From: Saccharopolyspora galaxeae
GTDB taxonomy: Bacteria; Actinomycetota; Actinomycetes; Mycobacteriales; Pseudonocardiaceae
Assembly: GCF_016526145.1 (NCBI RefSeq)
Contig: NZ_JADDUE010000012.1
Coordinates: forward strand, 62,001-126,000
Direction: 5' to 3'
DNA: 64,000 nt
A program made the translations under genes and the position numbers. How positions within the stretch are numbered: the first letter of the stretch is position 1; every line of letters begins with the position of its first letter. The notes under the pieces are model-generated. The model saw only the letters and a program-made list of their open reading frames with translations. It did not search any database and was not told where the DNA came from. Shown piece after piece: positions 1-64,000 of this stretch.

Positions 1-588
1 GACTTCGTCGGCCACTACGTGACGGGCATGGTGGTGCAGGCGCGCGGCGCGCAGGCGATCGCCGCCCGGTCACCGCAGCAAGCACTGGACACTTTGGACG
101 GCATCGCCGAAGCCGGTACCGAAGCGATGGAATCGCTGCACCGCATGGTCGGCCTGCTGCGCGCCGAGGACGGTCCGACCACTGCGCCGCTGGCCACCAT
201 CGACGAGATCGCCACCATGGTCGAGCGGTTCAACCGCGAGCTGGGGCCGGACGCGCGGCTGGCGCTGCGCGGTTCGACCGAGGGGATCCCGCCCGCGATC
301 GGTTCCACCGCGCACCGGATCGTCCTGGAAGGACTCACCAACGTCCGCAAGCACGGCCAGCACGTGACGACCGTGCGGATCGACGTCCAGCGCGCGGATT
401 CCGAGCTGCTGGTGCGCGTCGGCGACGACGGTGCGGTTGGCAAGATGCCCGGGAGCGGCTTCGGTCTGCGCGGTCTGCGCGACCGCGTCGCCGAAGTCGG
501 CGGCGAGTTCGAGGACGGGCCCTGCGCGGAGGGCGGCTGGGCGCTCGAAGCCCGGATGCCGCTGCCGTCGAACGGAGGTACAGCGTGA
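1..588 (+). CDS. Two-component sensor histidine kinase, C-terminal part (cut by window edge)
   Basis: This is the catalytic half of a NarL-type (HisKA_3) sensor kinase. The frame is open from base 1, so the gene begins outside the window. The first visible residues ([16 protein letters not shown]) look like the dimerisation/phospho-acceptor helix with its histidine at about visible residue 5. An N-box-like stretch ([10 protein letters not shown]) and a G-box ([13 protein letters not shown]) of the HATPase_c domain follow. The stop overlaps the start of the response regulator by 4 bp, so the two are translationally coupled and almost certainly cognate. The sensed signal cannot be read, because the input domain is missing. 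Confidence 0.9.
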
Positions 589-1232
589 CGATCAGCGTGC
601 TCATCGCGGACGACCAGACCATGGTCCGCACCGGTTTCGAGATGATCCTCTCGGCCGAGGACGACATCGCGGTGGTCGGCAAGGCCTCCGACGGTGTGGA
701 GGCGCTGGAGCAGATCGAGCGGCTCCGGCCGGACGTGGTGCTGATGGACATCCGGATGCCCCGGCTGGACGGCTTGGACGCCTTGCAGCGGATCAACGTC
801 CCGGGCGCGGTCGATCCGCCCAAGGTCGTGGTCGTCACGACCTTCGAGGACGACGAGTACGTGCACCGCGCGCTCAACGGCGGCGCCAGCGGTTTCGTGC
901 TCAAGACCGCGAGCGCGGCGCTGCTGCTCGAGGCCGTGCGGGCGGCGGCCTCGGGCGACGCGCTCGTCAGCCCGGCGATCACGGTGAAGTTGCTGCGCAA
1001 CCGCTCCGCGGCTGAACCGCCCGCGGACCTGCCCAATCCGCTGTCGGCGCGCGAGCTCGACGTCGCCCGGCTGGTCGCCACCGGGGCCACCAACGCCGAG
1101 ATCGCCGAGCAGCTGTTCCTCTCGGTCGGCACGGTCAAGACCCACCTGGCGAGCGTCCAGTCCAAATTGGACGTACGGAATCGGGTGGAGATCGCGGCGT
1201 GGGCCTGGCAGTCGAAGATCCTCGGCCGATAG
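585..1232 (+). CDS. LuxR/NarL-family response regulator
   Basis: A DNA-binding response regulator of 215 residues, the usual length for the NarL family. The N-terminal receiver domain has acidic residues near IADDQ and the phospho-acceptor Asp in [12 protein letters not shown] (about residue 54). The C-terminal LuxR-type helix-turn-helix covers [22 protein letters not shown] and the recognition region [19 protein letters not shown]. The GTG start lies inside the kinase stop codon (GTGA overlap). The targets are unknown; the downstream lipoprotein is a possible one but has its own ribosome-binding site. Confidence 0.92.
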
Positions 1233-1343
1233 GCGGAGGTTTCCGGCCGAAACCGGCCGTCCGGCAGATCCGCGCCTCGCGGGGTGATCAATACCTTCGT
1301 CGTCCGACGGATCGACCGCCCTCGGCGTGAAGGAGCTCATCCC

Positions 1344-1709
1344 TTGAAACGTTCACTCGTGTTGGCCGTACCTGCACTCGCCCTCGTCGGCCTCACCGCG
1401 TGCGGCAGCAATCCTCCGGAGCAAACCGCCTACGAGGTGGAGTTGAAAGTATCGGGACCTGCCGGGGAAAGCGGCACCGTGCAGAAGTCCACTTCGGACT
1501 CCAAGGATCAGGCGCCGGAGCCGGTCGGCGTGCCGCACCGGGAGAAGTGGGCGCCGATGGGCGGTCCGGCGAAGTTCGTCGTCACGCCGGATTCGCCCGC
1601 TTCGGCCCTGACCTGCGAGGTGCTGGTCGAAGGCAAGGAACGGGTGACCGAACGAGGACAGCCCGGCGAACCGGTCACCTGCGAGCTGACCATCGACGGC
1701 CCGGCCTGA
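1344..1709 (+). CDS. Small putative lipoprotein
   Basis: A 121-residue exported protein that I do not recognise. It has a signal peptide (MKRSLVLAVPALALVGL) ending in a lipobox LTAC, so lipidation at Cys19 is expected. The mature part is hydrophilic, and its C-terminal half resembles the small 'MmpS-like' fold of actinobacterial lipoproteins, with two further Cys spaced about 20 residues apart (ALTCEVLV and VTCELTIDG). I chose the TTG start because AAGGAG lies 8 nt upstream and because it places the signal peptide at the N-terminus. The same frame is open upstream to a GTG at 1284, which would put 20 charged residues before the signal peptide. Confidence 0.75.
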   Translation: MKRSLVLAVPALALVGLTACGSNPPEQTAYEVELKVSGPAGESGTVQKSTSDSKDQAPEPVGVPHREKWAPMGGPAKFVVTPDSPASALTCEVLVEGKERVTERGQPGEPVTCELTIDGPA

Positions 1710-1788
1710 CCCAGCGGAGCGGGCCTGCGGCCCGGCAGGACGTCCGCCGGCCGCTGACCGGCTCGATGCCGGGTTTCAGGTGCACCCC

Positions 1789-1815
1789 GCCCCGCCGAGC
1801 CGTTCCCGGCGGGGC
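1789..1815. terminator. Hairpin between convergent lipoprotein and coxM genes
   Basis: Nine-base perfect stem (GCCCCGCCG / CGGCGGGGC, loop AGCCGTTCC) located 7 bp past the coxM stop on the minus strand and 80 bp past the lipoprotein stop. No T-tract follows, as is usual in actinobacteria. It could serve either direction. Confidence 0.55.
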
Positions 1816-1821
1816 GACAGG

Positions 1822-2631
1822 TCAGCTGCGGGAGTGCTCCAGCGCGCGGCGGACCAGGACCTTCGCCAGGTGCCGCCGGTACTCGGCGGAAGCTTCGGGC
1901 TCGTCGGCGGGCGAGGTGCCCTCGGCCGCGTGCTCGGCCGCATCGGCGGGGGAGGCGCCCGCGGCCAGCGCGGACTCGACCGCGCTCGCGCGCATCGGCG
2001 TCGGGCCCATGTTCACCAGCGCGACCGCGTCCCCGGCCACGGCCACGCCGACCACCGCCCAGTCGATGGCGCGGCGGGTGAACTTCTGGAAGTCCCAGCC
2101 GCCGGAGTGCTTCGGCACCCGGATCTCGGTGAGGATTTCGCCCGGCTCCAGCGCGGTTTCGAAGAAGTCGACGAAGAACTCGCTCGCCGCGACCTCGCGG
2201 TTCCCGTCCGGCCCGCGCAGCACCAGCGCCGCGTCCAGTGCCAACGCCACCGCGGGCAGGTCCGCTGCCGCGTCGCCGTGCGCGATCGAGCCGCCGATGG
2301 TGCCGCGGTGGCGCACCTGCGGATCGCCGATCGTGCCCGCCGCGTGCGCCAGCAGCGGCACCTCGCGCGTCAGCAGATCCGAGTTCGCGAGGTCGTGGTG
2401 CCGGGTCAGTGCGCCGATCCGCACCGCGTCGCCCGCGTCCTCGACGAACGAGAGGTCCCGCAACGCGGTCAGGTCGACGACGACTTCCGGCGCCGCCAGC
2501 CGCAGCTTCATCAGCGGCAGCAGCGAATGCCCGCCCGCGAGCAGCTTCGTGTCCTCGCCGTGCTCGGCCAGCAGGGACAGCGCGTCGTCCACGGACTCCG
2601 CGCGGTGGTAGGTGAACGAACCGGGGATCAT
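1822..2631 (-). CDS. coxM: CO-dehydrogenase/xanthine-oxidase-type FAD subunit (CoxM-like)
   Basis: Medium, FAD-binding subunit of a molybdenum hydroxylase, 269 residues (a little shorter than the usual ~290). Both flavin pyrophosphate-binding motifs are present: [14 protein letters not shown] near residue 31 and [16 protein letters not shown] near residue 110. The C-terminal CO-dehydrogenase flavoprotein domain follows. It overlaps coxS by 4 bp (ATGA) and is translated second. The substrate cannot be inferred because the molybdopterin-binding large subunit is missing on both sides. A partner encoded elsewhere, or a non-CO substrate, is likely. Confidence 0.88.
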
Positions 2632-3092
2632 CGATCGCCCTCCTCAGCGGCGGCCAGCACCGACTCGACGATGCCCTGGTATCCGGTGCACCGGCACAGG
2701 TTCCCCTCGAGGCCGTCGCGGACCTGCCGCTCGGTCGGCGCCGGGTTCTCCTGCAGCAGCGAGACCGACGCCAGCACCATGCCCGGCGTGCAGAAACCGC
2801 ACTGCAGGCCGTGGTGCTGCTGGAAGGCGCGCTGCACCGGGTGCAGCTCGTCGCCGTCCGCGAGCCCTTCGATGGTGGTGACCTGGTGCCCGTCGGCCTG
2901 CGCTGCCAGCACCGTGCACGACTTGACCGACTCGCCGTCCAGCAGCACGGTGCACGCACCGCAGGACGTGGTGTCGCAACCGGTGCTCGTGCCGGTGAGG
3001 CCGCAGTTCTCCCGCAGGTGGTGCACCAGCAGCGTGCGATCGGCGATCTCGTGTCGTTGTTCGGTGCCGTTGAGGTTGATCTGGACGTGCAA
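2628..3092 (-). CDS. coxS: [2Fe-2S] subunit of a molybdenum hydroxylase (CoxS-like)
   Basis: Small iron-sulfur subunit, 154 residues, with two [2Fe-2S] clusters that carry electrons between the molybdenum centre and FAD. The plant-ferredoxin-type cluster uses [16 protein letters not shown] plus a downstream Cys (VKSCTV). The helical-domain cluster uses CGFCTPGM and CRCTGYQ. The TTG start is preceded by a GAGGGAG ribosome-binding site. It is the first gene of a two-gene operon with coxM. No coxL-type gene and no maturation gene (coxD, xdhC type) is adjacent: the next gene upstream is a divergent methyltransferase. Confidence 0.9.
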
Positions 3093-3198
3093 CCTGTGCT
3101 CCCTCTCACGTCTGATTGAGATCGAGCTTAGCTGGCTGCGGGCGCGCTGATCAGGGTTCGATAGCGCCCACTTGTTCGGAACGGGCGATCGGCGTGCC

Positions 3199-3204
3199 TA
3201 TACT
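3199..3204 (+). promoter_or_regulatory. Candidate -10 box for the DUF574 gene
   Basis: TATACT, 44 nt upstream of the DUF574 start, in the short divergent region shared with coxS. A TTCGGA about 18 nt upstream could be a weak -35. A small inverted repeat (CGACA-N7-TGTCG) lies just downstream and may be an operator. Pattern-based only. Confidence 0.35.
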
Positions 3205-3247
3205 GCTTGCGACAGTCTTGGTGTCGTAAAGCGCTGCGAGGTGTTGG

Positions 3248-4096
3248 ATGCCCGACCGGCCCAGCGCTGCGCTGCAGCGAACCGGCCCGCTCGACACGAG
3301 TCGGTTGGACACCGGCAACCCGGGCGTGGCGCGCTGCTACGACGCGATGCTCGGCGGCAAGGACAACTACGCGGTCGACCGCGCGGTAGTGGACGAGATC
3401 CGGCGCTTGTCGCCCACCGCGCACCTCGCGGCGCGGGACAACCGGCAGTGGTTCATCCGCGTGGTGCGCTATCTGGCCGTGGTCGCCGGGATCGACCAGT
3501 TCCTGGACTGCGGCTCCGGATTGCCGACCGACGAGAACACCCACCAGGTGGTTCAGCGCGCCAATCCGGAGGCGGTGGTCGTCTACATCGACCACGACCC
3601 GATGGTGCATTCGCACGGCAAGGCGCTGCTGGCGGACAACGACCACACCCACTTCGCGCTGGCCGACTTCACCCGGACCGAGGAGCTGTTCGCGCACCCC
3701 GTGGTTGCGCGCAACATCGACTTGTCCCGGCCGGTGGCGGTGCTGCACGCCGCTTCGCTGCACCACCTGCACGACGAGCAGGATCCGTGGGGCACCGTGG
3801 CGCGCTGCCTCGGAACCGTGCCTTCGGGTTCTTACGTCGCGGTGAGCCATCTGCATCGGCCCGAACCCGGTGAGCCTGCCGCGGAAGTGGCCGGTGAACT
3901 GGAAGACGCGGCCCTGCGGCTGCTGGGCTCCGGCCGGTTCCGCACCGCCGCGGAGATCACCGCGCTGCTGGACGGCACCGAGATCGTTCCGCCGGGCTTC
4001 GTCCGCGCGGCAGACTGGTGGCCGGACGGGCCGCCGATGCACGCCCTCGAACCCGGCCAGAACCTGATGCTCGGCGGGCTGGGCCGCAAACCCTGA
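3248..4096 (+). CDS. DUF574-family SAM-dependent methyltransferase
   Basis: A member of the actinobacterial DUF574 (S-adenosyl methyltransferase, PF04672) family, 282 residues, full length. Hallmarks: the N-terminal RCYDAMLGGKDNYAVDR, the SAM-binding loop FLDCGSGLPTDENTHQ, the acidic YIDHDP strand and LHHLHDEQDPWG. The family is abundant in streptomycetes and pseudonocardiae but its methyl acceptors are unknown. The start is the ATG at 3248. The gene stands alone between divergent coxS and xylB. Its stop codon is the first of a series of tandemly duplicated stop-containing units. Confidence 0.85.
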   Translation: MPDRPSAALQRTGPLDTSRLDTGNPGVARCYDAMLGGKDNYAVDRAVVDEIRRLSPTAHLAARDNRQWFIRVVRYLAVVAGIDQFLDCGSGLPTDENTHQVVQRANPEAVVVYIDHDPMVHSHGKALLADNDHTHFALADFTRTEELFAHPVVARNIDLSRPVAVLHAASLHHLHDEQDPWGTVARCLGTVPSGSYVAVSHLHRPEPGEPAAEVAGELEDAALRLLGSGRFRTAAEITALLDGTEIVPPGFVRAADWWPDGPPMHALEPGQNLMLGGLGRKP

Positions 4097-4167
4097 CGGT
4101 CCGCGGGCGGCTGCAAACACTGATGGTCCGCGCGCGGCTGCAAACATTGACGGTCCGCAGGCGGACC
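4093..4167 (+). repeat. 27-bp tandem repeat overlapping the methyltransferase stop
   Basis: Three units with period 27: 4093-4119, 4120-4146 and a partial unit at 4147-4167. Each begins (C/T)TGA(C/T)GGTCCGC and the two full units end GCTGCAAACA. The first unit includes the TGA of the methyltransferase. Since 27 is divisible by 3, TGA recurs in the same frame in every unit. It fills most of the gap to xylB. Confidence 0.85.
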
Positions 4168-4190
4168 GGGAGATCTTCGAGAGGCCAACC

Positions 4191-5603
4191 GTGCTCGTTC
4201 TCGGCATCGACAGCTCTACCCAGTCGACGAAGGCCGTGGTGGCCGACGCCGAAGACGGCGAGGTCCTCGCCACCGGCAAAGCCGTGCACCCCGTCGGCAC
4301 CGAGGTCGACCCGTGGGCGTGGTGGCGGGCCGCCCGGGAAGCCGTCGAGCAGGCCGCCGCGGACGCGCCCGGCCCGATCGAAGCGCTGTCCGTGGCCGGT
4401 CAGCAGCACGGCATGGTCGCGCTGGACGAGGCGGGCAGCCCGGTGCGGGATGCCTTGCTGTGGAACGACACCCGCTCCGCGCCGCAGGCCCGCGCGCTGA
4501 TCGAGCGCTACGGCGCCGCCGAGCTGGCCGAACGCACCGGGCTGGTGCCGGTCGCCAGCTTCACGCTCACCAAGCTGGCCTGGCTGGCCGAGCAAGAACC
4601 GCACCACGCCGATCGGGTCGCGCAGGTGCTGCTGCCGCACGACTGGGTCAGCTGGCTGTTCGCCGGGCGTCCGCAGCGGGCCTGCACCGACCGCGGGGAC
4701 GCCTCCGGCACTGGCTACTTCGCGCCGTCCACCGGCCGCTGGCTGCCGGAACTGCTCACCGAGGCGATGGGCGGCCGCACGCCGCAGCTTCCGGACGTGC
4801 TGGGTCCTGCGGAATCGGCGGGCCGGGTCACCGGTTTCGGCTCGCTGGACGGGGCGGTGATCGGCGCGGGCACCGGCGACAACATGGCCGGGGCGCTGGG
4901 ACTCGGTGCCGGTCCGGGTGACGTGGTGGTGTCGCTGGGAACTTCCGGCACCGCGTTCGCCGTCGCCGAGCAGCCCGGCGCGGACGAAACCGGGGAAGTG
5001 GCCGGTTTCTGCGACGCCACCGGCAGGTTCCTCCCGCTGGTGTGCACGCTGAACGCGGCGCGCGTGCTGACCGGGATCGCGGAGATGCTCGGCACCGACC
5101 TGGCGGGCCTGGACCGGCTCGCGCTCGAAGCGCAGCCCGGTGCGGGCGGGCTGAGCCTGCTGCCTTACCTGGAAGGGGAGCGCACGCCCGACCTGCCCGC
5201 CGCTGCAGGCACGCTCACCGGTCTGCGCGGCGCGAACATGACGCCGGAGAACCTCGCGCGCGCCGCCGTCGAAGGAATGCTGTGCGGGCTCGCCGACGGC
5301 ATCGAGTCGCTGCGCCGCACGGGAGTGCAGGTGCGCCGGGTGCTGTTGATCGGCGGCGCCAGCGAGTCAGCGGCGGTGCGAGCGGTGGCGCCGTCGCTGT
5401 TCGGCGTCCCGGTGGAAGTGCCGCGCAGCGCGGAATACGTGGCGCTCGGCGCGGCGAAGCAGGCCGCGTGGGCTGCTTCCGGATCGGCGGCTCCACCGGA
5501 GTGGCCGTTGAACTCGGAGCATTGCGCGGCGGAGAAGATCTACCAGGGCGAAGCCGTCCGGCACGCCTACCGAACCGCCCGCCGGCAGGTGCACGGCTTC
5601 TGA
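4191..5603 (+). CDS. xylB: Xylulokinase (FGGY family)
   Basis: Phosphorylates D-xylulose (or a related ketose) to the 5-phosphate. The 470 residues match the usual ~480. Seen: N-terminal phosphate-binding GIDSSTQSTKAVV, sugar-site AGQQHGMVALDE and NDTRS, the second phosphate loop SLGTSGTAFAV, and the C-terminal adenosine motif LIGGASESAAVRAVAPSLFG. The start is GTG at 4191, with GGGAG about 20 nt upstream and a nearer GAG. No xylose isomerase, ABC transporter or regulator adjoins it, so specificity within the FGGY family (xylulose versus another pentulose) is inferred only from overall resemblance. Confidence 0.85.
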   Translation: MLVLGIDSSTQSTKAVVADAEDGEVLATGKAVHPVGTEVDPWAWWRAAREAVEQAAADAPGPIEALSVAGQQHGMVALDEAGSPVRDALLWNDTRSAPQARALIERYGAAELAERTGLVPVASFTLTKLAWLAEQEPHHADRVAQVLLPHDWVSWLFAGRPQRACTDRGDASGTGYFAPSTGRWLPELLTEAMGGRTPQLPDVLGPAESAGRVTGFGSLDGAVIGAGTGDNMAGALGLGAGPGDVVVSLGTSGTAFAVAEQPGADETGEVAGFCDATGRFLPLVCTLNAARVLTGIAEMLGTDLAGLDRLALEAQPGAGGLSLLPYLEGERTPDLPAAAGTLTGLRGANMTPENLARAAVEGMLCGLADGIESLRRTGVQVRRVLLIGGASESAAVRAVAPSLFGVPVEVPRSAEYVALGAAKQAAWAASGSAAPPEWPLNSEHCAAEKIYQGEAVRHAYRTARRQVHGF

Positions 5604-5856
5604 CCGTCGTTTCCGACCACACTTCCGTGGGCGGCGCGAACCCCGTTCGCCGCGAATCGCCGCGGCGGTGCGCCGTCGGCTGCACGGATCGTGCCGAACG
5701 AATGGGCCATTGGCCGCAACTTGCCGAGCGAATGGCGCAATCGCGATCGTCCGTAAGGCCCGGACGGGTGGTGTGCGGCCCTTTTCCGCCGAGGTGCCCT
5801 CCGGCGATCGGGTGATCCACTCCGGCGAGCGCTGACCGGCGTCCACGCGCCCCGCT
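5604..5856. other. Intergenic region with degenerate direct repeat
   Basis: No coding feature is supported here. Two related 20-bp stretches at 5693-5712 and 5723-5742 share GCCGA(A/G)CGAATGG and lie 30 bp apart. A small hairpin (GCGAAC-CCC-GTTCGC) around 5637-5651 could end xylB transcription. Confidence 0.4.
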
Positions 5857-5875
5857 AGCGTTGATCATCAACGCT
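5857..5875 (+). promoter_or_regulatory. 19-bp perfect palindrome before the helicase gene
   Basis: AGCGTTGAT-C-ATCAACGCT, a perfect inverted repeat 14 bp upstream of the helicase TTG start. It overlaps a TAGCGT hexamer (5856-5861) of the kind used as an actinobacterial -10 box. Position and symmetry fit a repressor operator over the transcription start. The regulator is unknown. A folded RNA leader is the alternative. Confidence 0.6.
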
Positions 5876-5889
5876 GCAGGGGGTGCGAA

Positions 5890-7863
5890 TTGCCGAGCAC
5901 GAATCACCGGGAAGAACGCCTGCGCCGCGCGGCCGAGCGGGCCATCGCCGGATTTCCGGCGTTGCCGCGCTGGAAACGCCGGGTGCTGGCCCGATTCCTG
6001 GTGGAGAGCAGGCGCGGCTGGCGCACCTACGCGCACAAGGACTTCCCGGCCACTCCGCCGGGCCGCGCCGACTTGCTGCTGATCGGGCCGCAAGGCGTGC
6101 TCGCGGTCGCAGTCCGGGACGCGGAACCGGAACTCGACGAAACCCGGAAAGCCTTGCGCGCGGCCGCGGACGTGTTCCTCGGCTTGCGCGTGGCCGCAGG
6201 CACGGTCAGCGAAGCCGTCGTGCGGCCGGTGGTCGTGCTGCCCGAAGGCCGGGAGATGTCGAAGCGCTCCATCGGCCACCACCTCACGGTGTCCGAGTCC
6301 GTGCTGGGCCGATTGCTGGAGCGCGGCGAGCGGCGGCTGACCAAGCGCGACGCCGAGTCGCTGGCCGCGCACCTGGCCGCGAGCGACGATTTCGTCGAAC
6401 TGACGCCGTGCGAGGAATCCGACGCCGAGCCCGCCGATGGCGCCGAGCTGTTCGACCTGTCCGAACTCGCCCGCGACCGGTTCGACGCCGCGCTGGACGG
6501 TCCGTTCGAGTCGTGGCTGACGTTCCTGGACGACTCGCAGTCGGCGATGGTGCGCCGCGACTACAGCGGCCCGGCGCGGATCAGCGGCCCCGCGGGCACC
6601 GGCAAGTCCGTGGTGGCGCTGCACCGGCTGGTGCACCTGGGCAGGCGCAGCACCGGTCCGCTGCTGTTCACCACCTACGCGCGCAACCTGCCGCCGATCC
6701 AGCAGCGGCTGTTCCGCAGGCTCGCGCCGGAACTGGCCGAGCGGGCCGAGTTCAGCACGCTGCACAGCTGGGCGAGCCGGTTGCTGCGGGACCGCGGCCG
6801 CAACCGCAGCGTGCCGCAGGGCGCGGTGCTGAGCTGCTTCTACCGGGCGTGGGGCAAGATCGGCAAGCACGGCAGGCTGAGCGAGCTGAACCCGCGGCCG
6901 GACTACTGGCGCGACGAGATCGACCGGGTGATCAAGGGCCGCGGCCTGCGCGACCCGCAGGAGTACCAGGCGGTGCAGCGCACCGGCCGGGGAATGCGGG
7001 TCGACCGCGGCGGTGACCGCGACCTGGTGTGGCGGCTCTACGCGCAGTACGAGGAATACCTGCGCGAGAAGGGCCTGCACGACTTCAACGACCTGCTGGC
7101 CGAGGCGTACGCCGAGCTGGAGCACCGGCCGCTGGACCAGCCGCCCGCCGCCGTCGTCGTCGACGAGGTCCAGGACATCACGCTCACCGGCCTGCGCCTG
7201 CTGCGCTCGATGGCAGGCGACGGGCCGAACCGGCTGCTGCTCGTCGGGGACGGGCAGCAGCAGATCTACGCGGGTGGCTGGCGGCTGTCCGATGCCGGGA
7301 TCCCGATCCGCGGGCGCGGCGAGGTGCTGCGCAACAACTACCGCAACGCCTCCCGGATCCTGGATTGGGCCAAGCGGTTCGACGCCTCGAACCAGGTCGA
7401 CGACCTCGACGGCGCGGCCGGTTTCTCCTTGCGCGAGGCCGTTGCGACCTTGCGCGGCGGCGAGGTCGTGCCGTGGCGCGGGCCGCCGGACGAGCACGAG
7501 CAGGCGGTGGTGTGCGCGTTGCGCGGCCTCGGCGAGGTGGCACCGGACGACATCGCGGTGCTCACCTTCGGCAAGTCCGAAGCCAAGCGCTGGCGCGCGG
7601 TGCTGCGCACGGCGGGCATCGCGGTCGCCGATCTGGAAGAGCACGTCGGCGAACGCGACGGCAAGGTCAAGGTCGGCACCGTGTTCCGCGCGAAAGGATT
7701 GGAATTCCGCGCGGTTTTCGTGCCCGAACTACCCGCCGGGCAGAACGGCGACGAAAGAGTTCGCGACCAGCGGGAGCGCGGTGAACGGGCGCAGCTGGTC
7801 GCGTTGACGCGGGCGCGGGACACGCTGTGGATCGGCTTGCCGCAAGCCGTCGGTGAGGGCTGA
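5890..7863 (+). CDS. UvrD/Rep-like helicase with decayed NERD-like N-terminal domain
   Basis: A 657-residue superfamily 1 helicase-like protein. The helicase part has Walker A (ISGPAGTGKSVVALHR, near residue 233), motif Ia-like FTTYARNLPPIQQ, motif II VVVDEVQDITLTG, motif III GDGQQQIYAGGWRL, motif IV LRNNYRN, motif V VGTVFRAKGLEFRAVFVPEL and motif VI ALTRARDTLW. The first ~150 residues resemble a nuclease-related (NERD) domain (ADLLLIGPQGVLAVAVRD), but the expected acidic-x-Lys pair is replaced by AVR, so nuclease activity is doubtful. TTG start with a weak GGGGG ribosome-binding site. It stands alone under its own palindromic operator. DNA repair or defence roles are both possible. Confidence 0.82.
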   Translation: MPSTNHREERLRRAAERAIAGFPALPRWKRRVLARFLVESRRGWRTYAHKDFPATPPGRADLLLIGPQGVLAVAVRDAEPELDETRKALRAAADVFLGLRVAAGTVSEAVVRPVVVLPEGREMSKRSIGHHLTVSESVLGRLLERGERRLTKRDAESLAAHLAASDDFVELTPCEESDAEPADGAELFDLSELARDRFDAALDGPFESWLTFLDDSQSAMVRRDYSGPARISGPAGTGKSVVALHRLVHLGRRSTGPLLFTTYARNLPPIQQRLFRRLAPELAERAEFSTLHSWASRLLRDRGRNRSVPQGAVLSCFYRAWGKIGKHGRLSELNPRPDYWRDEIDRVIKGRGLRDPQEYQAVQRTGRGMRVDRGGDRDLVWRLYAQYEEYLREKGLHDFNDLLAEAYAELEHRPLDQPPAAVVVDEVQDITLTGLRLLRSMAGDGPNRLLLVGDGQQQIYAGGWRLSDAGIPIRGRGEVLRNNYRNASRILDWAKRFDASNQVDDLDGAAGFSLREAVATLRGGEVVPWRGPPDEHEQAVVCALRGLGEVAPDDIAVLTFGKSEAKRWRAVLRTAGIAVADLEEHVGERDGKVKVGTVFRAKGLEFRAVFVPELPAGQNGDERVRDQRERGERAQLVALTRARDTLWIGLPQAVGEG

Positions 7864-7944
7864 CCCTCGCACGCGCGCTACACCGGTTCCCCGCAGTGAT
7901 CTTGCGTGCTTGGATGTCGGGTCTAGCGGGTGCAGGAGGTGCAG

Positions 7945-8145
7945 GTGCTGTCCGTTCTGTTGATTACCGCGCTCGCCGCGGCGAGCGTTCTGGTGGGGGC
8001 GCTGGTCGGGAGGGCTTCCAACCGCAAGGACGGTTCCAACCGCGGCGGCGGTATCTCCGGTGATGGCGGTGGCGGCGGAACCGGCGGCGGTTTCTCCGGT
8101 GGTGATCTCAGCGGCGGTGGCGATGGCGGCGGAGGCGGCGGCTGA
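7945..8145 (+). CDS. Small membrane protein with poly-glycine tail
   Basis: A 66-residue protein with one N-terminal membrane segment (about residues 2-22, VLLITALAAASVLVGALVG), a basic RASNRKDGSNR stretch, and then a tail that is almost entirely Gly with a few Ser and Asp. The last 35 residues hold over 20 glycines. I chose GTG at 7945 because AGGAGG ends 5 nt before it; a GTG at 7930 in the same frame has no such site. Similar small holin-like or TIGR04222-type Gly/Ser-tailed proteins are common in actinobacteria, but no function is assignable. Confidence 0.6.
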   Translation: MLSVLLITALAAASVLVGALVGRASNRKDGSNRGGGISGDGGGGGTGGGFSGGDLSGGGDGGGGGG

Positions 8146-8600
8146 TACCGCCTGAGAACTACCTGACGGCAAGCCAGTTCCGGCGCACCGCCTGAGCAGC
8201 GCGTCGGACCACTGCAGCGGCGGTCCGACCGCCCGGAACCTTGATCCGTCCTGGTCGCCTCCGCGGGACTGGCAGGCGACGTGGATCTCCAGCGAACGCG
8301 CGCAGCTCGCCGCCCTGAGATCCGCGCCCGCGACACCCTCCGGATCGGCTTCCCAAGCCTCGGCCGAGACCTCAGACCTCCGTGCACCTGCTGCAGCGAC
8401 GATTCTCATTGCCGGAGCGCTGTCACCGACGCCGAGCTGGTGGTTGCGCCTGGCCCGTAGGTACGGCTGCTTGAGTTACCGGCCCCGGCTCGGTCGAGGG
8501 AAATTGCGCGGGAAGCGCTTGTGGCTCTTGTCACAATCTTGACTGCGCGGCACTCTCGAACAGGTCGATGCGCCCACCACCGCACGAGAGGTTCGCGCCC
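8146..8600. other. Intergenic stretch upstream of the succinate dehydrogenase region
   Basis: About 455 bp without a supportable gene. A frame on the plus strand stays open from roughly 8154 to 8540 but has no credible start or ribosome-binding site; I treat it as chance in GC-rich DNA or a remnant. TTGACT at about 8537-8542 is a possible -35 box for the following gene. Confidence 0.4.
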
Positions 8601-8882
8601 ATGGCTTCGAGCACCGAACTGAGCGATGCGCAGCGCCTCCTAGGTCAGCTGCGCAGCAGCGTCGGAGTGCTGCGCACCCGCTACGGAAACGCTGCGGCGG
8701 TGCGCAGGTTGAGCAACGATGTCGAACGGCTCGAGATCGACCTCTCCGAGCTGTCGGCATTGCCCGCGCCGCGCACGGAAACCACCCCCGGCGACACCGT
8801 GCTCGTCCCGGACACGCCCTACGACCGCTCGCTGTGGCAGGACTCCGACGACGAAGGTGTCGGAGGCTGGCAGCCGCATTAG
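8601..8882 (+). CDS. Hypothetical coiled-coil-like small protein
   Basis: A 93-residue cytoplasmic protein that I do not recognise. The N-terminal half (residues 1-50) is predicted helical with heptad-like leucines (LLGQLRSSVGVLRTRYGN, VRRLSNDVERLEIDLSEL). The C-terminal half is acidic and proline-rich and ends DDEGVGGWQPH. ATG at 8601 is preceded by GAGAGG. It sits 54 bp upstream of the sdh membrane-anchor gene in the same direction and may be cotranscribed with it, but nothing in its sequence ties it to respiration. Confidence 0.7.
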   Translation: MASSTELSDAQRLLGQLRSSVGVLRTRYGNAAAVRRLSNDVERLEIDLSELSALPAPRTETTPGDTVLVPDTPYDRSLWQDSDDEGVGGWQPH

Positions 8883-8936
8883 GGCGCGGGCACTGGGGCA
8901 CCGACCACTCACCGGACACCGACAACGAGGTCAGCA

Positions 8937-9761
8937 ATGTCCGCACTCCCCGGTACCGACCCGTCCAGCGTCGAGCCCTCCCGCCCGCCCGGCCGCACCG
9001 AGCCCCGCACCCGGCGCACCGACCGGTGGTGGCTGCAACCGCTGGTCACGGCGGTCGCGCTGGGCCTGTTCGTGATCTACGGCGCGATCCGCGCGTTCAT
9101 GAACGACTACTACTGGGTGCCCGAGTACCACTACCTCGCGCCGTTCTACTCACCGTGCCTGAGCGCGGCGTGCGTGCCGGGCGCCAGCCACTGGGGCCAG
9201 TGGTTCCCGGCACTCGGGCCGTTCCTGCCGCCGCCGGTGTTCGTGCTGCCGTTCGTGCTCGGTTTCCGGCTGACCTGCTACTACTACCGCAAGGCGTACT
9301 ACCGCTCGTTCTGGGCGGCGCCGCCGGCGTGCGCGGTCACCGAGCCGCACAGCTACTACACGGGTGAGACGCGGTTCCCGCTGAAGCTGCAGAACGCGCA
9401 CCGCTACTTCTTCTACGCCGCGCTGCTGGTGGCGGCCGTGCTCACCTACGACACCGCGATCGCGTTCCGCGGCGCGGACGGCGGGTTCGGCGCCGGGCTC
9501 GGCACCCTGCTCATGGTCATCAACGTGGTGCTGCTGTGGGCCTACACGCTTTCCTGCCACTCGTGCAGGCACCTGGTCGGCGGGCGGATCAACCACTTCT
9601 CCCGGCACCCCGTGCGCTACTGGCTGTGGACCAAGGCCACCTGGCTCAACGGCAGGCACATGCAGTTGGCCTGGGCGTCGCTGGTGTCGGTGGCGGTGGT
9701 CGACCTGTACGTGCTGCTGATCGCCAGTGGCGCGATCGGCGACCTGAGATTGTTCAACTGA
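8937..9761 (+). CDS. sdhC: Succinate dehydrogenase membrane-anchor subunit (mycobacterial Sdh1 type)
   Basis: Membrane anchor of a type-B-like succinate:menaquinone oxidoreductase, 274 residues. Five hydrophobic segments lie at about residues 31-52, 92-110, 157-177, 186-205 and 243-263. Histidines that could ligate haem or quinone occur in NAHRYFF, SCHSCRHLVGG and NHFSRHPVRYW. This long single anchor followed by sdhA and sdhB matches the arrangement of Mycobacterium Rv0249c-Rv0247c. Ten bases separate it from sdhA. Confidence 0.88.
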   Translation: MSALPGTDPSSVEPSRPPGRTEPRTRRTDRWWLQPLVTAVALGLFVIYGAIRAFMNDYYWVPEYHYLAPFYSPCLSAACVPGASHWGQWFPALGPFLPPPVFVLPFVLGFRLTCYYYRKAYYRSFWAAPPACAVTEPHSYYTGETRFPLKLQNAHRYFFYAALLVAAVLTYDTAIAFRGADGGFGAGLGTLLMVINVVLLWAYTLSCHSCRHLVGGRINHFSRHPVRYWLWTKATWLNGRHMQLAWASLVSVAVVDLYVLLIASGAIGDLRLFN

Positions 9762-9771
9762 GAGGGCGCGG

Positions 9772-11664
9772 ATGGAGATCGAACGGCACGACTACGACGT
9801 CATCGTGATCGGCGCGGGCGGAGCCGGGCTGCGCGCGGCCATCGAGACCCGGATGCGCGGGCTGCGCACGGCGGTGGTGTGCAAGTCGTTGTTCGGCAAG
9901 GCGCACACGGTGATGGCCGAAGGCGGCATCGCGGCCTCGATGGGCAACGTGAACTCCCGCGACGACTGGCAGGTGCACTTCCGCGACACCATGCGCGGCG
10001 GGAAGTTCCTGAACAACTGGCGGATGGCGGAGCTGCACGCGAAGGAGGCCCCGGACCGGGTCTGGGAGCTGGAGACCTACGGCGCGCTGTTCGACCGCAC
10101 CGCCGACGGCAAGATCAGCCAGCGCAACTTCGGCGGGCACGAGTACCCGCGGCTGGCGCACGTCGGGGACCGCACCGGGCTGGAGCTGATCCGCACGTTG
10201 CAGCAGAAGATCGTCTCGTTGCAACAGGACGACCACGCCGCGCACGGCGACTACGAGGCGCAGCTGAAGGTCTTCCAGGAGTGCACGGTGACCGAGCTGC
10301 TCAAGGACGCCCCGGACGGACGCATCGCCGGGGCGTTCGCGTACTGGCGGGAAACGGGCCGGTACGCGCTGTTCCGCGCGCCGGTGGTGATCATGGCGAC
10401 CGGCGGCATCGGCAAGTCGTTCAAGGTCACCTCGAACTCGTGGGAGTACACCGGCGACGGGCACGCGCTGGCGCTGCGCGCGGGCGCGTCGCTGATCAAC
10501 ATGGAGTTCGTGCAGTTCCACCCGACCGGCATGGTCTGGCCGCCGAGCGTGAAGGGGATCCTGGTCACCGAGTCGGTGCGCGGCGACGGCGGAGTGCTGC
10601 GCAACTCCGAGAACCGGCGGTTCATGTTCGACTACATCCCGGACGTGTTCAAGGACTCCTACGCCGACGACGAGGCCGAGGCCGACCGCTGGTACTCCGA
10701 CCCGGACACCAACCGCCGCCCGCCGGAGCTGCTGCCCCGCGACGAGGTCGCCCGTGCCATCAACAGCGAGATCCAGCAGGGCCGCGGCTCCGAGCACGGC
10801 GGGGTGTACCTGGACATCGCCAGCAGGCTGACCCCGGACGAGATCACCAGGCGGCTGCCGTCGATGCACCACCAGTTCCGCGAGCTGGCCGATGTGGACA
10901 TCACCGGCGAGATGATGGAGGTCGGGCCGACCTGCCACTACGTGATGGGCGGCGTGGAGGTGGACCCGGACACCGCGGCTTCCGGCGTGCCGGGGTTGTT
11001 CGCGGCCGGTGAGGTCGCGGGCGGGATGCACGGCTCGAACCGGCTGGGCGGCAACTCGCTGTCCGACCTGCTGGTGTTCGGCCGCCGCGCGGGGCTCGGC
11101 GCCGTCGAATACCTGGCGGGCGGGGTGTTCCCGGAAATCCGTTCGTCCGATGTGGACGATGCGGCCCGGCGGGCGGAGCGGCCGTTCGACGTGGCCGCGG
11201 AGCACGACGCCGCGCAGAACCCGTACACCTTGCACGCCGAGCTGCAACAGGTGATGAACGACCTGGTCGGCATCATCCGGGTCGAGGAGCGGATGCAGTC
11301 CGCGCTGCAGCGGCTGCACGACCTGCGGGAGCGGGCCGCGAACCTGGCCGTGGAGGGCAACCGGCAGTTCAATCCGGGCTGGCACCTGGCGCTGGACCTG
11401 CGCAACATGCTGCTGGTCAGCGAATGCGTCGCCCGCGCCGCGCTGCTGCGCACCGAGAGCCGCGGCGGGCACACCCGCGACGACCACCCGTCGATGGAAT
11501 CGGCGTGGCGCCGCGCGCTGCTGGTGTGCTCGATGGCCGATCGGGGTGTCGACGTGCGCGAACAGCGGCAGCTCCCGGTCCGCGAGGACCTGTTGGAGCT
11601 GTTCGCGACCGAGGAACTCGGCAAGTACTTCACTGAAGAAGAGTTGGCTGCCGCCAACGGTTGA
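9772..11664 (+). CDS. sdhA: Succinate dehydrogenase flavoprotein subunit
   Basis: Oxidises succinate to fumarate with covalently bound FAD; 630 residues, the expected length. The FAD-binding Rossmann motif is VIGAGGAGLRAAIE. The covalent-FAD histidine is in KAHTVMAEGGIAAS. Substrate-binding residues lie around QFHPTGM and the active-site GGVYLDI...LPSMHHQF region, with the C-terminal HYVMGGVEVD and GSNRLGGNSLSDLLVFGRRAG blocks. It is followed 41 bp later by sdhB. Cytoplasmic face of the membrane, citric acid cycle and respiratory chain. Confidence 0.95.
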   Translation: MEIERHDYDVIVIGAGGAGLRAAIETRMRGLRTAVVCKSLFGKAHTVMAEGGIAASMGNVNSRDDWQVHFRDTMRGGKFLNNWRMAELHAKEAPDRVWELETYGALFDRTADGKISQRNFGGHEYPRLAHVGDRTGLELIRTLQQKIVSLQQDDHAAHGDYEAQLKVFQECTVTELLKDAPDGRIAGAFAYWRETGRYALFRAPVVIMATGGIGKSFKVTSNSWEYTGDGHALALRAGASLINMEFVQFHPTGMVWPPSVKGILVTESVRGDGGVLRNSENRRFMFDYIPDVFKDSYADDEAEADRWYSDPDTNRRPPELLPRDEVARAINSEIQQGRGSEHGGVYLDIASRLTPDEITRRLPSMHHQFRELADVDITGEMMEVGPTCHYVMGGVEVDPDTAASGVPGLFAAGEVAGGMHGSNRLGGNSLSDLLVFGRRAGLGAVEYLAGGVFPEIRSSDVDDAARRAERPFDVAAEHDAAQNPYTLHAELQQVMNDLVGIIRVEERMQSALQRLHDLRERAANLAVEGNRQFNPGWHLALDLRNMLLVSECVARAALLRTESRGGHTRDDHPSMESAWRRALLVCSMADRGVDVREQRQLPVREDLLELFATEELGKYFTEEELAAANG

Positions 11665-11705
11665 TGAATCGGGCGGCCGCGAACGGCTGAGGAAGGGTTA
11701 CGGCT

Positions 11706-12464
11706 ATGGGTTACCAGGCGCACTTGCGGGTGTGGCACGGCGACGCCGGTGGCGGCGAGCTGCGCGAGCACACCGTCGAAGCCGAAGAGGGCGAGGTGGT
11801 GCTGGACCTGGTGCACCGGTTGCAGGCCACCGAATGCCCGGACCTGGCGGTGCGCTGGAACTGCAAGGCGGGCAAGTGCGGTTCCTGCTCCGCGGAGATC
11901 AACGGCAAGCCGAAGCTGCTGTGCATGACGCGGCTGTCCACCTTCGCCCGCGACGAGGTGATCACCGTGACGCCGATGCGGACGTTCCCGGTGATCAAGG
12001 ACCTGGTCTGCGACGTCTCGTACAACTACGTCAAAGCCCGCGAGGTGCCCGCGTTCCAGCCGCCTGCGGACCTCGAACCCGGTGAGTACCGGATGCAGCA
12101 GGTCGACGTGCAGCGCTCGCAGGAGTTCCGCAAGTGCATCGAGTGCTTCCTGTGCCAGGACACCTGCCACGTGATCCGCGACCACGCGGAGAACAAGGAG
12201 GCGTTCTCCGGGCCCCGGTTCCTGATGCGGGGCGCCGAGCTGGAGATGCACCCGCTGGACAGCCGCGAACGCGGCGGGCCGAACCGGGCCAGCGAGGCCC
12301 GCGACGAGCACGGGCTCGGCCTGTGCAACATCACCCGCTGCTGCACCGACGTGTGCCCCGAGCACATCCAGATCACCGACAACGCGCTCATCCCGCTCAA
12401 GGAGCGCGCCGCCGACCGGCACTACGACCCGGTCCTGCGGTTCTTCCGCCGCAAGCGGGACTGA
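11706..12464 (+). CDS. sdhB: Succinate dehydrogenase iron-sulfur subunit
   Basis: Carries electrons from the FAD of SdhA to quinone through three clusters; 252 residues. The [2Fe-2S] ligands are in CKAGKCGSCSAEINGKPKLLC, and the [4Fe-4S] and [3Fe-4S] ligands in CIECFLCQDTCHV and CNITRCCTDVCPEHIQ. Last gene of the sdhC-sdhA-sdhB operon; a long perfect hairpin follows the stop. ATG at 11706, preceded by GAGGAAGGG. Confidence 0.95.
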   Translation: MGYQAHLRVWHGDAGGGELREHTVEAEEGEVVLDLVHRLQATECPDLAVRWNCKAGKCGSCSAEINGKPKLLCMTRLSTFARDEVITVTPMRTFPVIKDLVCDVSYNYVKAREVPAFQPPADLEPGEYRMQQVDVQRSQEFRKCIECFLCQDTCHVIRDHAENKEAFSGPRFLMRGAELEMHPLDSRERGGPNRASEARDEHGLGLCNITRCCTDVCPEHIQITDNALIPLKERAADRHYDPVLRFFRRKRD

Positions 12465-12474
12465 AACCGCCGGC

Positions 12475-12508
12475 CCGCGGTGCTCCGGGATCTGCCGGAG
12501 CACCGCGG
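12475..12508 (+). terminator. Terminator of the sdh operon
   Basis: Perfect 14-bp stem CCGCGGTGCTCCGG / CCGGAGCACCGCGG with loop GATCTG, starting 11 bp after the sdhB stop. No strong T-run follows. This is the cleanest operon end in this part of the window. Confidence 0.85.
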
Positions 12509-12857
12509 ATTCAACCGATGTTCTCCACGTTTTTCCCGCGCTTTCGCATGTGCCGAAGAACACGTCGCGCGCACCGTTGATGGGAATTCTGGCAACGATC
12601 AATCGTTTCTGGCAATGGCAAACTCCGGGATAAGCCCGCACAGCATTCGGGAAAACCCCAGTTGACCCCTGTCAACCTGGAGTTCGTGAGGGTAGCCGCA
12701 CGTCGCAGGGCTATGGCGGGTTCTAGCCAGCGGCCTGGCCGGGCCCGATCAGGCCGATATCTTCGGATCTATCCGAAGTCAATTCAACGGAATCGGCCCG
12801 CAGCCGGGCGGCCCCGCCGGCCGGGAAACTCGGGCGGTTCGCGACGGAGGGAATCTC
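12509..12857. other. Intergenic region before the subtilase gene
   Basis: About 350 bp, locally less GC-rich than the genes, with no supportable coding frame. It holds the promoter of the subtilase gene. A GGAGGG ribosome-binding site lies at about 12844-12849, just upstream of its GTG start. No riboswitch fold was recognised. Confidence 0.4.
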
Positions 12858-14024
12858 GTGAAGAAAATGCTGTTCGGTGCCGGGGCCGGCGTGTCGGCCG
12901 CGGCGCTGCTGCTGGCGACGGTCCCCGCCCAAGGTGCGCCGCAGGAGGAACTGGCCCCGCTGACCATGCACACGGCCAACGCCGCCGGTGCGGGCGACTC
13001 GTTCGTGGTGAACCTCAAGCCGGGGGTGGACGCGGCCCAGGTCGCGAAGGACCTCGGGGTGCAGACCAAGCACGTCTACAACAACACCCTCAACGGCTTC
13101 TCCGCGAAGCTCGGCCCGCAGCAGCTGCAGGACGTGCGCAAGAACAAGTCCGTCGAAGGCGTCTCGCAGACCTTCCGCATCCAGGTGGAGAACCCGCACG
13201 CCGGCGCGACCGAGTCGTGGGGCCTGGACCGGCTGGACCAGCCCGCGCTGCCGCTGGACGGCAACTACGCCCCGGCGCAGACCGGCCAGGGCACCACCGC
13301 CTACATCATCGACACCGGCATCGACGCCGGGCACCCGGACTTCGAAGGCCGGGCGAAGGTCGGCTTCGACGCGACCGGTGGCGACGGTTCGGACGTGCAG
13401 GGGCACGGCACGCACACCGCGGGCACCGTCGGCTCGAAGACCTACGGCGTGGCCAAGCAGGCCAACGTGGTCGGCGTGAAGGTCCTCGGCGACGACGGCA
13501 GCGGCACCACCGACGACATCATCGCGGGCATGGACTGGGTCGCGCAGAACGCCAACGGCCCGTCGGTGGCGAACATGTCGCTGGGCGGCAGCAAGGACCC
13601 GGCGCTGGACGAGGCCGCCACCGGCCTGGTCAACCAGGGCGTGTTCCTCGCCGTCGCGGCGGGCAACGAGGGCCAGGACGCGGAGAACACCTCCCCGGCC
13701 AGCGCCGAGGGCGTGTTCACCACGGCCGCCTCCGGCGAGCAGGACGGCTCGGCCGAGTTCACCAACTTCGGCCAGACCGTCGAGGGCTACGCGCCCGGTG
13801 TCGGCATCACCTCCACCGTCCCCGGCGGCGGTTCCGAGGCGATGGACGGGACCTCGATGGCCAGCCCGCACGTCGCCGGTGCCGCCGCGCTGTTCCTGGA
13901 AGCCAACCAGGGCGCCACTCCGGCCGACGCGGTGAAGGGCCTGCAGGACGCCGCTTCGGTCGGCGTCATCCAGGGTGCTCCGCAGGGCACCATCGCCGAC
14001 CTGCTGCAGGTCCCGGCGAGCTGA
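12858..14024 (+). CDS. Secreted subtilisin-family serine protease (S8)
   Basis: Extracellular peptidase of 388 residues. A signal peptide covers about residues 1-27 (ending TVPAQGAPQ). The inhibitor_I9 propeptide spans about 50-110 ([20 protein letters not shown]). The S8 catalytic domain carries the triad: Asp in [13 protein letters not shown], His in [11 protein letters not shown], Ser in [16 protein letters not shown], with oxyanion Asn in AAGNEGQDA. Closest in plan to aqualysin/proteinase K-type enzymes of actinomycetes, without their C-terminal P domain. GTG at 12858 after GGAGGG. The propeptide is presumably cleaved autocatalytically. Confidence 0.93.
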
Positions 14025-14033
14025 TTCCGCGCG

Positions 14034-14074
14034 AACGAGAGGGCCGGGTGTCGCAGATGCCCGGCCCTTCGTTC
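14034..14074 (+). terminator. Terminator after the subtilase
   Basis: Stem AGGGCCGGG / CCCGGCCCT (loop TGTCGCAGATG), extended outward by AACGA / TCGTT with one bulge, starting about 10 bp past the stop codon. Confidence 0.75.
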
Positions 14075-14209
14075 GGGGCCCTTCTGGATCGGTCAATGCC
14101 GACCGCCGATTCCTTGCGCGGCAAGCGCAGAAGGTGACCGCCTCGCGCGCGGTCGCCTGCCGGACACGTTCGTTGCGGCGCTGGCAGTGGCCAGAGGAAG
14201 AGCGGCACA

Positions 14210-15304
14210 GTGCAGCAGATTATTTTGGCCTTCGACGGTTTCATCCCGGCGTTCACAGTCTTGTTCCCGTCGGCGGTGCTGGTGGCGGCGCTGTCCGGGA
14301 CGGTGCGCAGCAACCGGCTGCGGTCCGTCTCGCCGCTGCGCGACCCGCTGATCGACGCGCTGCTGGTGTTCGCGGTGCTGCTCACCGGCTTCCTGGTGTT
14401 CTACCCGCAGCCGGAGATCGCCGACCAGGTGAAGATGGAGGTCGGCGACGACCTGTACACCGCGCTGACCGCCGGGTCCGGCAACTCCGAGCCGTGGGTG
14501 CAGCTCGCCGGGAACCTGGTGCTGCTGGTGCCGGTGGCGGTGCTGGTGCCGCTGCGGGTGCGCTGGTTCGACGGCCTCGGCAAGATCGTCATCGGCGGGT
14601 TGCTGACCGCGCTGGTGATCGAGACCGTGCAGTTCTTCGCCATCCCCGGCCGGGTCGCATCGACCGACGACGTCGTGCTCAACACCCTCGGCGCCACGTT
14701 GGGCGGACTGCTGGTGTGCACCCCGTGGTGGAGCGGGTACGAGCCGCTGCCGGGGCCCTCGCACCGCCCGGCCGAGCCGGAGACCACGCAGACGGTGTGG
14801 CGGATCATCGAGAAGATCGAGCACGAGCGCACGCCCGCGAGGCGGCGAGCCGCGCCGAGCAGCCCCGGCGGTTCGCCGACCGTCCGCGTGGGTGCGCCCC
14901 GGTCCGTGGCTGCGCCGCGGTCCGTGGCGTCGCGGCCTATGGCGGTGTCGAGCGCAACGGCGGTGTCTGCGGCAGCGGCCGGGCCCGCGGTACCCGACTC
15001 GATGGCGGCGAGCGGCGTGGCAGCGCCGGCCTCGAGCCCTGCGGCGGCACCCGGCCGAGCGGCAGCGACGACCTCGAAGGCAGCGCCGACCTCAAAGGCG
15101 GGGCCGACCTCGAAGGTGGGCCCGGCCTCGAAGGTGGCGCCGAGCCCTGAGCTGGCACCGTCCGCAGCGGCGCGGCCCGCGGCAGCGCCGAACGCGTCGG
15201 CACCGCGCAACCCCGGCACCGGCGACCTGCCGGTGCGGACGCCGGGCGCGCGCACTCCGATCCCGCCGCACCGGGCCGTGCGCGAGCCCGCCCGGCGGCC
15301 CTGA
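14210..15304 (+). CDS. VanZ-family membrane protein with long Ala/Pro-rich tail
   Basis: Membrane protein of 364 residues. Residues 1-180 form a VanZ-like domain with about five membrane segments (IPAFTVLFPSAVLVAALSG, LIDALLVFAVLLTGFLVFY, LAGNLVLLVPVAVLVPL, IVIGGLLTALVIETVQFF, VVLNTLGATLGGLLVC). The ETVQFF...R.ASTDDVVLNTLGA block is the family signature. VanZ proteins relate to teicoplanin resistance in VanA clusters, but most chromosomal copies are of unknown role. The last ~160 residues are low-complexity Ala, Pro and Ser with tandem six-residue repeats, and probably disordered in the cytoplasm. GTG at 14210. Confidence 0.8.
   Translation: MQQIILAFDGFIPAFTVLFPSAVLVAALSGTVRSNRLRSVSPLRDPLIDALLVFAVLLTGFLVFYPQPEIADQVKMEVGDDLYTALTAGSGNSEPWVQLAGNLVLLVPVAVLVPLRVRWFDGLGKIVIGGLLTALVIETVQFFAIPGRVASTDDVVLNTLGATLGGLLVCTPWWSGYEPLPGPSHRPAEPETTQTVWRIIEKIEHERTPARRRAAPSSPGGSPTVRVGAPRSVAAPRSVASRPMAVSSATAVSAAAAGPAVPDSMAASGVAAPASSPAAAPGRAAATTSKAAPTSKAGPTSKVGPASKVAPSPELAPSAAARPAAAPNASAPRNPGTGDLPVRTPGARTPIPPHRAVREPARRP
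15071..15142 (+). repeat. 18-bp tandem repeat in the VanZ tail
   Basis: Four consecutive 18-bp units (15071, 15089, 15107, 15125) encoding TSKAAP, TSKAGP, TSKVGP and ASKVAP. An earlier pair of 18-bp units encoding (P)RSVAAP / RSVASR lies around 14900-14935. In-frame expansion inside a disordered tail. Confidence 0.85.
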
Positions 15305-15306
15305 CG

Positions 15307-15349
15307 CCGGTGGCCGAGCCGGCCGCACCCGTGCCCGGCCACCGGTTTC
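15307..15349. terminator. Terminator between convergent vanZ-like and SDR genes
   Basis: Ten-base stem CCGGTGGCCG / CGGCCACCGG with a 19-nt loop, followed by TTTCC on the plus strand. It begins 2 bp after the VanZ stop. Confidence 0.65.
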
Positions 15350-15479
15350 CCGTTCGCGTAGCTGGTCGGGTAGCGGAACCTCCGCGGCGGTGCCGGTTGC
15401 GTGCACGGTTGCCGGAGCGGCTCCGCCGCTGACCGGGCGAACAGCGAACCGAGCCTTCGCAGCGGCTTCGAGTGCGCGC

Positions 15480-16391
15480 TCAGCCCCGGCTGTGCTCCGC
15501 TGCGTCCTGCTTCGGCGAACCCTGCAACGTCTGGTTGCGCTCGCTCAGCGAGCGCCCGAGGGAGGCGACCTCGCGCTCCATCTGCGGCATGAGCTTGCGC
15601 ACCGTGGGCGCCATCAGCCTCGCCACCAGCTTCGACGCGGGCAGGTTGCGCAGCCAGTGCATCAGCATGATCGGACGCGGCACGTAGACCCGCCGGGCGC
15701 GCCGCTGCACCGCGTCGGCGAAGGCGGTGCCGCACTGCTCGACGGTGGTCGTCGCGTGCATCGGCCACGGCAGCCGCTGGCGCATCCGGCGGAAGCTGGG
15801 CAGGTCCGCGGAGGCGTCCCGCACCAGGTCGGTGTCGATCCACGACGGGTGCGCGCTGCCCACCGCGACACCGAGGTGGCCGACCTCGCTGGCCAGTGCG
15901 CTGGCCAGCGCCTCGGCACCCGCCTTGCTGGCGGTGTAGGCGGCCATCCCGCCGATCGGTGCGAACGCGGACAGCGAGGACACCACGAGGATGTAGCCGC
16001 GCTGCTCGATGACGTAGGGCAGCGCGAGCCGCGCGGTGTGGAACACGCCGTTGAGGTTCACGTCGATGGTCTTGGTGAACGAATGCGGGTCCCCGCTGCG
16101 CACGGTGCCGAACGGGGCGAGGCCGGCGTTCGCGATCACCGCGTCGATCCGGCCGTGCGCGGCCGCGGTGGCCTCCACGGCGGCCTGCAGCGAGTCGGGG
16201 TCGGTGACGTCGGCCTCGAACCAGGTGTGGCCTTCGCCGAGTTCTTCCGCGACGGCTTCGAGCTCGCCGGGTTCGAGTCCGATCAGCGACAGGGTCGCGC
16301 CGCGCCGGGCGAGTTCCCTGGCGGTCTGCGCGCCGATGCCGCGGGCGGCACCGGTGATCAGGACGACTTTGCCGGACATCTTCGGCGGCAT
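15480..16391 (-). CDS. Short-chain dehydrogenase/reductase
   Basis: Classical SDR of about 303 residues. Cofactor motif TGAARGIGAQTARELA near residue 13. The acidic/amide region (LEADVTDPDS-like, here FEADVTDPDS) and NAGLAPFG follow. Catalytic Ser lies in VVSSLSAFAPIGGMAAYTASKAG, with Tyr and Lys in AYTASKAG. A C-terminal extension (RPIMLMHWLRNLPASKLVARLMAPTVRKLMPQM) resembles the membrane-associating tail of mycobacterial SDRs annotated with CmrA/Rv-type reductases. The ATG at 16391 follows AGGGAG by 5 nt; a GTG two codons upstream has no site. Substrate unknown. Confidence 0.82.
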   Translation of the reverse strand: MPPKMSGKVVLITGAARGIGAQTARELARRGATLSLIGLEPGELEAVAEELGEGHTWFEADVTDPDSLQAAVEATAAAHGRIDAVIANAGLAPFGTVRSGDPHSFTKTIDVNLNGVFHTARLALPYVIEQRGYILVVSSLSAFAPIGGMAAYTASKAGAEALASALASEVGHLGVAVGSAHPSWIDTDLVRDASADLPSFRRMRQRLPWPMHATTTVEQCGTAFADAVQRRARRVYVPRPIMLMHWLRNLPASKLVARLMAPTVRKLMPQMEREVASLGRSLSERNQTLQGSPKQDAAEHSRG

Positions 16392-16636
16392 ACGCACTCC
16401 CTGCGCTCGAGCGGAACACCTACTCCGAAGTAGCCTACTGCCAGTAGCTTACTTTCGGTAGATCCCCCGCGGACCTTTCCGGCGCAGCCTTCCGAATGCG
16501 GAACTTCCCGAGTGGAGGCCCGGCGGGGCGAAAGAGCCCATCGCTCGGACCACCACGGCGCACCGGTTCGCAAGTGGCGGGGCCGTTCGACCGACCTGTG
16601 GGGCGCGGAGATCGCGCACTCCGGAACGGGCGGGGC

Positions 16637-17260
16637 TCACAGGGCGTTGAGCTGCGCCAGTTCCGCGTCGTGGCGGGCCAGCAGGTCCTCGGCGAGCGAG
16701 CGCATCTGCGCGGCCGAGCCCTCGTCCAGCTCGGCCTGCGCGATCTGCGCCGCCCCGTCGTAGAGCCCGCCCATCGCCTCGGTGAACGAGCGCTCGAACT
16801 CCGGGCCCTGCGAGTCCCGCAGTCGCTGCAGCAGCTCCGGGCTCAGCTCGCCGGGCAGCCGGGAGTGCGGGCCGCCGGAGTCCTCCGGTGCGCTGCCGGA
16901 CTGCCGTCCTTGCGTGGCCGACAACCAGGTGTCCAGTTCGCCGAGCTCGACCTGCCGCTGCCTGCTCACCTGCTCGGCGAACCCGGTCAGCGCCGGTCCG
17001 GCGCCGTTGCTCCGCGCCATCGCAGCCACGTCGAGCACCTGCTGGTGGTGGGTGCGCAGCTGTTGCGCGAAGTCCCGGTCGGTCGCGGTGTGCTCGGCGT
17101 CGTCGGCGGCCGGGTCGTCCTCGGCGGCCTCATCTTCGGGCGAGGTGGCCCCGGCGGCGTCTCCCGGCGCCGGAGGCGGCGGTCCGGGCTGCTCGCCCGC
17201 GCAGCCACCGAGCGCGAGACCGCAGGTCAGCAGCGCGCCGATGATCGTGCTCCGGTGCAC
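16637..17260 (-). CDS. DUF305 lipoprotein
   Basis: Exported protein of 207 residues with an N-terminal signal ending in lipobox LGGC (IGALLTCGLALGGCAG). An acidic, Pro/Ala-rich linker follows (PPPPAPGDAAG...EDDPAADDAEH), then a DUF305 four-helix domain from about residue 68 (DRDFAQQLRTHHQQVLDVAAMA, ...HDAELAQLNAL). DUF305 proteins often bind metal and occur near copper genes, but the usual Met/His repeats are sparse here. GTG at 17260 is chosen for GGGAGGG just upstream; a TTG at 17272 in the same frame is possible. Confidence 0.78.
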   Translation of the reverse strand: MHRSTIIGALLTCGLALGGCAGEQPGPPPPAPGDAAGATSPEDEAAEDDPAADDAEHTATDRDFAQQLRTHHQQVLDVAAMARSNGAGPALTGFAEQVSRQRQVELGELDTWLSATQGRQSGSAPEDSGGPHSRLPGELSPELLQRLRDSQGPEFERSFTEAMGGLYDGAAQIAQAELDEGSAAQMRSLAEDLLARHDAELAQLNAL

Positions 17261-17614
17261 TCGCCCTCCCAAGGTGTTGGTCGTCGCGGCCCGCCCGCGC
17301 GGGTCGCCGGGCTCGGCCGGGCCTTGTCCACCGCCAGGCTATCGACCGCCGCGGGGGCCGGGCGTCCACCGCGGGTGTGGGTGTCGGTTCGATCTCACGC
17401 CGATGACCACGACCGCGGCGATGACTAGGGTGGCTACGGCCCGGCCGCAGGACCACCCGAAGGCCGGACTACTATCCGCAGACGGCAGCGATCGTTCCGG
17501 GCGCAGGCCGCGAGGTCGTCACCCGGCGCGCCGCCGACGATGCGCCGACCCGACCGGGTCGGGCGGTCCCGCAGGCGGGTCCGCGCAATCACGAGGAACT
17601 GTGCAGGAGGCACC
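17261..17614. other. Divergent promoter region, DUF305 / ctaD
   Basis: About 350 bp between divergent genes. TAGGGT at about 17425-17430 is a plausible -10 for ctaD. The ctaD-proximal part can be read as an in-frame N-terminal extension from 17540, but the ribosome-binding site argues against it. No other element was recognised. Confidence 0.4.
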
Positions 17615-19393
17615 GTGACGGCCGTCGCGCCAGAGCCGATAGCCACGCGCCCCTATCCGGTGCGCAAAACGGTCAAGGGGTCGTTCCTGGCGCGGATGCT
17701 CCGCACCACCGACCACAAGCAGATCGGCATCCTCTACCTCGTCACCTCGATCGCCTTCTTCATCGTGGGCGGGCTGATGGCGATGCTGATCCGCGGGGAG
17801 CTGGCCACGCCGGGGCTGCAGTTCCTGTCCCAGGAGCAGTACAACCAGCTGTTCACGATGCACGGCACGATCATGTTGCTGCTGTACGCGACGCCGATCC
17901 TGTTCGGCTTCGCGAACGTGATCCTGCCGCTGCAGATCGGCTCGCCGGACGTGGCGTTCCCGCGGCTGAACGCCTTCTCCTACTGGCTTTACCTGTTCGG
18001 TGGGCTGATGGTCGTCAGCGGCTTCCTGCTGCCGGGCGGTGCGGCCGACTTCGGCTGGTTCGCCTACACGCCGCTGTCCGACGCGATGCACTCGCCGGGC
18101 CACGGTGCCGACTTCTGGGTCGCCGGGCTGGTGGTCTCCGGGCTGGGCACCATTCTCGGCGGCGTCAACATGGTCACCACGGTGGTGTGCCTGCGCGCGC
18201 CCGGCATGACGATGTTCCGGATGCCGATCTTCACCTGGAACATCCTGGTGACCAGCATCCTGATCCTGCTGGCGTTCCCGATCCTGACCGCGGCGCTGAT
18301 GGGCCTGATGGCCGACCGGCACCTGGGTGCGCACGTGTTCGACCCGGCCAACGGCGGGGTGATCCTCTGGCAGCACCTGTTCTGGTTCTTCGGGCACCCC
18401 GAGGTCTACATCGTGGCGCTGCCGTTCTTCGGCATCGTCTCGGAGATCTTCCCGGTGTTCAGCCGCAAGCCGCTGTTCGGCTACAACGGCCTGGTGTACG
18501 CGACGCTTGGCATCGCGGCGCTGTCGGTGGTGGTGTGGGCGCACCACATGTACGCGACCGGCGCGGTGCTGCTGCCGTTCTTCTCGTTCACCACGTTCCT
18601 GATCGCCATCCCGACCGGCATGAAGTTCTTCAACTGGATCGGCACCATGTGGCGCGGCCAGTTGACCTTCGAATCACCGATGATCTTCAGCATCGGCTTC
18701 CTGGTGACGTTCCTGTTCGGCGGTCTGACCGGTGTGCTGCTGGCCGCGCCGCCGCTGGACTTCCACGTCTCGGACACCTACTTCGTGGTGGCGCACTTCC
18801 ACTACGTGCTCTACGGCACGATCGTGTTCGCGACCTTCGCCGGGATCTACTTCTGGTTCCCGAAGATGACCGGCCGGATGATGGACGAGCGGCTGGGCAA
18901 GCTGCACTTCTGGCTCACCTTCATCGGCTTCCACACCACGTTCCTGGTGCAGCACTGGCTGGGCAACGAGGGCATGGTGCGGCGCTACGCGGACTACCTG
19001 GAATCCGACGGGTTCACCGGGCTGAACATGCTCTCCACGGTGGGCGCGTTCATCCTCGGCGCCTCGATGCTTCCGTTCCTGTGGAACGTGTTCAAGAGCT
19101 ACCGCTACGGCGAGATCGTCTCGGTCGACGACCCGTGGGGTTACGGCAACTCGCTGGAGTGGGCCACCTCGTGCCCGCCGCCGCGGCACAACTTCACCGA
19201 GCTGCCCCGGATCCGGTCCGAGCGTCCGGCGTTCGAGCTGCACTACCCGCACGTCGCGGAGCGGATGCGGCTGGAGGGCCACGTGGGCCTCACCGGCAAA
19301 CCGCTGGCGCACGCGGCGGCCCCGACGGAGAAGGCCGCGCAGGCCATCGTCCCGCCGGAGCAGGGCGGCGACCGCGACTCCAGGGAGAAGTAG
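17615..19393 (+). CDS. ctaD: Cytochrome c oxidase subunit I (aa3 type)
   Basis: Catalytic subunit of the terminal oxidase, 592 residues with twelve expected membrane helices. Haem a ligand in [19 protein letters not shown]. CuB/Tyr cross-link motif [18 protein letters not shown]. CuB histidines in WAHHMYATG. Haem a and a3 ligands in [11 protein letters not shown]. Proton-channel residues lie around [22 protein letters not shown] at 17615 has AGGAGG 7 nt upstream. Its neighbour serB mirrors the ctaD-serB2 order of mycobacteria. A terminator separates the two. Confidence 0.96.
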
Positions 19394-20776
<1,383 letters not shown>

Positions 20777-21269
20777 GTCCTCCGGGTCTACCGGGCCGGA
20801 TTTCCGCCTCCCGCTTCGCAGCGTGTCGGCGGCGTGATTCGGGGGCCGTCGCCGGGTGAAACCGAGAATTGCGAAGGTTTCCCCTCCCTCTCGCTGCCGG
20901 GTCGAGTTCGAGCCGTTTCGTGGCCGGTACGGCGGGTAGTTTGCCGCCGGGCGGTGTTCGCCGTCCTTGTTTCGCCGACCGAGGGGGAATGGCTTCGCGG
21001 GTCCGCAAGAGTTCAGCGACGCCGGTCGTTCGTGCGACCGGGACGTTCGCCGACGCTGCGTTCGCCGATCCCATGAAATCCGCCGACTACGAGGTTCGCG
21101 CATAAGCCGCTGGCGCGGCTTCCTGCGCAGCCGAAGCATCCGCCGAATGCGATGTGCGGTGCCGGCTGGTCGGCTGCCTGCGGCTGGACGATTCCAGCGC
21201 GCCGGTGGTCACCAGCGTGGTTCGTCGACTCGAACCTCGGCGTGTTCGGCTCGGTATGGCGAAACCGGC
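20777..21269. other. Long intergenic region before the DUF418 gene
   Basis: About 490 bp with no gene that I can support. The plus frame of the next gene is open from 20967, but codon usage and composition before 21270 do not look coding and no hydrophobic segment appears there. I see no obvious hairpin or operator. Confidence 0.4.
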
Positions 21270-22385
21270 ATGGTCGAGTCTCTGACAAGAACGGATCCAG
21301 TGGTGTATTCCGCTCCTACAGTGCGTCTTCCGGTGGCATCGTCACCTGCGGACCGCATCGTGTCCATCGATGTCATCCGCGGTATCGCGATCGCGGGAAT
21401 CCTCCTGATCAATATCAGTTACTTCCTCAACCAGGCGGTTCAGTCCGGCGAGCCCACCGGTGGCGATGCAGTGGTCTGGCAGCTCGTCGATCTTCTTGCG
21501 CTGGGCAAGTTCCACTTCGTTTTCGCCTTCCTGTTCGGCACCGGCGTGTTCATCTTCCTGTCCCGGCTCCGGGCGAAGGAAGGCTCGCTGTGGGTGTACG
21601 TCCGGCGCATGATCATCTTGTTCCTGGCCGGTGTGCTCAATTCCGCGCTCGGCGGCATCGATGTGCTGATGTCTTATGGAGTGCTCGCACTGGTACTGCT
21701 CGGGCTGACATTCCTGCCGCGCTCGGTCCTGGTGACGGTGGGGGTCGTGCTCACGCTGGTTCCGGACGCCTTGACGCTGGGCGCGTCGCTCGGTGGCAGC
21801 GACGGTCTCCCGCCCGCGCTGGCAGCGCTGCAATTCGGCCGCTCGTTGGGCCACATGGCGCTCGGCTACTGGTTGGCGGAACGGGGCCTTTTCTCCGTCG
21901 GCACGCGCATTCCGGTCAAGAAGGTATTTTACGTCGCGCTCGCCTTGTCCGTGCCGGTCTGGGTGTGGACGCTCGCGGCCGGCACCGGCACGCAGCAGGC
22001 CCACGACATCGCGTTCTTCACGGCCATGATTCCCGGCCTGATGTACGTCACCGGATTGATCCTGCTGCTGCGCGGGGCGAAAGCGGAGCGGGCGCTGTCG
22101 TTCCTGCGGTTCTACGGACGGATGGCCTTCAGCAATTACCTGGGGCAGACGGTCATCTGCGTGACCCTCCTTCCTGTTTTCGCTTCAGCAGGGCCCAAGT
22201 CCGCATCGCTCGGGTTGGGATTCTGCCTGGCGGTGGTCGTGTTCCAATGCGCGTTTTCCGTGCTGTGGCTCCGGTGGTTCCGCTACGGGCCGTTGGAATG
22301 GGTGTGGCGGTGCGGCACCTACCTGGAGTTCGCCCCGCTGCGGATCAACGACTCCCGCGCGGCGCAGCAACCCGGCCGCCGGTAG
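21270..22385 (+). CDS. DUF418/YeiB-like multipass membrane protein
   Basis: A 371-residue integral membrane protein of the YeiB/DUF418 kind. The family hallmark is RIVSIDVIRGIAIAGILLINISYF near residue 30, followed by FHFVFAFLFGTGVFIFLSRL and, near the C-terminus, the DUF418 block FYGRMAFSNYLGQTVICV...LEWVWR. Around eight to ten membrane helices. The family is widespread and uncharacterised; a transport or acyl-transfer role has been suggested by distant likeness to acyltransferase-3 proteins. ATG at 21270 is chosen because it begins the conserved region. Confidence 0.8.
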   Translation: MVESLTRTDPVVYSAPTVRLPVASSPADRIVSIDVIRGIAIAGILLINISYFLNQAVQSGEPTGGDAVVWQLVDLLALGKFHFVFAFLFGTGVFIFLSRLRAKEGSLWVYVRRMIILFLAGVLNSALGGIDVLMSYGVLALVLLGLTFLPRSVLVTVGVVLTLVPDALTLGASLGGSDGLPPALAALQFGRSLGHMALGYWLAERGLFSVGTRIPVKKVFYVALALSVPVWVWTLAAGTGTQQAHDIAFFTAMIPGLMYVTGLILLLRGAKAERALSFLRFYGRMAFSNYLGQTVICVTLLPVFASAGPKSASLGLGFCLAVVVFQCAFSVLWLRWFRYGPLEWVWRCGTYLEFAPLRINDSRAAQQPGRR

Positions 22386-22461
22386 TTGCGGTCGTGCGCG
22401 CAACCGGCGACAGGGCGGCTTCGTTGAGGAGGTCAGGTGGTCCGGTGCGGTTGCCGGGCCG

Positions 22462-22926
22462 GTGCGAAAGGTGCTGTACGTGGACGAGGAATCGATCCGC
22501 ATCGAGGCCGCACCCGACGTGGTGTGGGCGCTGCTCGCGGACATCACGCGGATGCCGGAGTGGAGCCCGAACCTGCGCCGCTGCACCTGGCGCGGCGAGG
22601 AACAGTGCGCGGTCGCGGGCGCCCGGTTCACCGGCTTCAACCGCCTCGGACCGCTGACCGTGCCGATGCCGAACGTCGTGGAACGGGCCGAGCCCGCGCA
22701 GGAGTTCTCCTTCCGCACCGGGTTGCACAACACGCTGTGGCGCTACGTGCTCACCGCGGACGGCGCGGGCACGGTGGTGACGGAACAGCGGGACACCTCC
22801 GCGACGCGGCATTGGCTGATGCGGCCGATGTACGGCATCTCGGGCGGCCGGGAGAAGTTCGCCGCGTCCTTCCGCGAAGGAATGCGCGAAACCCTCCGCG
22901 CCCTGAAAACGGCCGCGGAGCGCTGA
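22462..22926 (+). CDS. SRPBCC (polyketide cyclase/START-like) protein
   Basis: A 154-residue lipid-binding-fold protein. The N-terminal pattern IRIEAAPDVVWALLADITRMPEWSPNLRRCTW is typical of Polyketide_cyc2 proteins, followed by alternating strands and a long C-terminal helix (REKFAASFREGMRETLRALKTAAE). It may bind a hydrophobic ligand; no catalytic residue is evident. GTG at 22462 sits 76 bp after the DUF418 gene. Neighbours give no functional clue. Confidence 0.78.
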   Translation: MRKVLYVDEESIRIEAAPDVVWALLADITRMPEWSPNLRRCTWRGEEQCAVAGARFTGFNRLGPLTVPMPNVVERAEPAQEFSFRTGLHNTLWRYVLTADGAGTVVTEQRDTSATRHWLMRPMYGISGGREKFAASFREGMRETLRALKTAAER

Positions 22927-22972
22927 TGCACCCGCTCCTCGGTCGTGCCGTGCGCAGCGGATAATCGGGGTC

Positions 22973-23752
22973 GTGTTCGACGCTGCTGTGCTTGATCCGC
23001 TGCTGAGCCGGTACGCCTCGTGGCTGGCGATGCCGACCGAACTGACCGATGACACCTCGGACGAAGATCCCGAGCAGGTCGTGCTGATGCCGATGGTGCT
23101 GCGGATCGAGCGCAACGATCCGCCGCCGCGGACGGCGCTGCTGGAGGCGGCCGCCGCGGCCGCGCTCGGCGTGTGCCTCGACGAGCGCTCGAAGGTGGGC
23201 GGGGAGTGGCACGAGCCGGTGCACCGCTGGATCTCCGGGCGCATCCGCAAGGTGGCGCGGCGCGCTCGCGGTTCGCACTGGGCCGCGGTGCAGGAGTTGC
23301 CGGGCCGCACCTTCGAGATCGGCGGTGCCGAGGTGCGGGCGTTCCTGCCGACGCGGGTCGCGGACATGCCGAAGGAACTCACCCGGCTGCAGATCTCCGG
23401 CAGCGAGCTGGAGGTGGACGAGCCGGAACCGCGGGCCGCGGGCGCACCGGTGCTGTGGCTGAACCCGGACGTCCCGATGAGCGCGGGCAAAGCCGCTGCG
23501 CAGGTGGGGCACGCGACGATGTTCCTGGCCGCGTTGCTGCACGGTTCGGGGCGGGACGAGCAACTCGAGTCCTGGTTCGCCGCCGGGTTGCCGTGCGCCG
23601 TGCGCACCGCTGACGCGCGGACGTGGGAGGGCCTGCACCCCGGCGGTGATCCCGGCACTGCGTGGCGGCGCGACGGTGTGGCGGCGGTGCGTGATGCCGG
23701 TTTCACCGAGGTCGATCCCGGGACGGTCACGGTGCTGGCCCAGTGGAGGTGA
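22973..23752 (+). CDS. PTH2-type peptidyl-tRNA hydrolase family protein
   Basis: A 259-residue protein whose C-terminal ~120 residues carry the PTH2 fold. The conserved NPDVPMSAGKAAAQVGHATMFL holds the family's Lys and GxxAAQxxHA signature, and the end reads DAGFTEVDPGTVTVLAQWR. The N-terminal half is an actinobacterial extension of unknown role with an acidic segment (TELTDDTSDEDPEQ). It probably recycles peptidyl-tRNA or acts on a related ester. GTG at 22973, 46 bp after the SRPBCC gene. Confidence 0.8.
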   Translation: MFDAAVLDPLLSRYASWLAMPTELTDDTSDEDPEQVVLMPMVLRIERNDPPPRTALLEAAAAAALGVCLDERSKVGGEWHEPVHRWISGRIRKVARRARGSHWAAVQELPGRTFEIGGAEVRAFLPTRVADMPKELTRLQISGSELEVDEPEPRAAGAPVLWLNPDVPMSAGKAAAQVGHATMFLAALLHGSGRDEQLESWFAAGLPCAVRTADARTWEGLHPGGDPGTAWRRDGVAAVRDAGFTEVDPGTVTVLAQWR

Positions 23753-23829
23753 GTGGCCCAATGGCGGTGCGGGCCGATCGGGGATGAGCCCGCCTCAGCC
23801 GGTACCGACCGCGGGCGAACCTGCCGCCG

Positions 23830-24139
23830 CGGCTCCCACCGGTAGTCGGCCTTCCCCGCGGGCGAGCGCACGATTTCCGGCACGCGCAGGAAGATCTTGG
23901 GCTGCTTGTAGCGCGCGATGTGGTTGCCGCACTCCGCGCGCGGCTCGGCGTCGGTGGTCTCGCGGGGGCGAGCTGGACGAGGGCGACGACCTCGCCGCCC
24001 CGGCGCGGCGAGGGCTTGCCGACGACCACGACGTCGTGGACGGCCGGATGTGCGGCGACGGCCCGCTCGACCTCTTCGGCGAAGATCTTCTCGCCGCCGG
24101 AGTCGATGGTCAGCCCGGCCCGTCCCGGTAGCTCGATCC
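23830..24139 (-). pseudogene. Remnant of an acyl-CoA synthetase C-terminus (fadD-like)
   Basis: The minus strand encodes the AMP-binding C-terminal domain of a fatty-acyl-CoA synthetase in two frames. The first is LPGRAGLTIDSGGEKIFAEE followed by VERAVAAHPAVHDVVVVGKPSPRRGGEVVALVQLAPA. After a one-base shift within a G-run near 23962-23970 comes HIARYKQPKIFLRVPEIVRSPAGKADYRW. The catalytic Lys of the final block is present. There is no start, no AMP-binding domain and no nearby stop. It begins exactly at the stop of the 406-residue gene, so the 5' two-thirds were deleted. Confidence 0.75.
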
Positions 24140-25360
24140 TCAGCGGGCCGGGGTGATCGGGATGGAGTTGCGGGGTTCGAAGGCGAAGGATGCACCGGTG
24201 CTGACGCGGGTGACCGCGACCTCGTCGAACTCCGCCGCCGGTTCGGCGCGGCGCAGCACCCGCGCGGACCAGTCGGTGTCCGAGCCTTCGACGGCCACGT
24301 CCAGGTGCGGATCGACGGCTCGCACGATCGCTTGCAGCGGCGCGGTGTTTTCCGGGCCGCACAACGAGATCCATGCACCGTCCTCATGTGCAGGTCCGTT
24401 GTGGACGGTCAGTGCATCGCCGACGTGCGCGTTGACGTAGGCCGCGGGGTTGAGCAGCGGGTGCAGCGCGAGAACGCGCAGCGCGCCCTCGATGCCGTCC
24501 GGTAGTCGCAGCGCCCGGTGCAACCGTTCGGCGGATATGCCCGCGATGCCGAGCAGCTGCTTGGCGCACAGCTGCCGTGCCTCGTCCGCTTCGAGTCTGC
24601 TGTGGACCGCACGCGCGAAACCGAGGCACAGCAGGTGCATTTGCAGGCAGACCTCGTCGGCCATCCGCACCAGCGCCGATCTGGAGAACTCGTGGAACAC
24701 CAGATCACTGCGCAGCGGCCCGGAATAGTCCGCCCAGCCGTCGTCGTCCGGATCGATCGCGCCGAGTTCGGTGGTCGCCGCCCGGCAGCCGCGCAGCGCG
24801 CGGCACCCGTCGGATTCGGCTACCGGCGGATGCGCGGAGTCGATGATCACCGTCCACGCGCAGTGCGGGTGCCGGTCGACCGGCTCGCGCGGCGGCCGGT
24901 GGATCGGGCGCACCTGCGCCCTCGGGTTGGTGGCCACCGCGGTCGCGTCGAACGTGGGGTCCTCGATGTCGTGGCACATCGACCGCACGTAGCGTTCGCC
25001 CATCGGCTCGACGTCCATCAGCGCTCCGCAGTGGTCCAGGTGGAACTCGCCGTGCCACGGGTCGCGCACGGTGTAGCGGAAGTCCATGAACTGCGGCGGC
25101 GCGCCGATGTCGAGTTGCAGTCCCTTGAAGATGGTGATCACGTCGTCGCCCTCGTAGCGCAGCGCGCGCTGCATCCTCCGGGTGTAGATCGGGCTGGCTG
25201 CCATCCATTCTTCGATCGCGATCCGGGTCATTCCTGCGCGCCCGAACGCGGCGATGCACCACGCCATGGCGGAGCGGTCGATGAGCTGTCCCGCCAGCAG
25301 CAGTTCGGGCAGCAGCGCGGCGAGTTCGGCGCGTTCCAGATCGTCGAAACAGGAGTTCAA
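24140..25360 (-). CDS. Conserved 406-residue actinobacterial protein of unknown function
   Basis: I do not recognise a named family, although similar proteins seem familiar from mycobacteria and rhodococci. It is cytoplasmic, without signal or membrane segments. Strongly patterned blocks: AIEEWMAASPIYTRRMQRAL, YEGDDVITIFKGLQLDIGAP, FHLDHCGALMDVEPMGERYV, SMCHDIEDPTFDATAVATNP and RAQVRPIHRPPR, rich in His, Asp and Cys that could bind metal. The C-terminal half is helical. TTG at 25360 follows GGAGG and begins just before the conserved region; the frame is open to 25480. It is divergent from the TetR gene and shares its palindromic operator region, and a fadD remnant follows directly. Confidence 0.75.
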   Translation of the reverse strand: MNSCFDDLERAELAALLPELLLAGQLIDRSAMAWCIAAFGRAGMTRIAIEEWMAASPIYTRRMQRALRYEGDDVITIFKGLQLDIGAPPQFMDFRYTVRDPWHGEFHLDHCGALMDVEPMGERYVRSMCHDIEDPTFDATAVATNPRAQVRPIHRPPREPVDRHPHCAWTVIIDSAHPPVAESDGCRALRGCRAATTELGAIDPDDDGWADYSGPLRSDLVFHEFSRSALVRMADEVCLQMHLLCLGFARAVHSRLEADEARQLCAKQLLGIAGISAERLHRALRLPDGIEGALRVLALHPLLNPAAYVNAHVGDALTVHNGPAHEDGAWISLCGPENTAPLQAIVRAVDPHLDVAVEGSDTDWSARVLRRAEPAAEFDEVAVTRVSTGASFAFEPRNSIPITPAR

Positions 25361-25473
25361 CCGGAGCCTCCGAGGAGTTTCGGTGCGCGGTGATCCGGTG
25401 ACTCCGCACCGCGTCCCGCGTGGTGGAAGTGTCGTTCGGAGAATTGTTCGCAGCAGTACGGTAAACCGCTCGG

Positions 25474-25487
25474 TGGACACGTGTCCA
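25474..25487. promoter_or_regulatory. TetR-type operator, site 1 (TGGACA-CG-TGTCCA)
   Basis: Perfect 14-bp palindrome in the divergent region between the 406-residue gene and the TetR gene, 114 bp from the former's start. It is exactly 100 bp from site 2. The same palindrome recurs at 27375 and 41888. Confidence 0.75.
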
Positions 25488-25573
25488 GTGCGATGCGAAA
25501 AAATTCATCCGAATGCTCGCCGACCGGTGATTCCATCCCGTTGTTGTCGCCGGTGCAGGCGTGCAGTAGCGTC

Positions 25574-25587
25574 TGGACATGTGTCTG
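25574..25587. promoter_or_regulatory. TetR-type operator, site 2, overlapping the TetR start
   Basis: TGGACA-TG-TGTCTG, two mismatches from the perfect palindrome in the right arm. It overlaps the GTG start of the TetR gene (25581) and begins 1 bp after a TAGCGT -10-like box (25567-25572). This placement is what autorepression would need. Confidence 0.6.
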
Positions 25588-26162
25588 AAAACCTCGCGAA
25601 CGAATCCACCCGGCGCCGGTTGAACTCCCGGCAGCTCGACACCGTCCGGCGGCTGACCACCGCCGCGGTCGACGAGCTGCGGGCATCGGGCTACGCAGGG
25701 TTGACCGTGCGCAACGTCGCCTCCCGCGCCGGTGTCGCGCCTGCCACGGCGTACACCTACTTCTCCTCCAAGAACCACTTGATCGCCGAGGTGTTCTGGC
25801 GGCGGCTGCAATCCTTGGAACCGGTTCCCGAACAACCGCAGGATCCCGCCCGGCGGGTGGTCGAAGTGCTGCGGGAAATCGCGCTGGTGGTTTCCGACGA
25901 GCCGGAACTCGCGGTGGCCAGCACCACCGCGCTGCTCGGCGACGACCCGGACGTCCAGCACTTGCGGGCGCGGATCGGGCTGGAAATCCGCACTCGGCTG
26001 GAAACCGCGCTCGGCGAGCGCAACGAACCGGATGTCCTGAACGCGCTGGAATTCGCATGGTCCGGCGCCATGGTGCACGCCGGAATGGGTTACACCTCCT
26101 ACAGCAAAGTCGCCGACCGGCTCACCAAAACGGCCGAACTCGTGTTGCAGGGAAAATCCTGA
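25581..26162 (+). CDS. TetR-family regulator, probable controller of the P450/aldehyde dehydrogenase regulon
   Basis: A 193-residue repressor. The N-terminal HTH spans about residues 20-65 (LTTAAVDELRASGYAGLTVRNVASRAGVAPATAYTYFSSKNHLIAEVF). The C-terminal ligand domain is helical (VVEVLREIALVVSDEPELAVASTTALLG...). No Shine-Dalgarno precedes GTG at 25581, and TAGCGT ends 8 nt before it, so the message is probably leaderless. In Mycobacterium the equivalent spot beside cyp123/cyp51 (Rv0767c) also holds a small regulator-like gene; orthology is from memory. I infer that it binds the TGGACA-NN-TGTCCA sites and responds to a catabolic intermediate. Confidence 0.82.
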   Translation: MSENLANESTRRRLNSRQLDTVRRLTTAAVDELRASGYAGLTVRNVASRAGVAPATAYTYFSSKNHLIAEVFWRRLQSLEPVPEQPQDPARRVVEVLREIALVVSDEPELAVASTTALLGDDPDVQHLRARIGLEIRTRLETALGERNEPDVLNALEFAWSGAMVHAGMGYTSYSKVADRLTKTAELVLQGKS

Positions 26163-26171
26163 ACCCACGGT

Positions 26172-26290
26172 TCAGCGCACGTCGATCCCGCTGATCTTCC
26201 ACTGCTCGCCGATGCGCCGCGCGGAAACGCCCGATTGCGCCGACCCGGATCGGCGATCGGCGATGTCCGCCCGCGGGATCGGTGTGGATC
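26172..26290 (-). pseudogene. Possible C-terminal remnant of a lost gene
   Basis: A minus-strand frame without a start ends in GVSARRIGEQWKISGIDVR and a stop. This resembles the C-terminus of Mce-associated or NTF2-like proteins (a final strand 'W.ISG.DV'). It lies between convergent TetR and CMD genes. Too short for certainty. Confidence 0.3.
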
Positions 26291-26296
26291 TCCGCG

Positions 26297-26653
26297 CTAC
26301 GAGCGGTCGTGCTCGCCGATCGCCTTTTCGACGACCATGTTGAGTTTCGTGCCCAGCGGCCAGCCGACGTAGTGCGTCAGGAAAAGCGCGATCTCCCGGA
26401 GCTGGTCGGCGTCGAGTTCGGCGTTGCCGAGCGCGGCCCGCACCTGGATGTCGGCCACGTCGTCGAGGCCCTGCGCGGTCAGCGCGCCGAGCAGTAGCAG
26501 CCGCCGGTCGCGCAGGCTCAGGCCCGGCCGCGACCAGATGTCCGCGAACAGGTGGTCCACTGTGGTCCCGAAGAAGTCGCCGGGGCCGTCCTGCACCTCC
26601 CAGCCGTAGACCTGCTGCATCACGTCGAGTCCCTGTGCGCGCCGGGATTCCAT
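26297..26653 (-). CDS. Carboxymuconolactone decarboxylase (CMD/AhpD-like) family protein
   Basis: A 118-residue all-helical protein of the CMD family: LDVMQQVYGWEVQDGPGDFFGTTVDHLFADIWSRPGLSLRDRRLLLLGAL then LDDVADIQVRAALGNAELDADQLREIALFLTHYVGWPLG. The CxxC of AhpD is absent, so peroxidase activity is unlikely. The decarboxylase-like branch is closer, and Rv0771 of M. tuberculosis, in the cyp51 neighbourhood, is of the same kind. ATG at 26653 after GGAGGA. It follows the Ddn-like gene by 35 bp on the same strand, probably as one operon. Confidence 0.82.
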   Translation of the reverse strand: MESRRAQGLDVMQQVYGWEVQDGPGDFFGTTVDHLFADIWSRPGLSLRDRRLLLLGALTAQGLDDVADIQVRAALGNAELDADQLREIALFLTHYVGWPLGTKLNMVVEKAIGEHDRS

Positions 26654-26688
26654 GGACGCTCCTCCGTGGTCCGGTCCGTTGTGGACTC

Positions 26689-27183
26689 TCAGTCCAGTGG
26701 TTCGCAGACGATGATGGGGATCGTGCGCTCGGTCCAGGACTGGTAGGAGTTGAAGTCCGAGTACACCTCGAGCAGCTTCGGCCACAGTTCGGCGCGTTCG
26801 GCCTCGTCCGCCTCGTGCGCGCGCATCCGCAGCACCTGCTTGCCGATCTGGATCGTCACCTCCGAGTTGGCGGTGATGTTGTGGTACCAGCTCGGGTGCC
26901 GCGGCAGTCCGCCCTGCGAGGCGACCAGCACCACCCGGTCGCCGTCGCGCATGTACAGCAGGGGATTGGTCCGCTGCTGCCCGCTCTTGCGCCCGGTGGT
27001 GGTGAGCAAGCAGGTCGGCACCCCGCTTCGCAGTGCGCTGCCGACGCGCCAGGTCCCGCCGATGCGCCCGCCCGTCGCGCGGTACACGCGCACGTGCATC
27101 CGGGACATGATCCGCATCATCTTCGGCACCAGCGGCGAATCGAGCTGCGTCGGTCGCTTCTTGGCCGTGGGCTTGTCGGTCAC
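26689..27183 (-). CDS. Ddn-like nitroreductase (F420/flavin-binding split barrel)
   Basis: Deazaflavin-dependent nitroreductase family (PF04075), 164 residues. The pattern VLLTTTGRKSG (here LLTTTGRKSGQQRTNPLLYMRDGDRVVLVASQGG) followed by HPSWYHNITANSEVTIQIG is the family core for F420 binding. These proteins reduce nitro or enone groups, or act in quinone redox. GTG at 27183 with GGAGGA upstream. It reads away from the CYP123 gene, sharing a 330-bp intergenic region that contains operator site 3, and precedes the CMD-like gene. Confidence 0.85.
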   Translation of the reverse strand: MTDKPTAKKRPTQLDSPLVPKMMRIMSRMHVRVYRATGGRIGGTWRVGSALRSGVPTCLLTTTGRKSGQQRTNPLLYMRDGDRVVLVASQGGLPRHPSWYHNITANSEVTIQIGKQVLRMRAHEADEAERAELWPKLLEVYSDFNSYQSWTERTIPIIVCEPLD

Positions 27184-27374
27184 GACGAGTCCTCCTCGGC
27201 GGCCCCGGGTAGCCGGTGGCGGTGTCCGGTCAACGCTGGGGAGCCAGCGCGCATCGCACTGTAGTCACGCGTCTGTTCAGTTGTCCAGAACGTCGTTGGA
27301 GTGCGAAACCCGTGCTGTCCCACCGTTTCTCGCGTGTTCGCGGTTGTTGTGCGCAATCTAGCTGTAGTACTGTC

Positions 27375-27388
27375 TGGACAAGTGTCCG
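27375..27388. promoter_or_regulatory. TetR-type operator, site 3, before the P450 operon
   Basis: TGGACA-AG-TGTCCG, one mismatch from the perfect palindrome, 125 bp upstream of the CYP123-like gene. A TAGTAC hexamer (27365-27370) lies 4 bp upstream, so the site would cover the transcription start. Confidence 0.7.
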
Positions 27389-27513
27389 GTCTGGCGTTCC
27401 CGCTCCGGCAACCGCTCGAGCCAGTGCGCACGGCGCGGGACCGAAGGAGAGAAGCCGGGGCGAGGACTGTCGGCCCCTGGCCCCGTGGGCCCTGAACCCG
27501 TGGAGCGAACCCC

Positions 27514-28737
27514 ATGACGAACACCGGAGCTGCCGTGCCCGTCACGTTCAGTCCCTACGACTACGAGTTCCACGAGGACCCGTACCCGATCTACGCGCGG
27601 CTGCGGGACGAGGCGCCGCTCTACCGCAACGCGGAGCGCGGTTTCTGGGCGCTGTCCCGGTACGAGGACGTCGTCGCGGCCTTCCGGGACAAGGAGCGGT
27701 TGTCCAACGCCAACGGGGTGACGCTGGACCCCGCGGCCTACGGCCCGCACGCGCACAAGACGATGTCGTTCCTGGCGATGGACGATCCCCGGCACCACCG
27801 GATGCGTTCGCTGGTGTCCAAGGGATTCACGCCGCGCCGGGTCAAGAGCCTGGAGCCCCGCATCGAGGAGCTGACCCGGCTGCACCTGCAACCGGCGATC
27901 GAGCGCGGCGAGTTCGACTTCATCGCGGACTTCGCGGGCAAGCTCCCGATGGACGTGATCTGCGAGCTGCTGGGCGTGCCGGAGTCCGACCGCGACGCGC
28001 TGCGCGACCTCGCCGACACCGTGATGCACCGGGAAGAGGGCGTACCGGACGTGCCGGAACCTGCGGTGGCGGCCGCGTTGGAACTGGTGCAGTACTACGT
28101 CGAGATGCTCGCCGAGCGCAGGCGGCGCCCGACCGACGACCTCACTTCCGCGCTGCTGGCGGCCGAGATCGACGGCGACCGGCTCACCGACGAGGAGATC
28201 GTCGGGTTCCTGGTCCTGATGGTCGTCGCCGGGAACGAGACCACCACGAAGCTGCTCGGCAACGCCGTCTACTGGGCGTGGCGGAACCCGGAGCAGCTGG
28301 CCAAACCGATGGCCGACCCGCAGCGGGTGCCGGACTGGGTCGAGGAGACGCTGCGCTACGACACCTCCACCCAGGTCCTCGCGCGCACCGCGACGGAGGA
28401 CCTGCAGTTCCACGGGCGCACGGTGCCCAGCGGGGACTGCGTGCTGCTGCTGGTCGGCTCGGCCAACCGGGACGGACGCGCCTTCGCCGATCCCGATCGC
28501 TACGACCTCGACCGGGACACCGGGCGGCAGCTGGTCAGCTTCGGCAGCGGCACGCACTTCTGCCTGGGCGCGCACCTCGCCCGGCTGGAAGCCCGGATCG
28601 CGCTGACGCAGCTGGTGCACCGCGTGCGTGATTACGACATCGACGCCGAAGCCGCGCAGCGAGTGCATTCCAGCAATGTGCGCGGATTCGCCACCTTGCC
28701 CGTGACCGTGCGACCGCGCCGACTCCGGAAAGGTTGA
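27514..28737 (+). CDS. Cytochrome P450, CYP123-like
   Basis: Soluble bacterial P450 of 407 residues. Oxygen-binding I-helix motif LMVVAGNETTTKLL, ExxR in WVEETLRYDTSTQV, and haem loop FGSGTHFCLGAHLARLEARIAL with the thiolate Cys. The whole run from the N-terminus (YDYEFHEDPYPIYARLRDEAPLYRN) closely resembles remembered CYP123 (Rv0766c) of M. tuberculosis, which is likewise next to cyp51. Substrate unknown. ATG at 27514. The stop is 2 bp from cyp51, and electrons probably come from the ferredoxin encoded third. Confidence 0.9.
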   Translation: MTNTGAAVPVTFSPYDYEFHEDPYPIYARLRDEAPLYRNAERGFWALSRYEDVVAAFRDKERLSNANGVTLDPAAYGPHAHKTMSFLAMDDPRHHRMRSLVSKGFTPRRVKSLEPRIEELTRLHLQPAIERGEFDFIADFAGKLPMDVICELLGVPESDRDALRDLADTVMHREEGVPDVPEPAVAAALELVQYYVEMLAERRRRPTDDLTSALLAAEIDGDRLTDEEIVGFLVLMVVAGNETTTKLLGNAVYWAWRNPEQLAKPMADPQRVPDWVEETLRYDTSTQVLARTATEDLQFHGRTVPSGDCVLLLVGSANRDGRAFADPDRYDLDRDTGRQLVSFGSGTHFCLGAHLARLEARIALTQLVHRVRDYDIDAEAAQRVHSSNVRGFATLPVTVRPRRLRKG

Positions 28738-28739
28738 TC

Positions 28740-30286
<1,547 letters not shown>

Positions 30287-30323
30287 GGGCCGCCGCGGCG
30301 CCCGTCCGCCAATCGCGCTCGAC

Positions 30324-30374
30324 GAGTGAACGGCCTGCTGGTCCCACTAGATTGGACGAACAGTCCGTTCACTC
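30324..30374. repeat. 51-bp inverted repeat, copy A1
   Basis: Begins GAGTGAACGG and ends CCGTTCACTC; the interior reads GGTCC...ATTGGACGAACAG. First of two copies in the convergent gap between the ferredoxin gene and dnaE. See the other copies at 30388, 41919, 45841 and 45905. Confidence 0.85.
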
Positions 30375-30387
30375 ACCCGGTCTCCTG

Positions 30388-30438
30388 GAGTGAACGGACC
30401 GTTGGTCCGAATAGATTGGACGAACGGGCCGTTCGCTC
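30388..30438. repeat. 51-bp inverted repeat, copy A2
   Basis: Same length and plan as A1, 13 bp downstream in direct orientation: GAGTGAACGGACCGTTGGTCC at the left and GACGAACGGGCCGTTCGCTC at the right. It may double as a bidirectional terminator for the ferredoxin operon and dnaE. Confidence 0.85.
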
Positions 30439-30500
30439 GGAAAAGCGGGTGGGGAACACCGGGCAAGATCGCGTACGGAGCCGCCACGGTGGTCGGCTCG

Positions 30501-33500
30501 TCACGCCGATCCCGCGCGCTCGATCGCGATGCCGCGCACCGACTTGAGCTCGGAGACGAGCTCGGTGCAGATCTTCACCGGCCACTCCGGCAGTTCCAGC
30601 CGGGTGGTGCCCAATTGGACGTGCACCGGGGTGTCGCCGTGGTAGGCGCCCAGCGTGTTGCGCAGCTCCGCGACCGTGTCCTTGCTGATCTTCTTGTAGT
30701 CGGCGCGCAGCACCAGCGGCGGCTCGGAGCCAGGCTTGTGCTCGGCCGCGGTGATGTCCACCGGCACCGCGTCCGAGGCGAACACGCTGATCTCGCCCTC
30801 GCGCTCGTTGACCCGGCCCTTGACCGCGAGCGCGTTGTCCTCCACCAGGCTCTCGGAGAACATCTCGTAGGACTTCGGGAAGAACAGCACCTCGACGCTG
30901 GCGTCGAAGTCCTCCAGCGTGACGATCGCCCACGGCTGCCCGTTCTTGTTCAGCCGCCGCTGGATCCCCGAGATCATTCCGGCGATCTTGGCCTCTTCCT
31001 TGCCGCTGCCGGGCTCGCGTTCACCGCCGACGAGTTCGGCGATGCTGGTGTCCTGGTACGGCCGCAACAAGCGTTCGGCCCCGTCCAGCGGGTGCGCCGA
31101 GACGTACAGGCCCAGCATTTCGCGCTCGTAGGCCAGCAGCTGCTTGCGCGGCCATTCCTCCTCGGTGAACTGCAGGTGCGCCAGCGGTGAGGTGTCGTCG
31201 GCGCTCGCGGTGTCGTCGCCGCCGCCGAACAGGTCGAACTGGCCCATCGCCTCTTGGCGCTTGAGACCGATCACGGCGTCGACCGCCGCCTCGTGGTGCT
31301 GGGTCAGCGCCATCCGAGTCTGCCCGAGCGAGTCGAAGGCACCGGCCTTGATCAGCGACTCGATGACCCGCTTGTTGCACGCGGTGATCTCGATCTTGTC
31401 GAGGAAGTCGGTGAACGAGCTGAAGCGGCCCTTCTCCTGGCGCGTCTTGATGATCGACTCGACCACGTTCGCGCCGACGTTGCGGATCGCACCGAGTCCG
31501 AAGCGGATGCGGCCCTCCACGGCGGCGTGCCCGACCTCGGACTCGTTCACGTCCGGCGGCAGCACGCGGATGCCCATCCGGCGGCACTCGGACAGGTAGA
31601 CGCCGGTCTTGTCCTTGTTGTGCGCGTTGGCGGTCAGCAGCGCGGCCATGTACTCGGCCGGGTAGTGCGCCTTGAGGTAGGCGGTCCAGTAGGTCACCAG
31701 GCCGTAGGCGGCGGCGTGCGATTTGTTGAACGCGTAACCGGCGAAGGGCAGCACCGTCGCCCAGAGCTGGTCGATGGCCTCCTTGCGGTACCCGCGCTCG
31801 ACCATCCCGGCCTGGAAGCGCTCGAACTCCTGGTCCAGTACCGATTTCTTCTTCTTGCCCATCGCCCGCCGCAGCAGGTCGGCTTGCCCGAGGCTGTAGC
31901 CGGCCACGGTCTGCGCGATCGCCATGACCTGCTCCTGGTAGACGATCAGGCCGTAGGTGTCGCCCAGCACGCCTTCCAGCGGCTTGTCGAGGTCGGGGTG
32001 GATCGGCTCGACCGGCTTCTTGTTGTTCTTGCGGTCGGCGTATTCCAGGTGCGAGTTGACGTCCATCGGACCCGGCCGGTACAGCGCGACGCAGGCGACG
32101 ATGTCGCCGAACCGGGTCGGCGTCATGCGCTTGAGCAGCGACTGCATCCCGCCGCCTTCGAGCTGGAACACGCCGAGGCTTTCGCCGCGGCCCAGCATCT
32201 CGTAGGCGGCTTCGTCGTCCAGCGGGATGTCCAGCGGTTCGATCTCGGTGCCGTGGTTGGCCCGCACCATCCGCACGGTGTCGTCGATCGTGGTCATGTT
32301 GACCAGGCCGAGAATATCGATCTTGAGCAGGCCGACCGCCTCGCACTGCGGCCCGTCCCACCCGGTGATGATCTCGCCGTCGTCGCGCTTCCACAGCGGC
32401 AGCACGTCCAGCAGCGGCTCGCGGGAGATGATGTGCGCGCAGGCGTGCACGCCTGCGTTGCGGATCAGGCCTTCCAGACCGCGCGCGGTGTCGAAGATCT
32501 TGCCGATCTGCTGGTCGTTCTCGATCAGCGAGCGGACCTCGGCGGCCTCCTGGTAGCGCTCGTGCTCCGGGTCGACGATCCCGGACAGCGGGATGTCCTT
32601 GGCCGCGATCGGCGCGGGCAGCGCCTTGCTGAACTGGTCGGCGAGCTGGAAACCGGGCTGGCCGAGGTGCACGCGGGCGGCGTCCTTGAACGCCGCCTTC
32701 GTCTTAATCGTGCCGTAGGTGATGACCTTGGCGAAGTACTCCTCGCCGTACTTCTCCTTGGCGTAGGCGATGACCTCGTCGCGCCTGCGCTCGTCGAAGT
32801 CGATGTCGATGTCCGGCGGCGAGTCCCGCTCGGGGTTGAGGAACCGCTCGAACAGCAGGCCGTGCTGGAGCGGGTCGATGTCGATGATGTGCAGCACGTA
32901 CGACAGCAGCGCGCCCGCCGCCGAGCCGCGACCCGGCCCCACCCGGATGCCGTTGTTCTTGGCCCATCGGATCATGTCGCCGACGACCAGGAAGTACGAG
33001 CTGTACCCCTTCTCGGTGATGACCTTGAGCTCCCATTCGAGCTGGTCGCGGTATTCCTGGGTGAACCCGTCCGGATACCGGGTGGGGATGAATTCCTCGA
33101 CCTCGTCGCGCAGCACCTCGACGTCGGTGCGACCGGCCTGGATCTTCGCCTGCGGCATCCGGTTGGCCTCGGCGAACGCGTCTTCGTAGCCCTCGACCAT
33201 GTCGGTGATCCGCAGCGTGCTGTCGGCCGCGCCGGGCACCTCGGTGTCCCAGTACTCGCGCATCTCCGAGGACGACTTGATGTGGTAGCCATCGCCCTGG
33301 AACTTGAACCGGTCGGTGTCGGCCAGCATCGACCGGGTTTGCAGGCACAGCAACGCATCGTGCTGCCCGGCCTGATCGGCGGTCACGTAGTGGCTGTCAT
33401 TGGTCGCCACCGTGCGCAAATCGAGTTGCCGGGCGATGTCGACCAGATCGGCGCGGATGTTGCGCTCCATCTGGATGCCGTGGTCCATGACCTCGATGAA

Positions 33501-34082
33501 GAAGCGATCCGCGCCGAAGATGTCCTTGTAGTCCGAGGCGGCCTGAATCGCTTCTTGCTTCTGGCCGATCCGGAGGCGGGTCAGCACCTCACCGGCCAGG
33601 CAGCCGCTCGTGGCGATGATCCCCTCGGAATGTTCGGCGATCAATTCCTTGTCCATCCGCGGCTTGCGGAAAAAGCCTTGGGTCGAGGCCAGCGAGGACA
33701 ATTTGAAAAGATTGCGCAGCCCGGTCGAATTCTGCGCGAGCATCGTCATGTGCGTGTAGGCACCGGCGCCCGAGACGTCGCCGCCCTCTTCGTCCCCGGA
33801 CGCCTTCTTGCCGGTCACGGCCCTGCTGCCCCAGAACACCGGCTTCTTGTGGAAACGGCTCTCCGGAGCGACGTAGGCTTCGATGCCGATGATCGGCTTG
33901 ATGCCGCTTTTCGTGGCGTGCTCGTAGAACGAGTGCGCGCCGAACATGTTGCCGTGGTCGGTCATCGCCACCGCGGGCTGTTCCAGCCGGGCGACCTCGG
34001 CGAACAGCGCGTCGTGCTTGGCAGCACCGTCGAGCATCGAGAACTCGGTGTGCACGTGCAGGTGAACGAACCGATCAGACAC
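30501..34082 (-). CDS. dnaE: DNA polymerase III alpha subunit (replicative)
   Basis: Replicative polymerase, 1193 residues. The N-terminal PHP domain starts at once (FVHLHVHTEFSMLDGAAKHD), so GTG at 34082 is preferred over the open frame upstream to 34403. The polymerase catalytic acidic motif is DSPPDIDIDFDERRRDEV, preceded by VGPGRGSAAGALLSYVL and followed by the beta-clamp and OB-fold regions (KIAGMISGIQRRLNKNGQPWAIVTLEDF). Full length compared with actinobacterial DnaE1 (~1180). It is transcribed towards the P450 operon. Confidence 0.97.
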   Translation of the reverse strand: MSDRFVHLHVHTEFSMLDGAAKHDALFAEVARLEQPAVAMTDHGNMFGAHSFYEHATKSGIKPIIGIEAYVAPESRFHKKPVFWGSRAVTGKKASGDEEGGDVSGAGAYTHMTMLAQNSTGLRNLFKLSSLASTQGFFRKPRMDKELIAEHSEGIIATSGCLAGEVLTRLRIGQKQEAIQAASDYKDIFGADRFFIEVMDHGIQMERNIRADLVDIARQLDLRTVATNDSHYVTADQAGQHDALLCLQTRSMLADTDRFKFQGDGYHIKSSSEMREYWDTEVPGAADSTLRITDMVEGYEDAFAEANRMPQAKIQAGRTDVEVLRDEVEEFIPTRYPDGFTQEYRDQLEWELKVITEKGYSSYFLVVGDMIRWAKNNGIRVGPGRGSAAGALLSYVLHIIDIDPLQHGLLFERFLNPERDSPPDIDIDFDERRRDEVIAYAKEKYGEEYFAKVITYGTIKTKAAFKDAARVHLGQPGFQLADQFSKALPAPIAAKDIPLSGIVDPEHERYQEAAEVRSLIENDQQIGKIFDTARGLEGLIRNAGVHACAHIISREPLLDVLPLWKRDDGEIITGWDGPQCEAVGLLKIDILGLVNMTTIDDTVRMVRANHGTEIEPLDIPLDDEAAYEMLGRGESLGVFQLEGGGMQSLLKRMTPTRFGDIVACVALYRPGPMDVNSHLEYADRKNNKKPVEPIHPDLDKPLEGVLGDTYGLIVYQEQVMAIAQTVAGYSLGQADLLRRAMGKKKKSVLDQEFERFQAGMVERGYRKEAIDQLWATVLPFAGYAFNKSHAAAYGLVTYWTAYLKAHYPAEYMAALLTANAHNKDKTGVYLSECRRMGIRVLPPDVNESEVGHAAVEGRIRFGLGAIRNVGANVVESIIKTRQEKGRFSSFTDFLDKIEITACNKRVIESLIKAGAFDSLGQTRMALTQHHEAAVDAVIGLKRQEAMGQFDLFGGGDDTASADDTSPLAHLQFTEEEWPRKQLLAYEREMLGLYVSAHPLDGAERLLRPYQDTSIAELVGGEREPGSGKEEAKIAGMISGIQRRLNKNGQPWAIVTLEDFDASVEVLFFPKSYEMFSESLVEDNALAVKGRVNEREGEISVFASDAVPVDITAAEHKPGSEPPLVLRADYKKISKDTVAELRNTLGAYHGDTPVHVQLGTTRLELPEWPVKICTELVSELKSVRGIAIERAGSA

Positions 34083-34399
34083 GCGGCCATCTCCGGAAGC
34101 GTCGGGTGGGCGGACAGCTGGCGCCGCAACTCTAGTCGCCCCACGCCGCGTGCTCGGAGAGCATCGGGCCCGTGTTGCTATCCGGCTACATCGATCCTGT
34201 GCGCAGTCGGTCCCGCCCGGCCGCCCCGGGCTCCGGCCGGGCACTCCTACTCGCTGTCTTGCGGCTCGTACGACCCTCGCCGCGGCGCTGTTGATCGACG
34301 AGGAGCGGAGGCGGTCGGCACCTCCTGTCGGGGGAGGTTGCTGGCAGGTGCCGACCGGCCGACCCGAGCGGCAGCGACGGGGAGAACCGCTCGCCCGGG
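34083..34399. other. Intergenic region upstream of dnaE
   Basis: About 315 bp between dnaE and the broken XRE gene, both on the minus strand. GGAGA lies about 7 nt before the dnaE start. Open frames here run on from dnaE and are not credible. No other element was recognised. Confidence 0.4.
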
Positions 34400-35407
34400 T
34401 CACCGCCCTGCTTGCAGGGCGGGGTCTTCTCTGCCCTGCGAACAGGGCGGAGCTTTTTCGCGTTCGTCATGGGATTCGCAGGCAATCGGGGCATTGGCGG
34501 AGCCGCTCGCAGCGCGGTGCTGAACCGCAAATAGCGTCTTTCGGCATTGAAGATTATGTCCAGAGCGCACCAATGTGCGGCGCAGATCCACTCCGAGGCT
34601 CAAGGCAGTTGCTTGCATGATCGGGAGGCTGAAGCTGGATTGGACGTGGCGATAGCCCGGGCCAAGCTTCCGGGCGATCTCGTACGCGGACTCCCAATAC
34701 CGCCAGGCGTCCCCATGCCGCCCTTTCCGGGCGCATGTAAGGGCGTTTTCCGCCCGTAGCGCACCGACCATCCCGCGCCAGTCAGCAGCCGCCGACTCCA
34801 CGTAGGGCTCAAGCTGAGCGGCACCGTCATGTGCGACCGAGATCGCCTCGTCCCAACGCCCGGACTCGCGCAGCGCTTGCACCAGTGCCCATGCGCCCGC
34901 CGCCATCGCGTACGGGTCGTCAGCGTCCTGTCCCTCGGTGACCGCTCTATCAGCGACGAGCCACACCAGCTCAGGAGCGGGTTGGTAGGCAACGTAGAAA
35001 TCCGCCAACTGGTAGACGCCCGCCAAGACCCGTCGTGCGTTGCGTCGTTCTTCTCCCCATCGCGCCCGCACAGCACGCTGCGCATCGCGAATGAGATTCG
35101 GAAGAACGGCACCGACCTGTGTCCGGTGGTCCGGTGACGAGTGGCGAAGATGCCACGCTGCAGCAAGCCGCTCGCGCAGGTGCGCCAGGTCCACCGGGCG
35201 CGTATCCGAGCTGAGCCGGTAGTCCATCAAAGCCGCCCGGACGTCGTTGAGCGCGCCGTGCGCGGGGCCTATCGCGTACCGGGAGATCGAGACTGCTTCT
35301 CCATTACCGGTCAGCTCGGCGAGGTCGCTGATGTCGAGCGCACCGGCGATCTTGGTGAGCATGTGGAGCTTCGGGGTCTGGAGCCGACCGGACTCGACTG
35401 CCTTCAC
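34400..35407 (-). pseudogene. XRE-family regulator, truncated at both ends
   Basis: Homologous to the large actinobacterial XRE family that partners DUF397 proteins. The frame upstream of the first usable start (GTG 35407) still encodes TNAPAPISRRVLGGFVGRSPEW, which is family-like but lacks about a dozen residues between SRRV and LGGF, where the first HTH helix should be, and it has no start codon before the in-frame TAG near 35500. The middle (LQTPKLHMLTKIAGALDI ... GPGYRHVQSSFSLPIMQATA) is well preserved. After about 34570 similarity stops and translation runs through hairpins (PPCSQGREDPALQAGR), so the C-terminal ~100 residues are lost. Confidence 0.65.
34403..34450. terminator. Two adjacent hairpins inside the XRE remnant's 3' end
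   Basis: CCGCCCTGC-TT-GCAGGGCGG (34403-34422), and then GCCCTG-CGAA-CAGGGC (34433-34448), which is flanked by CTCT / GGAG and followed on the plus strand by CTTTTTCG. They look like a non-coding terminator or repeat now read as protein. Confidence 0.55.
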
Positions 35408-35543
35408 CCATTCCGGCGAACGGCCGACGAACCCACCAAGTACCCGACGGCTTATCGGCGCAGGCGCATTCGTTCTCGGAATACAGGCGCTTGCCCACTA
35501 GCATCCTGGAGATTGCAAGCCACCCGTACGGAGGAGTCGCACC

Positions 35544-35729
35544 ATGAGCGCAGGTATTCATTGGCGGAAATCGAGCCGGAGCGGGCAGGGCAACAACTGT
35601 GTCGAGGTCGCGGACGCCCGGTTGGTCCGGGACAGCAAGCTCGGTGCGTGGTCGCCGGTGCTGGAGGTGTCCGCGAAAGCGTTCAGCGACTTCATCAACG
35701 CCGCCAAAGATGGCCGCTTCGACGGTTGA
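35544..35729 (+). CDS. DUF397 protein
   Basis: A 61-residue member of the DUF397 family: IHWRKSSRSGQGNNCVEVADA ... VRDSK ... FSDFINAAKDGRFDG. These small proteins are nearly always encoded beside an XRE regulator and some pairs behave as regulator/antagonist modules in streptomycete development. Here it is divergent from the broken XRE gene (34400-35407), so it may now be an orphan. ATG at 35544 after GGAGGAG. It ends 30 bp before the ABC ATPase gene. Confidence 0.9.
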   Translation: MSAGIHWRKSSRSGQGNNCVEVADARLVRDSKLGAWSPVLEVSAKAFSDFINAAKDGRFDG

Positions 35730-35759
35730 GGTCGCGGATCGAGCGCTGGAGGGAGTCGG

Positions 35760-36497
35760 ATGCGGACCGCTGAGCTGAGCGATCTGACCGTGCACGTCGA
35801 CACGGGCCGGTGGAACGAGACGGTCCTGGACTCGGTGCACCTCGCGGTGCCCGCGGGCCGGATCACCGCGCTGCTCGGCGAATCCGGCTGCGGCAAATCC
35901 ATGGTGGCCGCGGCGCTGACGGGTCTGCTCCCCGCGGTCGCGCGCAGTACCGGGGACGTGTGCATCAACGGGACGGCGGTGCGGGACGAGCAGCAGTGGC
36001 GAAAGCTCCGTGCCGGAACCGTTGGCCTGGTGCCGCAATTCGGGGTCGAGGCGTTCGCGGCGGAGAAAACCGTTGGCGCGCAACTATTCGAGCGGCAACG
36101 GCTGCATGGCGGCCGGAGCGTCGAGGATGCCTGCGCGGCGGCGCTTTATCCGGCCGAGGCATTCGATCTGCATCCGGAGCAGCATTCCAGCGGGCAGATC
36201 CAGCGGGCCGCGCTGGCCGCGGCGTTGCTGCCCGATCCCGATCTGCTCATCGTGGACGAGCCCAGTTCGTCCCTCGATCTCGGCACTGCCTACGAGGTGT
36301 GGGCCAATCTGCGCGCCTACGCCGATTCCGGAGCTGCGGTGCTGACCATCACCCACGACGTCGCGCTGCTCATCGAGACCGGAGCCGCCGATCAAATCGT
36401 CTTCATGCGCGATGGCCGCACCATCACCGCGGGTTCACCGGCCGAGGTGCGTGCTCTCGAAGATCCTTACGTGCGGGGCTTCTTTCACCAGCTCTGA
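35760..36497 (+). CDS. Orphan ABC transporter ATPase (dipeptide/nickel type)
   Basis: A 245-residue ATP-binding subunit. Walker A LLGESGCGKSMVAAAL, Q-loop GLVPQFG, signature HSSGQIQRAALAAALL (the usual LSGGQ altered to HSSGQ), Walker B LLIVDEPSSSLDLGTAYEVW and switch His in TITHDVALL. The layout resembles DppD/OppD without their C-terminal oligopeptide extension. No permease, binding protein or second ATPase lies nearby, so its membrane partner is unknown. It may work with a remote transporter or be a non-transport ABC protein. The 3' end overlaps the convergent hypothetical gene by 13 bp. Confidence 0.8.
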   Translation: MRTAELSDLTVHVDTGRWNETVLDSVHLAVPAGRITALLGESGCGKSMVAAALTGLLPAVARSTGDVCINGTAVRDEQQWRKLRAGTVGLVPQFGVEAFAAEKTVGAQLFERQRLHGGRSVEDACAAALYPAEAFDLHPEQHSSGQIQRAALAAALLPDPDLLIVDEPSSSLDLGTAYEVWANLRAYADSGAAVLTITHDVALLIETGAADQIVFMRDGRTITAGSPAEVRALEDPYVRGFFHQL

Positions 36498-36970
36498 GGT
36501 TTGCGCTGACCGGCCTCCTCCGCTTCGTGCTTGGTCTGCCTGCACGGTCCGAGCACCGCTTCCACCCGGAGGTGGACTCGGTATGTCAACTGCCGCGGTA
36601 AGCCCGGTTCCGGTTCGGTGTGCGCGAGCACGAAATCGCGGCGGAGGCTGTCGCCGCGCTGGAGCACCGGCGCATCCGCCGCGCGATCCCGTTCCAAATG
36701 CGCCTCGTCCGCGACCGTGCCGACGTTGTGCGGCGGGTCGGCGTACGGGATCCGGACCTCGTAGCGATGCGCGTACGTGCGGGTCAGCTCATCCACCCAG
36801 TCGATGGCTTCATCGGGGCTGCGCAGGCAGCGCGGCTCGATCTCCGGCAGGTTCGCGGCCGGTTCCTCGGCAGGATCGGAAGAGGTTTCGGGTCTGATCT
36901 CGGCCGATCCGTGCCAGTGCACCCCGAGCATCGCCCAGCGATCCGGATCGTCCAGATGCGGCTCGTCCAC
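36485..36970 (-). CDS. Hypothetical protein
   Basis: A 161-residue protein that I do not recognise. It is hydrophilic and acidic with an even spread of charged residues and no signal or membrane segment (DEPHLDDPDRWAMLGVHWHG, DEAIDWVDELTRTYAHRYEV, RVHLRVEAVLGPCRQTKHEAEE). GTG at 36970 is chosen for AGGA 6 nt upstream; the frame is open to 37090. It is convergent with, and overlaps, the ABC ATPase gene. Confidence 0.55.
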   Translation of the reverse strand: MDEPHLDDPDRWAMLGVHWHGSAEIRPETSSDPAEEPAANLPEIEPRCLRSPDEAIDWVDELTRTYAHRYEVRIPYADPPHNVGTVADEAHLERDRAADAPVLQRGDSLRRDFVLAHTEPEPGLPRQLTYRVHLRVEAVLGPCRQTKHEAEEAGQRKPQSW

Positions 36971-37151
36971 GTTGCGTCCTAACTCGCTGGATGAGCGCGC
37001 AATGTATCGGAATCCGCGGATTGGGCCGCACGGGGGTGCGTATTCCGCCGAAAAGGCGAGGGTGTTTCCAAAACGAACTTGTCGAGTCATGGGTTTCCGG
37101 GGAAGTTCATTTTGGAAATGCCGGGCTGAACCGCTCAGCGGACCCGCCCGC

Positions 37152-38660
37152 TCAAGACTCCGCCATGTCCGCGACCGCCAGCGACGCGAACACCATCGCC
37201 GTGCCGAGCGGAACCCCGGGCGCGGGATAGACGGCCCCGGTCATCGAGGCCGATGAGTTCCCGGCCGCGTACAGGCCGCCGATCGCGCTGCCGTCACCGC
37301 GCAGCACCCGGCCGCGCGCATCGGTGACCAGACCACCCTTGGTTCCCAAGTCCGAGAGCACGAACTTCGCCGCGTAGTACGGCGGCTGGTCGATCGCGAC
37401 CAGCGGTTCGCCGCCCGCGAAGAACGCGTCGTATTCGTCCTCGCCGCGGTGGAAGTCCGCGTCCGCACCGGCGGCGGCGAACTCGTTGAAGCGCTCGACG
37501 GTGCCGGTCAAGGCCTGCGCGGGGACGCCGATGTCCGCGGCGAGTTCGGCGATCGTGTCCGCGCGGAACCGGATTCCGGCTCGCACGTGCTCCTCCGGAT
37601 CGCCCTCCGGCATGGCGATCGCGGGAAGGCCGCCGCCTTCGCGGGAGTCGAACACGAACCACGACGGGATGCGTTCGGCAGCGGCGGCCATGGCGCGCCC
37701 GAACCGGTCGTAGGGGAGGCATTCGTTGGCGTAGCGGCGGCCGGTCGCGTCGACCATGATCCCGCCGCGGAAGCCCAGCGCGAACGAGCCGCCGCCGTCC
37801 GGCTGCGCCAAGCCGGGGCAGAACCAGCCCTGGTCGAGCAGGTCGGTGGCCGCACCCAGCCGGGCCGCGGCGAAGATCGGCTCGCCGCGGTTCGTGCCCG
37901 CCGGAGCCATCGTCCACCGCGCGTCACCCGGCACGCCGTGCTCGTCGCGCAGCTGCGCGTCGCCCTCGAAACCGCCTGCTGCCACGAGGATTCCGCGCTC
38001 GGCCGCGATCCGGACGGATTCGCCGTCCACCACCGCGTCGACACCGGCCACTCGCCCGTGCTCCTGGTGGAAACCGACGACGTTGTGTCCTGTTAGGACA
38101 TTTCCGCCCGCGCGCACGAACGCGGTGAGCAGCCGGGCGATCAGCGCTTGCCCGCCGCTGAGCTTGCTCCGCCCCGGCCTGCCTGCGCGGTCGCGTTCCA
38201 CCGGCGGCCGGACCAGCTCGGCGACCTCGGCAGGCAGCTCGTCCCGGCGGATGTCGACGGGCTGGATCGACCGCCCGAGCCCGACCCGGCCCGGCGCGTC
38301 GAAGTACTCCGGGAACGGGATCCACTCGAACTCCAGCGCCGGATCGGCCTCGAACGCCTTGACCAGCCGCGGCGACTCGGCCAGGAACGCTTCGACCCGG
38401 CCGGAGTCCGGCGCGTCGAGCAGGCTTCCCAGGTAGGTGCGCGCGGAGTCGGTCGAATCGGCCAGCCCGGCGCGCTGCTGCACCTCGGAACCGGGCAGCC
38501 AGCACGCACCGCCGGAGTACGCGGACGTGCCACCGACCCGCGCCGTGCGCTCGAGAACGGCGGTCGACAACCCCGCCTTGGCGGCGAGGTAGGCGCCGGC
38601 CAGCGCGCCACCGCCGGAACCGACCACGACCACGTCGAACGAATCAGGTGTGTGCTGCAC
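37152..38660 (-). CDS. FAD-dependent dehydrogenase, 3-ketosteroid delta-1-dehydrogenase family
   Basis: A 502-residue FAD_binding_2 flavoprotein. The N-terminal dinucleotide motif is VVVGSGGGALAGAYLAAKAG, followed by GGTSAYSGGACWLPGS, typical of KstD-like enzymes. The C-terminal block GGLYAAGNSSASMTGAVYPAPGVPLGTAMVFASLAVADM matches the family's substrate/FAD closing motif. KstD enzymes insert a 1,2 double bond into 3-keto-steroid rings; related ones act on other cyclic ketones, so specificity is not settled. GTG at 38660. The gene lies 61 bp from the TetR gene on the same strand, and a second KstD-like gene follows that one. Confidence 0.82.
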   Translation of the reverse strand: MQHTPDSFDVVVVGSGGGALAGAYLAAKAGLSTAVLERTARVGGTSAYSGGACWLPGSEVQQRAGLADSTDSARTYLGSLLDAPDSGRVEAFLAESPRLVKAFEADPALEFEWIPFPEYFDAPGRVGLGRSIQPVDIRRDELPAEVAELVRPPVERDRAGRPGRSKLSGGQALIARLLTAFVRAGGNVLTGHNVVGFHQEHGRVAGVDAVVDGESVRIAAERGILVAAGGFEGDAQLRDEHGVPGDARWTMAPAGTNRGEPIFAAARLGAATDLLDQGWFCPGLAQPDGGGSFALGFRGGIMVDATGRRYANECLPYDRFGRAMAAAAERIPSWFVFDSREGGGLPAIAMPEGDPEEHVRAGIRFRADTIAELAADIGVPAQALTGTVERFNEFAAAGADADFHRGEDEYDAFFAGGEPLVAIDQPPYYAAKFVLSDLGTKGGLVTDARGRVLRGDGSAIGGLYAAGNSSASMTGAVYPAPGVPLGTAMVFASLAVADMAES

Positions 38661-38721
38661 CGGTCTTCTCCTACATCGACTCGGCCCGGGCTCGCCGGGC
38701 GCAGGCGGATCGAGGGCGGAT

Positions 38722-39324
38722 TCAGGACAAGTAGGCGGTCACCGCGTCGCTGAGACCGCGCTTCGCGTCGTCGATGTCCAGGTAGGTGCTCAGGTCCTGC
38801 TCGCCGTGCAGCCCGCGCATCGCGCCGGGCAGCAGCGCCCGCACCCGGCGCAGCTTGACCTTGTCCACGGCGAGCCCGTCGAAGGCGCGCTCGCAGGCTT
38901 CGTTCCAACTGGCGTCCCAGGCGGCGAGCGCTTCGGCGGTGCGGGGGAACTCGGCTTCCAACTCGCCGCGGTCGCGCGGCAGCGCCAGCCGCAGGTGGTG
39001 GATCGCGCGCGCACCGGCGGAATCCAGCGCCCGCCACAGCATGTCGACGACGGCGCCGACCCGGTCCGGCAGCGCGGCGTGCTGCGGCGGCAGCAGCGGA
39101 TCGCTGCGTTCGGAGATGTGCGCCAGCACGGCGGCCCACAACCCGTCGGCGTCGCCGAACTGGTGCTGCACGGTGCCCCAGGTGACGCCCGCCTCGCGGG
39201 CGATGAGGTTCGCGCTCACGCCTTCCGAACCGTCGGCCAGGCAGCGGATGGCGACTTTCAGCAGCGTGCGCCGCGTCTCCAGGCCCCTGCGGTTGAGCCG
39301 CGTGCCTTTCGCGCTAAGAGTCAT
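38722..39324 (-). CDS. TetR-family regulator
   Basis: A 200-residue regulator. HTH at about residues 15-60: LETRRTLLKVAIRCLADGSEGVSANLIAREAGVTWGTVQHQFGDADGLWAAVL. The C-terminal domain has no recognisable ligand motif. ATG at 39324 follows GAGGTGG; the open frame continues upstream but overlaps the neighbouring gene's promoter. It sits between two KstD-like flavoprotein genes on the same strand and probably controls them. I see no clear operator palindrome in the short gaps. Confidence 0.85.
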   Translation of the reverse strand: MTLSAKGTRLNRRGLETRRTLLKVAIRCLADGSEGVSANLIAREAGVTWGTVQHQFGDADGLWAAVLAHISERSDPLLPPQHAALPDRVGAVVDMLWRALDSAGARAIHHLRLALPRDRGELEAEFPRTAEALAAWDASWNEACERAFDGLAVDKVKLRRVRALLPGAMRGLHGEQDLSTYLDIDDAKRGLSDAVTAYLS

Positions 39325-39355
39325 GCGGACCACCTCGCAAGCTGCACCTCCGGGC

Positions 39356-40798
39356 TCACGCCGAGCCCGCGGCGTGCAGCCCGGCGCGGCGGCCGAAGAA
39401 CGAGCCTTCGCCCAGCTGGACGCCGGAACAGTAGCCGTTGCCGTCCTGCGCGATGTTGGACGCGCAGGCCCCTGCGGCGTAAAGGCCGGGCACGACCGAG
39501 CCGTCCGCGCGCTGCACCTGCGCATCGACGGTGGTCCGCATCCCGCCCAAGGTGAACCCCGCGTACAGCGCGTGCCCCAACCGCAGGTCGAAGACCGCCC
39601 ACGGGCCGGTGTCCTGGGCCGCCAGCCACTTCGGGCTCTTGTGGAAGTCCGGGTCCTCGCCGCGCGCGGCGTGCTCGTTGTAGCGGGTCAGCGTCTTCAC
39701 CAGCGAGCCGGACGGCAGGTCGAGCCCGGACTCCATCTCCTCGACCGTCTCGAAGCCGTCCAGCAGCGGAACCAGCGGGTCCTTCGGCTTCGCCTCGTGC
39801 TCGACGTCGACGATCAGGTAAGCCGTCGAATCGGGCTGCGCCAGCACGTGATAGCTGGTCCGCGCGTGGTAGGAGTCCTCGGCGACGAACCGCTCGCCGA
39901 GCTTGTTGACGATCAACCCGGTCGCCAGCTGACCGGGCGGGTAGAACGGCGCGGTGATGAACGGCTGCGCCATGTGCTTGAGCTCGGCGCCCGCTGCCTC
40001 GCCCAGCTTGATCGCGGTCCCGTCGTCGTAGCTGGAGCCGAGCGTGAACAGCTTGGCTCCCAGCGCGGGGGTGTGCTCGGCGACCATCCGCTCGTTCATC
40101 ACGAACCCGCCGGCGGCGAGCACCACCGCGGACGCCCGGACCAGGCCCGTTTCGGAGAACCGCCGCCAAGCCAGCCCGAGCACGCGGCCGTCCTCCTGCT
40201 GCACCAGCGCGGTCGCGCCGGTGTCGAAGCGGACCTGCACCCCCGCCTGCTCGATCTGCTCGCGCAGCAGGTCCATCACCAGCTTGGCGCCCTCGGTGTC
40301 GCCGGGCACCGGGACCTTGTGCCCGCGCGGTGCCGCAACGGCCTGTTCGCGGAACGGCCAGACCTGCTCGTTCCCGGTGTACATCAGCCCTTCGGTGCCG
40401 GGCTGGATCACCGCCTTCTCGGCGAAGTAGGAGCGCTCGAAGTGGACACCGAGCGACTCCAGCCAGTCGAAGTGCGCCACCGAGCCGTCGCAGTAGGCGC
40501 GGATCTTGTCCGGCTCCGGATCGCGGGACACGGCCAGCAGGTACTTGTACATCTCCTCCGGCGAGTCCTCGTGCCCGGTGGCCCGCTGCACCGCGGTACC
40601 GCCGCCGAGGTAGAAGTGCCCGCCCGCCATGGCCGTTGTGCCGCCGTGCGTCGCGGCGCGTTCCAGCAGCAGCACCCGCGCACCCGCGCGCGCGGCTTCC
40701 AGCGCGGCGCAGCCGCCCGCGATGCCGAAGCCCACCACGACGACGTCGAACTGCTCGGCCTGCTCCGGGATGGCGGACGGGGGTAGGACCTCGGGCAC
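39356..40798 (-). CDS. FAD-binding dehydrogenase, KstD/fumarate-reductase-like
   Basis: A 480-residue flavoprotein. FAD motif VVVGFGIAGGCAALEAARAGARVLLLER, then THGGTTAMAGGHFYLGGGTAVQ, RGHKVPVPGDTEGAKLVMDLL, VVLAAGGFVMNERMV and C-terminal GLYAAGACASNIAQDGNGYCSGVQLGEGSFFGRRAG. Of the family of mycobacterial 'FAD-binding dehydrogenases' (Rv0785 kind) found in steroid and cyclic-ketone catabolic regions. GTG at 40798. It is divergent from the LLM oxidoreductase gene, with a 208-bp shared promoter region. Confidence 0.82.
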   Translation of the reverse strand: MPEVLPPSAIPEQAEQFDVVVVGFGIAGGCAALEAARAGARVLLLERAATHGGTTAMAGGHFYLGGGTAVQRATGHEDSPEEMYKYLLAVSRDPEPDKIRAYCDGSVAHFDWLESLGVHFERSYFAEKAVIQPGTEGLMYTGNEQVWPFREQAVAAPRGHKVPVPGDTEGAKLVMDLLREQIEQAGVQVRFDTGATALVQQEDGRVLGLAWRRFSETGLVRASAVVLAAGGFVMNERMVAEHTPALGAKLFTLGSSYDDGTAIKLGEAAGAELKHMAQPFITAPFYPPGQLATGLIVNKLGERFVAEDSYHARTSYHVLAQPDSTAYLIVDVEHEAKPKDPLVPLLDGFETVEEMESGLDLPSGSLVKTLTRYNEHAARGEDPDFHKSPKWLAAQDTGPWAVFDLRLGHALYAGFTLGGMRTTVDAQVQRADGSVVPGLYAAGACASNIAQDGNGYCSGVQLGEGSFFGRRAGLHAAGSA

Positions 40799-40911
40799 GC
40801 TGACTCCCTTCCGCGCGGTGCGTTCGTTCCGGTCGGACCGGTTTGCTGACTGCTCCGGTTTCCGGGCGGTGCCAAGTCGTTTCCTTGGGCAGCCACCAGA
40901 CGCTTGCTAGG

Positions 40912-40931
40912 GTCATTGAAGCACCTATGAC
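40912..40931. promoter_or_regulatory. Weak inverted repeat in the flavoprotein/LLM divergent region
   Basis: GTCAT-N10-ATGAC within GGTCATTGAAGCACCTATGA; possibly an operator for the adjacent divergent genes. Five-base arms only. Confidence 0.3.
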
Positions 40932-41006
40932 AATGCGCCGTCGATCCGTCGCCTCCCGATGGGCCTCGCCACCGGGTTCCGGCTGCTGCTGCGGAAAGGA
41001 ATTCCC

Positions 41007-41855
41007 TTGCGACACGGCATAGTGCTGTTCACCAGCGACCGCGGGATCACCCCGGACCGGGCCGCGAAAGCCGCCGAAGAGGCCGGGTTCGACACCTTCT
41101 ACGTCCCGGAGCACACCCACATCCCGATCAAGCGGGAGGCCGCGCATCCCGGCACCGGCGGCGCGGAGCTGCCCGACGACCGCTACCTGCGCACCCTCGA
41201 TCCGTGGGTCGGGCTGAGCGCGGCCGCGGCGGTGACCTCCCGGATCCGGCTGGCCACGGCGGTGGCGCTGCCGGTGGAGTCCGACCCGATCACGCTGGCG
41301 AAGACGATCGCTTCGCTGGACTGGCTCTCCGGCGGCCGGGTCACGATCGGTGCGGGCTTCGGCTGGAACACCGACGAGCTCGCCGACCACCACGTCCCGG
41401 CAGGCAGGCGGCGCACCGCGCTGCGCGAGCACGTCGAGGCGATGCGGGCGCTGTGGACGCAGCAGGAGGCTTCCTACTCCGGCGAGTTCGTCCACTTCGG
41501 ACCGTCGTGGGCCTACCCGAAGCCCGCGCAGGCGCACGTCCCGCTGCTGATCGGGGCGGGTGCGGGGCCGAAGACGTTCGCCTGGATCGCCGCGCACGCG
41601 GACGGCTGGATGACCACTCCCGCTGAGCGGGACGTGCGCGCGAACGCGGACCGGCTGCGCGCGGCCTGGGCCGCGGCGGGACGTCCCGGTGCGCCGGAGA
41701 TCCACGTGCTCGCGACCGCGAAACCCACTCCTGAACTGCTCGGGGAGTGGGCGCAGGCCGGTGTCACCGAAGCGATCTGGGGCTTGCCGGACAAGCCCGC
41801 CGACGAGGTGGTGGCCTTCCTGGGGCGGCACGCGGCCCGCCTCGGCATCGCCTGA
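41007..41855 (+). CDS. LLM-class F420-dependent oxidoreductase
   Basis: A luciferase-like monooxygenase-family protein of 282 residues, of the 'TIGR03619-like' F420 group. N-terminal HGIVLFTSDRGITPDRAAKAAEEAGFDTFYVPEHTHIP, the core LATAVALPVESDPITLAKTIASLDWLSGGRVTIGAGFGWNTDELADHHV, and the cofactor region PLLIGAGAGPKTFAWIAAHADGWMT. Reduces or oxidises an unknown substrate with coenzyme F420 (or FMN). TTG at 41007 follows AAAGGA by 6 nt; the in-frame ATG at 40959 has no such site. It lies upstream of the operator-controlled aldehyde dehydrogenase operon but is not part of it. Confidence 0.86.
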   Translation: MRHGIVLFTSDRGITPDRAAKAAEEAGFDTFYVPEHTHIPIKREAAHPGTGGAELPDDRYLRTLDPWVGLSAAAAVTSRIRLATAVALPVESDPITLAKTIASLDWLSGGRVTIGAGFGWNTDELADHHVPAGRRRTALREHVEAMRALWTQQEASYSGEFVHFGPSWAYPKPAQAHVPLLIGAGAGPKTFAWIAAHADGWMTTPAERDVRANADRLRAAWAAAGRPGAPEIHVLATAKPTPELLGEWAQAGVTEAIWGLPDKPADEVVAFLGRHAARLGIA

Positions 41856-41887
41856 TCCCTTGTGCGGGGCCGGGCCCGCACGCATAA

Positions 41888-41901
41888 TGGACACCTGTCC
41901 A
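41888..41901 (+). promoter_or_regulatory. TetR-type operator, site 4, before the aldehyde dehydrogenase operon
   Basis: TGGACA-CC-TGTCCA, perfect 14-bp arms. CATAAT (41883-41888), a strong -10 match, abuts and overlaps its first base. It lies 107 bp before the SnoaL-like gene. Same consensus as the sites at 25474, 25574 and 27375. Confidence 0.75.
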
Positions 41902-41918
41902 ATCAACTGTCCGCCCGT

Positions 41919-41969
41919 GAGCGAACGGACCGCTCGTCCCAATGGATCGGGCGAACGGTCCGTTCACTC
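41919..41969. repeat. 51-bp inverted repeat, copy B
   Basis: GAGCGAACGGACCGCTCGTCC ... GGGCGAACGGTCCGTTCACTC. It sits between operator site 4 and the first gene, so it would be transcribed into the 5' leader and form a long hairpin. Confidence 0.85.
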
Positions 41970-42008
41970 GATGCTCACGCCGGCGCGAGCACAGGCTGGA
42001 GGGGCCCG

Positions 42009-42593
42009 ATGGGCGGCTTCACCCGCACTGACATGGAACAGTTCTGGCAGCGCTGGCTGGCCGCGAACCGCGAGGCCGAACGCCTCCGCGATTGGAAACC
42101 ACTCGCCGACCACTACGCCGAAGACGCCACCTACGGCTGGATGTACTCGCCGGACGAGCACTTCATGGCGGTGGGGCGCGAGGAGATCCGGCAGTACGCG
42201 CTCGGCACCGAGATGGCCGGGCTCGACGGGTGGCACTACGACTACGTGGCCACCGTCATGGACGAATCGAACGGCATGGTGATCGGTTTCTGGAAGCAGC
42301 GCGCCGGGATCACCGACGACCACGGCCGCGAGTACGAGGTGCCGGGCATCGGCGGCAGCTGGTTCGGCTACGGCCAGGACTCCGCGGGCAACGGCCGGTT
42401 CGAGTGGCAGCGCGACTGGTTCGACCTGGGCGCCGCCGCGCGGACCTTCCTCAGCCTGGCCGAATCCGGGAAGGCGACGCCGGGGCTGCTGGAGCGGATG
42501 AAGACCGACGGCAAGTCGCAGCCCGGGCACTATCGGCCTGCGGACCTGCCGTCCACGGTGTGGCCGCCGGTGGTCGAGGAGGGGGCGCGGTGA
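42009..42593 (+). CDS. SnoaL/NTF2-like protein
   Basis: A 194-residue protein with an NTF2-like alpha+beta cone in its first ~130 residues: WQRWLAANREAERLRDWKPLADHYAEDATYGWMYSPDEHFMAVGREEIRQYAL then strands YDYVATVMDES and VIGFWKQRAG. Such proteins are small isomerases, hydratases or binding domains acting on hydrophobic substrates. ATG at 42009 with GGAGGGG upstream. It is the first gene of the operator-controlled operon and overlaps the aldehyde dehydrogenase gene by 4 bp (GTGA), which argues for a shared pathway. Confidence 0.78.
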   Translation: MGGFTRTDMEQFWQRWLAANREAERLRDWKPLADHYAEDATYGWMYSPDEHFMAVGREEIRQYALGTEMAGLDGWHYDYVATVMDESNGMVIGFWKQRAGITDDHGREYEVPGIGGSWFGYGQDSAGNGRFEWQRDWFDLGAAARTFLSLAESGKATPGLLERMKTDGKSQPGHYRPADLPSTVWPPVVEEGAR

Positions 42594-44074
42594 GCCTCGG
42601 CGGACCGTCGGACCTCGGTTTGCCGCAGCCGCGGCAACTCATCGACGGCAGGCTCACTGCCGGTTCCGGCGGGCGGAGCCATCCCGTGCTGAACCCTGCC
42701 GAAGGCGTCGAGATCGGGAGGGCGCCCAGCGCCACGGCCGACGACGTCGACGACGCGATCGGCGCCGCGCGCCGCGCATTCGACTTCGGCGAGTGGGCCA
42801 CCTCCCCGGAATTCCGCATCCGTTGCTTGCGCCAGCTGCACTCGGCATTGGTCGAGCACGGCGCGGCGATGCGCGCGTTGACGACGGAAGAAGCGGGTGC
42901 GCCCGCGTTCCTGACCGCGGGGCCGCAGTACGACGTGCCGGTGGAAAGTCTCAAGTGGACGGTCGAGATGGCCGAGGGCTACCCGTGGTGCACCGACCTG
43001 GGAGTCGCCGAGCCGATGGGGATCGCCACCCGGCGCACCATCCGCCGCGAGCCGGTGGCCGTGGTCGCGGCGATCACGCCGTGGAACTTCCCGAACCAGG
43101 TCAACCTGGCCAAGATCGGCCCGGCGCTGGCCGCGGGCAACACCGTCGTGCTGAAACCGGCGCCGGACACGCCGTGGGTGGCCGCCGAACTCGAGCGGCT
43201 GGTGGCCGAGCGGACCGACATCCCGCCCGGCGTGTTCAACGTCGTGACACCGCACGACGACGCGGTAGCGGCGCTGCTGACCACCGATCCGAGGGTGGAT
43301 CTGGTTTCGTTCACCGGATCCACGGCCACCGGGCGCGCGATCATGGCCGCCGCGTCCACGACGCTGGCGAAGGTTTTCCTGGAGCTGGGCGGGAAATCCG
43401 CCGCGATCGTGCTCGACGACGCCGACCTCGGCGCCGCGGTCGGCGCGACCGCCTTCGGCGTCTGCGTGCACGCCGGGCAAGGATGCGCGCTGACGACCCG
43501 GCTCGTCGTTCCGCGGGACCGCTACGACGAGGCGGTGGAGATCGCCGCACGCACGATGCGCAAGATCGGCGCGGGCGATCCGCGCGATGCGGGCACGATC
43601 TGCGGGCCGGTGATCTCGCAGGCCCAGCGCGACAGGGTCTTGGACTACCTGCGGCTCGCCACCGAGGAAGGCGGCACGTTCGCCACCGGCGGCGGGATTC
43701 CGGCGGGCAAGGACGCGGGGTTCTGGATCGAACCGACCGTCATTTCCGGGCTGCGCAACGAAAACCGCGTGGCCCGCGAGGAGATCTTCGGGCCGGTGCT
43801 GGTCGTGCTGGCGCACGACGGCGACGACGACGCGGTGCGGATCGCCAACGACTCGCCGTACGGGCTGTCCGGGTCGGTCGACAGCGGCTCGATCGAGCGC
43901 GCGCGCAACGTCGCGGCCCGGGTTCGCACCGGGACGCTGGCCGTCAACGGCGGGCTCTGGTTCAGCCCGGACGCGCCGTTCGGCGGGTACAAGCAATCCG
44001 GCATCGGACGCGAGATGGGTGTGGCCGGGTTCGAGGAGTACTTGGAGACCAAGTTGTTGGCGGAGCCGGCGTGA
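42590..44074 (+). CDS. Aldehyde dehydrogenase
   Basis: NAD(P)-dependent aldehyde oxidation; 494 residues. Asn in ITPWNFPNQVNLAKIGPALAAG, cofactor GSTATGRAIM, general-base Glu in LELGGKSAAIVL, nucleophile Cys in FGVCVHAGQGCALTTRL, and C-terminal EIFGPVLVV and NGGLWFSPDAPFGGYKQSGIGREMG. Closest remembered relative is AldA/Rv0768 of M. tuberculosis, which lies beside cyp123/cyp51 in that genome. The GTG start overlaps the SnoaL-like stop. Its last codons (LAEPA-stop) are tandemly repeated downstream. Confidence 0.92.
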   Translation: MSLGGPSDLGLPQPRQLIDGRLTAGSGGRSHPVLNPAEGVEIGRAPSATADDVDDAIGAARRAFDFGEWATSPEFRIRCLRQLHSALVEHGAAMRALTTEEAGAPAFLTAGPQYDVPVESLKWTVEMAEGYPWCTDLGVAEPMGIATRRTIRREPVAVVAAITPWNFPNQVNLAKIGPALAAGNTVVLKPAPDTPWVAAELERLVAERTDIPPGVFNVVTPHDDAVAALLTTDPRVDLVSFTGSTATGRAIMAAASTTLAKVFLELGGKSAAIVLDDADLGAAVGATAFGVCVHAGQGCALTTRLVVPRDRYDEAVEIAARTMRKIGAGDPRDAGTICGPVISQAQRDRVLDYLRLATEEGGTFATGGGIPAGKDAGFWIEPTVISGLRNENRVAREEIFGPVLVVLAHDGDDDAVRIANDSPYGLSGSVDSGSIERARNVAARVRTGTLAVNGGLWFSPDAPFGGYKQSGIGREMGVAGFEEYLETKLLAEPA

Positions 44075-44145
44075 CCGCCGGCGGGTTACTTGGCGGAGCC
44101 GGCGTGACCGCCAGCGGGTTACTTGGCGGAACCGGCGTGACCGCC
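44057..44145 (+). repeat. 33-bp tandem repeat spanning the aldehyde dehydrogenase stop
   Basis: Units at 44057-44089, 44090-44122 and a partial 44123-44145, each starting TTGGCGGAGCCGGCGTGACC (GAA for GAG in the third). Each contains the in-frame end LAEPA-TGA, so the aldehyde dehydrogenase 3' end has been copied with its stop codon. The GTGA in each unit also offers an upstream in-frame start to the next gene. Confidence 0.88.
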
Positions 44146-44235
44146 CGGGAATTCGATGGCGGAGTCAGAGGGACCGCCGGGGAATTCGGCGGCGAGGCCG
44201 CCGGCGGTTCGCCGACCGGGATGACGGGAGCGGGC

Positions 44236-44985
44236 ATGGGAAAGCGGTTCGACGGCAAGGTCGCCATCGTCACCGGCGCGGCGCAGGGCATCGGAGCGGC
44301 CTACGCGCAAGCGCTCGCGGCCCACGGCGCGTCGGTGGTGATCGCCGACCTCAACGCCGACGCCGGGCGAACCTGCGCCAAGTCCATCGAGAGCGACGGC
44401 GGGAGAGCGATGTTCGTGCGCACCGACGTCTCCTCCCCGGATTCGGCCGCCGAACTGGCGGCGCGCGCGACCGAGGAGCTCGGCGGCATCGACCTGCTGG
44501 TCAACAACGCCGCGATCTACGGCGACATGGAGTTCGACCTGCTGCTGACCGTCGACTGGGACTACTACCGCAAGTTCATGAGCGTGAACATGGACGGCGC
44601 GCTGGTGGTGACCCGCGCGGTGCACCCGCACATGCAGCGGCGCGGCGGTGGCGCGATCGTGAACCAGAGCTCCACCGCGGCCTGGCTCTACTCCGGTTTC
44701 TACGGGCTGGCGAAGGCGGGCGTGAACGGGCTGACGCAGCAGCTCGCGCACGAACTCGGCGGCATGAACATCCGCGTCAACGCCATCGCGCCGGGACCGA
44801 CCGATACCGCAGCCACCCGCAACCAGGTCGGGGAAGCGGCCGCGGACCTGGTGCGCGGGCTGGCGATCAAGCGGATCGGGCAACCGGCGGACATGGTCGG
44901 CGCCTGCCTGTTCCTGCTGTCCGAGGAGGCGTCGTGGGTGACCGGGCAGATCTTCAACGTCGACGGCGGCCAGGTGATCCGATGA
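44236..44985 (+). CDS. Short-chain dehydrogenase/reductase (Rv0769-like)
   Basis: A 249-residue classical SDR: cofactor loop TGAAQGIGAAYAQALA, ADLNADAG acidic position, NNAAIYGD, catalytic Ser in NQSSTAAWLYSGFYGLAKAGVNGL with Tyr and Lys, and the C-terminal QIFNVDGGQVIR. Very like remembered Rv0769 of M. tuberculosis, the neighbour of aldA. ATG at 44236 is preceded by GGGAG. The frame is open back through the 33-bp repeats to a GTG at 44071, which would add a Gly/Val-rich 55-residue leader; I think that is spurious. Overlaps the next gene by 4 bp. Confidence 0.88.
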   Translation: MGKRFDGKVAIVTGAAQGIGAAYAQALAAHGASVVIADLNADAGRTCAKSIESDGGRAMFVRTDVSSPDSAAELAARATEELGGIDLLVNNAAIYGDMEFDLLLTVDWDYYRKFMSVNMDGALVVTRAVHPHMQRRGGGAIVNQSSTAAWLYSGFYGLAKAGVNGLTQQLAHELGGMNIRVNAIAPGPTDTAATRNQVGEAAADLVRGLAIKRIGQPADMVGACLFLLSEEASWVTGQIFNVDGGQVIR

Positions 44986-45842
44986 GCGCGGTCGGGTTCG
45001 CCGGTCTCGGCAACATCGGCAAGGCGATGGCCACCAGGCTCGTGGACCGCCCCGGTGGCCTGCTGGTCTTCGACATCGCGTCCGAGCCGGTGGCGCAATT
45101 GCGCGCGGCGGGAGCGAAGGTCGCGCGGGACGTGGCGGAACTGGCGGCGCAGGTGGATCTGCTGTGCGTCATGGTCCGCGACGACGACCAGGTGCGTTCG
45201 GTCCTCGCCGAGGTGCTGCCCGCGGCCCGCGACGGACTCGTCGTCGCGGTGCACTCCACGATCGCCCCCGGTACCCCTGCGGAGCTGGCCGAACAGGCCG
45301 CCGAGCACGGCGTCGCGCTGGTGGACGCGCCGGTCAGCGGCGGTCCGATGGGAGCTGCGGACGGCAGCTTGGCGATCATGGTCGGCGGCCCCGAAACCGC
45401 CTTCGCCACCTGCGCCGAACCGTTCGGCCGGATGGGCGGGCAGGTCGTGCACGCGGGCCCGATCGGCGCGGGAACCAGGATGAAACTCGCCAGGAACCTG
45501 CTGCACTTCGCATCGTTCACCGCGGCCGCGGAAGCGCAGCGGCTCGCCGAAGCGGCCGGGCTGGACCTGGTCGAACTCGGCCGGGTCGTGCGGCACACCG
45601 ACGGGATCACCGGCGGACCAGGCGCGATCATGCACCGCGACACGGCCGCGCCGCTGGCCGACGGCGACCCGTGGGTGGGGATCTTCGAGCACGTCCGCGC
45701 GCTGGGGGAGAAGGACCTGCGGTTCGCGATCGAGCTGGCGCGGGAGCTGGGCGTCGACGTCCCGCTCGCCCGGCACGCGCTCACCGGCCTCGGGCCAGGA
45801 CTGGGGCTCTCCGCACCACCCGCGCCCCCGCGGGAGCAGTGA
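44982..45842 (+). CDS. 3-hydroxyisobutyrate dehydrogenase-like beta-hydroxyacid dehydrogenase
   Basis: A 286-residue NAD(P)-dependent beta-hydroxyacid dehydrogenase. N-terminal FAGLGNIGKAMATRLVDRPG dinucleotide motif, substrate signature LVDAPVSGGPMGAADGSLAIMVGG, and catalytic Lys in GTRMKLARNLLHFASF. Resembles Rv0770 of M. tuberculosis, again a member of the aldA/cyp51 neighbourhood. ATG overlaps the SDR stop. The stop codon overlaps the first base pair of 51-bp repeat C1, which separates this gene from the last SDR of the block. Confidence 0.9.
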   Translation: MSAVGFAGLGNIGKAMATRLVDRPGGLLVFDIASEPVAQLRAAGAKVARDVAELAAQVDLLCVMVRDDDQVRSVLAEVLPAARDGLVVAVHSTIAPGTPAELAEQAAEHGVALVDAPVSGGPMGAADGSLAIMVGGPETAFATCAEPFGRMGGQVVHAGPIGAGTRMKLARNLLHFASFTAAAEAQRLAEAAGLDLVELGRVVRHTDGITGGPGAIMHRDTAAPLADGDPWVGIFEHVRALGEKDLRFAIELARELGVDVPLARHALTGLGPGLGLSAPPAPPREQ

Positions 45843-45891
45843 GCGAACGGACCGTTCGTCCAATCTAGCGGGACCAACAGTCCGTTCACCT
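45841..45891. repeat. 51-bp inverted repeat, copy C1
   Basis: Starts within the TGA of the HIBADH-like gene: GAGCGAACGGACCGTTCGTCC ... GGACCAACAGTCCGTTCACC. In this copy the central segment is inverted in sense (AATCTAGCGGGACCAAC) relative to A1 (GGTCCCACTAGATT), showing that the element is present in both orientations. Confidence 0.85.
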
Positions 45892-45904
45892 GGGAAGCCG
45901 CGAG

Positions 45905-45955
45905 CAGTGAACGGACCGTTCGTCCGAACAGATCGGGCGAACATGCCGTTCGCTC
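45905..45955. repeat. 51-bp inverted repeat, copy C2
   Basis: CAGTGAACGGACCGTTCGTCC ... GGGCGAACATGCCGTTCGCTC, 13 bp after C1. The same 13-bp spacing separates A1 and A2, so the element occurs as a dimer at two loci. Confidence 0.85.
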
Positions 45956-45990
45956 CGGAACCGCACCACCGGAACGGAAGAAGGCGTGAC

Positions 45991-46779
45991 ATGCCGAGAT
46001 TCGATCCCCATCCGCAGCGGCGCCCGGCCATCGTGGCCGGGGCGTCCTCCGGCATCGGCACGGCCACCGCGCAGGCGCTGGCGACCGCCGGGCACCCCGT
46101 CGCGCTCGGCGCCAGGCGGGTGCAGCTGTGCGAGGAGATCGCCGCGACGATCCGCGCTGGCGGGGGAGAGGCGATCGCCGAACCGCTCGACGTCGCCGAC
46201 ACCGAGTCGGTGCAGAACTTCGTCGCCGCCGTCGAGGACTCGCTGGGTCCGGTGGAGACGGTCGTCTCCGGCGCGGGCGACATCGACGCCGCGCTGATCC
46301 ACGAGCAGGACCCGGAGACCTTCGCCAGCCAGGTCGAAGTGCACCTCGGCGGCCCGCAGCGGTTGGCGGCGGCGATCGTGCCGTCGATGGTGCGCCGGCA
46401 GCGCGGCGATTTCGTGTTCATCAGCTCCGACGTGGCGCGCACCCACCGCCCGCGGATGGGCGGCTACGTGCCCGCGAAGGCCGGGCTGGAGGCGATGGTG
46501 CAGACGATGCGGATGGAGCTGGAAGGCACCGGCGTGCGCACGTCGCTGGTGCGTCCCGGGCCGACGAAGACCGCGATGGGCACCACCTGGAAGGACGAGG
46601 TCGCGACCGCGGTGCTGGAGGACTGGGTGCACTGGGGACTCGCGCGGCACCCCTACTTCCTGCGCCCGTCCGACGTGGCGGCCGCGATCACCGCGATCGT
46701 CGGCACCCCGCGGGGTTCGCACCTGACGATGGTGGAGGTCGAGCCCGAAGCGCCGCTGCGAGAACGACCGGAGGGCTGA
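45991..46779 (+). CDS. Short-chain dehydrogenase/reductase (Rv0765c-like)
   Basis: A 262-residue SDR. Cofactor loop AGASSGIGTATAQALATAG. Ser in FVFISSDVARTHRPRMGGYVPAKAGLEAMV; Tyr and Lys in YVPAKAG. C-terminal RPGPTKTAMGTTW and HPYFLRPSDVAAAI. The N-terminus MPRFDPHPQRRPAIVAGASSG and the overall plan match remembered Rv0765c, which separates cyp51 and cyp123 in M. tuberculosis. Here it has moved to the end of the aldehyde dehydrogenase block, behind two copies of the 51-bp repeat. ATG at 45991 after GGAAGAAGG. Confidence 0.86.
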   Translation: MPRFDPHPQRRPAIVAGASSGIGTATAQALATAGHPVALGARRVQLCEEIAATIRAGGGEAIAEPLDVADTESVQNFVAAVEDSLGPVETVVSGAGDIDAALIHEQDPETFASQVEVHLGGPQRLAAAIVPSMVRRQRGDFVFISSDVARTHRPRMGGYVPAKAGLEAMVQTMRMELEGTGVRTSLVRPGPTKTAMGTTWKDEVATAVLEDWVHWGLARHPYFLRPSDVAAAITAIVGTPRGSHLTMVEVEPEAPLRERPEG

Positions 46780-47104
46780 AGCGGCGGACTCGTCCGGCGA
46801 CGTGACCACCGCGCACATCCGTCATTCCCGGTGAACCCGCCGAGGAGCGAATTCGGCGTTACTGCCCGCCCGGGGCGGCCTCGTTCCCGGATGGCCGCGT
46901 GCCGGGCGGGTTCTCCGCGCATTTCCGCCGGATGCGGTACCTGCATCCAGGCGGATTCGTCGGGTGCGTGGCACTCCTTCGGGGAAATCCCCGTGGGAAA
47001 TGAATTGAGGGGTTTCCCCGTGTCATGCCGACAGTGCCCGCTCGTCTGCCCGGCCGCGAATAGTCTTCCCAACGTAATCAGATTTCGAGCGGAAGGAACC
47101 ACTC
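46780..47104. other. Intergenic region before the first mini-protein gene
   Basis: About 325 bp, no gene seen. A hairpin GGGGAAA (46981-46987) / TTTCCCC (47013-47019) with an internal second GGGGTTTCCCC lies roughly 85 bp upstream of the next start. AAGGAA precedes the ATG at 47105. Confidence 0.45.
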
Positions 47105-47329
47105 ATGCGTATCCGCAAGACCGTTGCCACCCTGGCCTTGTGCGCGGCGGGAATGTCCGTGCTCGGTGCGGGCACCGCCGTCGCCGAAGAAGTGGTGGGG
47201 CACTTCGACACGGCCGAGCAGTGTTCGGCCGAGCTCCAGCGGCTCGCCGACCAGGGTGACCCGGGTCCGCTGATGTGCGAACCGACCACCGATGATGACA
47301 ACGGCCCGCAGGTCCTCGTGCGTGGCTGA
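47105..47329 (+). CDS. Small secreted protein, paralogue 1
   Basis: A 74-residue exported protein with a signal peptide (MRIRKTVATLALCAAGMSVLGAGTAVA, cleavage expected after AVA), leaving about 47 residues: EEVVGHFDTAEQCSAELQRLADQGDPGPLMCEPTTDDDNGPQVLVRG. Two cysteines could form a disulfide. I do not recognise the family. It is clearly related to the protein at 47907 (same MR-x-R start, C-x2-EL-x-RLA-x-G core, CEP-x2-DDD tail). A strong terminator follows, so it is monocistronic. Confidence 0.8.
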   Translation: MRIRKTVATLALCAAGMSVLGAGTAVAEEVVGHFDTAEQCSAELQRLADQGDPGPLMCEPTTDDDNGPQVLVRG

Positions 47330-47341
47330 GCCCGGTACTCG

Positions 47342-47378
47342 AAACCGATCCCCCGCCGTGCGGCGGGGGATCGGTTTT
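47342..47378 (+). terminator. Strong intrinsic terminator after mini-protein 1
   Basis: Stem CCGATCCCCCGCC / GGCGGGGGATCGG with loop GTGC, flanked by AAA and followed by TTTTCG: the most classical rho-independent terminator in the window. Confidence 0.92.
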
Positions 47379-47906
47379 CGTCGGTGCAGAAGGGGAGTAT
47401 TCCGGAAACGGCCGGTTCCGCTCACTTCGGGCCCCGGTTCGGGCGGTGCGGCGTACAGGAGCCGCGGCGGAAGCTGGGGCTGCGTCGCTCCGGGCGTCGA
47501 AACCCCGAAAACGCGGGGAACCGTCCGGTCGCGAGGAATTCGGCGGCAGCGGTCGATTCCGGCGCGTGTCCGAAGCGGAACGGCGAAGCGACTTTCCCGG
47601 CCTGATCCGGTTGCTCGCGCAACCGGGCAGCGGTGGGATTCGCGCCCGCGAGAACCCGCCCGAGAGCTCGGGCAACCTTTGCGGTTGCAAGGTAGGTCTT
47701 CGGCGGCTCTTGAGTCGTCAAGGCCAGATCGCTCTCGGGCGGATCCGCCGGTTTCCCGGCAACCCCAGCCTGCGGTCGCCGCCGCCCCGCCGACAGAGGC
47801 GAAAGTCCTGGCGGCGCCGGACCGCGCTCAGCGGCACGGACCGCGCCCCGCGACTCCGCGTAGCATCCCGGTGGAAGCTCGAAGGCGTACAAGAAGAGGA
47901 ATGCTC
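47379..47906. other. Region between the two mini-protein genes
   Basis: About 530 bp. Frames are open on both strands, but I cannot support a gene. A small hairpin GCAACC-TTTGC-GGTTGC lies near 47668-47684. Composition is uneven, which fits inserted or decayed sequence separating duplicated genes. Confidence 0.4.
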
Positions 47907-48134
47907 GTGAGGTTGCGTAACGTCGTTCCGGCCGTGGCGCTGTGCGCAGTGGGAGCGTCCGTGGCGGTGCTGGGCGGCGCGTTCGACACGGAGCTGGTGA
48001 GCGAGGAACCCACCAGCGCCGCGTGCAAGCACGAACTCACCCGGCTCGCCCACGCGGGCTTCCCGGAGTCGCTGTCCTGCGAGCCGGTGCGCGACGACGA
48101 CCCGTCCGGCCCGAGCGACCTCCTGCACGGCTGA
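47907..48134 (+). CDS. Small secreted protein, paralogue 2
   Basis: A 75-residue paralogue of the protein at 47105: MRLRNVVPAVALCAVGASVAVLGGAF signal-like segment, then a core with ACKHELTRLAHAG, LSCEPVRDDDPSGP and a final LLHG. Both cysteines, the RLA-x-G and CEP-x2-DDD patterns are kept, while the rest has diverged. I prefer GTG at 47907 because AGAGGA is 6 nt upstream and because it aligns with the MRIR start of paralogue 1; the ATG at 47901 is too close to that site. Convergent with bioN. Confidence 0.75.
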   Translation: MRLRNVVPAVALCAVGASVAVLGGAFDTELVSEEPTSAACKHELTRLAHAGFPESLSCEPVRDDDPSGPSDLLHG

Positions 48135-48144
48135 GCCGACCCGA

Positions 48145-48750
48145 TCAGTCGTCGCCGACGCCCCGTGCCGCGAGCGCTTCCCCGAGTTCGTCGGCGTGGC
48201 GCAGGGTGCGCACCAGGAACGGGATGGCGAAGGCGGAGACCGAACGGTCCGCGTCGCGAGCGCGCTGGGCTTCGCGGGTCTCCGCCGCGATGGTCGAGAG
48301 CACCGCGATGGCCTGCATCGTCAGCCCCACCAGCAGTCCGGCCCGCTCCGGCCGGACGCCGAACCGCCGCAGCGGGCGCAACCCGCGCTCGACGGCGCCG
48401 ACCATGTCGTCGACCCGGGTGGTCAGGGTGAACAGGTTCGCCGCCGCCAGCGCCGCGAACAGCCGCAGCGCCACCACGATCGCCTGATCCAGCCCCAGCA
48501 GCCACCACTGCAACGCGAAGATCACCGCCAGCAGCGGGACCAGGAACCGAGCCAGCCGCCAGCAGCGTCCCGGCGAAACCCGGGCGACGAGGTAGCCGAG
48601 CAGCACCGCGCCCGCGAGCACTCCGAGCGGAGTCGGCGCGGCGAACACGAAGATCAGCACCGCGAGCGCCAGCAGCGCCAGGAACTTCACGCCCGCCGGA
48701 ACCCGGTGCAGCGGGCTCGTTCCCGGCTCGTACAGCCCGAGCGGGTTCAT
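48145..48750 (-). CDS. bioN: ECF transporter transmembrane subunit, biotin type
   Basis: The T component of an energy-coupling-factor importer, 201 residues, with about five membrane segments (FLALLALAVLIFVFAAPTPLGVLAGAVLLGYLV, FLVPLLAVIFALQWWLLGL, IVVALRLFAALAAANLF, AGLLVGLTMQAIAVL). It couples ATPase movement to the BioY subunit through Ala-Arg-rich helices (ERGLRPLRRFG, REAQRARDADRS). ATG overlaps the bioM stop. Last gene of the bioY operon, so biotin is the expected substrate. Confidence 0.88.
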   Translation of the reverse strand: MNPLGLYEPGTSPLHRVPAGVKFLALLALAVLIFVFAAPTPLGVLAGAVLLGYLVARVSPGRCWRLARFLVPLLAVIFALQWWLLGLDQAIVVALRLFAALAAANLFTLTTRVDDMVGAVERGLRPLRRFGVRPERAGLLVGLTMQAIAVLSTIAAETREAQRARDADRSVSAFAIPFLVRTLRHADELGEALAARGVGDD

Positions 48751-49421
48751 CCGGCCAGCTCCCGATACCGCGTCAACGCCGCGTCCGGCGAGTCGTCGGC
48801 GGCCACCTGTCCCCGGTCGAGCACCACCACCCGCTCGAAGTCCTCCAGCAGGTGCAGGTCGTGCGTGACCAGCAGCACCTGCTGCGGCAATTCCCGCAGC
48901 AACTCCATGAAGTGCCGCTTGTTGCGCAGGTCGAGCAGCGTCGTCGGCTCGTCGCAGACCAGCACGTCCGGTTCCAGCACCAGCATCGAGCACAGCGCCA
49001 GCAGCTGCTTCTGCCCGCCGGAGAGCTGGTGCGCCGGGTGCTGCTCGTACCCGCCGAGGCCGTGCTGCGCGAGTACTTCGGCCGCGCGCCGCTCCCGCTC
49101 CGCTTTCGGAATTCCGCGGCGCCGCAACGAGAACGCGACGTCCTCACCGGCGGTCGGCATCACGATCTGGCTGTCCGGGTCGGTGAACACGAAACCGACG
49201 CGCTTGCGCACCGCCCGCCCGTTCTTCGCCGGGTCCAGCCCGTCCACCAGCACGCGGCCCCGCGTGGGCGTGACCAGCCCGTTGACCATCCGCGCCAGGG
49301 TGGACTTGCCGGAGCCGTTCGCACCGACGAACGCCACCCGCGGCTCGCGCAGCCGCAGGTCGACGCCGGTGAGCACGGAGTGCTCGCCGTAGGAGTGCGC
49401 GACGTCTTCGAACTCGATCAA
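48747..49421 (-). CDS. bioM: ECF transporter ATPase, biotin type
   Basis: A 224-residue ATPase of the biotin importer. Walker A FVGANGSGKSTLARMVNGL, Q-loop FTDPDSQIVMPTAGEDVAFSL (typical ECF Q-helix), signature LSGGQKQLLALCSMLVLEPDVLVCDEPTTLLDLR with Walker B, and switch His in LVTHDLHLLEDF. TTG at 49421 is within reach of GGGAG and overlaps the thiolase stop by 4 bp. Single ATPase, so it acts as a homodimer with BioN and BioY. Confidence 0.92.
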   Translation of the reverse strand: MIEFEDVAHSYGEHSVLTGVDLRLREPRVAFVGANGSGKSTLARMVNGLVTPTRGRVLVDGLDPAKNGRAVRKRVGFVFTDPDSQIVMPTAGEDVAFSLRRRGIPKAERERRAAEVLAQHGLGGYEQHPAHQLSGGQKQLLALCSMLVLEPDVLVCDEPTTLLDLRNKRHFMELLRELPQQVLLVTHDLHLLEDFERVVVLDRGQVAADDSPDAALTRYRELAG

Positions 49422-50536
49422 CCCACTCGCTCCCACGCGCTCGCCACGCCTAGCCCGCCGCCGGAGGACAGGGCCGCCACTCCGGTGCGCGGCCCGTTCT
49501 CGCGCACCATGCGGCTGAACAATCGCACCACCAGGACCGCGCCGGACGCTCCCCAGGGGTGCCCGAGCGCGACGGCGCCGCCGTCCGGGCTGATCGTGCG
49601 CTCGTCCAGCCCGGCCGCGTCCGCGCACGCCAGCACCTGCCCGGCGAAGGCTTCGGTGAACTCCACCAGCTCCGGCCGGTCCTGCAGCACGGCCTGCAAG
49701 GCGGGTACCGCGCCGAGCCCGAGCCGGTTCGGGTCCACGCCCGCGGTCCGTTCGGCGGCCAGCCGCAGGCCGGGCACGCCGAGTGCGCGGCGCTCGTCCT
49801 CGGTGGTGAGCAGCACTGCGGCCGCCCCGTCGCTGACGCCGCACGAGTTCGCGGCGGTGGCCGTGCCGTCCGGGGTGAACGCGGGGCGGAACCGGCTCAG
49901 CCGCTGCGCGGTGAAGTTGCGCCGCGGGCGTTCGTCGCGCGCGGCGCCGACCTCGACGAGTTCGGCGTCGAACCGGCCGGAATCCTGCGCCGCGATCGCG
50001 CGGGCGTGGCTGCGCGCGGCGAAATCGTCCTGGCGCCGGCGGGAAACGCCCGCCTCGGCGGCGACCAGGTCGGCGGCCGGGCCCATGTCCGGGTCGCCGA
50101 TGTCGGCCGGGGCGAACGGGGCGCGCGAGTAGAACCGCGGTGGCTCACCGGCGGTGCGCGGTCGCCACGCCCGCCACGGCGCGGTCGACGGGCTCTCCAC
50201 GCCACCGGCCAGGAACCGATCGCCGACCCCGGCGCGCAGCAGCGCCGCAGCGGTGAGGATCGCGCTGAGCCCGCTGGCGCACTGCCGATCCACCGTCATG
50301 CCGGGCACGTCGAACCCGAACCCGGCGCGCAGCGCGGCGACCCGCGCCGGATTCCCGCCCGGCCCGAGCGCGTTGCCGAGCAGCACGTCGTCCACGGTGT
50401 CCAGCCCGGAATCGGTGAGCGCGGCGCGCAGCACCGGAGCGGCGAGCTGATCGGTCGCCACATTGCGCAGCACGCCACCGACTTCTCCGATCGGGCTGCG
50501 GCGCGCGGCGATGATCACGGGTGTCCGGTCGGTCAC
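49418..50536 (-). CDS. Thiolase-family acetyltransferase in the bioY operon, second catalytic Cys missing
   Basis: A 372-residue thiolase. The acyl-accepting Cys is present in VDRQCASGLSAILTAAALL and the GGAVALGHPWGASGA histidine motif is intact. The usual C-terminal C-x-G (CIGGGQG) reads AALSSGGGLGVASAW, so the general-base Cys is Ser. It sits between an acyl-CoA ligase and bioM, the same order as Bacillus yhfU-yhfT-yhfS (BioY, ligase, thiolase), a biotin-regulated set. It may process short acyl chains for pimeloyl precursor, or have a non-standard condensation role. GTG at 50536 overlaps the ligase stop. Confidence 0.85.
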   Translation of the reverse strand: MTDRTPVIIAARRSPIGEVGGVLRNVATDQLAAPVLRAALTDSGLDTVDDVLLGNALGPGGNPARVAALRAGFGFDVPGMTVDRQCASGLSAILTAAALLRAGVGDRFLAGGVESPSTAPWRAWRPRTAGEPPRFYSRAPFAPADIGDPDMGPAADLVAAEAGVSRRRQDDFAARSHARAIAAQDSGRFDAELVEVGAARDERPRRNFTAQRLSRFRPAFTPDGTATAANSCGVSDGAAAVLLTTEDERRALGVPGLRLAAERTAGVDPNRLGLGAVPALQAVLQDRPELVEFTEAFAGQVLACADAAGLDERTISPDGGAVALGHPWGASGAVLVVRLFSRMVRENGPRTGVAALSSGGGLGVASAWERVG

Positions 50537-51897
50537 GGTCGTTCCTGCGAAGGGGTGCTCGGGCGCAAGACCTCGGCTTGCGGCGCGCCGTTGCGCAGCC
50601 ACTCGTCCAGCACGCCGCGCGCGGGTTTCCCGGAGCCGGTGCGCGGCAGCTCGGGCACGGTCAGCCAGCGCCGCGGGCGCTTGACGGGCTCCAGCTCGCG
50701 AACCCGGGCGCGCAGCTCCTCCCGCGTCGCGGGCGCGGCCGGATCGACCTCGACGACCGCCGTGACGAGCGCGCCGAGGCGGGGGTGCGGCGTCCCGGTC
50801 ACCAGCACCTCGCGGACGCCCCGGCCGCGCAGCGCGGACTCGACCTCTTCGGCGGCCACCAGCGTCCCGCCGGTGCTGATCGTGGCGCTGCAGCGACCGA
50901 GCACGCTCAGCCCGCCGTCGTCGTGCCGGACGGCGCGGTCGCCGACGCTGATCCGGTCCGATTCCGGGGCTTCCAGCACGCCTTGCCGCAGGTAGCCGTC
51001 GAAGGCCAGCTCCGAGCGCACCCGCAATTCGCCTTCGCTGACCGGATTTCCTTGCGCATCAAGGATTTCCACGTCCACCACCGGCCGCAGCCGATGCTCG
51101 CCGCGGCGCAGCGCGATCAGCGAGGTCTCCGCGGAGCCGTAGTACTCCAGTAATTCGCAGCCCGGCAGCAGCGCGTGCAGCCGCGTCTCCAGCTCGGGCG
51201 CCAGGTCGGCCCCGCCGCAGACGATCAGCCGCAGCGCACAGGAGGCACGCAGCTCGGGATGCCGCTCCCACACCGAAAGCAACTCGGCGAGCATCGCGGG
51301 GACGACGTGCACGACCGTCGCGTGCAGGCACTCCTGCGCGGCGGTGCGCGCGGACCAGCGCCGCAGCAGGCGGACATCGCGGTCCTGGTGCAGCGCGTGC
51401 AGCGCGCCGAACAGGTACAGCGAGGAACTCAACGGCCCCGGGATCAGCGCGGAATCGTCGTCGCGCAACGGTGCGTCGAGCGCGGTGAAGCTGCGCAGCC
51501 AGGACTTCCGGGATCGCGCCAGCACTTTCGGCGTGCCGCTGCTGCCGGAAGTGGTGGGCAGGTAGAACCAGGTCAGCTCGTCGCCGCGCGGCGTTTCCGG
51601 CGGCTCGCCCGGAATCGGCAGGCCGCGGACCACCCGGCCCGGTTTCGCCTCGTCCAGCACGTCCTGCGGCCGCGGCCAATCCGGGTCGACGATCAGCGTG
51701 GCGGCTCCGGCGAGGTCCGCGCCCAGCAGCCAGCACAGCCGGTGCAGCGGGTCGGGGTCGTCGACCGCCACCCGATCGACTCCGGCGAGTTCGCCCGCCG
51801 CGCCCTGCGCGTGCCGCATGATCTCGGCGCCGTCGAGAACGTCCGCACCGCACGACACGCCGGCGGTGAGTCGGCGCCCGAGGATCGGCAGGGTCAT
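50533..51897 (-). CDS. Acyl-CoA ligase (ANL superfamily) in the bioY operon
   Basis: A 454-residue adenylating enzyme. P-loop-like TTSGSSGTPKVLARS, adenine motif LEYYGSAETSLIALRRGE, GDRAVRHDDGGLSVLGRCSATI hinge and catalytic Lys near the end (LPRTGSGKPARGVLDEWL). It is shorter than typical FadD (~520), in the size range of YhfT-type ligases that accompany BioY in Firmicutes. It may activate pimelate or a short dicarboxylic or fatty acid to a CoA ester used by the next gene's thiolase. ATG overlaps the bioY stop by 4 bp. Confidence 0.85.
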   Translation of the reverse strand: MTLPILGRRLTAGVSCGADVLDGAEIMRHAQGAAGELAGVDRVAVDDPDPLHRLCWLLGADLAGAATLIVDPDWPRPQDVLDEAKPGRVVRGLPIPGEPPETPRGDELTWFYLPTTSGSSGTPKVLARSRKSWLRSFTALDAPLRDDDSALIPGPLSSSLYLFGALHALHQDRDVRLLRRWSARTAAQECLHATVVHVVPAMLAELLSVWERHPELRASCALRLIVCGGADLAPELETRLHALLPGCELLEYYGSAETSLIALRRGEHRLRPVVDVEILDAQGNPVSEGELRVRSELAFDGYLRQGVLEAPESDRISVGDRAVRHDDGGLSVLGRCSATISTGGTLVAAEEVESALRGRGVREVLVTGTPHPRLGALVTAVVEVDPAAPATREELRARVRELEPVKRPRRWLTVPELPRTGSGKPARGVLDEWLRNGAPQAEVLRPSTPSQERP

Positions 51898-52484
51898 TCC
51901 CGCGCCGTCCGGGAACCGCCCTGCGCAGAACCACTCAGCGAAGCGGGCAACGCCCGGTGCACCGCCACCGCGACCAGCGAAACCAGCACCAGCTTCACCG
52001 CGTCACCCGGCACGAACACCAGCGATTGCACCGCGGCCGCACCGAGATCACCGGTGAACGCGGCCCAGTACGGAATGCCGACCAGGTAGTCCACCGCCAC
52101 CCCGGCCAGGTTCGCCAGCAGCAGCACCGCGAGCCCCGGACGCGGCGTCGCCCGCTGCACGATCAGCCCCACCACGAACGCCGACAGCAGCCAGCCCAGC
52201 AGGAACCCGCCGCTCGGCCCGGCGAACGGCGCGATGCCGCCGCGGCCACCCGACAGCAGCGGCAACCCGATCACCACGAGTCCCAGGAACAGCAGCACCG
52301 ATGCGCCTCCGCGGCGGGCACCGAGGATGCTGCCCGCCAGCAGCGGCCCCATGTTCTGCAGCACCACCGGCACCGCGGCGCCGCCGAGGTAGAACCCGGG
52401 GAACAGGCCGAGCACGGCGATGAACGCCGCGAACACCACGGTCCGGGCCAGCTCGGTGGCCGGGGCAGTGCGTTGTCCAGGCAC
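51894..52484 (-). CDS. bioY: Biotin transporter substrate-binding subunit
   Basis: S component of the biotin ECF importer, 196 residues with six membrane segments (TVVFAAFIAVLGLFPGF, GSILGARRGGASVLLFLGLVVIGLPLL, GGFLLGWLLSAFVVGLI, LAVLLLANLAGVAVDYLVGIPYWAAF, AAAVQSLVFVPGDAVKLVLVSLVAVAVHRAL). The GGIAPFAGPSGGFLLGW and FVPGDAVKLVL blocks are BioY signatures. First gene of a five-gene operon whose members all overlap by 4 bp. A palindrome lies upstream in the gap shared with the divergent GRAM gene. Confidence 0.94.
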   Translation of the reverse strand: MPGQRTAPATELARTVVFAAFIAVLGLFPGFYLGGAAVPVVLQNMGPLLAGSILGARRGGASVLLFLGLVVIGLPLLSGGRGGIAPFAGPSGGFLLGWLLSAFVVGLIVQRATPRPGLAVLLLANLAGVAVDYLVGIPYWAAFTGDLGAAAVQSLVFVPGDAVKLVLVSLVAVAVHRALPASLSGSAQGGSRTARE

Positions 52485-52535
52485 GACGACTCCTCACCGA
52501 TCGCGGTCCGGCGTCAACCTACCCGGCTCGGCCTG

Positions 52536-52554
52536 CGGAACAGAAAGTGTTCCG
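52536..52554. promoter_or_regulatory. Palindrome upstream of the bioY operon
   Basis: CGGAACA-GAAAG-TGTTCCG, perfect 7-bp arms, 52 bp upstream of bioY in the divergent region with the GRAM gene. It is a candidate biotin-responsive operator, though spacing differs from the BioQ and BirA boxes I remember. Confidence 0.5.
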
Positions 52555-52559
52555 TCCCA

Positions 52560-52576
52560 TTGTGGACACTCCACAA
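52560..52576. promoter_or_regulatory. Second palindrome between bioY and the GRAM gene
   Basis: TTGTGGA-CAC-TCCACAA, perfect 7-bp arms, 5 bp from the previous palindrome. Alternative operator or part of the GRAM gene promoter. Confidence 0.4.
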
Positions 52577-52659
52577 CCGGGCGGTGCCGGGCTTGCCCGC
52601 ATTCCCCGGCTGCCGCGAAGATCGCGCCCGGCCCTACCCGAGTCCCGAAAGGGGAAGTC

Positions 52660-53031
52660 GTGACCACGCAACTACCCGGCAACGTCGCTCCCACCGATGA
52701 CGGCGAGATCGTCACCTGGCGCCGCTGGGCGAACCGGACGCAGAGCAATTCCCGCGCCGCCGGCGGCAGGCTGTACCTGACGAACCGGCGAGTGCTGTTC
52801 TGCCCGCACGCCTTCGACGCCAACACCGGTGGCGAATACCGGAGCATCCCGCTGGCGGCGATCACCGAGGTCGGCAAGCAGCCGCGCACCCTGAACCTGC
52901 GCGCCGCGTACAACGGCGGCCTGCGCACCCGACTGCGGATCGACTGCGCGGACGGCTCCACCGAACTGTTCGTCCTCAACAAACTCGACCAGGTCATCAC
53001 CGAGATCCGCGCCGCGACCGGCCCGGCCTGA
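52660..53031 (+). CDS. GRAM-domain protein
   Basis: A 123-residue soluble protein with a single GRAM/PH-like domain: NSRAAGGRLYLTNRRVLFCPHAFDANTGGEYRSIPLAAITEVGKQPR ... LRIDCADGSTELFVLNKLDQVITEIRAA. The LYLTNRRVLF block is the domain hallmark. Such domains bind lipids or peptides; no partner domain is present. GTG at 52660 follows AAAGGGGA. Divergent from bioY and alone in its transcript. Confidence 0.78.
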   Translation: MTTQLPGNVAPTDDGEIVTWRRWANRTQSNSRAAGGRLYLTNRRVLFCPHAFDANTGGEYRSIPLAAITEVGKQPRTLNLRAAYNGGLRTRLRIDCADGSTELFVLNKLDQVITEIRAATGPA

Positions 53032-53056
53032 ATCCCTGGTACCGCGTCGTTGCCGC

Positions 53057-53083
53057 GCCCGGCGACGGTTGCTGCCGCCGGGC
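53057..53083. terminator. Hairpin between convergent GRAM and DUF3800 genes
   Basis: Stem GCCCGGCG / CGCCGGGC with an 11-nt loop, 26 bp past the GRAM stop. Probably serves both genes. Confidence 0.55.
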
Positions 53084-53182
53084 AGTCCTGGTGCCGACCG
53101 CAGGCATCGTGTACATTGGTCGTCGCGGACCCGTCCCATGTGCTTGGGGTAGCGGGTCTTGCTTATTGTCCGGGGCGAGTTT

Positions 53183-53866
53183 TCAGGCCAGGTGCCGGTC
53201 GAGTGGCTCTACGCCGCTCGTCGAGCAGTCCGCGAGCAGCGTGAACCACTCCCACGCGAACGGCTTGCCGACCATGCGCTCGACCCGCATGAACGCCGCG
53301 TACGCCACCAGATCAGCCATCTGCACCCACTGGCTGTGGTGCGAGTGCTGAAACAGCGGATCCTCGATCACCGAGCGCGTCGCCAGCTTCAACTCCCGGT
53401 GCGCACCGCGATACGTGTGATCACTGCCGTCCCCGTCCATCATGATCAGGCCCAGCTCGCCCGCCGCGGTCAGACGTGCGTCCAGGTACCGCACCAGCCG
53501 CGCGTACGCATCCGCCTTCGCCGCCGGATGCTTCACTCCGGGCGTCGTCCGCAGAAAGACCGCGCCTGCCGCCAATCCGTCCAAACCGTCAATGGTCGAC
53601 AGCGCATCACGCATCACCTGCGACCGATTCGGCTTCGCCGTGTCCCAGTCCGTGCCCGTCGGTCGCCCGCGCCCGCCCAGGAACTTCGTCGCGTGCAGCT
53701 CGTAGTCGGTGGCCAGCCCGATCGAGCGGTACAGCTCCTGCCGCCAGTCCAGCCAGCCGCGCAGCACCTGATTCCACGCCCCCAGTTCAAGCTCCACCCA
53801 GCCGAAGACGTTGATTCCGTGCTGCTCCGAGCCGGAGTCGTCGACGTAGAACACCCGCACGATCAT
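53183..53866 (-). CDS. DUF3800 protein
   Basis: A 227-residue protein starting MIVRVFYVDDSGSEQHGINVFGWVEL. The FYVDDSG strand and the downstream MMDGDGSDHTYRGAH and WVQMADLVAYAAFMR blocks are DUF3800 features, a family proposed to have an RNase H-like fold with acidic catalytic residues (Asp in VDDSG, Asp in DGDGSD, Asp in QMADLVAY). These proteins recur in phage-defence and mobile regions but no partner system is seen here. ATG at 53866 begins the conserved strand; the open frame to 53959 is not conserved-looking. Confidence 0.78.
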   Translation of the reverse strand: MIVRVFYVDDSGSEQHGINVFGWVELELGAWNQVLRGWLDWRQELYRSIGLATDYELHATKFLGGRGRPTGTDWDTAKPNRSQVMRDALSTIDGLDGLAAGAVFLRTTPGVKHPAAKADAYARLVRYLDARLTAAGELGLIMMDGDGSDHTYRGAHRELKLATRSVIEDPLFQHSHHSQWVQMADLVAYAAFMRVERMVGKPFAWEWFTLLADCSTSGVEPLDRHLA

Positions 53867-53991
53867 GACCACACCGTACGGAACGTGATCGGAAGAAAAC
53901 CCACCGTGTTCGTTCGCGGCTCCGCTCACCATCGGCGAGCAGGGGAGCGGGCCCCGCAACCGCCGCTTGATCGGCGACCGCTCCTGCGCCG

Positions 53992-56166
53992 TCAGCCGGA
54001 GGCCGCCGCGTTCAGCCTGCCCAGTGCGCCGCGGACCACCTGCGGGTCGTAGGTGGCCCAGAACGGCGGCAGCGAGGCGCGCAGGAAGCTGCCGTAGCGG
54101 GCGGTCGCCAGCCGCGGGTCGAGGACCGCGATGACGCCGCGGTCGTGCACGGACCGCAGCAGCCGCCCGGCGCCTTGGGCCAGCAGCAGCGCCGCGTGCG
54201 TCCCGGCGACGGTGATGAACCCGTTGCCGCCGTGCGCGGACACCGCCTTCTGCCGCGCCGAGGCGAGCGGGTCGTCCGGCCGCGGGAACGGGATGCGGTC
54301 CATCACCACGAGTTGCAGCGAGTCACCGGGCACGTCCACGCCCTGCCACAGCGACAACGTGCCGAACAGCGAGGTTTCCGGTGATTCGGAGAACTTCGCG
54401 ACCAGCTGCGCGGTGTTGTCCTCGCCCTGGCACAGCACCGGCGTCGACAGCCGGTCCCGCAGCTGTTCGGACGCCTGCTTGGCCGCGCGCATCGAGGAGA
54501 ACAGCCCGAGCGTGCGGCCACCCGCGGCCTGCACCAGCTCGGTGAGCTCGTCCAGGTACTCGTCCGGAAGTCCGGCTTTGCCCGGCGGCGGCAGGTGCCG
54601 CGCGATGTAGAGGATGCCGCTGCGCCGGTGCTCGAACGGTGAGCCGACGTCCAGCCCGGTCCAGGCGGTGCTGGAGCTGTCGGAGGGTGCTTCCTTGCGG
54701 CTGGCCATGTCCTCGGCCGCGGCCGCCTGGCGCTCCGGCGGCAGGCCCCACTGCCGGGCCAGCGTGTCGAAGGACCCGCCGAGCGCCAGCGTCGCCGAGG
54801 TCAGCACCGTCGTGCGCTGCCCGAACAGCCGCTCCCGCAGCAGCCCGCCGACGCCGAGCGGGGCCACCTTCACCGCTCGCGGCCGGTTCGGCTCGGCGCT
54901 GATCCAAACCACGTCGCGGCGCTGGCCCTCCGGTTCGTCGAAGGCGTCCAGCAACCGAACCGCGGTGTCGTGCAGCTCCTCGGTCAACGCCAGCGCGAGC
55001 CTGCGGGCCGTGCTGCCTTCGACGTCCTCCTTGCGCTCCGGCCCGAGCGCGGTCATGCACGCCGCGCCCGCGTCGCGCAACGCCGTGAGCGCCCCGCCGA
55101 GCGCTTCCGGCATCGCCTCCAGCCGCTCCGCAGGCGCGTCCTCCAGCACGGTTTCGAGTCCTTCGGCCGCCTCGTCGAGCCGGTCGGCGATGCTCTGGTC
55201 GATCGCGCGCCCGCAGCGCCGCGCGGCGAGTTTCGCCTGGCCTCCGGTGAGTTCTCCGGTGGCGGCCGAGGTCACCCGGTCGACCAGGTCGTGCGCCTCG
55301 TCGACCATGACCACGTCGTGCTCGGGCAGCACCGGCCGGTCGTCGAGCGCGTCGATCGCCAGCAGCGCGTGGTTGGTCACGACCACGTCGGCCCGGCCCG
55401 CTTCACCGCGCGCGCGTTCGGCGAAGCAGTCGGTGCCGACGGGGCAGCGCTGCACCCCGAGGCATTCCTTGGCGGTCACCGAAACCTGCCGCCACGCCTG
55501 ATCGGTCACGCCCGGCACGAGTTCGTCCCGGTCGCCGGATTCGGTCTCGGTCGCCCACTCCCGCAGCCGCTTGACCTGCCGCTCCAGCGCGGAGGCGGCG
55601 AACGGGTCGAACAGCGCGCCTTCGTCGGGTTCTTCCGGGGCGTTGCCGTGGATCCGGTTCAGGCACAGGTAGTTGCGGCGGCCTTTGAGGATCGCGAACG
55701 TCGGCGGCCGCCCCAGCGCCTCGGCCAGCGCGGTCGCCAGCCGCGGCAGGTCGCGGTCCACCAGCTGGCGCTGCAGCGCGATCGTCGCGGTGGAGATCAC
55801 CACCGTGGTGGCCGCGGTGACGGCGTGCCGGATCGCGGGAACCAGGTAGGCGAGGGATTTGCCGGTGCCGGTTCCGGCCTGCACGGCCAAGTGCTCACCG
55901 GATCCGATGGAGTGCTCCACGGCGTCGGCCATCCGCGCCTGGCCCTCGCGCTCGGTGCCGCCGACCGAGCGGACCGCGATCTCCAGCAGCTCGGCCAGCT
56001 CTGGTACCTGCTCCGGTGGTTTCGCGGTGCTCGGCTCGCTCCGGTGCTGAGCCTGCTGCGGCCCGCCCTGCTTCGCGAGGTCGGCGGCGATCTCCGGCGG
56101 AAGATCGTCGGAATCGTCGGGCGCGAACACGTCCGGATCGGACCACTGCGGAACGGAACCAGGCAC
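53992..56166 (-). CDS. dinG: DinG/XPD-like iron-sulfur DNA helicase
   Basis: A 724-residue superfamily 2 helicase. Walker A VQAGTGTGKSLAYLVPAIRHAV, the [4Fe-4S] cysteines in NYLCLNRIHG and AKECLGVQRCPVGTDCFAE, DEAH box MVDEAHDLVDRV, motif III TVLTSATLALGGSFD, and motif VI QGAGRLLRSVHDRGVIAVLDPR. Probably unwinds R-loops, D-loops or G-quadruplexes in repair. No exonuclease domain is fused. ATG (or GTG) at 56166. Preceded on the same strand by a TetR gene 148 bp away, not obviously cotranscribed. Confidence 0.9.
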   Translation of the reverse strand: MPGSVPQWSDPDVFAPDDSDDLPPEIAADLAKQGGPQQAQHRSEPSTAKPPEQVPELAELLEIAVRSVGGTEREGQARMADAVEHSIGSGEHLAVQAGTGTGKSLAYLVPAIRHAVTAATTVVISTATIALQRQLVDRDLPRLATALAEALGRPPTFAILKGRRNYLCLNRIHGNAPEEPDEGALFDPFAASALERQVKRLREWATETESGDRDELVPGVTDQAWRQVSVTAKECLGVQRCPVGTDCFAERARGEAGRADVVVTNHALLAIDALDDRPVLPEHDVVMVDEAHDLVDRVTSAATGELTGGQAKLAARRCGRAIDQSIADRLDEAAEGLETVLEDAPAERLEAMPEALGGALTALRDAGAACMTALGPERKEDVEGSTARRLALALTEELHDTAVRLLDAFDEPEGQRRDVVWISAEPNRPRAVKVAPLGVGGLLRERLFGQRTTVLTSATLALGGSFDTLARQWGLPPERQAAAAEDMASRKEAPSDSSSTAWTGLDVGSPFEHRRSGILYIARHLPPPGKAGLPDEYLDELTELVQAAGGRTLGLFSSMRAAKQASEQLRDRLSTPVLCQGEDNTAQLVAKFSESPETSLFGTLSLWQGVDVPGDSLQLVVMDRIPFPRPDDPLASARQKAVSAHGGNGFITVAGTHAALLLAQGAGRLLRSVHDRGVIAVLDPRLATARYGSFLRASLPPFWATYDPQVVRGALGRLNAAASG

Positions 56167-56313
56167 CCTCCGACGCTACCGCGCGGCCACGTCAAGGCTG
56201 CGGGGCACACACCGGCGCGAGTCGGGCGGTGACGCATGGATGGGCGTGGCCGCAGCCAAGCGGCTGCTACGCCGCCTGCCCGGCACTCGCAGCACCGCGC
56301 CGTTCCCAGCGGG

Positions 56314-56916
56314 TCAGGAAGGCGCCGCCGGCCAGGCGCTCATGGCGTGATCGATCACGCCTTCCAGGTCCGCCAGGGACGCGCCGTCCTTCGCCTGGAT
56401 GGACAGCCCTTGCAGCACCGTCGCGTAGAAGGTCGCGACCGATGCGGTGTCGGTGTCCGCCCGAACGTCGCCTTCGGCGATGCCGCGTTCCAGGCGTTGC
56501 CGCAGCGTCGCGAGCACTTCGCGGCGCAGCCCGGCGAGGTGCTCGCGAACACCGGCGTTGCGGGCGGTGCCGACGTTCGCAGCCAGCACGATCATGCAGC
56601 CCCGCGGAGTCGCCGGGTCGGTGTAGGACCGCGCGTAGCTGCGCAGCATGGACTCCACCGCCAGCCGCGCGGTCGCAGCCCGGTGCAGGGCGTCGTTCGC
56701 GGCGCGGCCCTCGACGGTGTTGTACCGCTCGGTCGCGGACCGGAACAGTCCCTCCTTGCTGCCGAACGTCGCGTACAGGCTCGGTGCGTTGATCCCCATC
56801 GCGGCGGTGAGGTCGCCGATGGAAGTCCCCTCGTACCCGCTGGCCCAGAAGACCTCCATCGCCTTGTGCAGCGCGACCTCCCGGTCGAAGGCCCGCGGTC
56901 GTCCGCGTTCGGTCAT
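56314..56916 (-). CDS. TetR-family regulator
   Basis: A 200-residue repressor. HTH near residues 12-55: REVALHKAMEVFWASGYEGTSIGDLTAAMGINAPSLYATFGSKEGLFRSA. The ligand domain (TPRGCMIVLAANVGTARNAGVREHLAGLRREV) is of the TetR_C type often governing a neighbouring SDR. It is divergent from the SDR at 57035, and a perfect 22-bp palindrome lies over that gene's promoter, so it probably represses the SDR gene and itself. Confidence 0.88.
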   Translation of the reverse strand: MTERGRPRAFDREVALHKAMEVFWASGYEGTSIGDLTAAMGINAPSLYATFGSKEGLFRSATERYNTVEGRAANDALHRAATARLAVESMLRSYARSYTDPATPRGCMIVLAANVGTARNAGVREHLAGLRREVLATLRQRLERGIAEGDVRADTDTASVATFYATVLQGLSIQAKDGASLADLEGVIDHAMSAWPAAPS

Positions 56917-56995
56917 CTCGTGCCCTCCCCGGCCGGTGTCGCGGCTTCCTGCCGCAAATTCTGCTTGACGGCCACCAGTGGTGACGTCAGACTAC

Positions 56996-57017
56996 TTCTG
57001 TATCGACCGATACAGAA
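56996..57017. promoter_or_regulatory. TetR operator between divergent TetR and SDR genes
   Basis: Perfect inverted repeat, left arm TTCTGTATCG and right arm CGATACAGAA with a 2-bp AC centre. A TTGACG -35 box at 56965-56970 puts the -10 region at about 56988-56996, so the operator covers the SDR gene's transcription start, 18 bp before its ATG. Confidence 0.85.
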
Positions 57018-57034
57018 CAATCGATGGGGGAACG

Positions 57035-57775
57035 ATGGCGGAGCTCGCGGGCAAGAAGGCACTCGTGGTCGGCGGGAGCAGGGGCATCGGGGCCGGAGCG
57101 GCGAGCGGTCTCGCGTCGAACGGCGCGGACGTGGCGATCACGTACTCGGGTTCGAAGGACAAAGCGCATTCCGTCGTGCGCGACATCGAGGCTTCGGGGG
57201 TGCGCGGGGCGGCCCTGCCGCTGGACGGGATGGACGCGGACTCCGCCCGCGTCGCGGTCGACGAGGCCGCCGACCGCCTCGGCGGACTCGACATCCTGGT
57301 CAACTGCGCCGGCATCTTCCCCTACGGGTTGATCGAGGACGTCACGCTGGAGCAGTTCGACCAGGCCATCGCGGTGCACGTGCGGACCGCCTTCCTGACG
57401 ACGCAGGCCGCGGTGCGGCACATGTCCGGCGGCGGCCGGATCATCCACATCGGAACCTCGTTCGTGGAACGGGTGCCGTTCCCCGGCGTGAGCCTGTACA
57501 CCTTGAGCAAGTCCGGGCTCACCGGTTTCGCCAAGGCGCTGGCCCGGGAGCTCGGCCCCCGCGGGATCACGGTCAACGTGGTGCACCCGGGGCCTACGGA
57601 CACGGACATGAACCCGGCGGATTCCGAAGGGGCCGACGGGCAGCGCGCCATCACCGCCCTGGGGCACTACGGCGTGGTGGAAGACATCGCGAACACCGTC
57701 GTGCACCTGTCCGGTGCCGGTGGGCGCCACATCACCGGTGCCTCGATCCCCGTGGACGGGGGATGGGCGGCCTGA
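57035..57775 (+). CDS. Short-chain dehydrogenase/reductase under TetR control
   Basis: A 246-residue classical SDR. Cofactor loop GGSRGIGAGAASGLASNGADVAITYSGS, NCAGIFPYG, catalytic Ser/Tyr/Lys in IGTSFVERVPFPGVSLYTLSKSGLTGF, and C-terminal TGASIPVDGGWAA. The YSGSKDK segment after the second strand suggests NADP(H) preference. ATG at 57035 follows GGGGGA. This TetR-palindrome-SDR arrangement is a common stand-alone detoxification unit; membership in the adjacent cyclitol region is not shown. Confidence 0.86.
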   Translation: MAELAGKKALVVGGSRGIGAGAASGLASNGADVAITYSGSKDKAHSVVRDIEASGVRGAALPLDGMDADSARVAVDEAADRLGGLDILVNCAGIFPYGLIEDVTLEQFDQAIAVHVRTAFLTTQAAVRHMSGGGRIIHIGTSFVERVPFPGVSLYTLSKSGLTGFAKALARELGPRGITVNVVHPGPTDTDMNPADSEGADGQRAITALGHYGVVEDIANTVVHLSGAGGRHITGASIPVDGGWAA

Positions 57776-58110
57776 TTCGACGGCCGGTGCGCAGCGGGCT
57801 CCGCCGACCGTGCAACGGTGCGGAGAACCGGGGGTTCGTGGGAGAAGTCAGCGCTGCTGCTGAGGCAGCGGCACTGGGGCATCACTAGCACTGGGCATTC
57901 ACTGGGTCATCACTACTGGGGCGAGTTCCATCGAGCCGGGGTGCGCCCGAAACCGCACCACCGGCCGAGTACGGGCCCAAGGCTCTGGGGGCCTGATCGC
58001 GTTCCGGGCCTGCGCGGCCCGAGCACCGCGGTTCACGGGCGAGCTCGTCGGCAATTCTCGCGCGCAGCGCCCTGGGGGTCGCTGCACTGGACTGAAGAGG
58101 TATTTCTGCA
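57776..58110. other. Intergenic region with short CACTGGG repeats
   Basis: About 335 bp with no gene. CACTGGG recurs at 57872, 57889 and 57900, with CATCACTA in two of the units. It could be a regulator array or simple repeat expansion upstream of the oxidase gene. Confidence 0.45.
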
Positions 58111-59649
58111 ATGGCAACAATTTCAAAAGAAGCGCGGCAGTACCCGGACCTGACCAGCGGGTACAACCAGCGGTGGTCGGGGACTCCGGAATCCGTTGTC
58201 CTGGTCGAGTCCGTGGAGCAGGTCGCACCGGTGGTGCAGGAAGCCGTCCGCGACGGCAAGCGGATGACGGTGAACGGTGCCGGGCACTGCTTCGAGGACT
58301 TCGTCTACAACAGCGACGTCGATGTCGTGATCAACATGAAGCACCTCGACGCCGTGTACTACGACCCGGCCATGAACGCCGTCGCCGTCGAAGCGGGTTC
58401 GAACCTGCTCAACGTGTACAAGAAGCTCTACGAGCGGTGGGGTGTCACCCTCCCCGGCGGCCTCTGCTACTCGGTCGGTGTCGGGGGACACGTTTCCGGC
58501 GGTGGATGGGGCGCGCTGGCCCGGCGGCACGGTTTGATCGTTGACCACCTCTACGCGGTCGAGGTCGTCGTGGTCGGCGAAGGCGGTGAGGTCCGCCGGG
58601 TAGTGGCCACGAGGGAGGAAGACGACCCCAACCGGGACCTGTGGTGGGCGCACACCGGCGGTGGCGGCGGCAATTTCGGCGTGATCACCCGCTACTGGTT
58701 CCGCAGTCCCGGCGCGACCGGCCGCGAACCCGGCGAGATCCTGCCGCGCCCACCGCGGCACGTGCTGCTCAGCGCAGCCGCGCTGTCCTGGGACGAGATC
58801 ACCGAAGCAGGCTTCACCCGGCTCGTGAACAACTACGCCGACTGGCACGTGCGCAACTCCCGGCCGGGCAGCCGGGCCGCAGGTCTGTTCGGGCTGGCCG
58901 TGCTCAACCACCGGTCGAACGGGCAGATCGGCTTGATCACCCAGGTGGAAGCCGATCTGCCGGGGGCGGACGACCTGCTAGCGGAATACCTCGACGCGAT
59001 CACGGACGGGGTCGGTGCACCGCTCCAACCGATGACCGCGTCGATGGGGGAGTACAACGCGATGCCCGGGTGCTACGAAGCGCAGCGCTTGCCGTGGCTG
59101 CAGGCGACGCGCTTCCTGGGCACCAACAACGTCGACCTGAACAATCCGACGTTGCGCGCCGATTACAAATCCGGGTACATGCGCGGCAACTTCCCGGACA
59201 AGCACGTCGCGACCATGTACCAGAGCCTCACCAGCACCGACATCGACAACTCGACCGCCACCATGCACCTGCAGGGCTTCGGGGCCCAGGTCAACGCGGT
59301 GCCCGAGTCCGCGACCGCGTTCGCGCACCGGAGTTCGTTCTTCAAGCTCTACTGGCAAGTGCTGTGGGACGACCCGGCGGATGACGACGAGCACCTGACC
59401 TGGTTGCGCCGGTTCTACGCGGACCTGTACCGGGACACCGGCGGGGTGCCGGTGCCGAACGAGCTCACGGACGGCTGCTACGTGAACTACCCGGACGTGG
59501 ACTTGAACTCCGCGGAGCACAACCAGTCGCAAGTGCCCTGGTACCGGCTCTACTACAAGGAGAACTACGAGCGGCTGCAGCAGGTGAAGAAGCGGTTCGA
59601 TCCGCGCGACGTGTTCCGGCACGCCCAATCCGTGCGGCTGCCGGACTGA
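58111..59649 (+). CDS. Berberine-bridge-type FAD oxidase, probably bicovalent flavin
   Basis: A 512-residue PCMH/BBE flavoprotein. The FAD domain has His in NGAGHCFEDF (near residue 59) and Cys in GGLCYSVGVGGHVSGGGWGA (near 124). These align with the His and Cys that bind FAD at two points in berberine bridge enzyme, so bicovalent attachment is likely. The C-terminal BBE segment reads YYKENYERLQQVKKRFDPRDVFRHAQSVRL. Relatives oxidise sugars, alkaloids or polyketide-linked sugars. No signal peptide. It is convergent with the cyclase operon, from which a long hairpin separates it. Confidence 0.88.
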   Translation: MATISKEARQYPDLTSGYNQRWSGTPESVVLVESVEQVAPVVQEAVRDGKRMTVNGAGHCFEDFVYNSDVDVVINMKHLDAVYYDPAMNAVAVEAGSNLLNVYKKLYERWGVTLPGGLCYSVGVGGHVSGGGWGALARRHGLIVDHLYAVEVVVVGEGGEVRRVVATREEDDPNRDLWWAHTGGGGGNFGVITRYWFRSPGATGREPGEILPRPPRHVLLSAAALSWDEITEAGFTRLVNNYADWHVRNSRPGSRAAGLFGLAVLNHRSNGQIGLITQVEADLPGADDLLAEYLDAITDGVGAPLQPMTASMGEYNAMPGCYEAQRLPWLQATRFLGTNNVDLNNPTLRADYKSGYMRGNFPDKHVATMYQSLTSTDIDNSTATMHLQGFGAQVNAVPESATAFAHRSSFFKLYWQVLWDDPADDDEHLTWLRRFYADLYRDTGGVPVPNELTDGCYVNYPDVDLNSAEHNQSQVPWYRLYYKENYERLQQVKKRFDPRDVFRHAQSVRLPD

Positions 59650-59663
59650 TGGGACAGGCCCGT

Positions 59664-59709
59664 ACCGGTGCGGTGCGATCGCCCTGGTGGCGCATCGCAC
59701 CGCACCGGT
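59664..59709. terminator. Bidirectional terminator between oxidase and cyclase genes
   Basis: Perfect 16-bp stem ACCGGTGCGGTGCGAT / ATCGCACCGCACCGGT with a 14-nt loop, 14 bp after the oxidase stop and 32 bp after the cyclase stop. Confidence 0.9.
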
Positions 59710-59741
59710 CGCGGGGCCGGGCATCGCCGCGTGGCCGCGCA

Positions 59742-60938
59742 TCAGCCGTTCTTCGCCAGCTCAGCCAGCGACTCGCCCGCCACCTCGAGTTCCCGCTCGT
59801 CGACGTCGTCGACGAACCGGGCGGCCCCGATGCCGACGGGAAGCGGCAACCGCTGCCTGCCGCCGCGGTGTCGGGTGGTGTCGCCCAGCGCCGAGATCAG
59901 CAGCTCGCTGGTGCACAGCGGGTGCGAGATCGGCAGTTCCAGCGCGCGCATGAGCCGCAGCACGCGGCTCCGTTCGGTAGCGGTGACCAGACCTCGCGCT
60001 TCGGCGAGCAGCGTGCTCAAGGCCATGTCGATGCTCACCGCTTCGCCGTGCAGCAGTTCCGGCAACGCCCGCATCTCCAGCGTCGGGCTGAACGAATGAC
60101 CGTAGTCGACGACGCGTTCCAGCGAGCTCTCCCACAGGTTCGGCTGCAATTCGTCCAACATGCCGCCGATGGACCGTTCGAGAACTTCGGTCGCGGCTTC
60201 CCGGTGCCGGCCGTCGCGCTGGAACTTGGCAGCGAGGAGCCCGGCACCGTGCCAGTCCAGCAGGTCGAACAGCCGGCGATCCCCGATCAGCGCCATCTTG
60301 AGGATCTCGGCCAGCCCGTTGCTGAGATGCCTGCGGTCGACGGTTCGCAGGAACGCCGGATCCAGCACGACGCGATCGGCCGCGTGATAGGTCCCGATCC
60401 GGTTCTTGTGCTCGTCGAAGTTGACGCCGGTCTTCACTCCGATGCCCGCGTCGACGAGACCGATCAGCGTCGTGGGCACCCGCACCACCGGCGTGCCCCG
60501 GCGGTACAGGCTGCCGGCGAAACCGACGACGTCCAGCAGCACACCGCCACCCGCCGCGACGATCGGCTCGTTCCGGCGGTCGATGCCGAACCGATCGAGC
60601 GCTTGCAGCACGGTGCGCACGTTGCCCCAGTGCTTCGTCGTCTCGTCGCAATCCAGCACGCAGGTGGCGGACGGGATCGAATGCCGCTCGAAGTAGTCGG
60701 TGAACGAACGGCCGTAGTGCCGGTGCACCTCGGAATCAATCACGAGGAGTCGTCGCGCCGTTGGCGGCACGCCGCGCGGAACGGCCCGCAGCAGCGCCGG
60801 ATTCGCGGGATCGAGAATGCCGTCGCAGAGCGCGACGTCGTAGCTGACGGGCCGGGTCGCCGTTACGGTCCAGCGGTTGCGGGATGCTTCGGATCGATCC
60901 CGCCACGGCGCGAACGATTCCGTTGCGGTCGGCGTCAT
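59742..60938 (-). CDS. Sedoheptulose 7-phosphate cyclase (EEVS-like, dehydroquinate-synthase fold)
   Basis: A 398-residue sugar-phosphate cyclase. NAD-binding AAGGGVLLDVVGFAGSLYRRGTPVVRVPTTLIGLVDAGIGVKTGVNF then DEHKNRIGTYHAADRVVLDP. Metal ligands Glu in GLAEILKMALI, His in DYGHSFSPTLEM and His in LLHGEAVSIDMALS. The GHSFSPTLE and HG-x-AVSIDMA forms distinguish C7-cyclitol synthases from true dehydroquinate synthase (GHTxGHA). Makes 2-epi-5-epi-valiolone or a relative from sedoheptulose 7-phosphate. The adjacent VOC gene favours EEVS; demethyl-4-deoxygadusol synthase is the alternative. ATG directly abuts the VOC stop. Confidence 0.88.
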   Translation of the reverse strand: MTPTATESFAPWRDRSEASRNRWTVTATRPVSYDVALCDGILDPANPALLRAVPRGVPPTARRLLVIDSEVHRHYGRSFTDYFERHSIPSATCVLDCDETTKHWGNVRTVLQALDRFGIDRRNEPIVAAGGGVLLDVVGFAGSLYRRGTPVVRVPTTLIGLVDAGIGVKTGVNFDEHKNRIGTYHAADRVVLDPAFLRTVDRRHLSNGLAEILKMALIGDRRLFDLLDWHGAGLLAAKFQRDGRHREAATEVLERSIGGMLDELQPNLWESSLERVVDYGHSFSPTLEMRALPELLHGEAVSIDMALSTLLAEARGLVTATERSRVLRLMRALELPISHPLCTSELLISALGDTTRHRGGRQRLPLPVGIGAARFVDDVDERELEVAGESLAELAKNG

Positions 60939-61586
60939 CTAACGCTCCTTCTCTGTCAGGTTCGCGCCGGTGTTCCGGGACGGGTGCGGATCGCCGGCCG
61001 CATTCGCGTCGGCGCTGCTCGGGATCGCGTCGCGGTTTTGCTCGGCCCTGTTGTCCCAGCGTGGGGCCGGTCCGTACTTGCGTGCGGCGGTGCGCTGTTC
61101 GTAGGGCATTCCCGCGGGCATGTCGACCACTTCCAGCTGCATTCCCCACGGCGCGGTGAAGTACATCCACCTGTTCCCGGCGAGCGGGCCTTCTTCGATC
61201 GTTTCCGGTTCGCCCTGCAACCGCACCCCCGGCTGGTTCCGCAGGTATTCGGCGGCGACGTCCACGTCGTCGACGTAAATGGCCAGGTGGTGACCGCCGT
61301 GGTCGCTGTTCTCCGGTATCCGGCGCTGCTGGTTCGGGGCCGTGTACTCGAACAGTTCCAGGTTGGTGGTGGGGCCCAGCCGCAGCATCGCGATCCGGGC
61401 CGTCGCTCGTTCGTGCACGTTGAGCTTGCGAGTCATCCAGTCACCGGCCAGGTCCTGGACCGGACCTTCCCAGTAGATCGTTTCGGCACCCAGCACGTCC
61501 ACGAAGAAGTCGACCGCCCGCTGCAGATCGGGCACGGTGAAGGCGACGTGGTCGACGTTTCGCGCTCCGGGGATTCCGCTACCCAT
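60939..61586 (-). CDS. VOC-superfamily protein, candidate cyclitol epimerase (CetB/ValD-like)
   Basis: A 215-residue vicinal-oxygen-chelate protein with two beta-alpha-beta-beta-beta modules. Metal ligands: His in NVDHVAFTVPDLQRAVDFF, Glu in NLELFEYTAP, His in GGHHLAIYVDD, Glu in MQLEVVDMPAGMPYE. Plain glyoxalase is possible, but 2-epi-5-epi-valiolone epimerases of the cetoniacytone and validamycin pathways belong to this superfamily and are encoded beside the cyclase, as here. The last ~45 residues are a disordered polar tail. It overlaps the upstream cupin gene by 8 bp and abuts the cyclase gene. Confidence 0.8.
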   Translation of the reverse strand: MGSGIPGARNVDHVAFTVPDLQRAVDFFVDVLGAETIYWEGPVQDLAGDWMTRKLNVHERATARIAMLRLGPTTNLELFEYTAPNQQRRIPENSDHGGHHLAIYVDDVDVAAEYLRNQPGVRLQGEPETIEEGPLAGNRWMYFTAPWGMQLEVVDMPAGMPYEQRTAARKYGPAPRWDNRAEQNRDAIPSSADANAAGDPHPSRNTGANLTEKER

Positions 61587-61989
61587 CGCCGGCCCCCGCG
61601 GGCCGTTCCACGGGTTTCCGGATCGGCAACCGGCCGGTCACCGATTCCGGGAAAACCGCGATCAGCAGCAGTTCCAATTCGGCCTCGCCGGTGTTGCGCA
61701 ACACCGTGCCCGAACCCGCGGGCGCGAGCACCAGCGCCCCGGGACGCAGGGGAGCGGGCCGGTCCCGCCGGGTATCGGACAGCTCGCCGCTCCCGCCGAG
61801 CACCAGCACCGCCAGCTCGACACCGGACTGCCCGCGCGCGTCCTGCGCTGCCCCGGGCGCCAGCAGCAAGTAGTCCACGGCTTCGCATTCGCTGTAGAGC
61901 ATTCCGCGCCGAGCCAGGCAACGCGATCTGATCACGCCGGTGCGCTCGTCGGCGGTCAGCACCAGTCCGCGCGAGTCGGTGACGATCAT
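61579..61989 (-). CDS. Small cupin-fold protein lacking metal histidines
   Basis: A 136-residue single cupin: VELAVLVLGGSGELSDTRRDRPAPLRPGALVLAPAGSGTVLRNTGEAELELLLIAVFP follows the two cupin strand blocks, but the His-x-His and final His ligands are absent. It resembles the C-terminal half of the protein encoded just upstream, including the opening VIVTD/VIVAD strand. It may be non-catalytic or bind sugar phosphates. The start overlaps the preceding gene's stop by 4 bp. Confidence 0.7.
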   Translation of the reverse strand: MIVTDSRGLVLTADERTGVIRSRCLARRGMLYSECEAVDYLLLAPGAAQDARGQSGVELAVLVLGGSGELSDTRRDRPAPLRPGALVLAPAGSGTVLRNTGEAELELLLIAVFPESVTGRLPIRKPVERPAGAGDG

Positions 61990-62738
61990 TGCCGGCCTCC
62001 CGCGGCGCCGGGGACGGCGAGGCTCACGACGAACAGTTCCAGCGGTTCCCGCTGGGACGCGGCTTCGATGGAAACCGTTCCGCCGAGCGGCAGCGTCAGG
62101 CCCACTCCGGAGCGGAGCGCGACCGTTTCCGAGGATCCGCGTGCGCGTCCCTGGCCGCCGATGGTGTAGACGGTGTGCTCTTCGGAGTCGGCGGAAAGCT
62201 CCAGCGGCTCTCCAGGGCGCAGGCGCACCAGCCGCGCGAGCCGCAGCGGACCGGTCAGGTGCTCGGTGGTGTCCACTTGGCCTGCCTGGCGCAGATCGAT
62301 GACCACGGCGTCGCTCATTGCTGTCCTCTCCGGCTCGTGTCGGGGTGTTTCTCGCGGGGTGTCGAGCACCGCCGCGGTGTGCGGTCCCGAGACTTCGATG
62401 ACCAGCCAGACCAGTTCCTCGTCACCGGTGTTGCGCAAGCCGTGGCGGGTGCCCAGGCCGTTCACGATGAGGTGGCCCGGCCGGACCTGGTGCGTCCGTC
62501 CGTTGAGCGTCATCTCTCCGTCGCCGGAGACGATGAAGTACAACTCTTCGGTGCGCGAATGAATATGTTCTCCGCTCACCCCGCCCGGCGGTAGTGCGGA
62601 CCACTCGACCGCCTCCCAGTAGCCGAACAAACTGCCCCTGCGAGCCAGCACTTTCCAGCGGGCCAGGCCTTCGCCGCTGTGCATTCCGTGGATGTCCGAC
62701 GGTTCGTTGAGGTCTGCGACGATCACTGCGTCTACCAA
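61986..62738 (-). CDS. Two-domain cupin protein
   Basis: A 250-residue bicupin and the first gene of the cyclase operon. Domain 1 (about residues 1-125) keeps metal ligands: His, His and Glu in GEHIHSRTEELYFIVSGDGEM and His in GTRHGLRNTGDEELVWLVIEV. Domain 2 (about 140-250, LRLARLVRLRPGEPLELSAD ... VSIEAASQREPLELFVVSLAV) has lost them. Such proteins act as isomerases, dioxygenases or epimerases in sugar and cyclitol pathways. TTG at 62738 follows GGAGGGA by 7 nt; the open frame continues to 62903 without a site. Confidence 0.75.
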   Translation of the reverse strand: MVDAVIVADLNEPSDIHGMHSGEGLARWKVLARRGSLFGYWEAVEWSALPPGGVSGEHIHSRTEELYFIVSGDGEMTLNGRTHQVRPGHLIVNGLGTRHGLRNTGDEELVWLVIEVSGPHTAAVLDTPRETPRHEPERTAMSDAVVIDLRQAGQVDTTEHLTGPLRLARLVRLRPGEPLELSADSEEHTVYTIGGQGRARGSSETVALRSGVGLTLPLGGTVSIEAASQREPLELFVVSLAVPGAAGGRQ

Positions 62739-63348
62739 GGATCGTTCCCTCCGTGTACGAGCGTGCGAAAACGGCGGAAGCGTGAATTGGGTGGCGCTTC
62801 GCCACGCGGTCGGGCCAGAAGTGTCGATCGATCGCACACGGCGCGCTGCGCTGCGTTCCGCGGTGGACCGCGCGGCCCTGATTCCTTCCCCAGTCCCGCA
62901 CATCCCGAGATGTCCGGTGTGCTGCCGAGTTTGGGGCGGGGCACCCGGTGTGTCAAGCGAAATGCGGCTCCGCGACCGCTTCCCGCTCCGATTTCACATT
63001 CGCACCGGGGCCGATCGGTTGTCGTTTGGTGCTAACGGCTCACGTGCGCGCGGTGGATTTTCCGGCGGCTTCCGCTGTGCAGGTGAATAATTGCTCTGAA
63101 GCGGTGAACGGCAACCGGACGGATCCGATGCCCGGACGCAAGGAGTTCTTGTCGAAAAATTGCGGCAGTGTCCTGAATCACATTACGATCTTCGATTTGC
63201 CGCCGCTAACATCGGCGGCATCACCCGTGCCATGGGGGTTTCCGGGTGCATTCCGATGATCCGCGCCGAAGCGATTCGCGGGGCCTTGGCGCGCCCGCGG
63301 CATCGTCCGATTCGGTGCGCGGTCCGCGAACATCGAAGGAGTCGCCCT
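62739..63348. other. Divergent control region of the cyclitol locus
   Basis: About 610 bp between the cyclase operon and the O-methyltransferase gene. It is locally richer in A and T around 63140-63200, including TTGTCGAAAAATTG and CATTACGATC, which fits promoters. A hairpin or operator GCCGCCG-N7-CGGCGGC spans 63199-63219. Short open frames here lack ribosome-binding sites. AAGGAG (63336-63341) serves the methyltransferase. Confidence 0.5.
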
Positions 63349-64000
63349 GTGCGAGTACAGGTCGAAGTGACGTCCGCGCTCCAGGACTACATCGCCGAAA
63401 TGTCCTTGCGGGAACCCGCGGCGCTGGCCGCGCTGCGGGAGGAGACGGAGCAGATGCCCGGCGCGATCATGCAGGTCTCGCCGGAGGAAGGCCAGTTCCT
63501 CGGGGTCCTGGTGCGAGCGCTCGGTGCTTCCCGCGTGCTGGAAGTGGGCACGTTCACCGGGTACAGCACGATCTCCATCGCACGCGCGTTGCCCGCCGGC
63601 GGCAGCGTGCTCTCCTGCGACATCAGCTCGGAGGCCAGCTCGATCGCCCTGGCGCACGCCCGCCGGGCCGGCGTCGAGGACAAGGTCGACCTGCGGGTCG
63701 GTGACGCCGTCGGGGTCCTCACCGGACTCACCGGACTCGCCGGGCGCGCGGACCGGCGCGGCTCCTTCGACCTGGTCTTCATCGACGCCGACAAGGAGGG
63801 CTACGCGGACTACTACGAGATCGCGCTGCGCCTGGTCCGGCCCGGCGGACTGATCTTGGTGGACAACGTGCTGTGGCACGGCGCCGTGCTCGACGAGGCC
63901 GAACAGGACAGCGAGACCACGGCGATCCGCGCGTTCAACGAGAAGATCCGGGAGGACGAGCGGGTGGACCTGAGCATCCTCCCGTTCGCCGACGGGCTGG
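63349..64000 (+). CDS. Class I O-methyltransferase (caffeoyl-CoA type), cut by window end
   Basis: At least 217 residues of a cation-dependent O-methyltransferase; the frame is open to the last base. SAM motif VLEVGTFTGYSTISIARALP, acidic strand SCDISSEASSIALAHARRAG, metal/SAM block FDLVFIDADKEGYADYYE, and LRLVRPGGLILVDNVLWHGAV. GTG at 63349 is 7 nt after AAGGAG. Divergent from the cyclase operon. O-methyltransferases act on cyclitol-derived gadusol-type products, so it may belong to the same pathway; methylation of a catechol-like or unrelated substrate is also possible. Confidence 0.87.
   Translation, partial: MRVQVEVTSALQDYIAEMSLREPAALAALREETEQMPGAIMQVSPEEGQFLGVLVRALGASRVLEVGTFTGYSTISIARALPAGGSVLSCDISSEASSIALAHARRAGVEDKVDLRVGDAVGVLTGLTGLAGRADRRGSFDLVFIDADKEGYADYYEIALRLVRPGGLILVDNVLWHGAVLDEAEQDSETTAIRAFNEKIREDERVDLSILPFADGL

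Follow-up and report, generated by a model that had tools for sequence, protein, structure and literature searches.

Judged from sequence, the palindrome TGGACA-NN-TGTCCA is real, is conserved in related soil bacteria and is located at a regulator gene and two separate enzyme operons, CYP123-CYP51-ferredoxin and SnoaL-ALDH-SDR-HIBADH. A single TetR-family protein most likely represses its own gene and both operons, because the palindrome follows the TetR gene in relatives and in Saccharopolyspora sp. HNM0983, and the two operons probably serve the removal of a methyl group from sterols and the breakdown that follows. We are highly confident that one TetR and one palindrome form a single regulon, and consider it likely that the overall explanation is a 14-methyl-sterol catabolic regulon under a ligand-released TetR repressor. 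Coordinates refer to the window, the whole 64,000-nucleotide stretch of Saccharopolyspora galaxeae DNA that was analysed, within which the palindromes span positions 25474 to 41901.

Predicted operators, promoters and genes of the span

The original prediction had listed palindrome copies at 25474, 25574, 27375 and 41888 with zero, two, one and zero mismatches, respectively, and the motif scan reproduced all four sites and counts. Operator 1 (TGGACACGTGTCCA, 25474-25487) lies between the gene for a 406-residue protein and tetR; operator 2 (TGGACATGTGTCTG, 25574-25587) overlaps the tetR start codon; operator 4 (TGGACAAGTGTCCG, 27375-27388) belongs to the CYP123-CYP51-ferredoxin operon and operator 5 (TGGACACCTGTCCA, 41888-41901) to the SnoaL-ALDH-SDR-HIBADH operon. 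A fifth site, absent from that prediction, is a candidate weak operator 3 with two mismatches (TGTTCAGTTGTCCA, 27274-27287), located towards the F420-type reductase gene. The starts of operators 1 and 2 are separated by 100 bp and those of operators 3 and 4 by 101 bp, both pairs being in divergent intergenic regions.

A genome-wide scan, proposed with the original prediction as a check, found good copies to be rare and clustered. The exact palindrome occurs twice in the 6.4-Mb genome, both times in this span, while the relaxed form YRGACANNTGTCYR has five copies, four of them here, against none for the reversed control. The binomial probability of four of five copies falling within the 16.4-kb span is approximately 2e-10, or 8e-8 when any such span is allowed, figures that serve as a guide because the relaxed form was chosen after the sites in relatives were known. 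With up to one mismatch there are five copies genome-wide, three of them in the span, and likewise five of the reversed control pattern. With up to three mismatches the window shows no excess of the palindrome (10 observed versus 16.65 expected from shuffling, with at least 10 in 95 of 100 shuffles), so only good copies are informative. At the other genomic copies (two with one mismatch, L004 and L005, and one of the relaxed form, L126), none of the window's 14 query genes was found within 1.5 kb.

The position of the sites relative to putative -10 hexamers is largely as predicted. TAGCGT (25567-25572, forward strand) precedes operator 2 by 1 bp, as had been proposed; at operator 4 the better hexamer is TACTGT (27368-27373, forward), in the same 1-bp phase, rather than the suggested TAGTAC; and CATAAT (41883-41888, forward) shares one base with operator 5, overlapping the site instead of preceding it. 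The claim that one site covers the start of the TetR gene holds, since operator 2 spans the GTG start codon at 25581, and tetR is therefore probably leaderless.

The putative repressor (25581-26162, forward, 193 residues) scores 46.7 bits against the TetR_N domain (PF00440, cut-off 24, E 2.7e-12). It is the one close member of its kind found in this genome, the next best match being a far weaker KstR-type gene (E 2.1e-7). On the other side of operator 1, the 406-residue protein (24140-25360, reverse, TTG start assumed) is conserved in relatives and matches no Pfam or NCBIfam family at 1e-3; a weak DUF6125 signal appears in 3 of 24 members, at best 0.0034, and its profile matched no PDB sequence. 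Its structural model has a pLDDT of 90.9 and no clear PDB match (best Foldseek E 0.13), with top matches (YslB, TRAPP subunits, H-NOX and the MopR sensor) that hint at, but do not prove, a ligand-binding fold. Downstream of tetR lie a carboxymuconolactone-decarboxylase-family gene (26297-26653, reverse, PF02627), which comes after HIBADH in many relatives, and an F420H2-dependent quinone-reductase-like gene (26689-27183, reverse, PF04075, 2.4e-45).

The first operon begins with a cytochrome P450 (27514-28737, forward, PF00067) that adjoins CYP51 in relatives as well and for which we keep the CYP123 label of the original prediction. Its neighbor (28740-30092, forward, ATG start assumed, searched from 28734) is a sterol 14alpha-demethylase, matching the Rv0764c CYP51 structure 1e9x with 767 bits against 432 bits for the next group (7jj1/6mi0), and is followed by a single-cluster Fe-S ferredoxin (30092-30286, forward; PF13459, PF13370 and PF06902). 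Two genes that we do not assign to the regulon sit between the blocks, a KstD-type 3-ketosteroid delta1-dehydrogenase (37152-38660, reverse, 551 bits to 4c3x) and a 3-ketosteroid delta4-(5alpha)-dehydrogenase type (39356-40798, reverse, 354 bits to 4at0), as does a luciferase-like (LLM) enzyme (40959-41855, forward, PF00296) whose counterpart in HNM0983 comes after the ferredoxin gene. The second operon opens with a SnoaL/NTF2-type protein (42009-42593, forward; SnoaL_2 weak, below cut-off) that is, from its pocket residues, a probable bacterial 8,14-sterol reductase (8,14-Bsr). It continues with an aldehyde dehydrogenase of the Rv0768 family (42590-44074, forward; TIGR04284 aldehy_Rv0768, 809.6 bits, cut-off 775), a short-chain dehydrogenase (44236-44985, forward; NF005853, 405.9 bits, cut-off 303) and a 3-hydroxyisobutyrate-dehydrogenase-like protein (HIBADH; 44982-45842, forward; TIGR01692, 148 bits, under its cut-off). 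After these genes comes a second short-chain dehydrogenase (45991-46779, forward, ATG start assumed, searched from 45907; PF00106); many relatives have its counterpart between the CYP123 and CYP51 genes.

Distribution of the palindrome among relatives

Across 80 named TetR loci from relatives (1.51 Mb in total), the core GACANNTGTC is present at the tetR start in 75, whereas approximately 0.35 would be expected from other parts of the same loci; four of the remaining five carry a one-base variant and one (L093) has no such site. The pattern TA...T occurs no more than 12 bp upstream of this site in 71 of the 75, whereas the opposite flank has it in 2 of 75. Near the start of the aldehyde dehydrogenase gene, a core site was found in 30 of 31 named relatives when the stretch extended to 90 bp past the extrapolated start, and in 23 of 31 when it extended to 20 bp, relative to 5% and 4% of random pieces of equal length. 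The exact palindrome appears 28 times in the 80 loci, whereas 179 permuted half-sites average 0.12 copies and reach 4 at most. The signal fades as the match criterion loosens: with up to one mismatch the palindrome gives 52 copies and one permuted half-site 53, and with two mismatches seven permuted half-sites are commoner.

Comparison with close genomes yields the same arrangement. HNM0983 contains three YRGACANNTGTCYR sites in 4.2 Mb, all on one contig, which precede the TetR/406-residue gene, CYP123-CYP51-ferredoxin-LLM and SnoaL-ALDH-SDR-HIBADH, matching the transcription units of the window, with tetR approximately 14 and 18 kb away from the two operons. In a second genome of the same species as the window, the two intergenic stretches are 90-92% identical and their four sites unchanged, including all 14 bases of operator 1 within a 240-bp stretch of 92% identity and the same 14 bases at operator 3; conservation of the 41888 site is uninformative there because the surrounding DNA is 99% identical. 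Within the family to which the window belongs, 34 genomes were scored for both TetR and palindrome; the exact palindrome occurs in all four with a close TetR relative versus 2 of 30 others (Fisher 3e-4). Together, the tetR starts, the aldehyde dehydrogenase starts and the HNM0983 sites support the original proposal of a TetR regulon over tetR itself and both operons.

Inclusion of the 406-residue gene, also part of that proposal, is its weakest link. A site lies in the 490 bp around its start in 5 of 25 relatives, and in the other 20 the gene resides in a CYP123-type operon, after SnoaL (19 relatives) or the second short-chain dehydrogenase (one, L085). The pairing of CYP51 and SnoaL also has exceptions, which count against the explanation: 8 of 42 loci with CYP51 lack a SnoaL gene in the stretch covered and 6 of 40 loci with SnoaL lack CYP51.

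The reverse approach, starting from the motif, used 17 exact-palindrome loci (L127-L143), one for each other matching genome among 120 of the family rather than every place. Ten of these match at least one of the window's query genes at E 1e-8, with identity of at least 49% in seven of the ten. The other seven loci match none, which makes the exact palindrome non-diagnostic when taken by itself. In Actinomadura formosensis, no block gene was found at three of four relaxed sites, the fourth being its tetR site. Some genomes (G007, G042, Nocardia alba and Rhodococcus spelaei) each harbor two or three relatives of the TetR that share this operator type, and so the site by itself does not name its regulator. 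R. spelaei and R. qingshengii carry the whole block elsewhere in the genome, together with a second TetR of 58% and 54% identity, respectively.

Relation to known regulators

The regulator and its motif are probably of the Rv0767c "motif X" kind already predicted in mycobacteria (Rv0767c/G155_05115; PMC6593523), with a further motif for Rv0767c in Table 2 of PMC4482099. Both systems combine a TetR, a palindromic site near the tetR start, P450s, and aldehyde and short-chain dehydrogenases; in mycobacteria, PMC6593523 assigns motif X, with P450 and dehydrogenase operons, to the Rv0767c orthologue. The window has a palindromic site at the start of its own TetR gene, before the CYP123/CYP51 block and before the Rv0768-type aldehyde dehydrogenase block. 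From this position and the GAC/GTC enrichment of M. tuberculosis Rv0767c sites (PMC10312376), the window palindrome may be motif X. A CYP123-adjacent TetR from a mycobacterium-like genome (G042) is only 50% identical to the window TetR and branches deeply, although it has it as best match in the window genome; the window TetR is thus at most a candidate one-to-one orthologue of Rv0767c. The window differs in that its block is split by approximately 12 kb, its second operon starts with an 8,14-Bsr-type gene and only four to five sites were found. According to PMC6593523, 12 of 14 motif-X operons rise more than 3-fold on phytosterol, but M. smegmatis mc2 155 and R. jostii RHA1 showed no increase for most of the genes. 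No description of such a regulon outside mycobacteria was found in the literature searched, as far as its accessible text extends.

KstR is likewise a TetR-family regulator of sterol catabolism, and its chains are the best matches of the window TetR among solved structures. The window protein nevertheless scores 46.9 bits against the KstR model NF033703 (cut-off 280), and a KstR above the cut-off (324.6 bits) is encoded elsewhere in this genome. The KstR operator differs from the window palindrome. KstR-type control of the block was considered and rejected: TNNAACNNGTTNNA, which we take to be the KstR-like operator pattern, occurs 7 times in the window with up to one mismatch against 3.98 expected, and its sole exact copy, at 19082, is far off.

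A literature search by motif letters returned a single relevant match, EilR of Enterobacter lignolyticus (PDB 5VL9), a TetR repressor whose consensus operator contains TGGACACGTGTCCA (PMC6127294). If the equal-length match (residues 16-78 to 10-72) is ungapped, the invariant Arg44 of the window TetR corresponds to the operator-contacting Arg32 of EilR, and Thr59 replaces EilR His47. In contrast to the window protein, EilR controls a multidrug efflux pump, and the two are distant in sequence (E 2.3e-6).

The enzymes have their closest parallel in the 8,14-Bsr/CYP51 system (PMC13277303, 2026), which also combines CYP51, a ferredoxin and an NTF2-fold reductase. Matched by spacing only, SnoaL residues Y36, Y42, Y77, Y79, D136 and D139 agree with pocket residues Y37, Y43, Y78, Y80, D133 and D136 of M. 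capsulatus 8,14-Bsr, the spacing ahead of the two Asp residues being shifted by 4 residues in the window protein. Five of the six are present in all 42 SnoaL rows and Y36 in 40 of 42, the Haloechinothrix row having Phe, in agreement with that genus in PMC13277303; mutating D136 or Y80, two of the six, had no effect in that report. The M. tuberculosis homologue is reported there to act on the CYP51 product, and homologues are often grouped with CYP51 and its ferredoxin in Mycobacteriales and others. In the window, the pair is divided over two operons sharing one operator, and the words TetR and operon are absent from the main text of that paper.

Proposed mechanism and alternatives

From the sites, their rarity, phasing and conservation, and the enzyme families, we infer a model of repression, ligand and reactions. 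The TetR would act as a repressor at the palindrome TGGACANNTGTCCA and be released by a ligand. Because the operators directly follow the -10 hexamers or overlap their ends, the bound dimer would cover the transcription start and block RNA polymerase at the promoters of tetR, the CYP123-CYP51-ferredoxin operon and the SnoaL(8,14-Bsr)-ALDH-SDR-HIBADH operon, and probably also repress the divergent 406-residue and F420-reductase genes. The two operons would represent one pathway cut in two: CYP51 and the ferredoxin may take off the 14alpha-methyl group of a sterol to leave an 8,14-diene, the first enzyme of the second operon may reduce and isomerise this product, and the dehydrogenases and the second P450 may oxidise it further towards steroid catabolism. 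A sterol or an early pathway product is the probable inducer. That CYP51 and 8,14-Bsr catalyze consecutive steps is a prediction in which we have good confidence. The original prediction had left the substrate of the pathway unnamed; CYP51, the 8,14-Bsr-type pocket residues and the two 3-ketosteroid dehydrogenase genes situated between the operons now point to a sterol, and we lean slightly towards a 14-methyl sterol as the natural one.

Chance might have produced the palindromes, given the high GC content of the genome, and the regulon would then be no more than a visual impression. This could be argued from the low count in the window at up to three mismatches, which falls below that of shuffled sequence, and from the equally common reversed control at one mismatch. 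Yet the good copies are rare, clustered and phased to the -10, and 75 of 80 and 30 of 31 relatives have the site at the corresponding promoters; rarity, conservation and the HNM0983 sites effectively refute chance unless shared ancestry alone preserved the sites, and we give it almost no credence. Real operators could also be bound by another protein or by competing TetR paralogues, with the window TetR not the sole controller or not a controller at all. Genomes with several relatives of one operator type favor this, as do the remote EilR, whose operator contains the same 14 bases (PMC6127294), and the listing of the M. tuberculosis Rv0762c-Rv0771 block under the putative regulator Rv0576 (PMC10470581). 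We consider it improbable, as the next best match to the TetR in this genome is only the KstR-type gene and the site tracks the start codon of this tetR in relatives. Activation, or looping between the paired sites, is slightly less probable still: two pairs at 100 and 101 bp would suit it, but divergent promoters account for the pairs, and in 71 of 75 relatives the site lies at the -10 or directly behind it, the classical position for steric repression.

The alternative with the greatest weight, although we hold it unlikely, retains the regulon and changes its role to side-chain oxidation of plant sterols or to another steroid, with CYP51 in a step other than 14-demethylation. Bragin and colleagues suggested side-chain oxidation from phytosterol induction (PMC6593523), and the regulon holds several dehydrogenases of open specificity. 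Against this, lanosterol, dihydrolanosterol and obtusifoliol are substrates for demethylation by the CYP51 of M. tuberculosis (PMC6469627), and the co-regulated SnoaL-type protein corresponds to 8,14-Bsr, an enzyme that acts on the CYP51 product. Returning to the repressor model, we tentatively extend it, with rather more doubt than assurance, to propose that actinobacterial CYP51 is part of a regulon devoted to the catabolism of 14-methyl sterols (lanosterol/cycloartenol-type, often also 4-methyl) and separate from the KstR cholesterol regulon, in which one TetR would sense a pathway sterol, act via TGGACANNTGTCCA, unite split operons and control a new 406-residue sterol-handling protein with no known fold family.

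Mycobacteria lack a full pathway for sterol biosynthesis, and PMC6469627 describes the role of CYP51 in them as unclear. A conserved operator that links CYP51 to an enzyme predicted to act on its product, to dehydrogenases and to the 406-residue protein names parts of a pathway, and the operator-TetR system offers a handle on the natural substrate through tetR deletion or inducer screening. The arrangement also suggests that one operator can hold a pathway together after its genes have been separated.

Palindromic sites in the window and in the genome

The original prediction joined two separated gene blocks into one regulon through four copies of the palindrome TGGACA-NN-TGTCCA, at 25474, 25574, 27375 and 41888, all of which were confirmed with the mismatches assigned to them, and a weaker copy absent from that list was found at 27274. 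The sites form two pairs, 25474/25574 and 27274/27375, each about 100 bp apart within a divergent intergenic region, with a single site at 41888. The GTG start of tetR (25581-26162, forward strand), which encodes a 193-residue TetR-family protein, lies within the palindrome at 25574. The -10 hexamer proposed for tetR stands (TAGCGT at 25567, ending one base before the palindrome at 25574); at the CYP promoter TAGTAC gives way to TACTGT (27368), which ends one base before the palindrome at 27375 and is preferred because its phase equals that at tetR and in relatives; and CATAAT (41883) overlaps the palindrome at 41888 by one base.

In the genome-wide scan that the prediction called for, good copies proved rare and clustered: both exact copies in the 6,397,171-base genome lie in the window, as do four of the five matches to the relaxed form YRGACANNTGTCYR (control 0). 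At up to one mismatch there are five copies genome-wide, three of them in the window, and the reversed control also gives five; at three mismatches the window shows no enrichment (10 found versus 16.65 expected). The placement of four of five relaxed sites in one span has a binomial probability of 2e-10 for that span and about 8e-8 for any span of equal length, figures that serve as a guide since the relaxed form was picked after sites in relatives were known. All five sites are identical letter for letter in a second genome of the species (G074), within intergenic DNA that is 92% and 90% identical around the first four; conservation of the fifth (41888) is uninformative because the surrounding stretch is 99% identical.

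The predicted operator among TetR relatives

The predicted split regulon recurs in Saccharopolyspora sp. HNM0983, the genome of the closest named relative among the best 80 of 551 confirmed TetR relatives (75% identical), with the same three transcription units marked. Its 4.2 Mb contain three copies of the relaxed palindrome, all on one contig: between tetR and the gene for a 406-residue protein, before CYP123-CYP51-ferredoxin-LLM (LLM, a luciferase-like enzyme) and before SnoaL-ALDH-SDR-HIBADH, with the second SDR further on. Roughly 14 and 18 kb separate the sites of the two operons from the tetR/406-residue gene site, and the tetR start itself has a one-change core only.

The 80 relatives, from one scan of named genomes, span 14 genera and 8 families (wrongly parsed titles left out), and their loci are not independent. 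In 75 of the 80, the core GACANNTGTC falls inside the stretch from -80 to +10 relative to where the TetR match begins, with about 0.35 predicted from the rest of the same loci; four others (L045, L062, L114 and L124) have a one-change core there, expected in about 3% of stretches of such length, and L093 has none. A TA...T hexamer precedes the site by at most 12 bp in 71 of these 75 and occupies the opposite side in two. The exact palindrome occurs 28 times in the 1.51 Mb of these loci, against a mean of 0.12 and a maximum of 4 for 179 permuted half-sites. Looser counts in the same sequence are unremarkable, with 52 copies at up to one mismatch (53 for one other half-site) and 156 at up to two, exceeded by seven other half-sites.

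Among Rv0768-type aldehyde dehydrogenase hits of at least 55% identity with the gene start included, 30 of 31 have a core site at -400 to +90 of the extrapolated start; in the sole exception, L063, the gene lies directly behind the CYP51 block. CYP123 and CYP51 mostly form one run after tetR and rarely have their own site (5/38 and 8/38), all 13 cases being Nocardia loci, where gene order differs. Of 25 relatives, five have a separate site at the 406-residue gene; in the rest that gene lies behind SnoaL (19) or the second SDR (1).

Several genomes, namely G007 (L036, L037, L044), the mycobacterium-like G042 (L038, L039), Nocardia alba (L114) and R. spelaei (L188, L189), each carry two or three TetR relatives that share one operator type, so cross-talk between their regulons is likely. 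At ten mycobacterial loci (L077, L078, L088, L091, L100, L102, L103, L105-L107), a TetR relative 60-62% identical, without linkage to a close CYP51, retains a site where it begins, together with an exact TGGACACATGTCCA located 3.8-3.9 kb upstream of its gene; these loci make up a putative sister regulon under the same operator.

Identity of the probable regulator

The window protein has a TetR_N domain. Its best-scoring curated NCBIfam model is KstR, at 46.9 bits far under the cut-off of 280; a gene above that cut-off (324.6 bits) sits elsewhere in the genome, in which no second close relative of the window TetR was found (next best E 2.1e-7). When 34 family genomes were scored for palindrome and TetR alike, the exact palindrome was present in all four with a close TetR and in two of the 30 others. 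Other family genomes also contain exact palindromes whose centre is GC, AC or GA (L128, L129, L133, L139, L141, L142); five of these six have none of the window's query genes within 1.5 kb, L133 has only distant matches to P450 and ferredoxin, and they are possibly another regulator's sites or chance.

In a tree built by a quick method, with SH-aLRT support only, the window TetR groups with that of HNM0983 (90%), and a weaker, unstarred fork (87%) adds Haloechinothrix, Actinomadura, Spirillospora, Nonomuraea and another Streptosporangiaceae protein; 18 of 21 rows of this wider group adjoin CYP123/CYP51. The CYP123-adjacent TetR of G042 forms a long, deep branch, which leaves the window TetR a candidate orthologue of Rv0767c.

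Probable sterol enzymes and the reach of the proposed regulon

The first operon (27514-30286) encodes a CYP51 scoring 767 bits to the M. tuberculosis CYP51 structure, and the second (42009-45842) an aldehyde dehydrogenase above the TIGR04284 (Rv0768) cut-off. The SnoaL-like protein of the second operon carries Y36, Y42, Y77, Y79, D136 and D139, spaced as the residues covered by mutagenesis of the bacterial 8,14-sterol reductase 8,14-Bsr (Y37, Y43, Y78, Y80, D133 and D136, with D136 and Y80 dispensable; PMC13277303) apart from a shift by four residues ahead of the aspartate pair. Five of the six are invariant in 42/42 aligned rows and Y36 is Tyr in 40, the exceptions being Phe in L044 and Haloechinothrix alba (L062); Phe at that position is recorded for H. 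aidingensis (PMC13277303). The same source reports that a homologue from M. tuberculosis is active on the product of CYP51, that homologues are often located with CYP51 and ferredoxin, and, by citation, that a Mycobacterium converts lanosterol to an 8(14)-unsaturated C19 steroid. Homology and this biochemistry make it quite likely that a CYP51 to 8,14-Bsr step spans the two operons. Given the site positions, the simplest reading is that the bound regulator would sterically block the transcription start, with repression lifted by a pathway sterol.

Genes for KstD-type (551 bits to 4c3x) and delta4-(5alpha)-dehydrogenase-type (354 bits to 4at0) enzymes lie between the blocks and adjoin the second operon (37152-40798), with relatives (E up to 1e-40) in 4 and 18 of 89 comparison loci, respectively. 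Their upstream intergenic stretches contain neither the palindrome nor a KstR-like pattern match, the nearest palindrome (41888) lying some 1.1 kb away from where the second gene begins, and the two genes are left outside the proposed regulon; dnaE, an ABC ATPase and other adjoining genes have no visible link. A dispersed intergenic palindromic repeat, roughly 50 bp long and of the form GAACGGACCGTTCGTCC...CGAACGGTCCGTTCACTC, occurs at 30310-30445, 41917-41973 and 45842-45960, one copy lying inside the SnoaL operon's 5' leader. Its core GAACGGNCCGTTCNNTC, at up to one mismatch, is found 159 times forward and 163 times reverse genome-wide, counts that overlap in part on the same copies (reversed control 4 and 0), and the repeat resembles a small mobile or hairpin element.

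The 406-residue protein (24140-25360, reverse strand) has invariant C111-G112, C129-H130 and H154-R155; its confident model found no clear structural relative, with weak hints of a YslB/TRAPP/H-NOX-type fold.

The pairing of regulator and motif is probably not new, a counterpart having been published: in Mycobacterium sp. VKM Ac-1817D, motif X, a palindrome matched to that of Rv0767c, is reported to adjoin 14 operons, 12 of which rise over 3-fold on phytosterol, and the TetR gene G155_05115 has a copy close to its start (PMC6593523). An earlier list gives the Rv0767c motif at E 1.2e-14, below the standard of its own cut-off (PMC4482099), and GAC and GTC are described as abundant in Rv0767c ChIP sites (PMC10312376); to the contrary, the M. 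tuberculosis block is elsewhere assigned to Rv0576 (PMC10470581). As far as the literature searched shows, what would be new here is that the pairing reaches into other families, that its architecture is split and that the two operons are apparently tied to consecutive sterol reactions.
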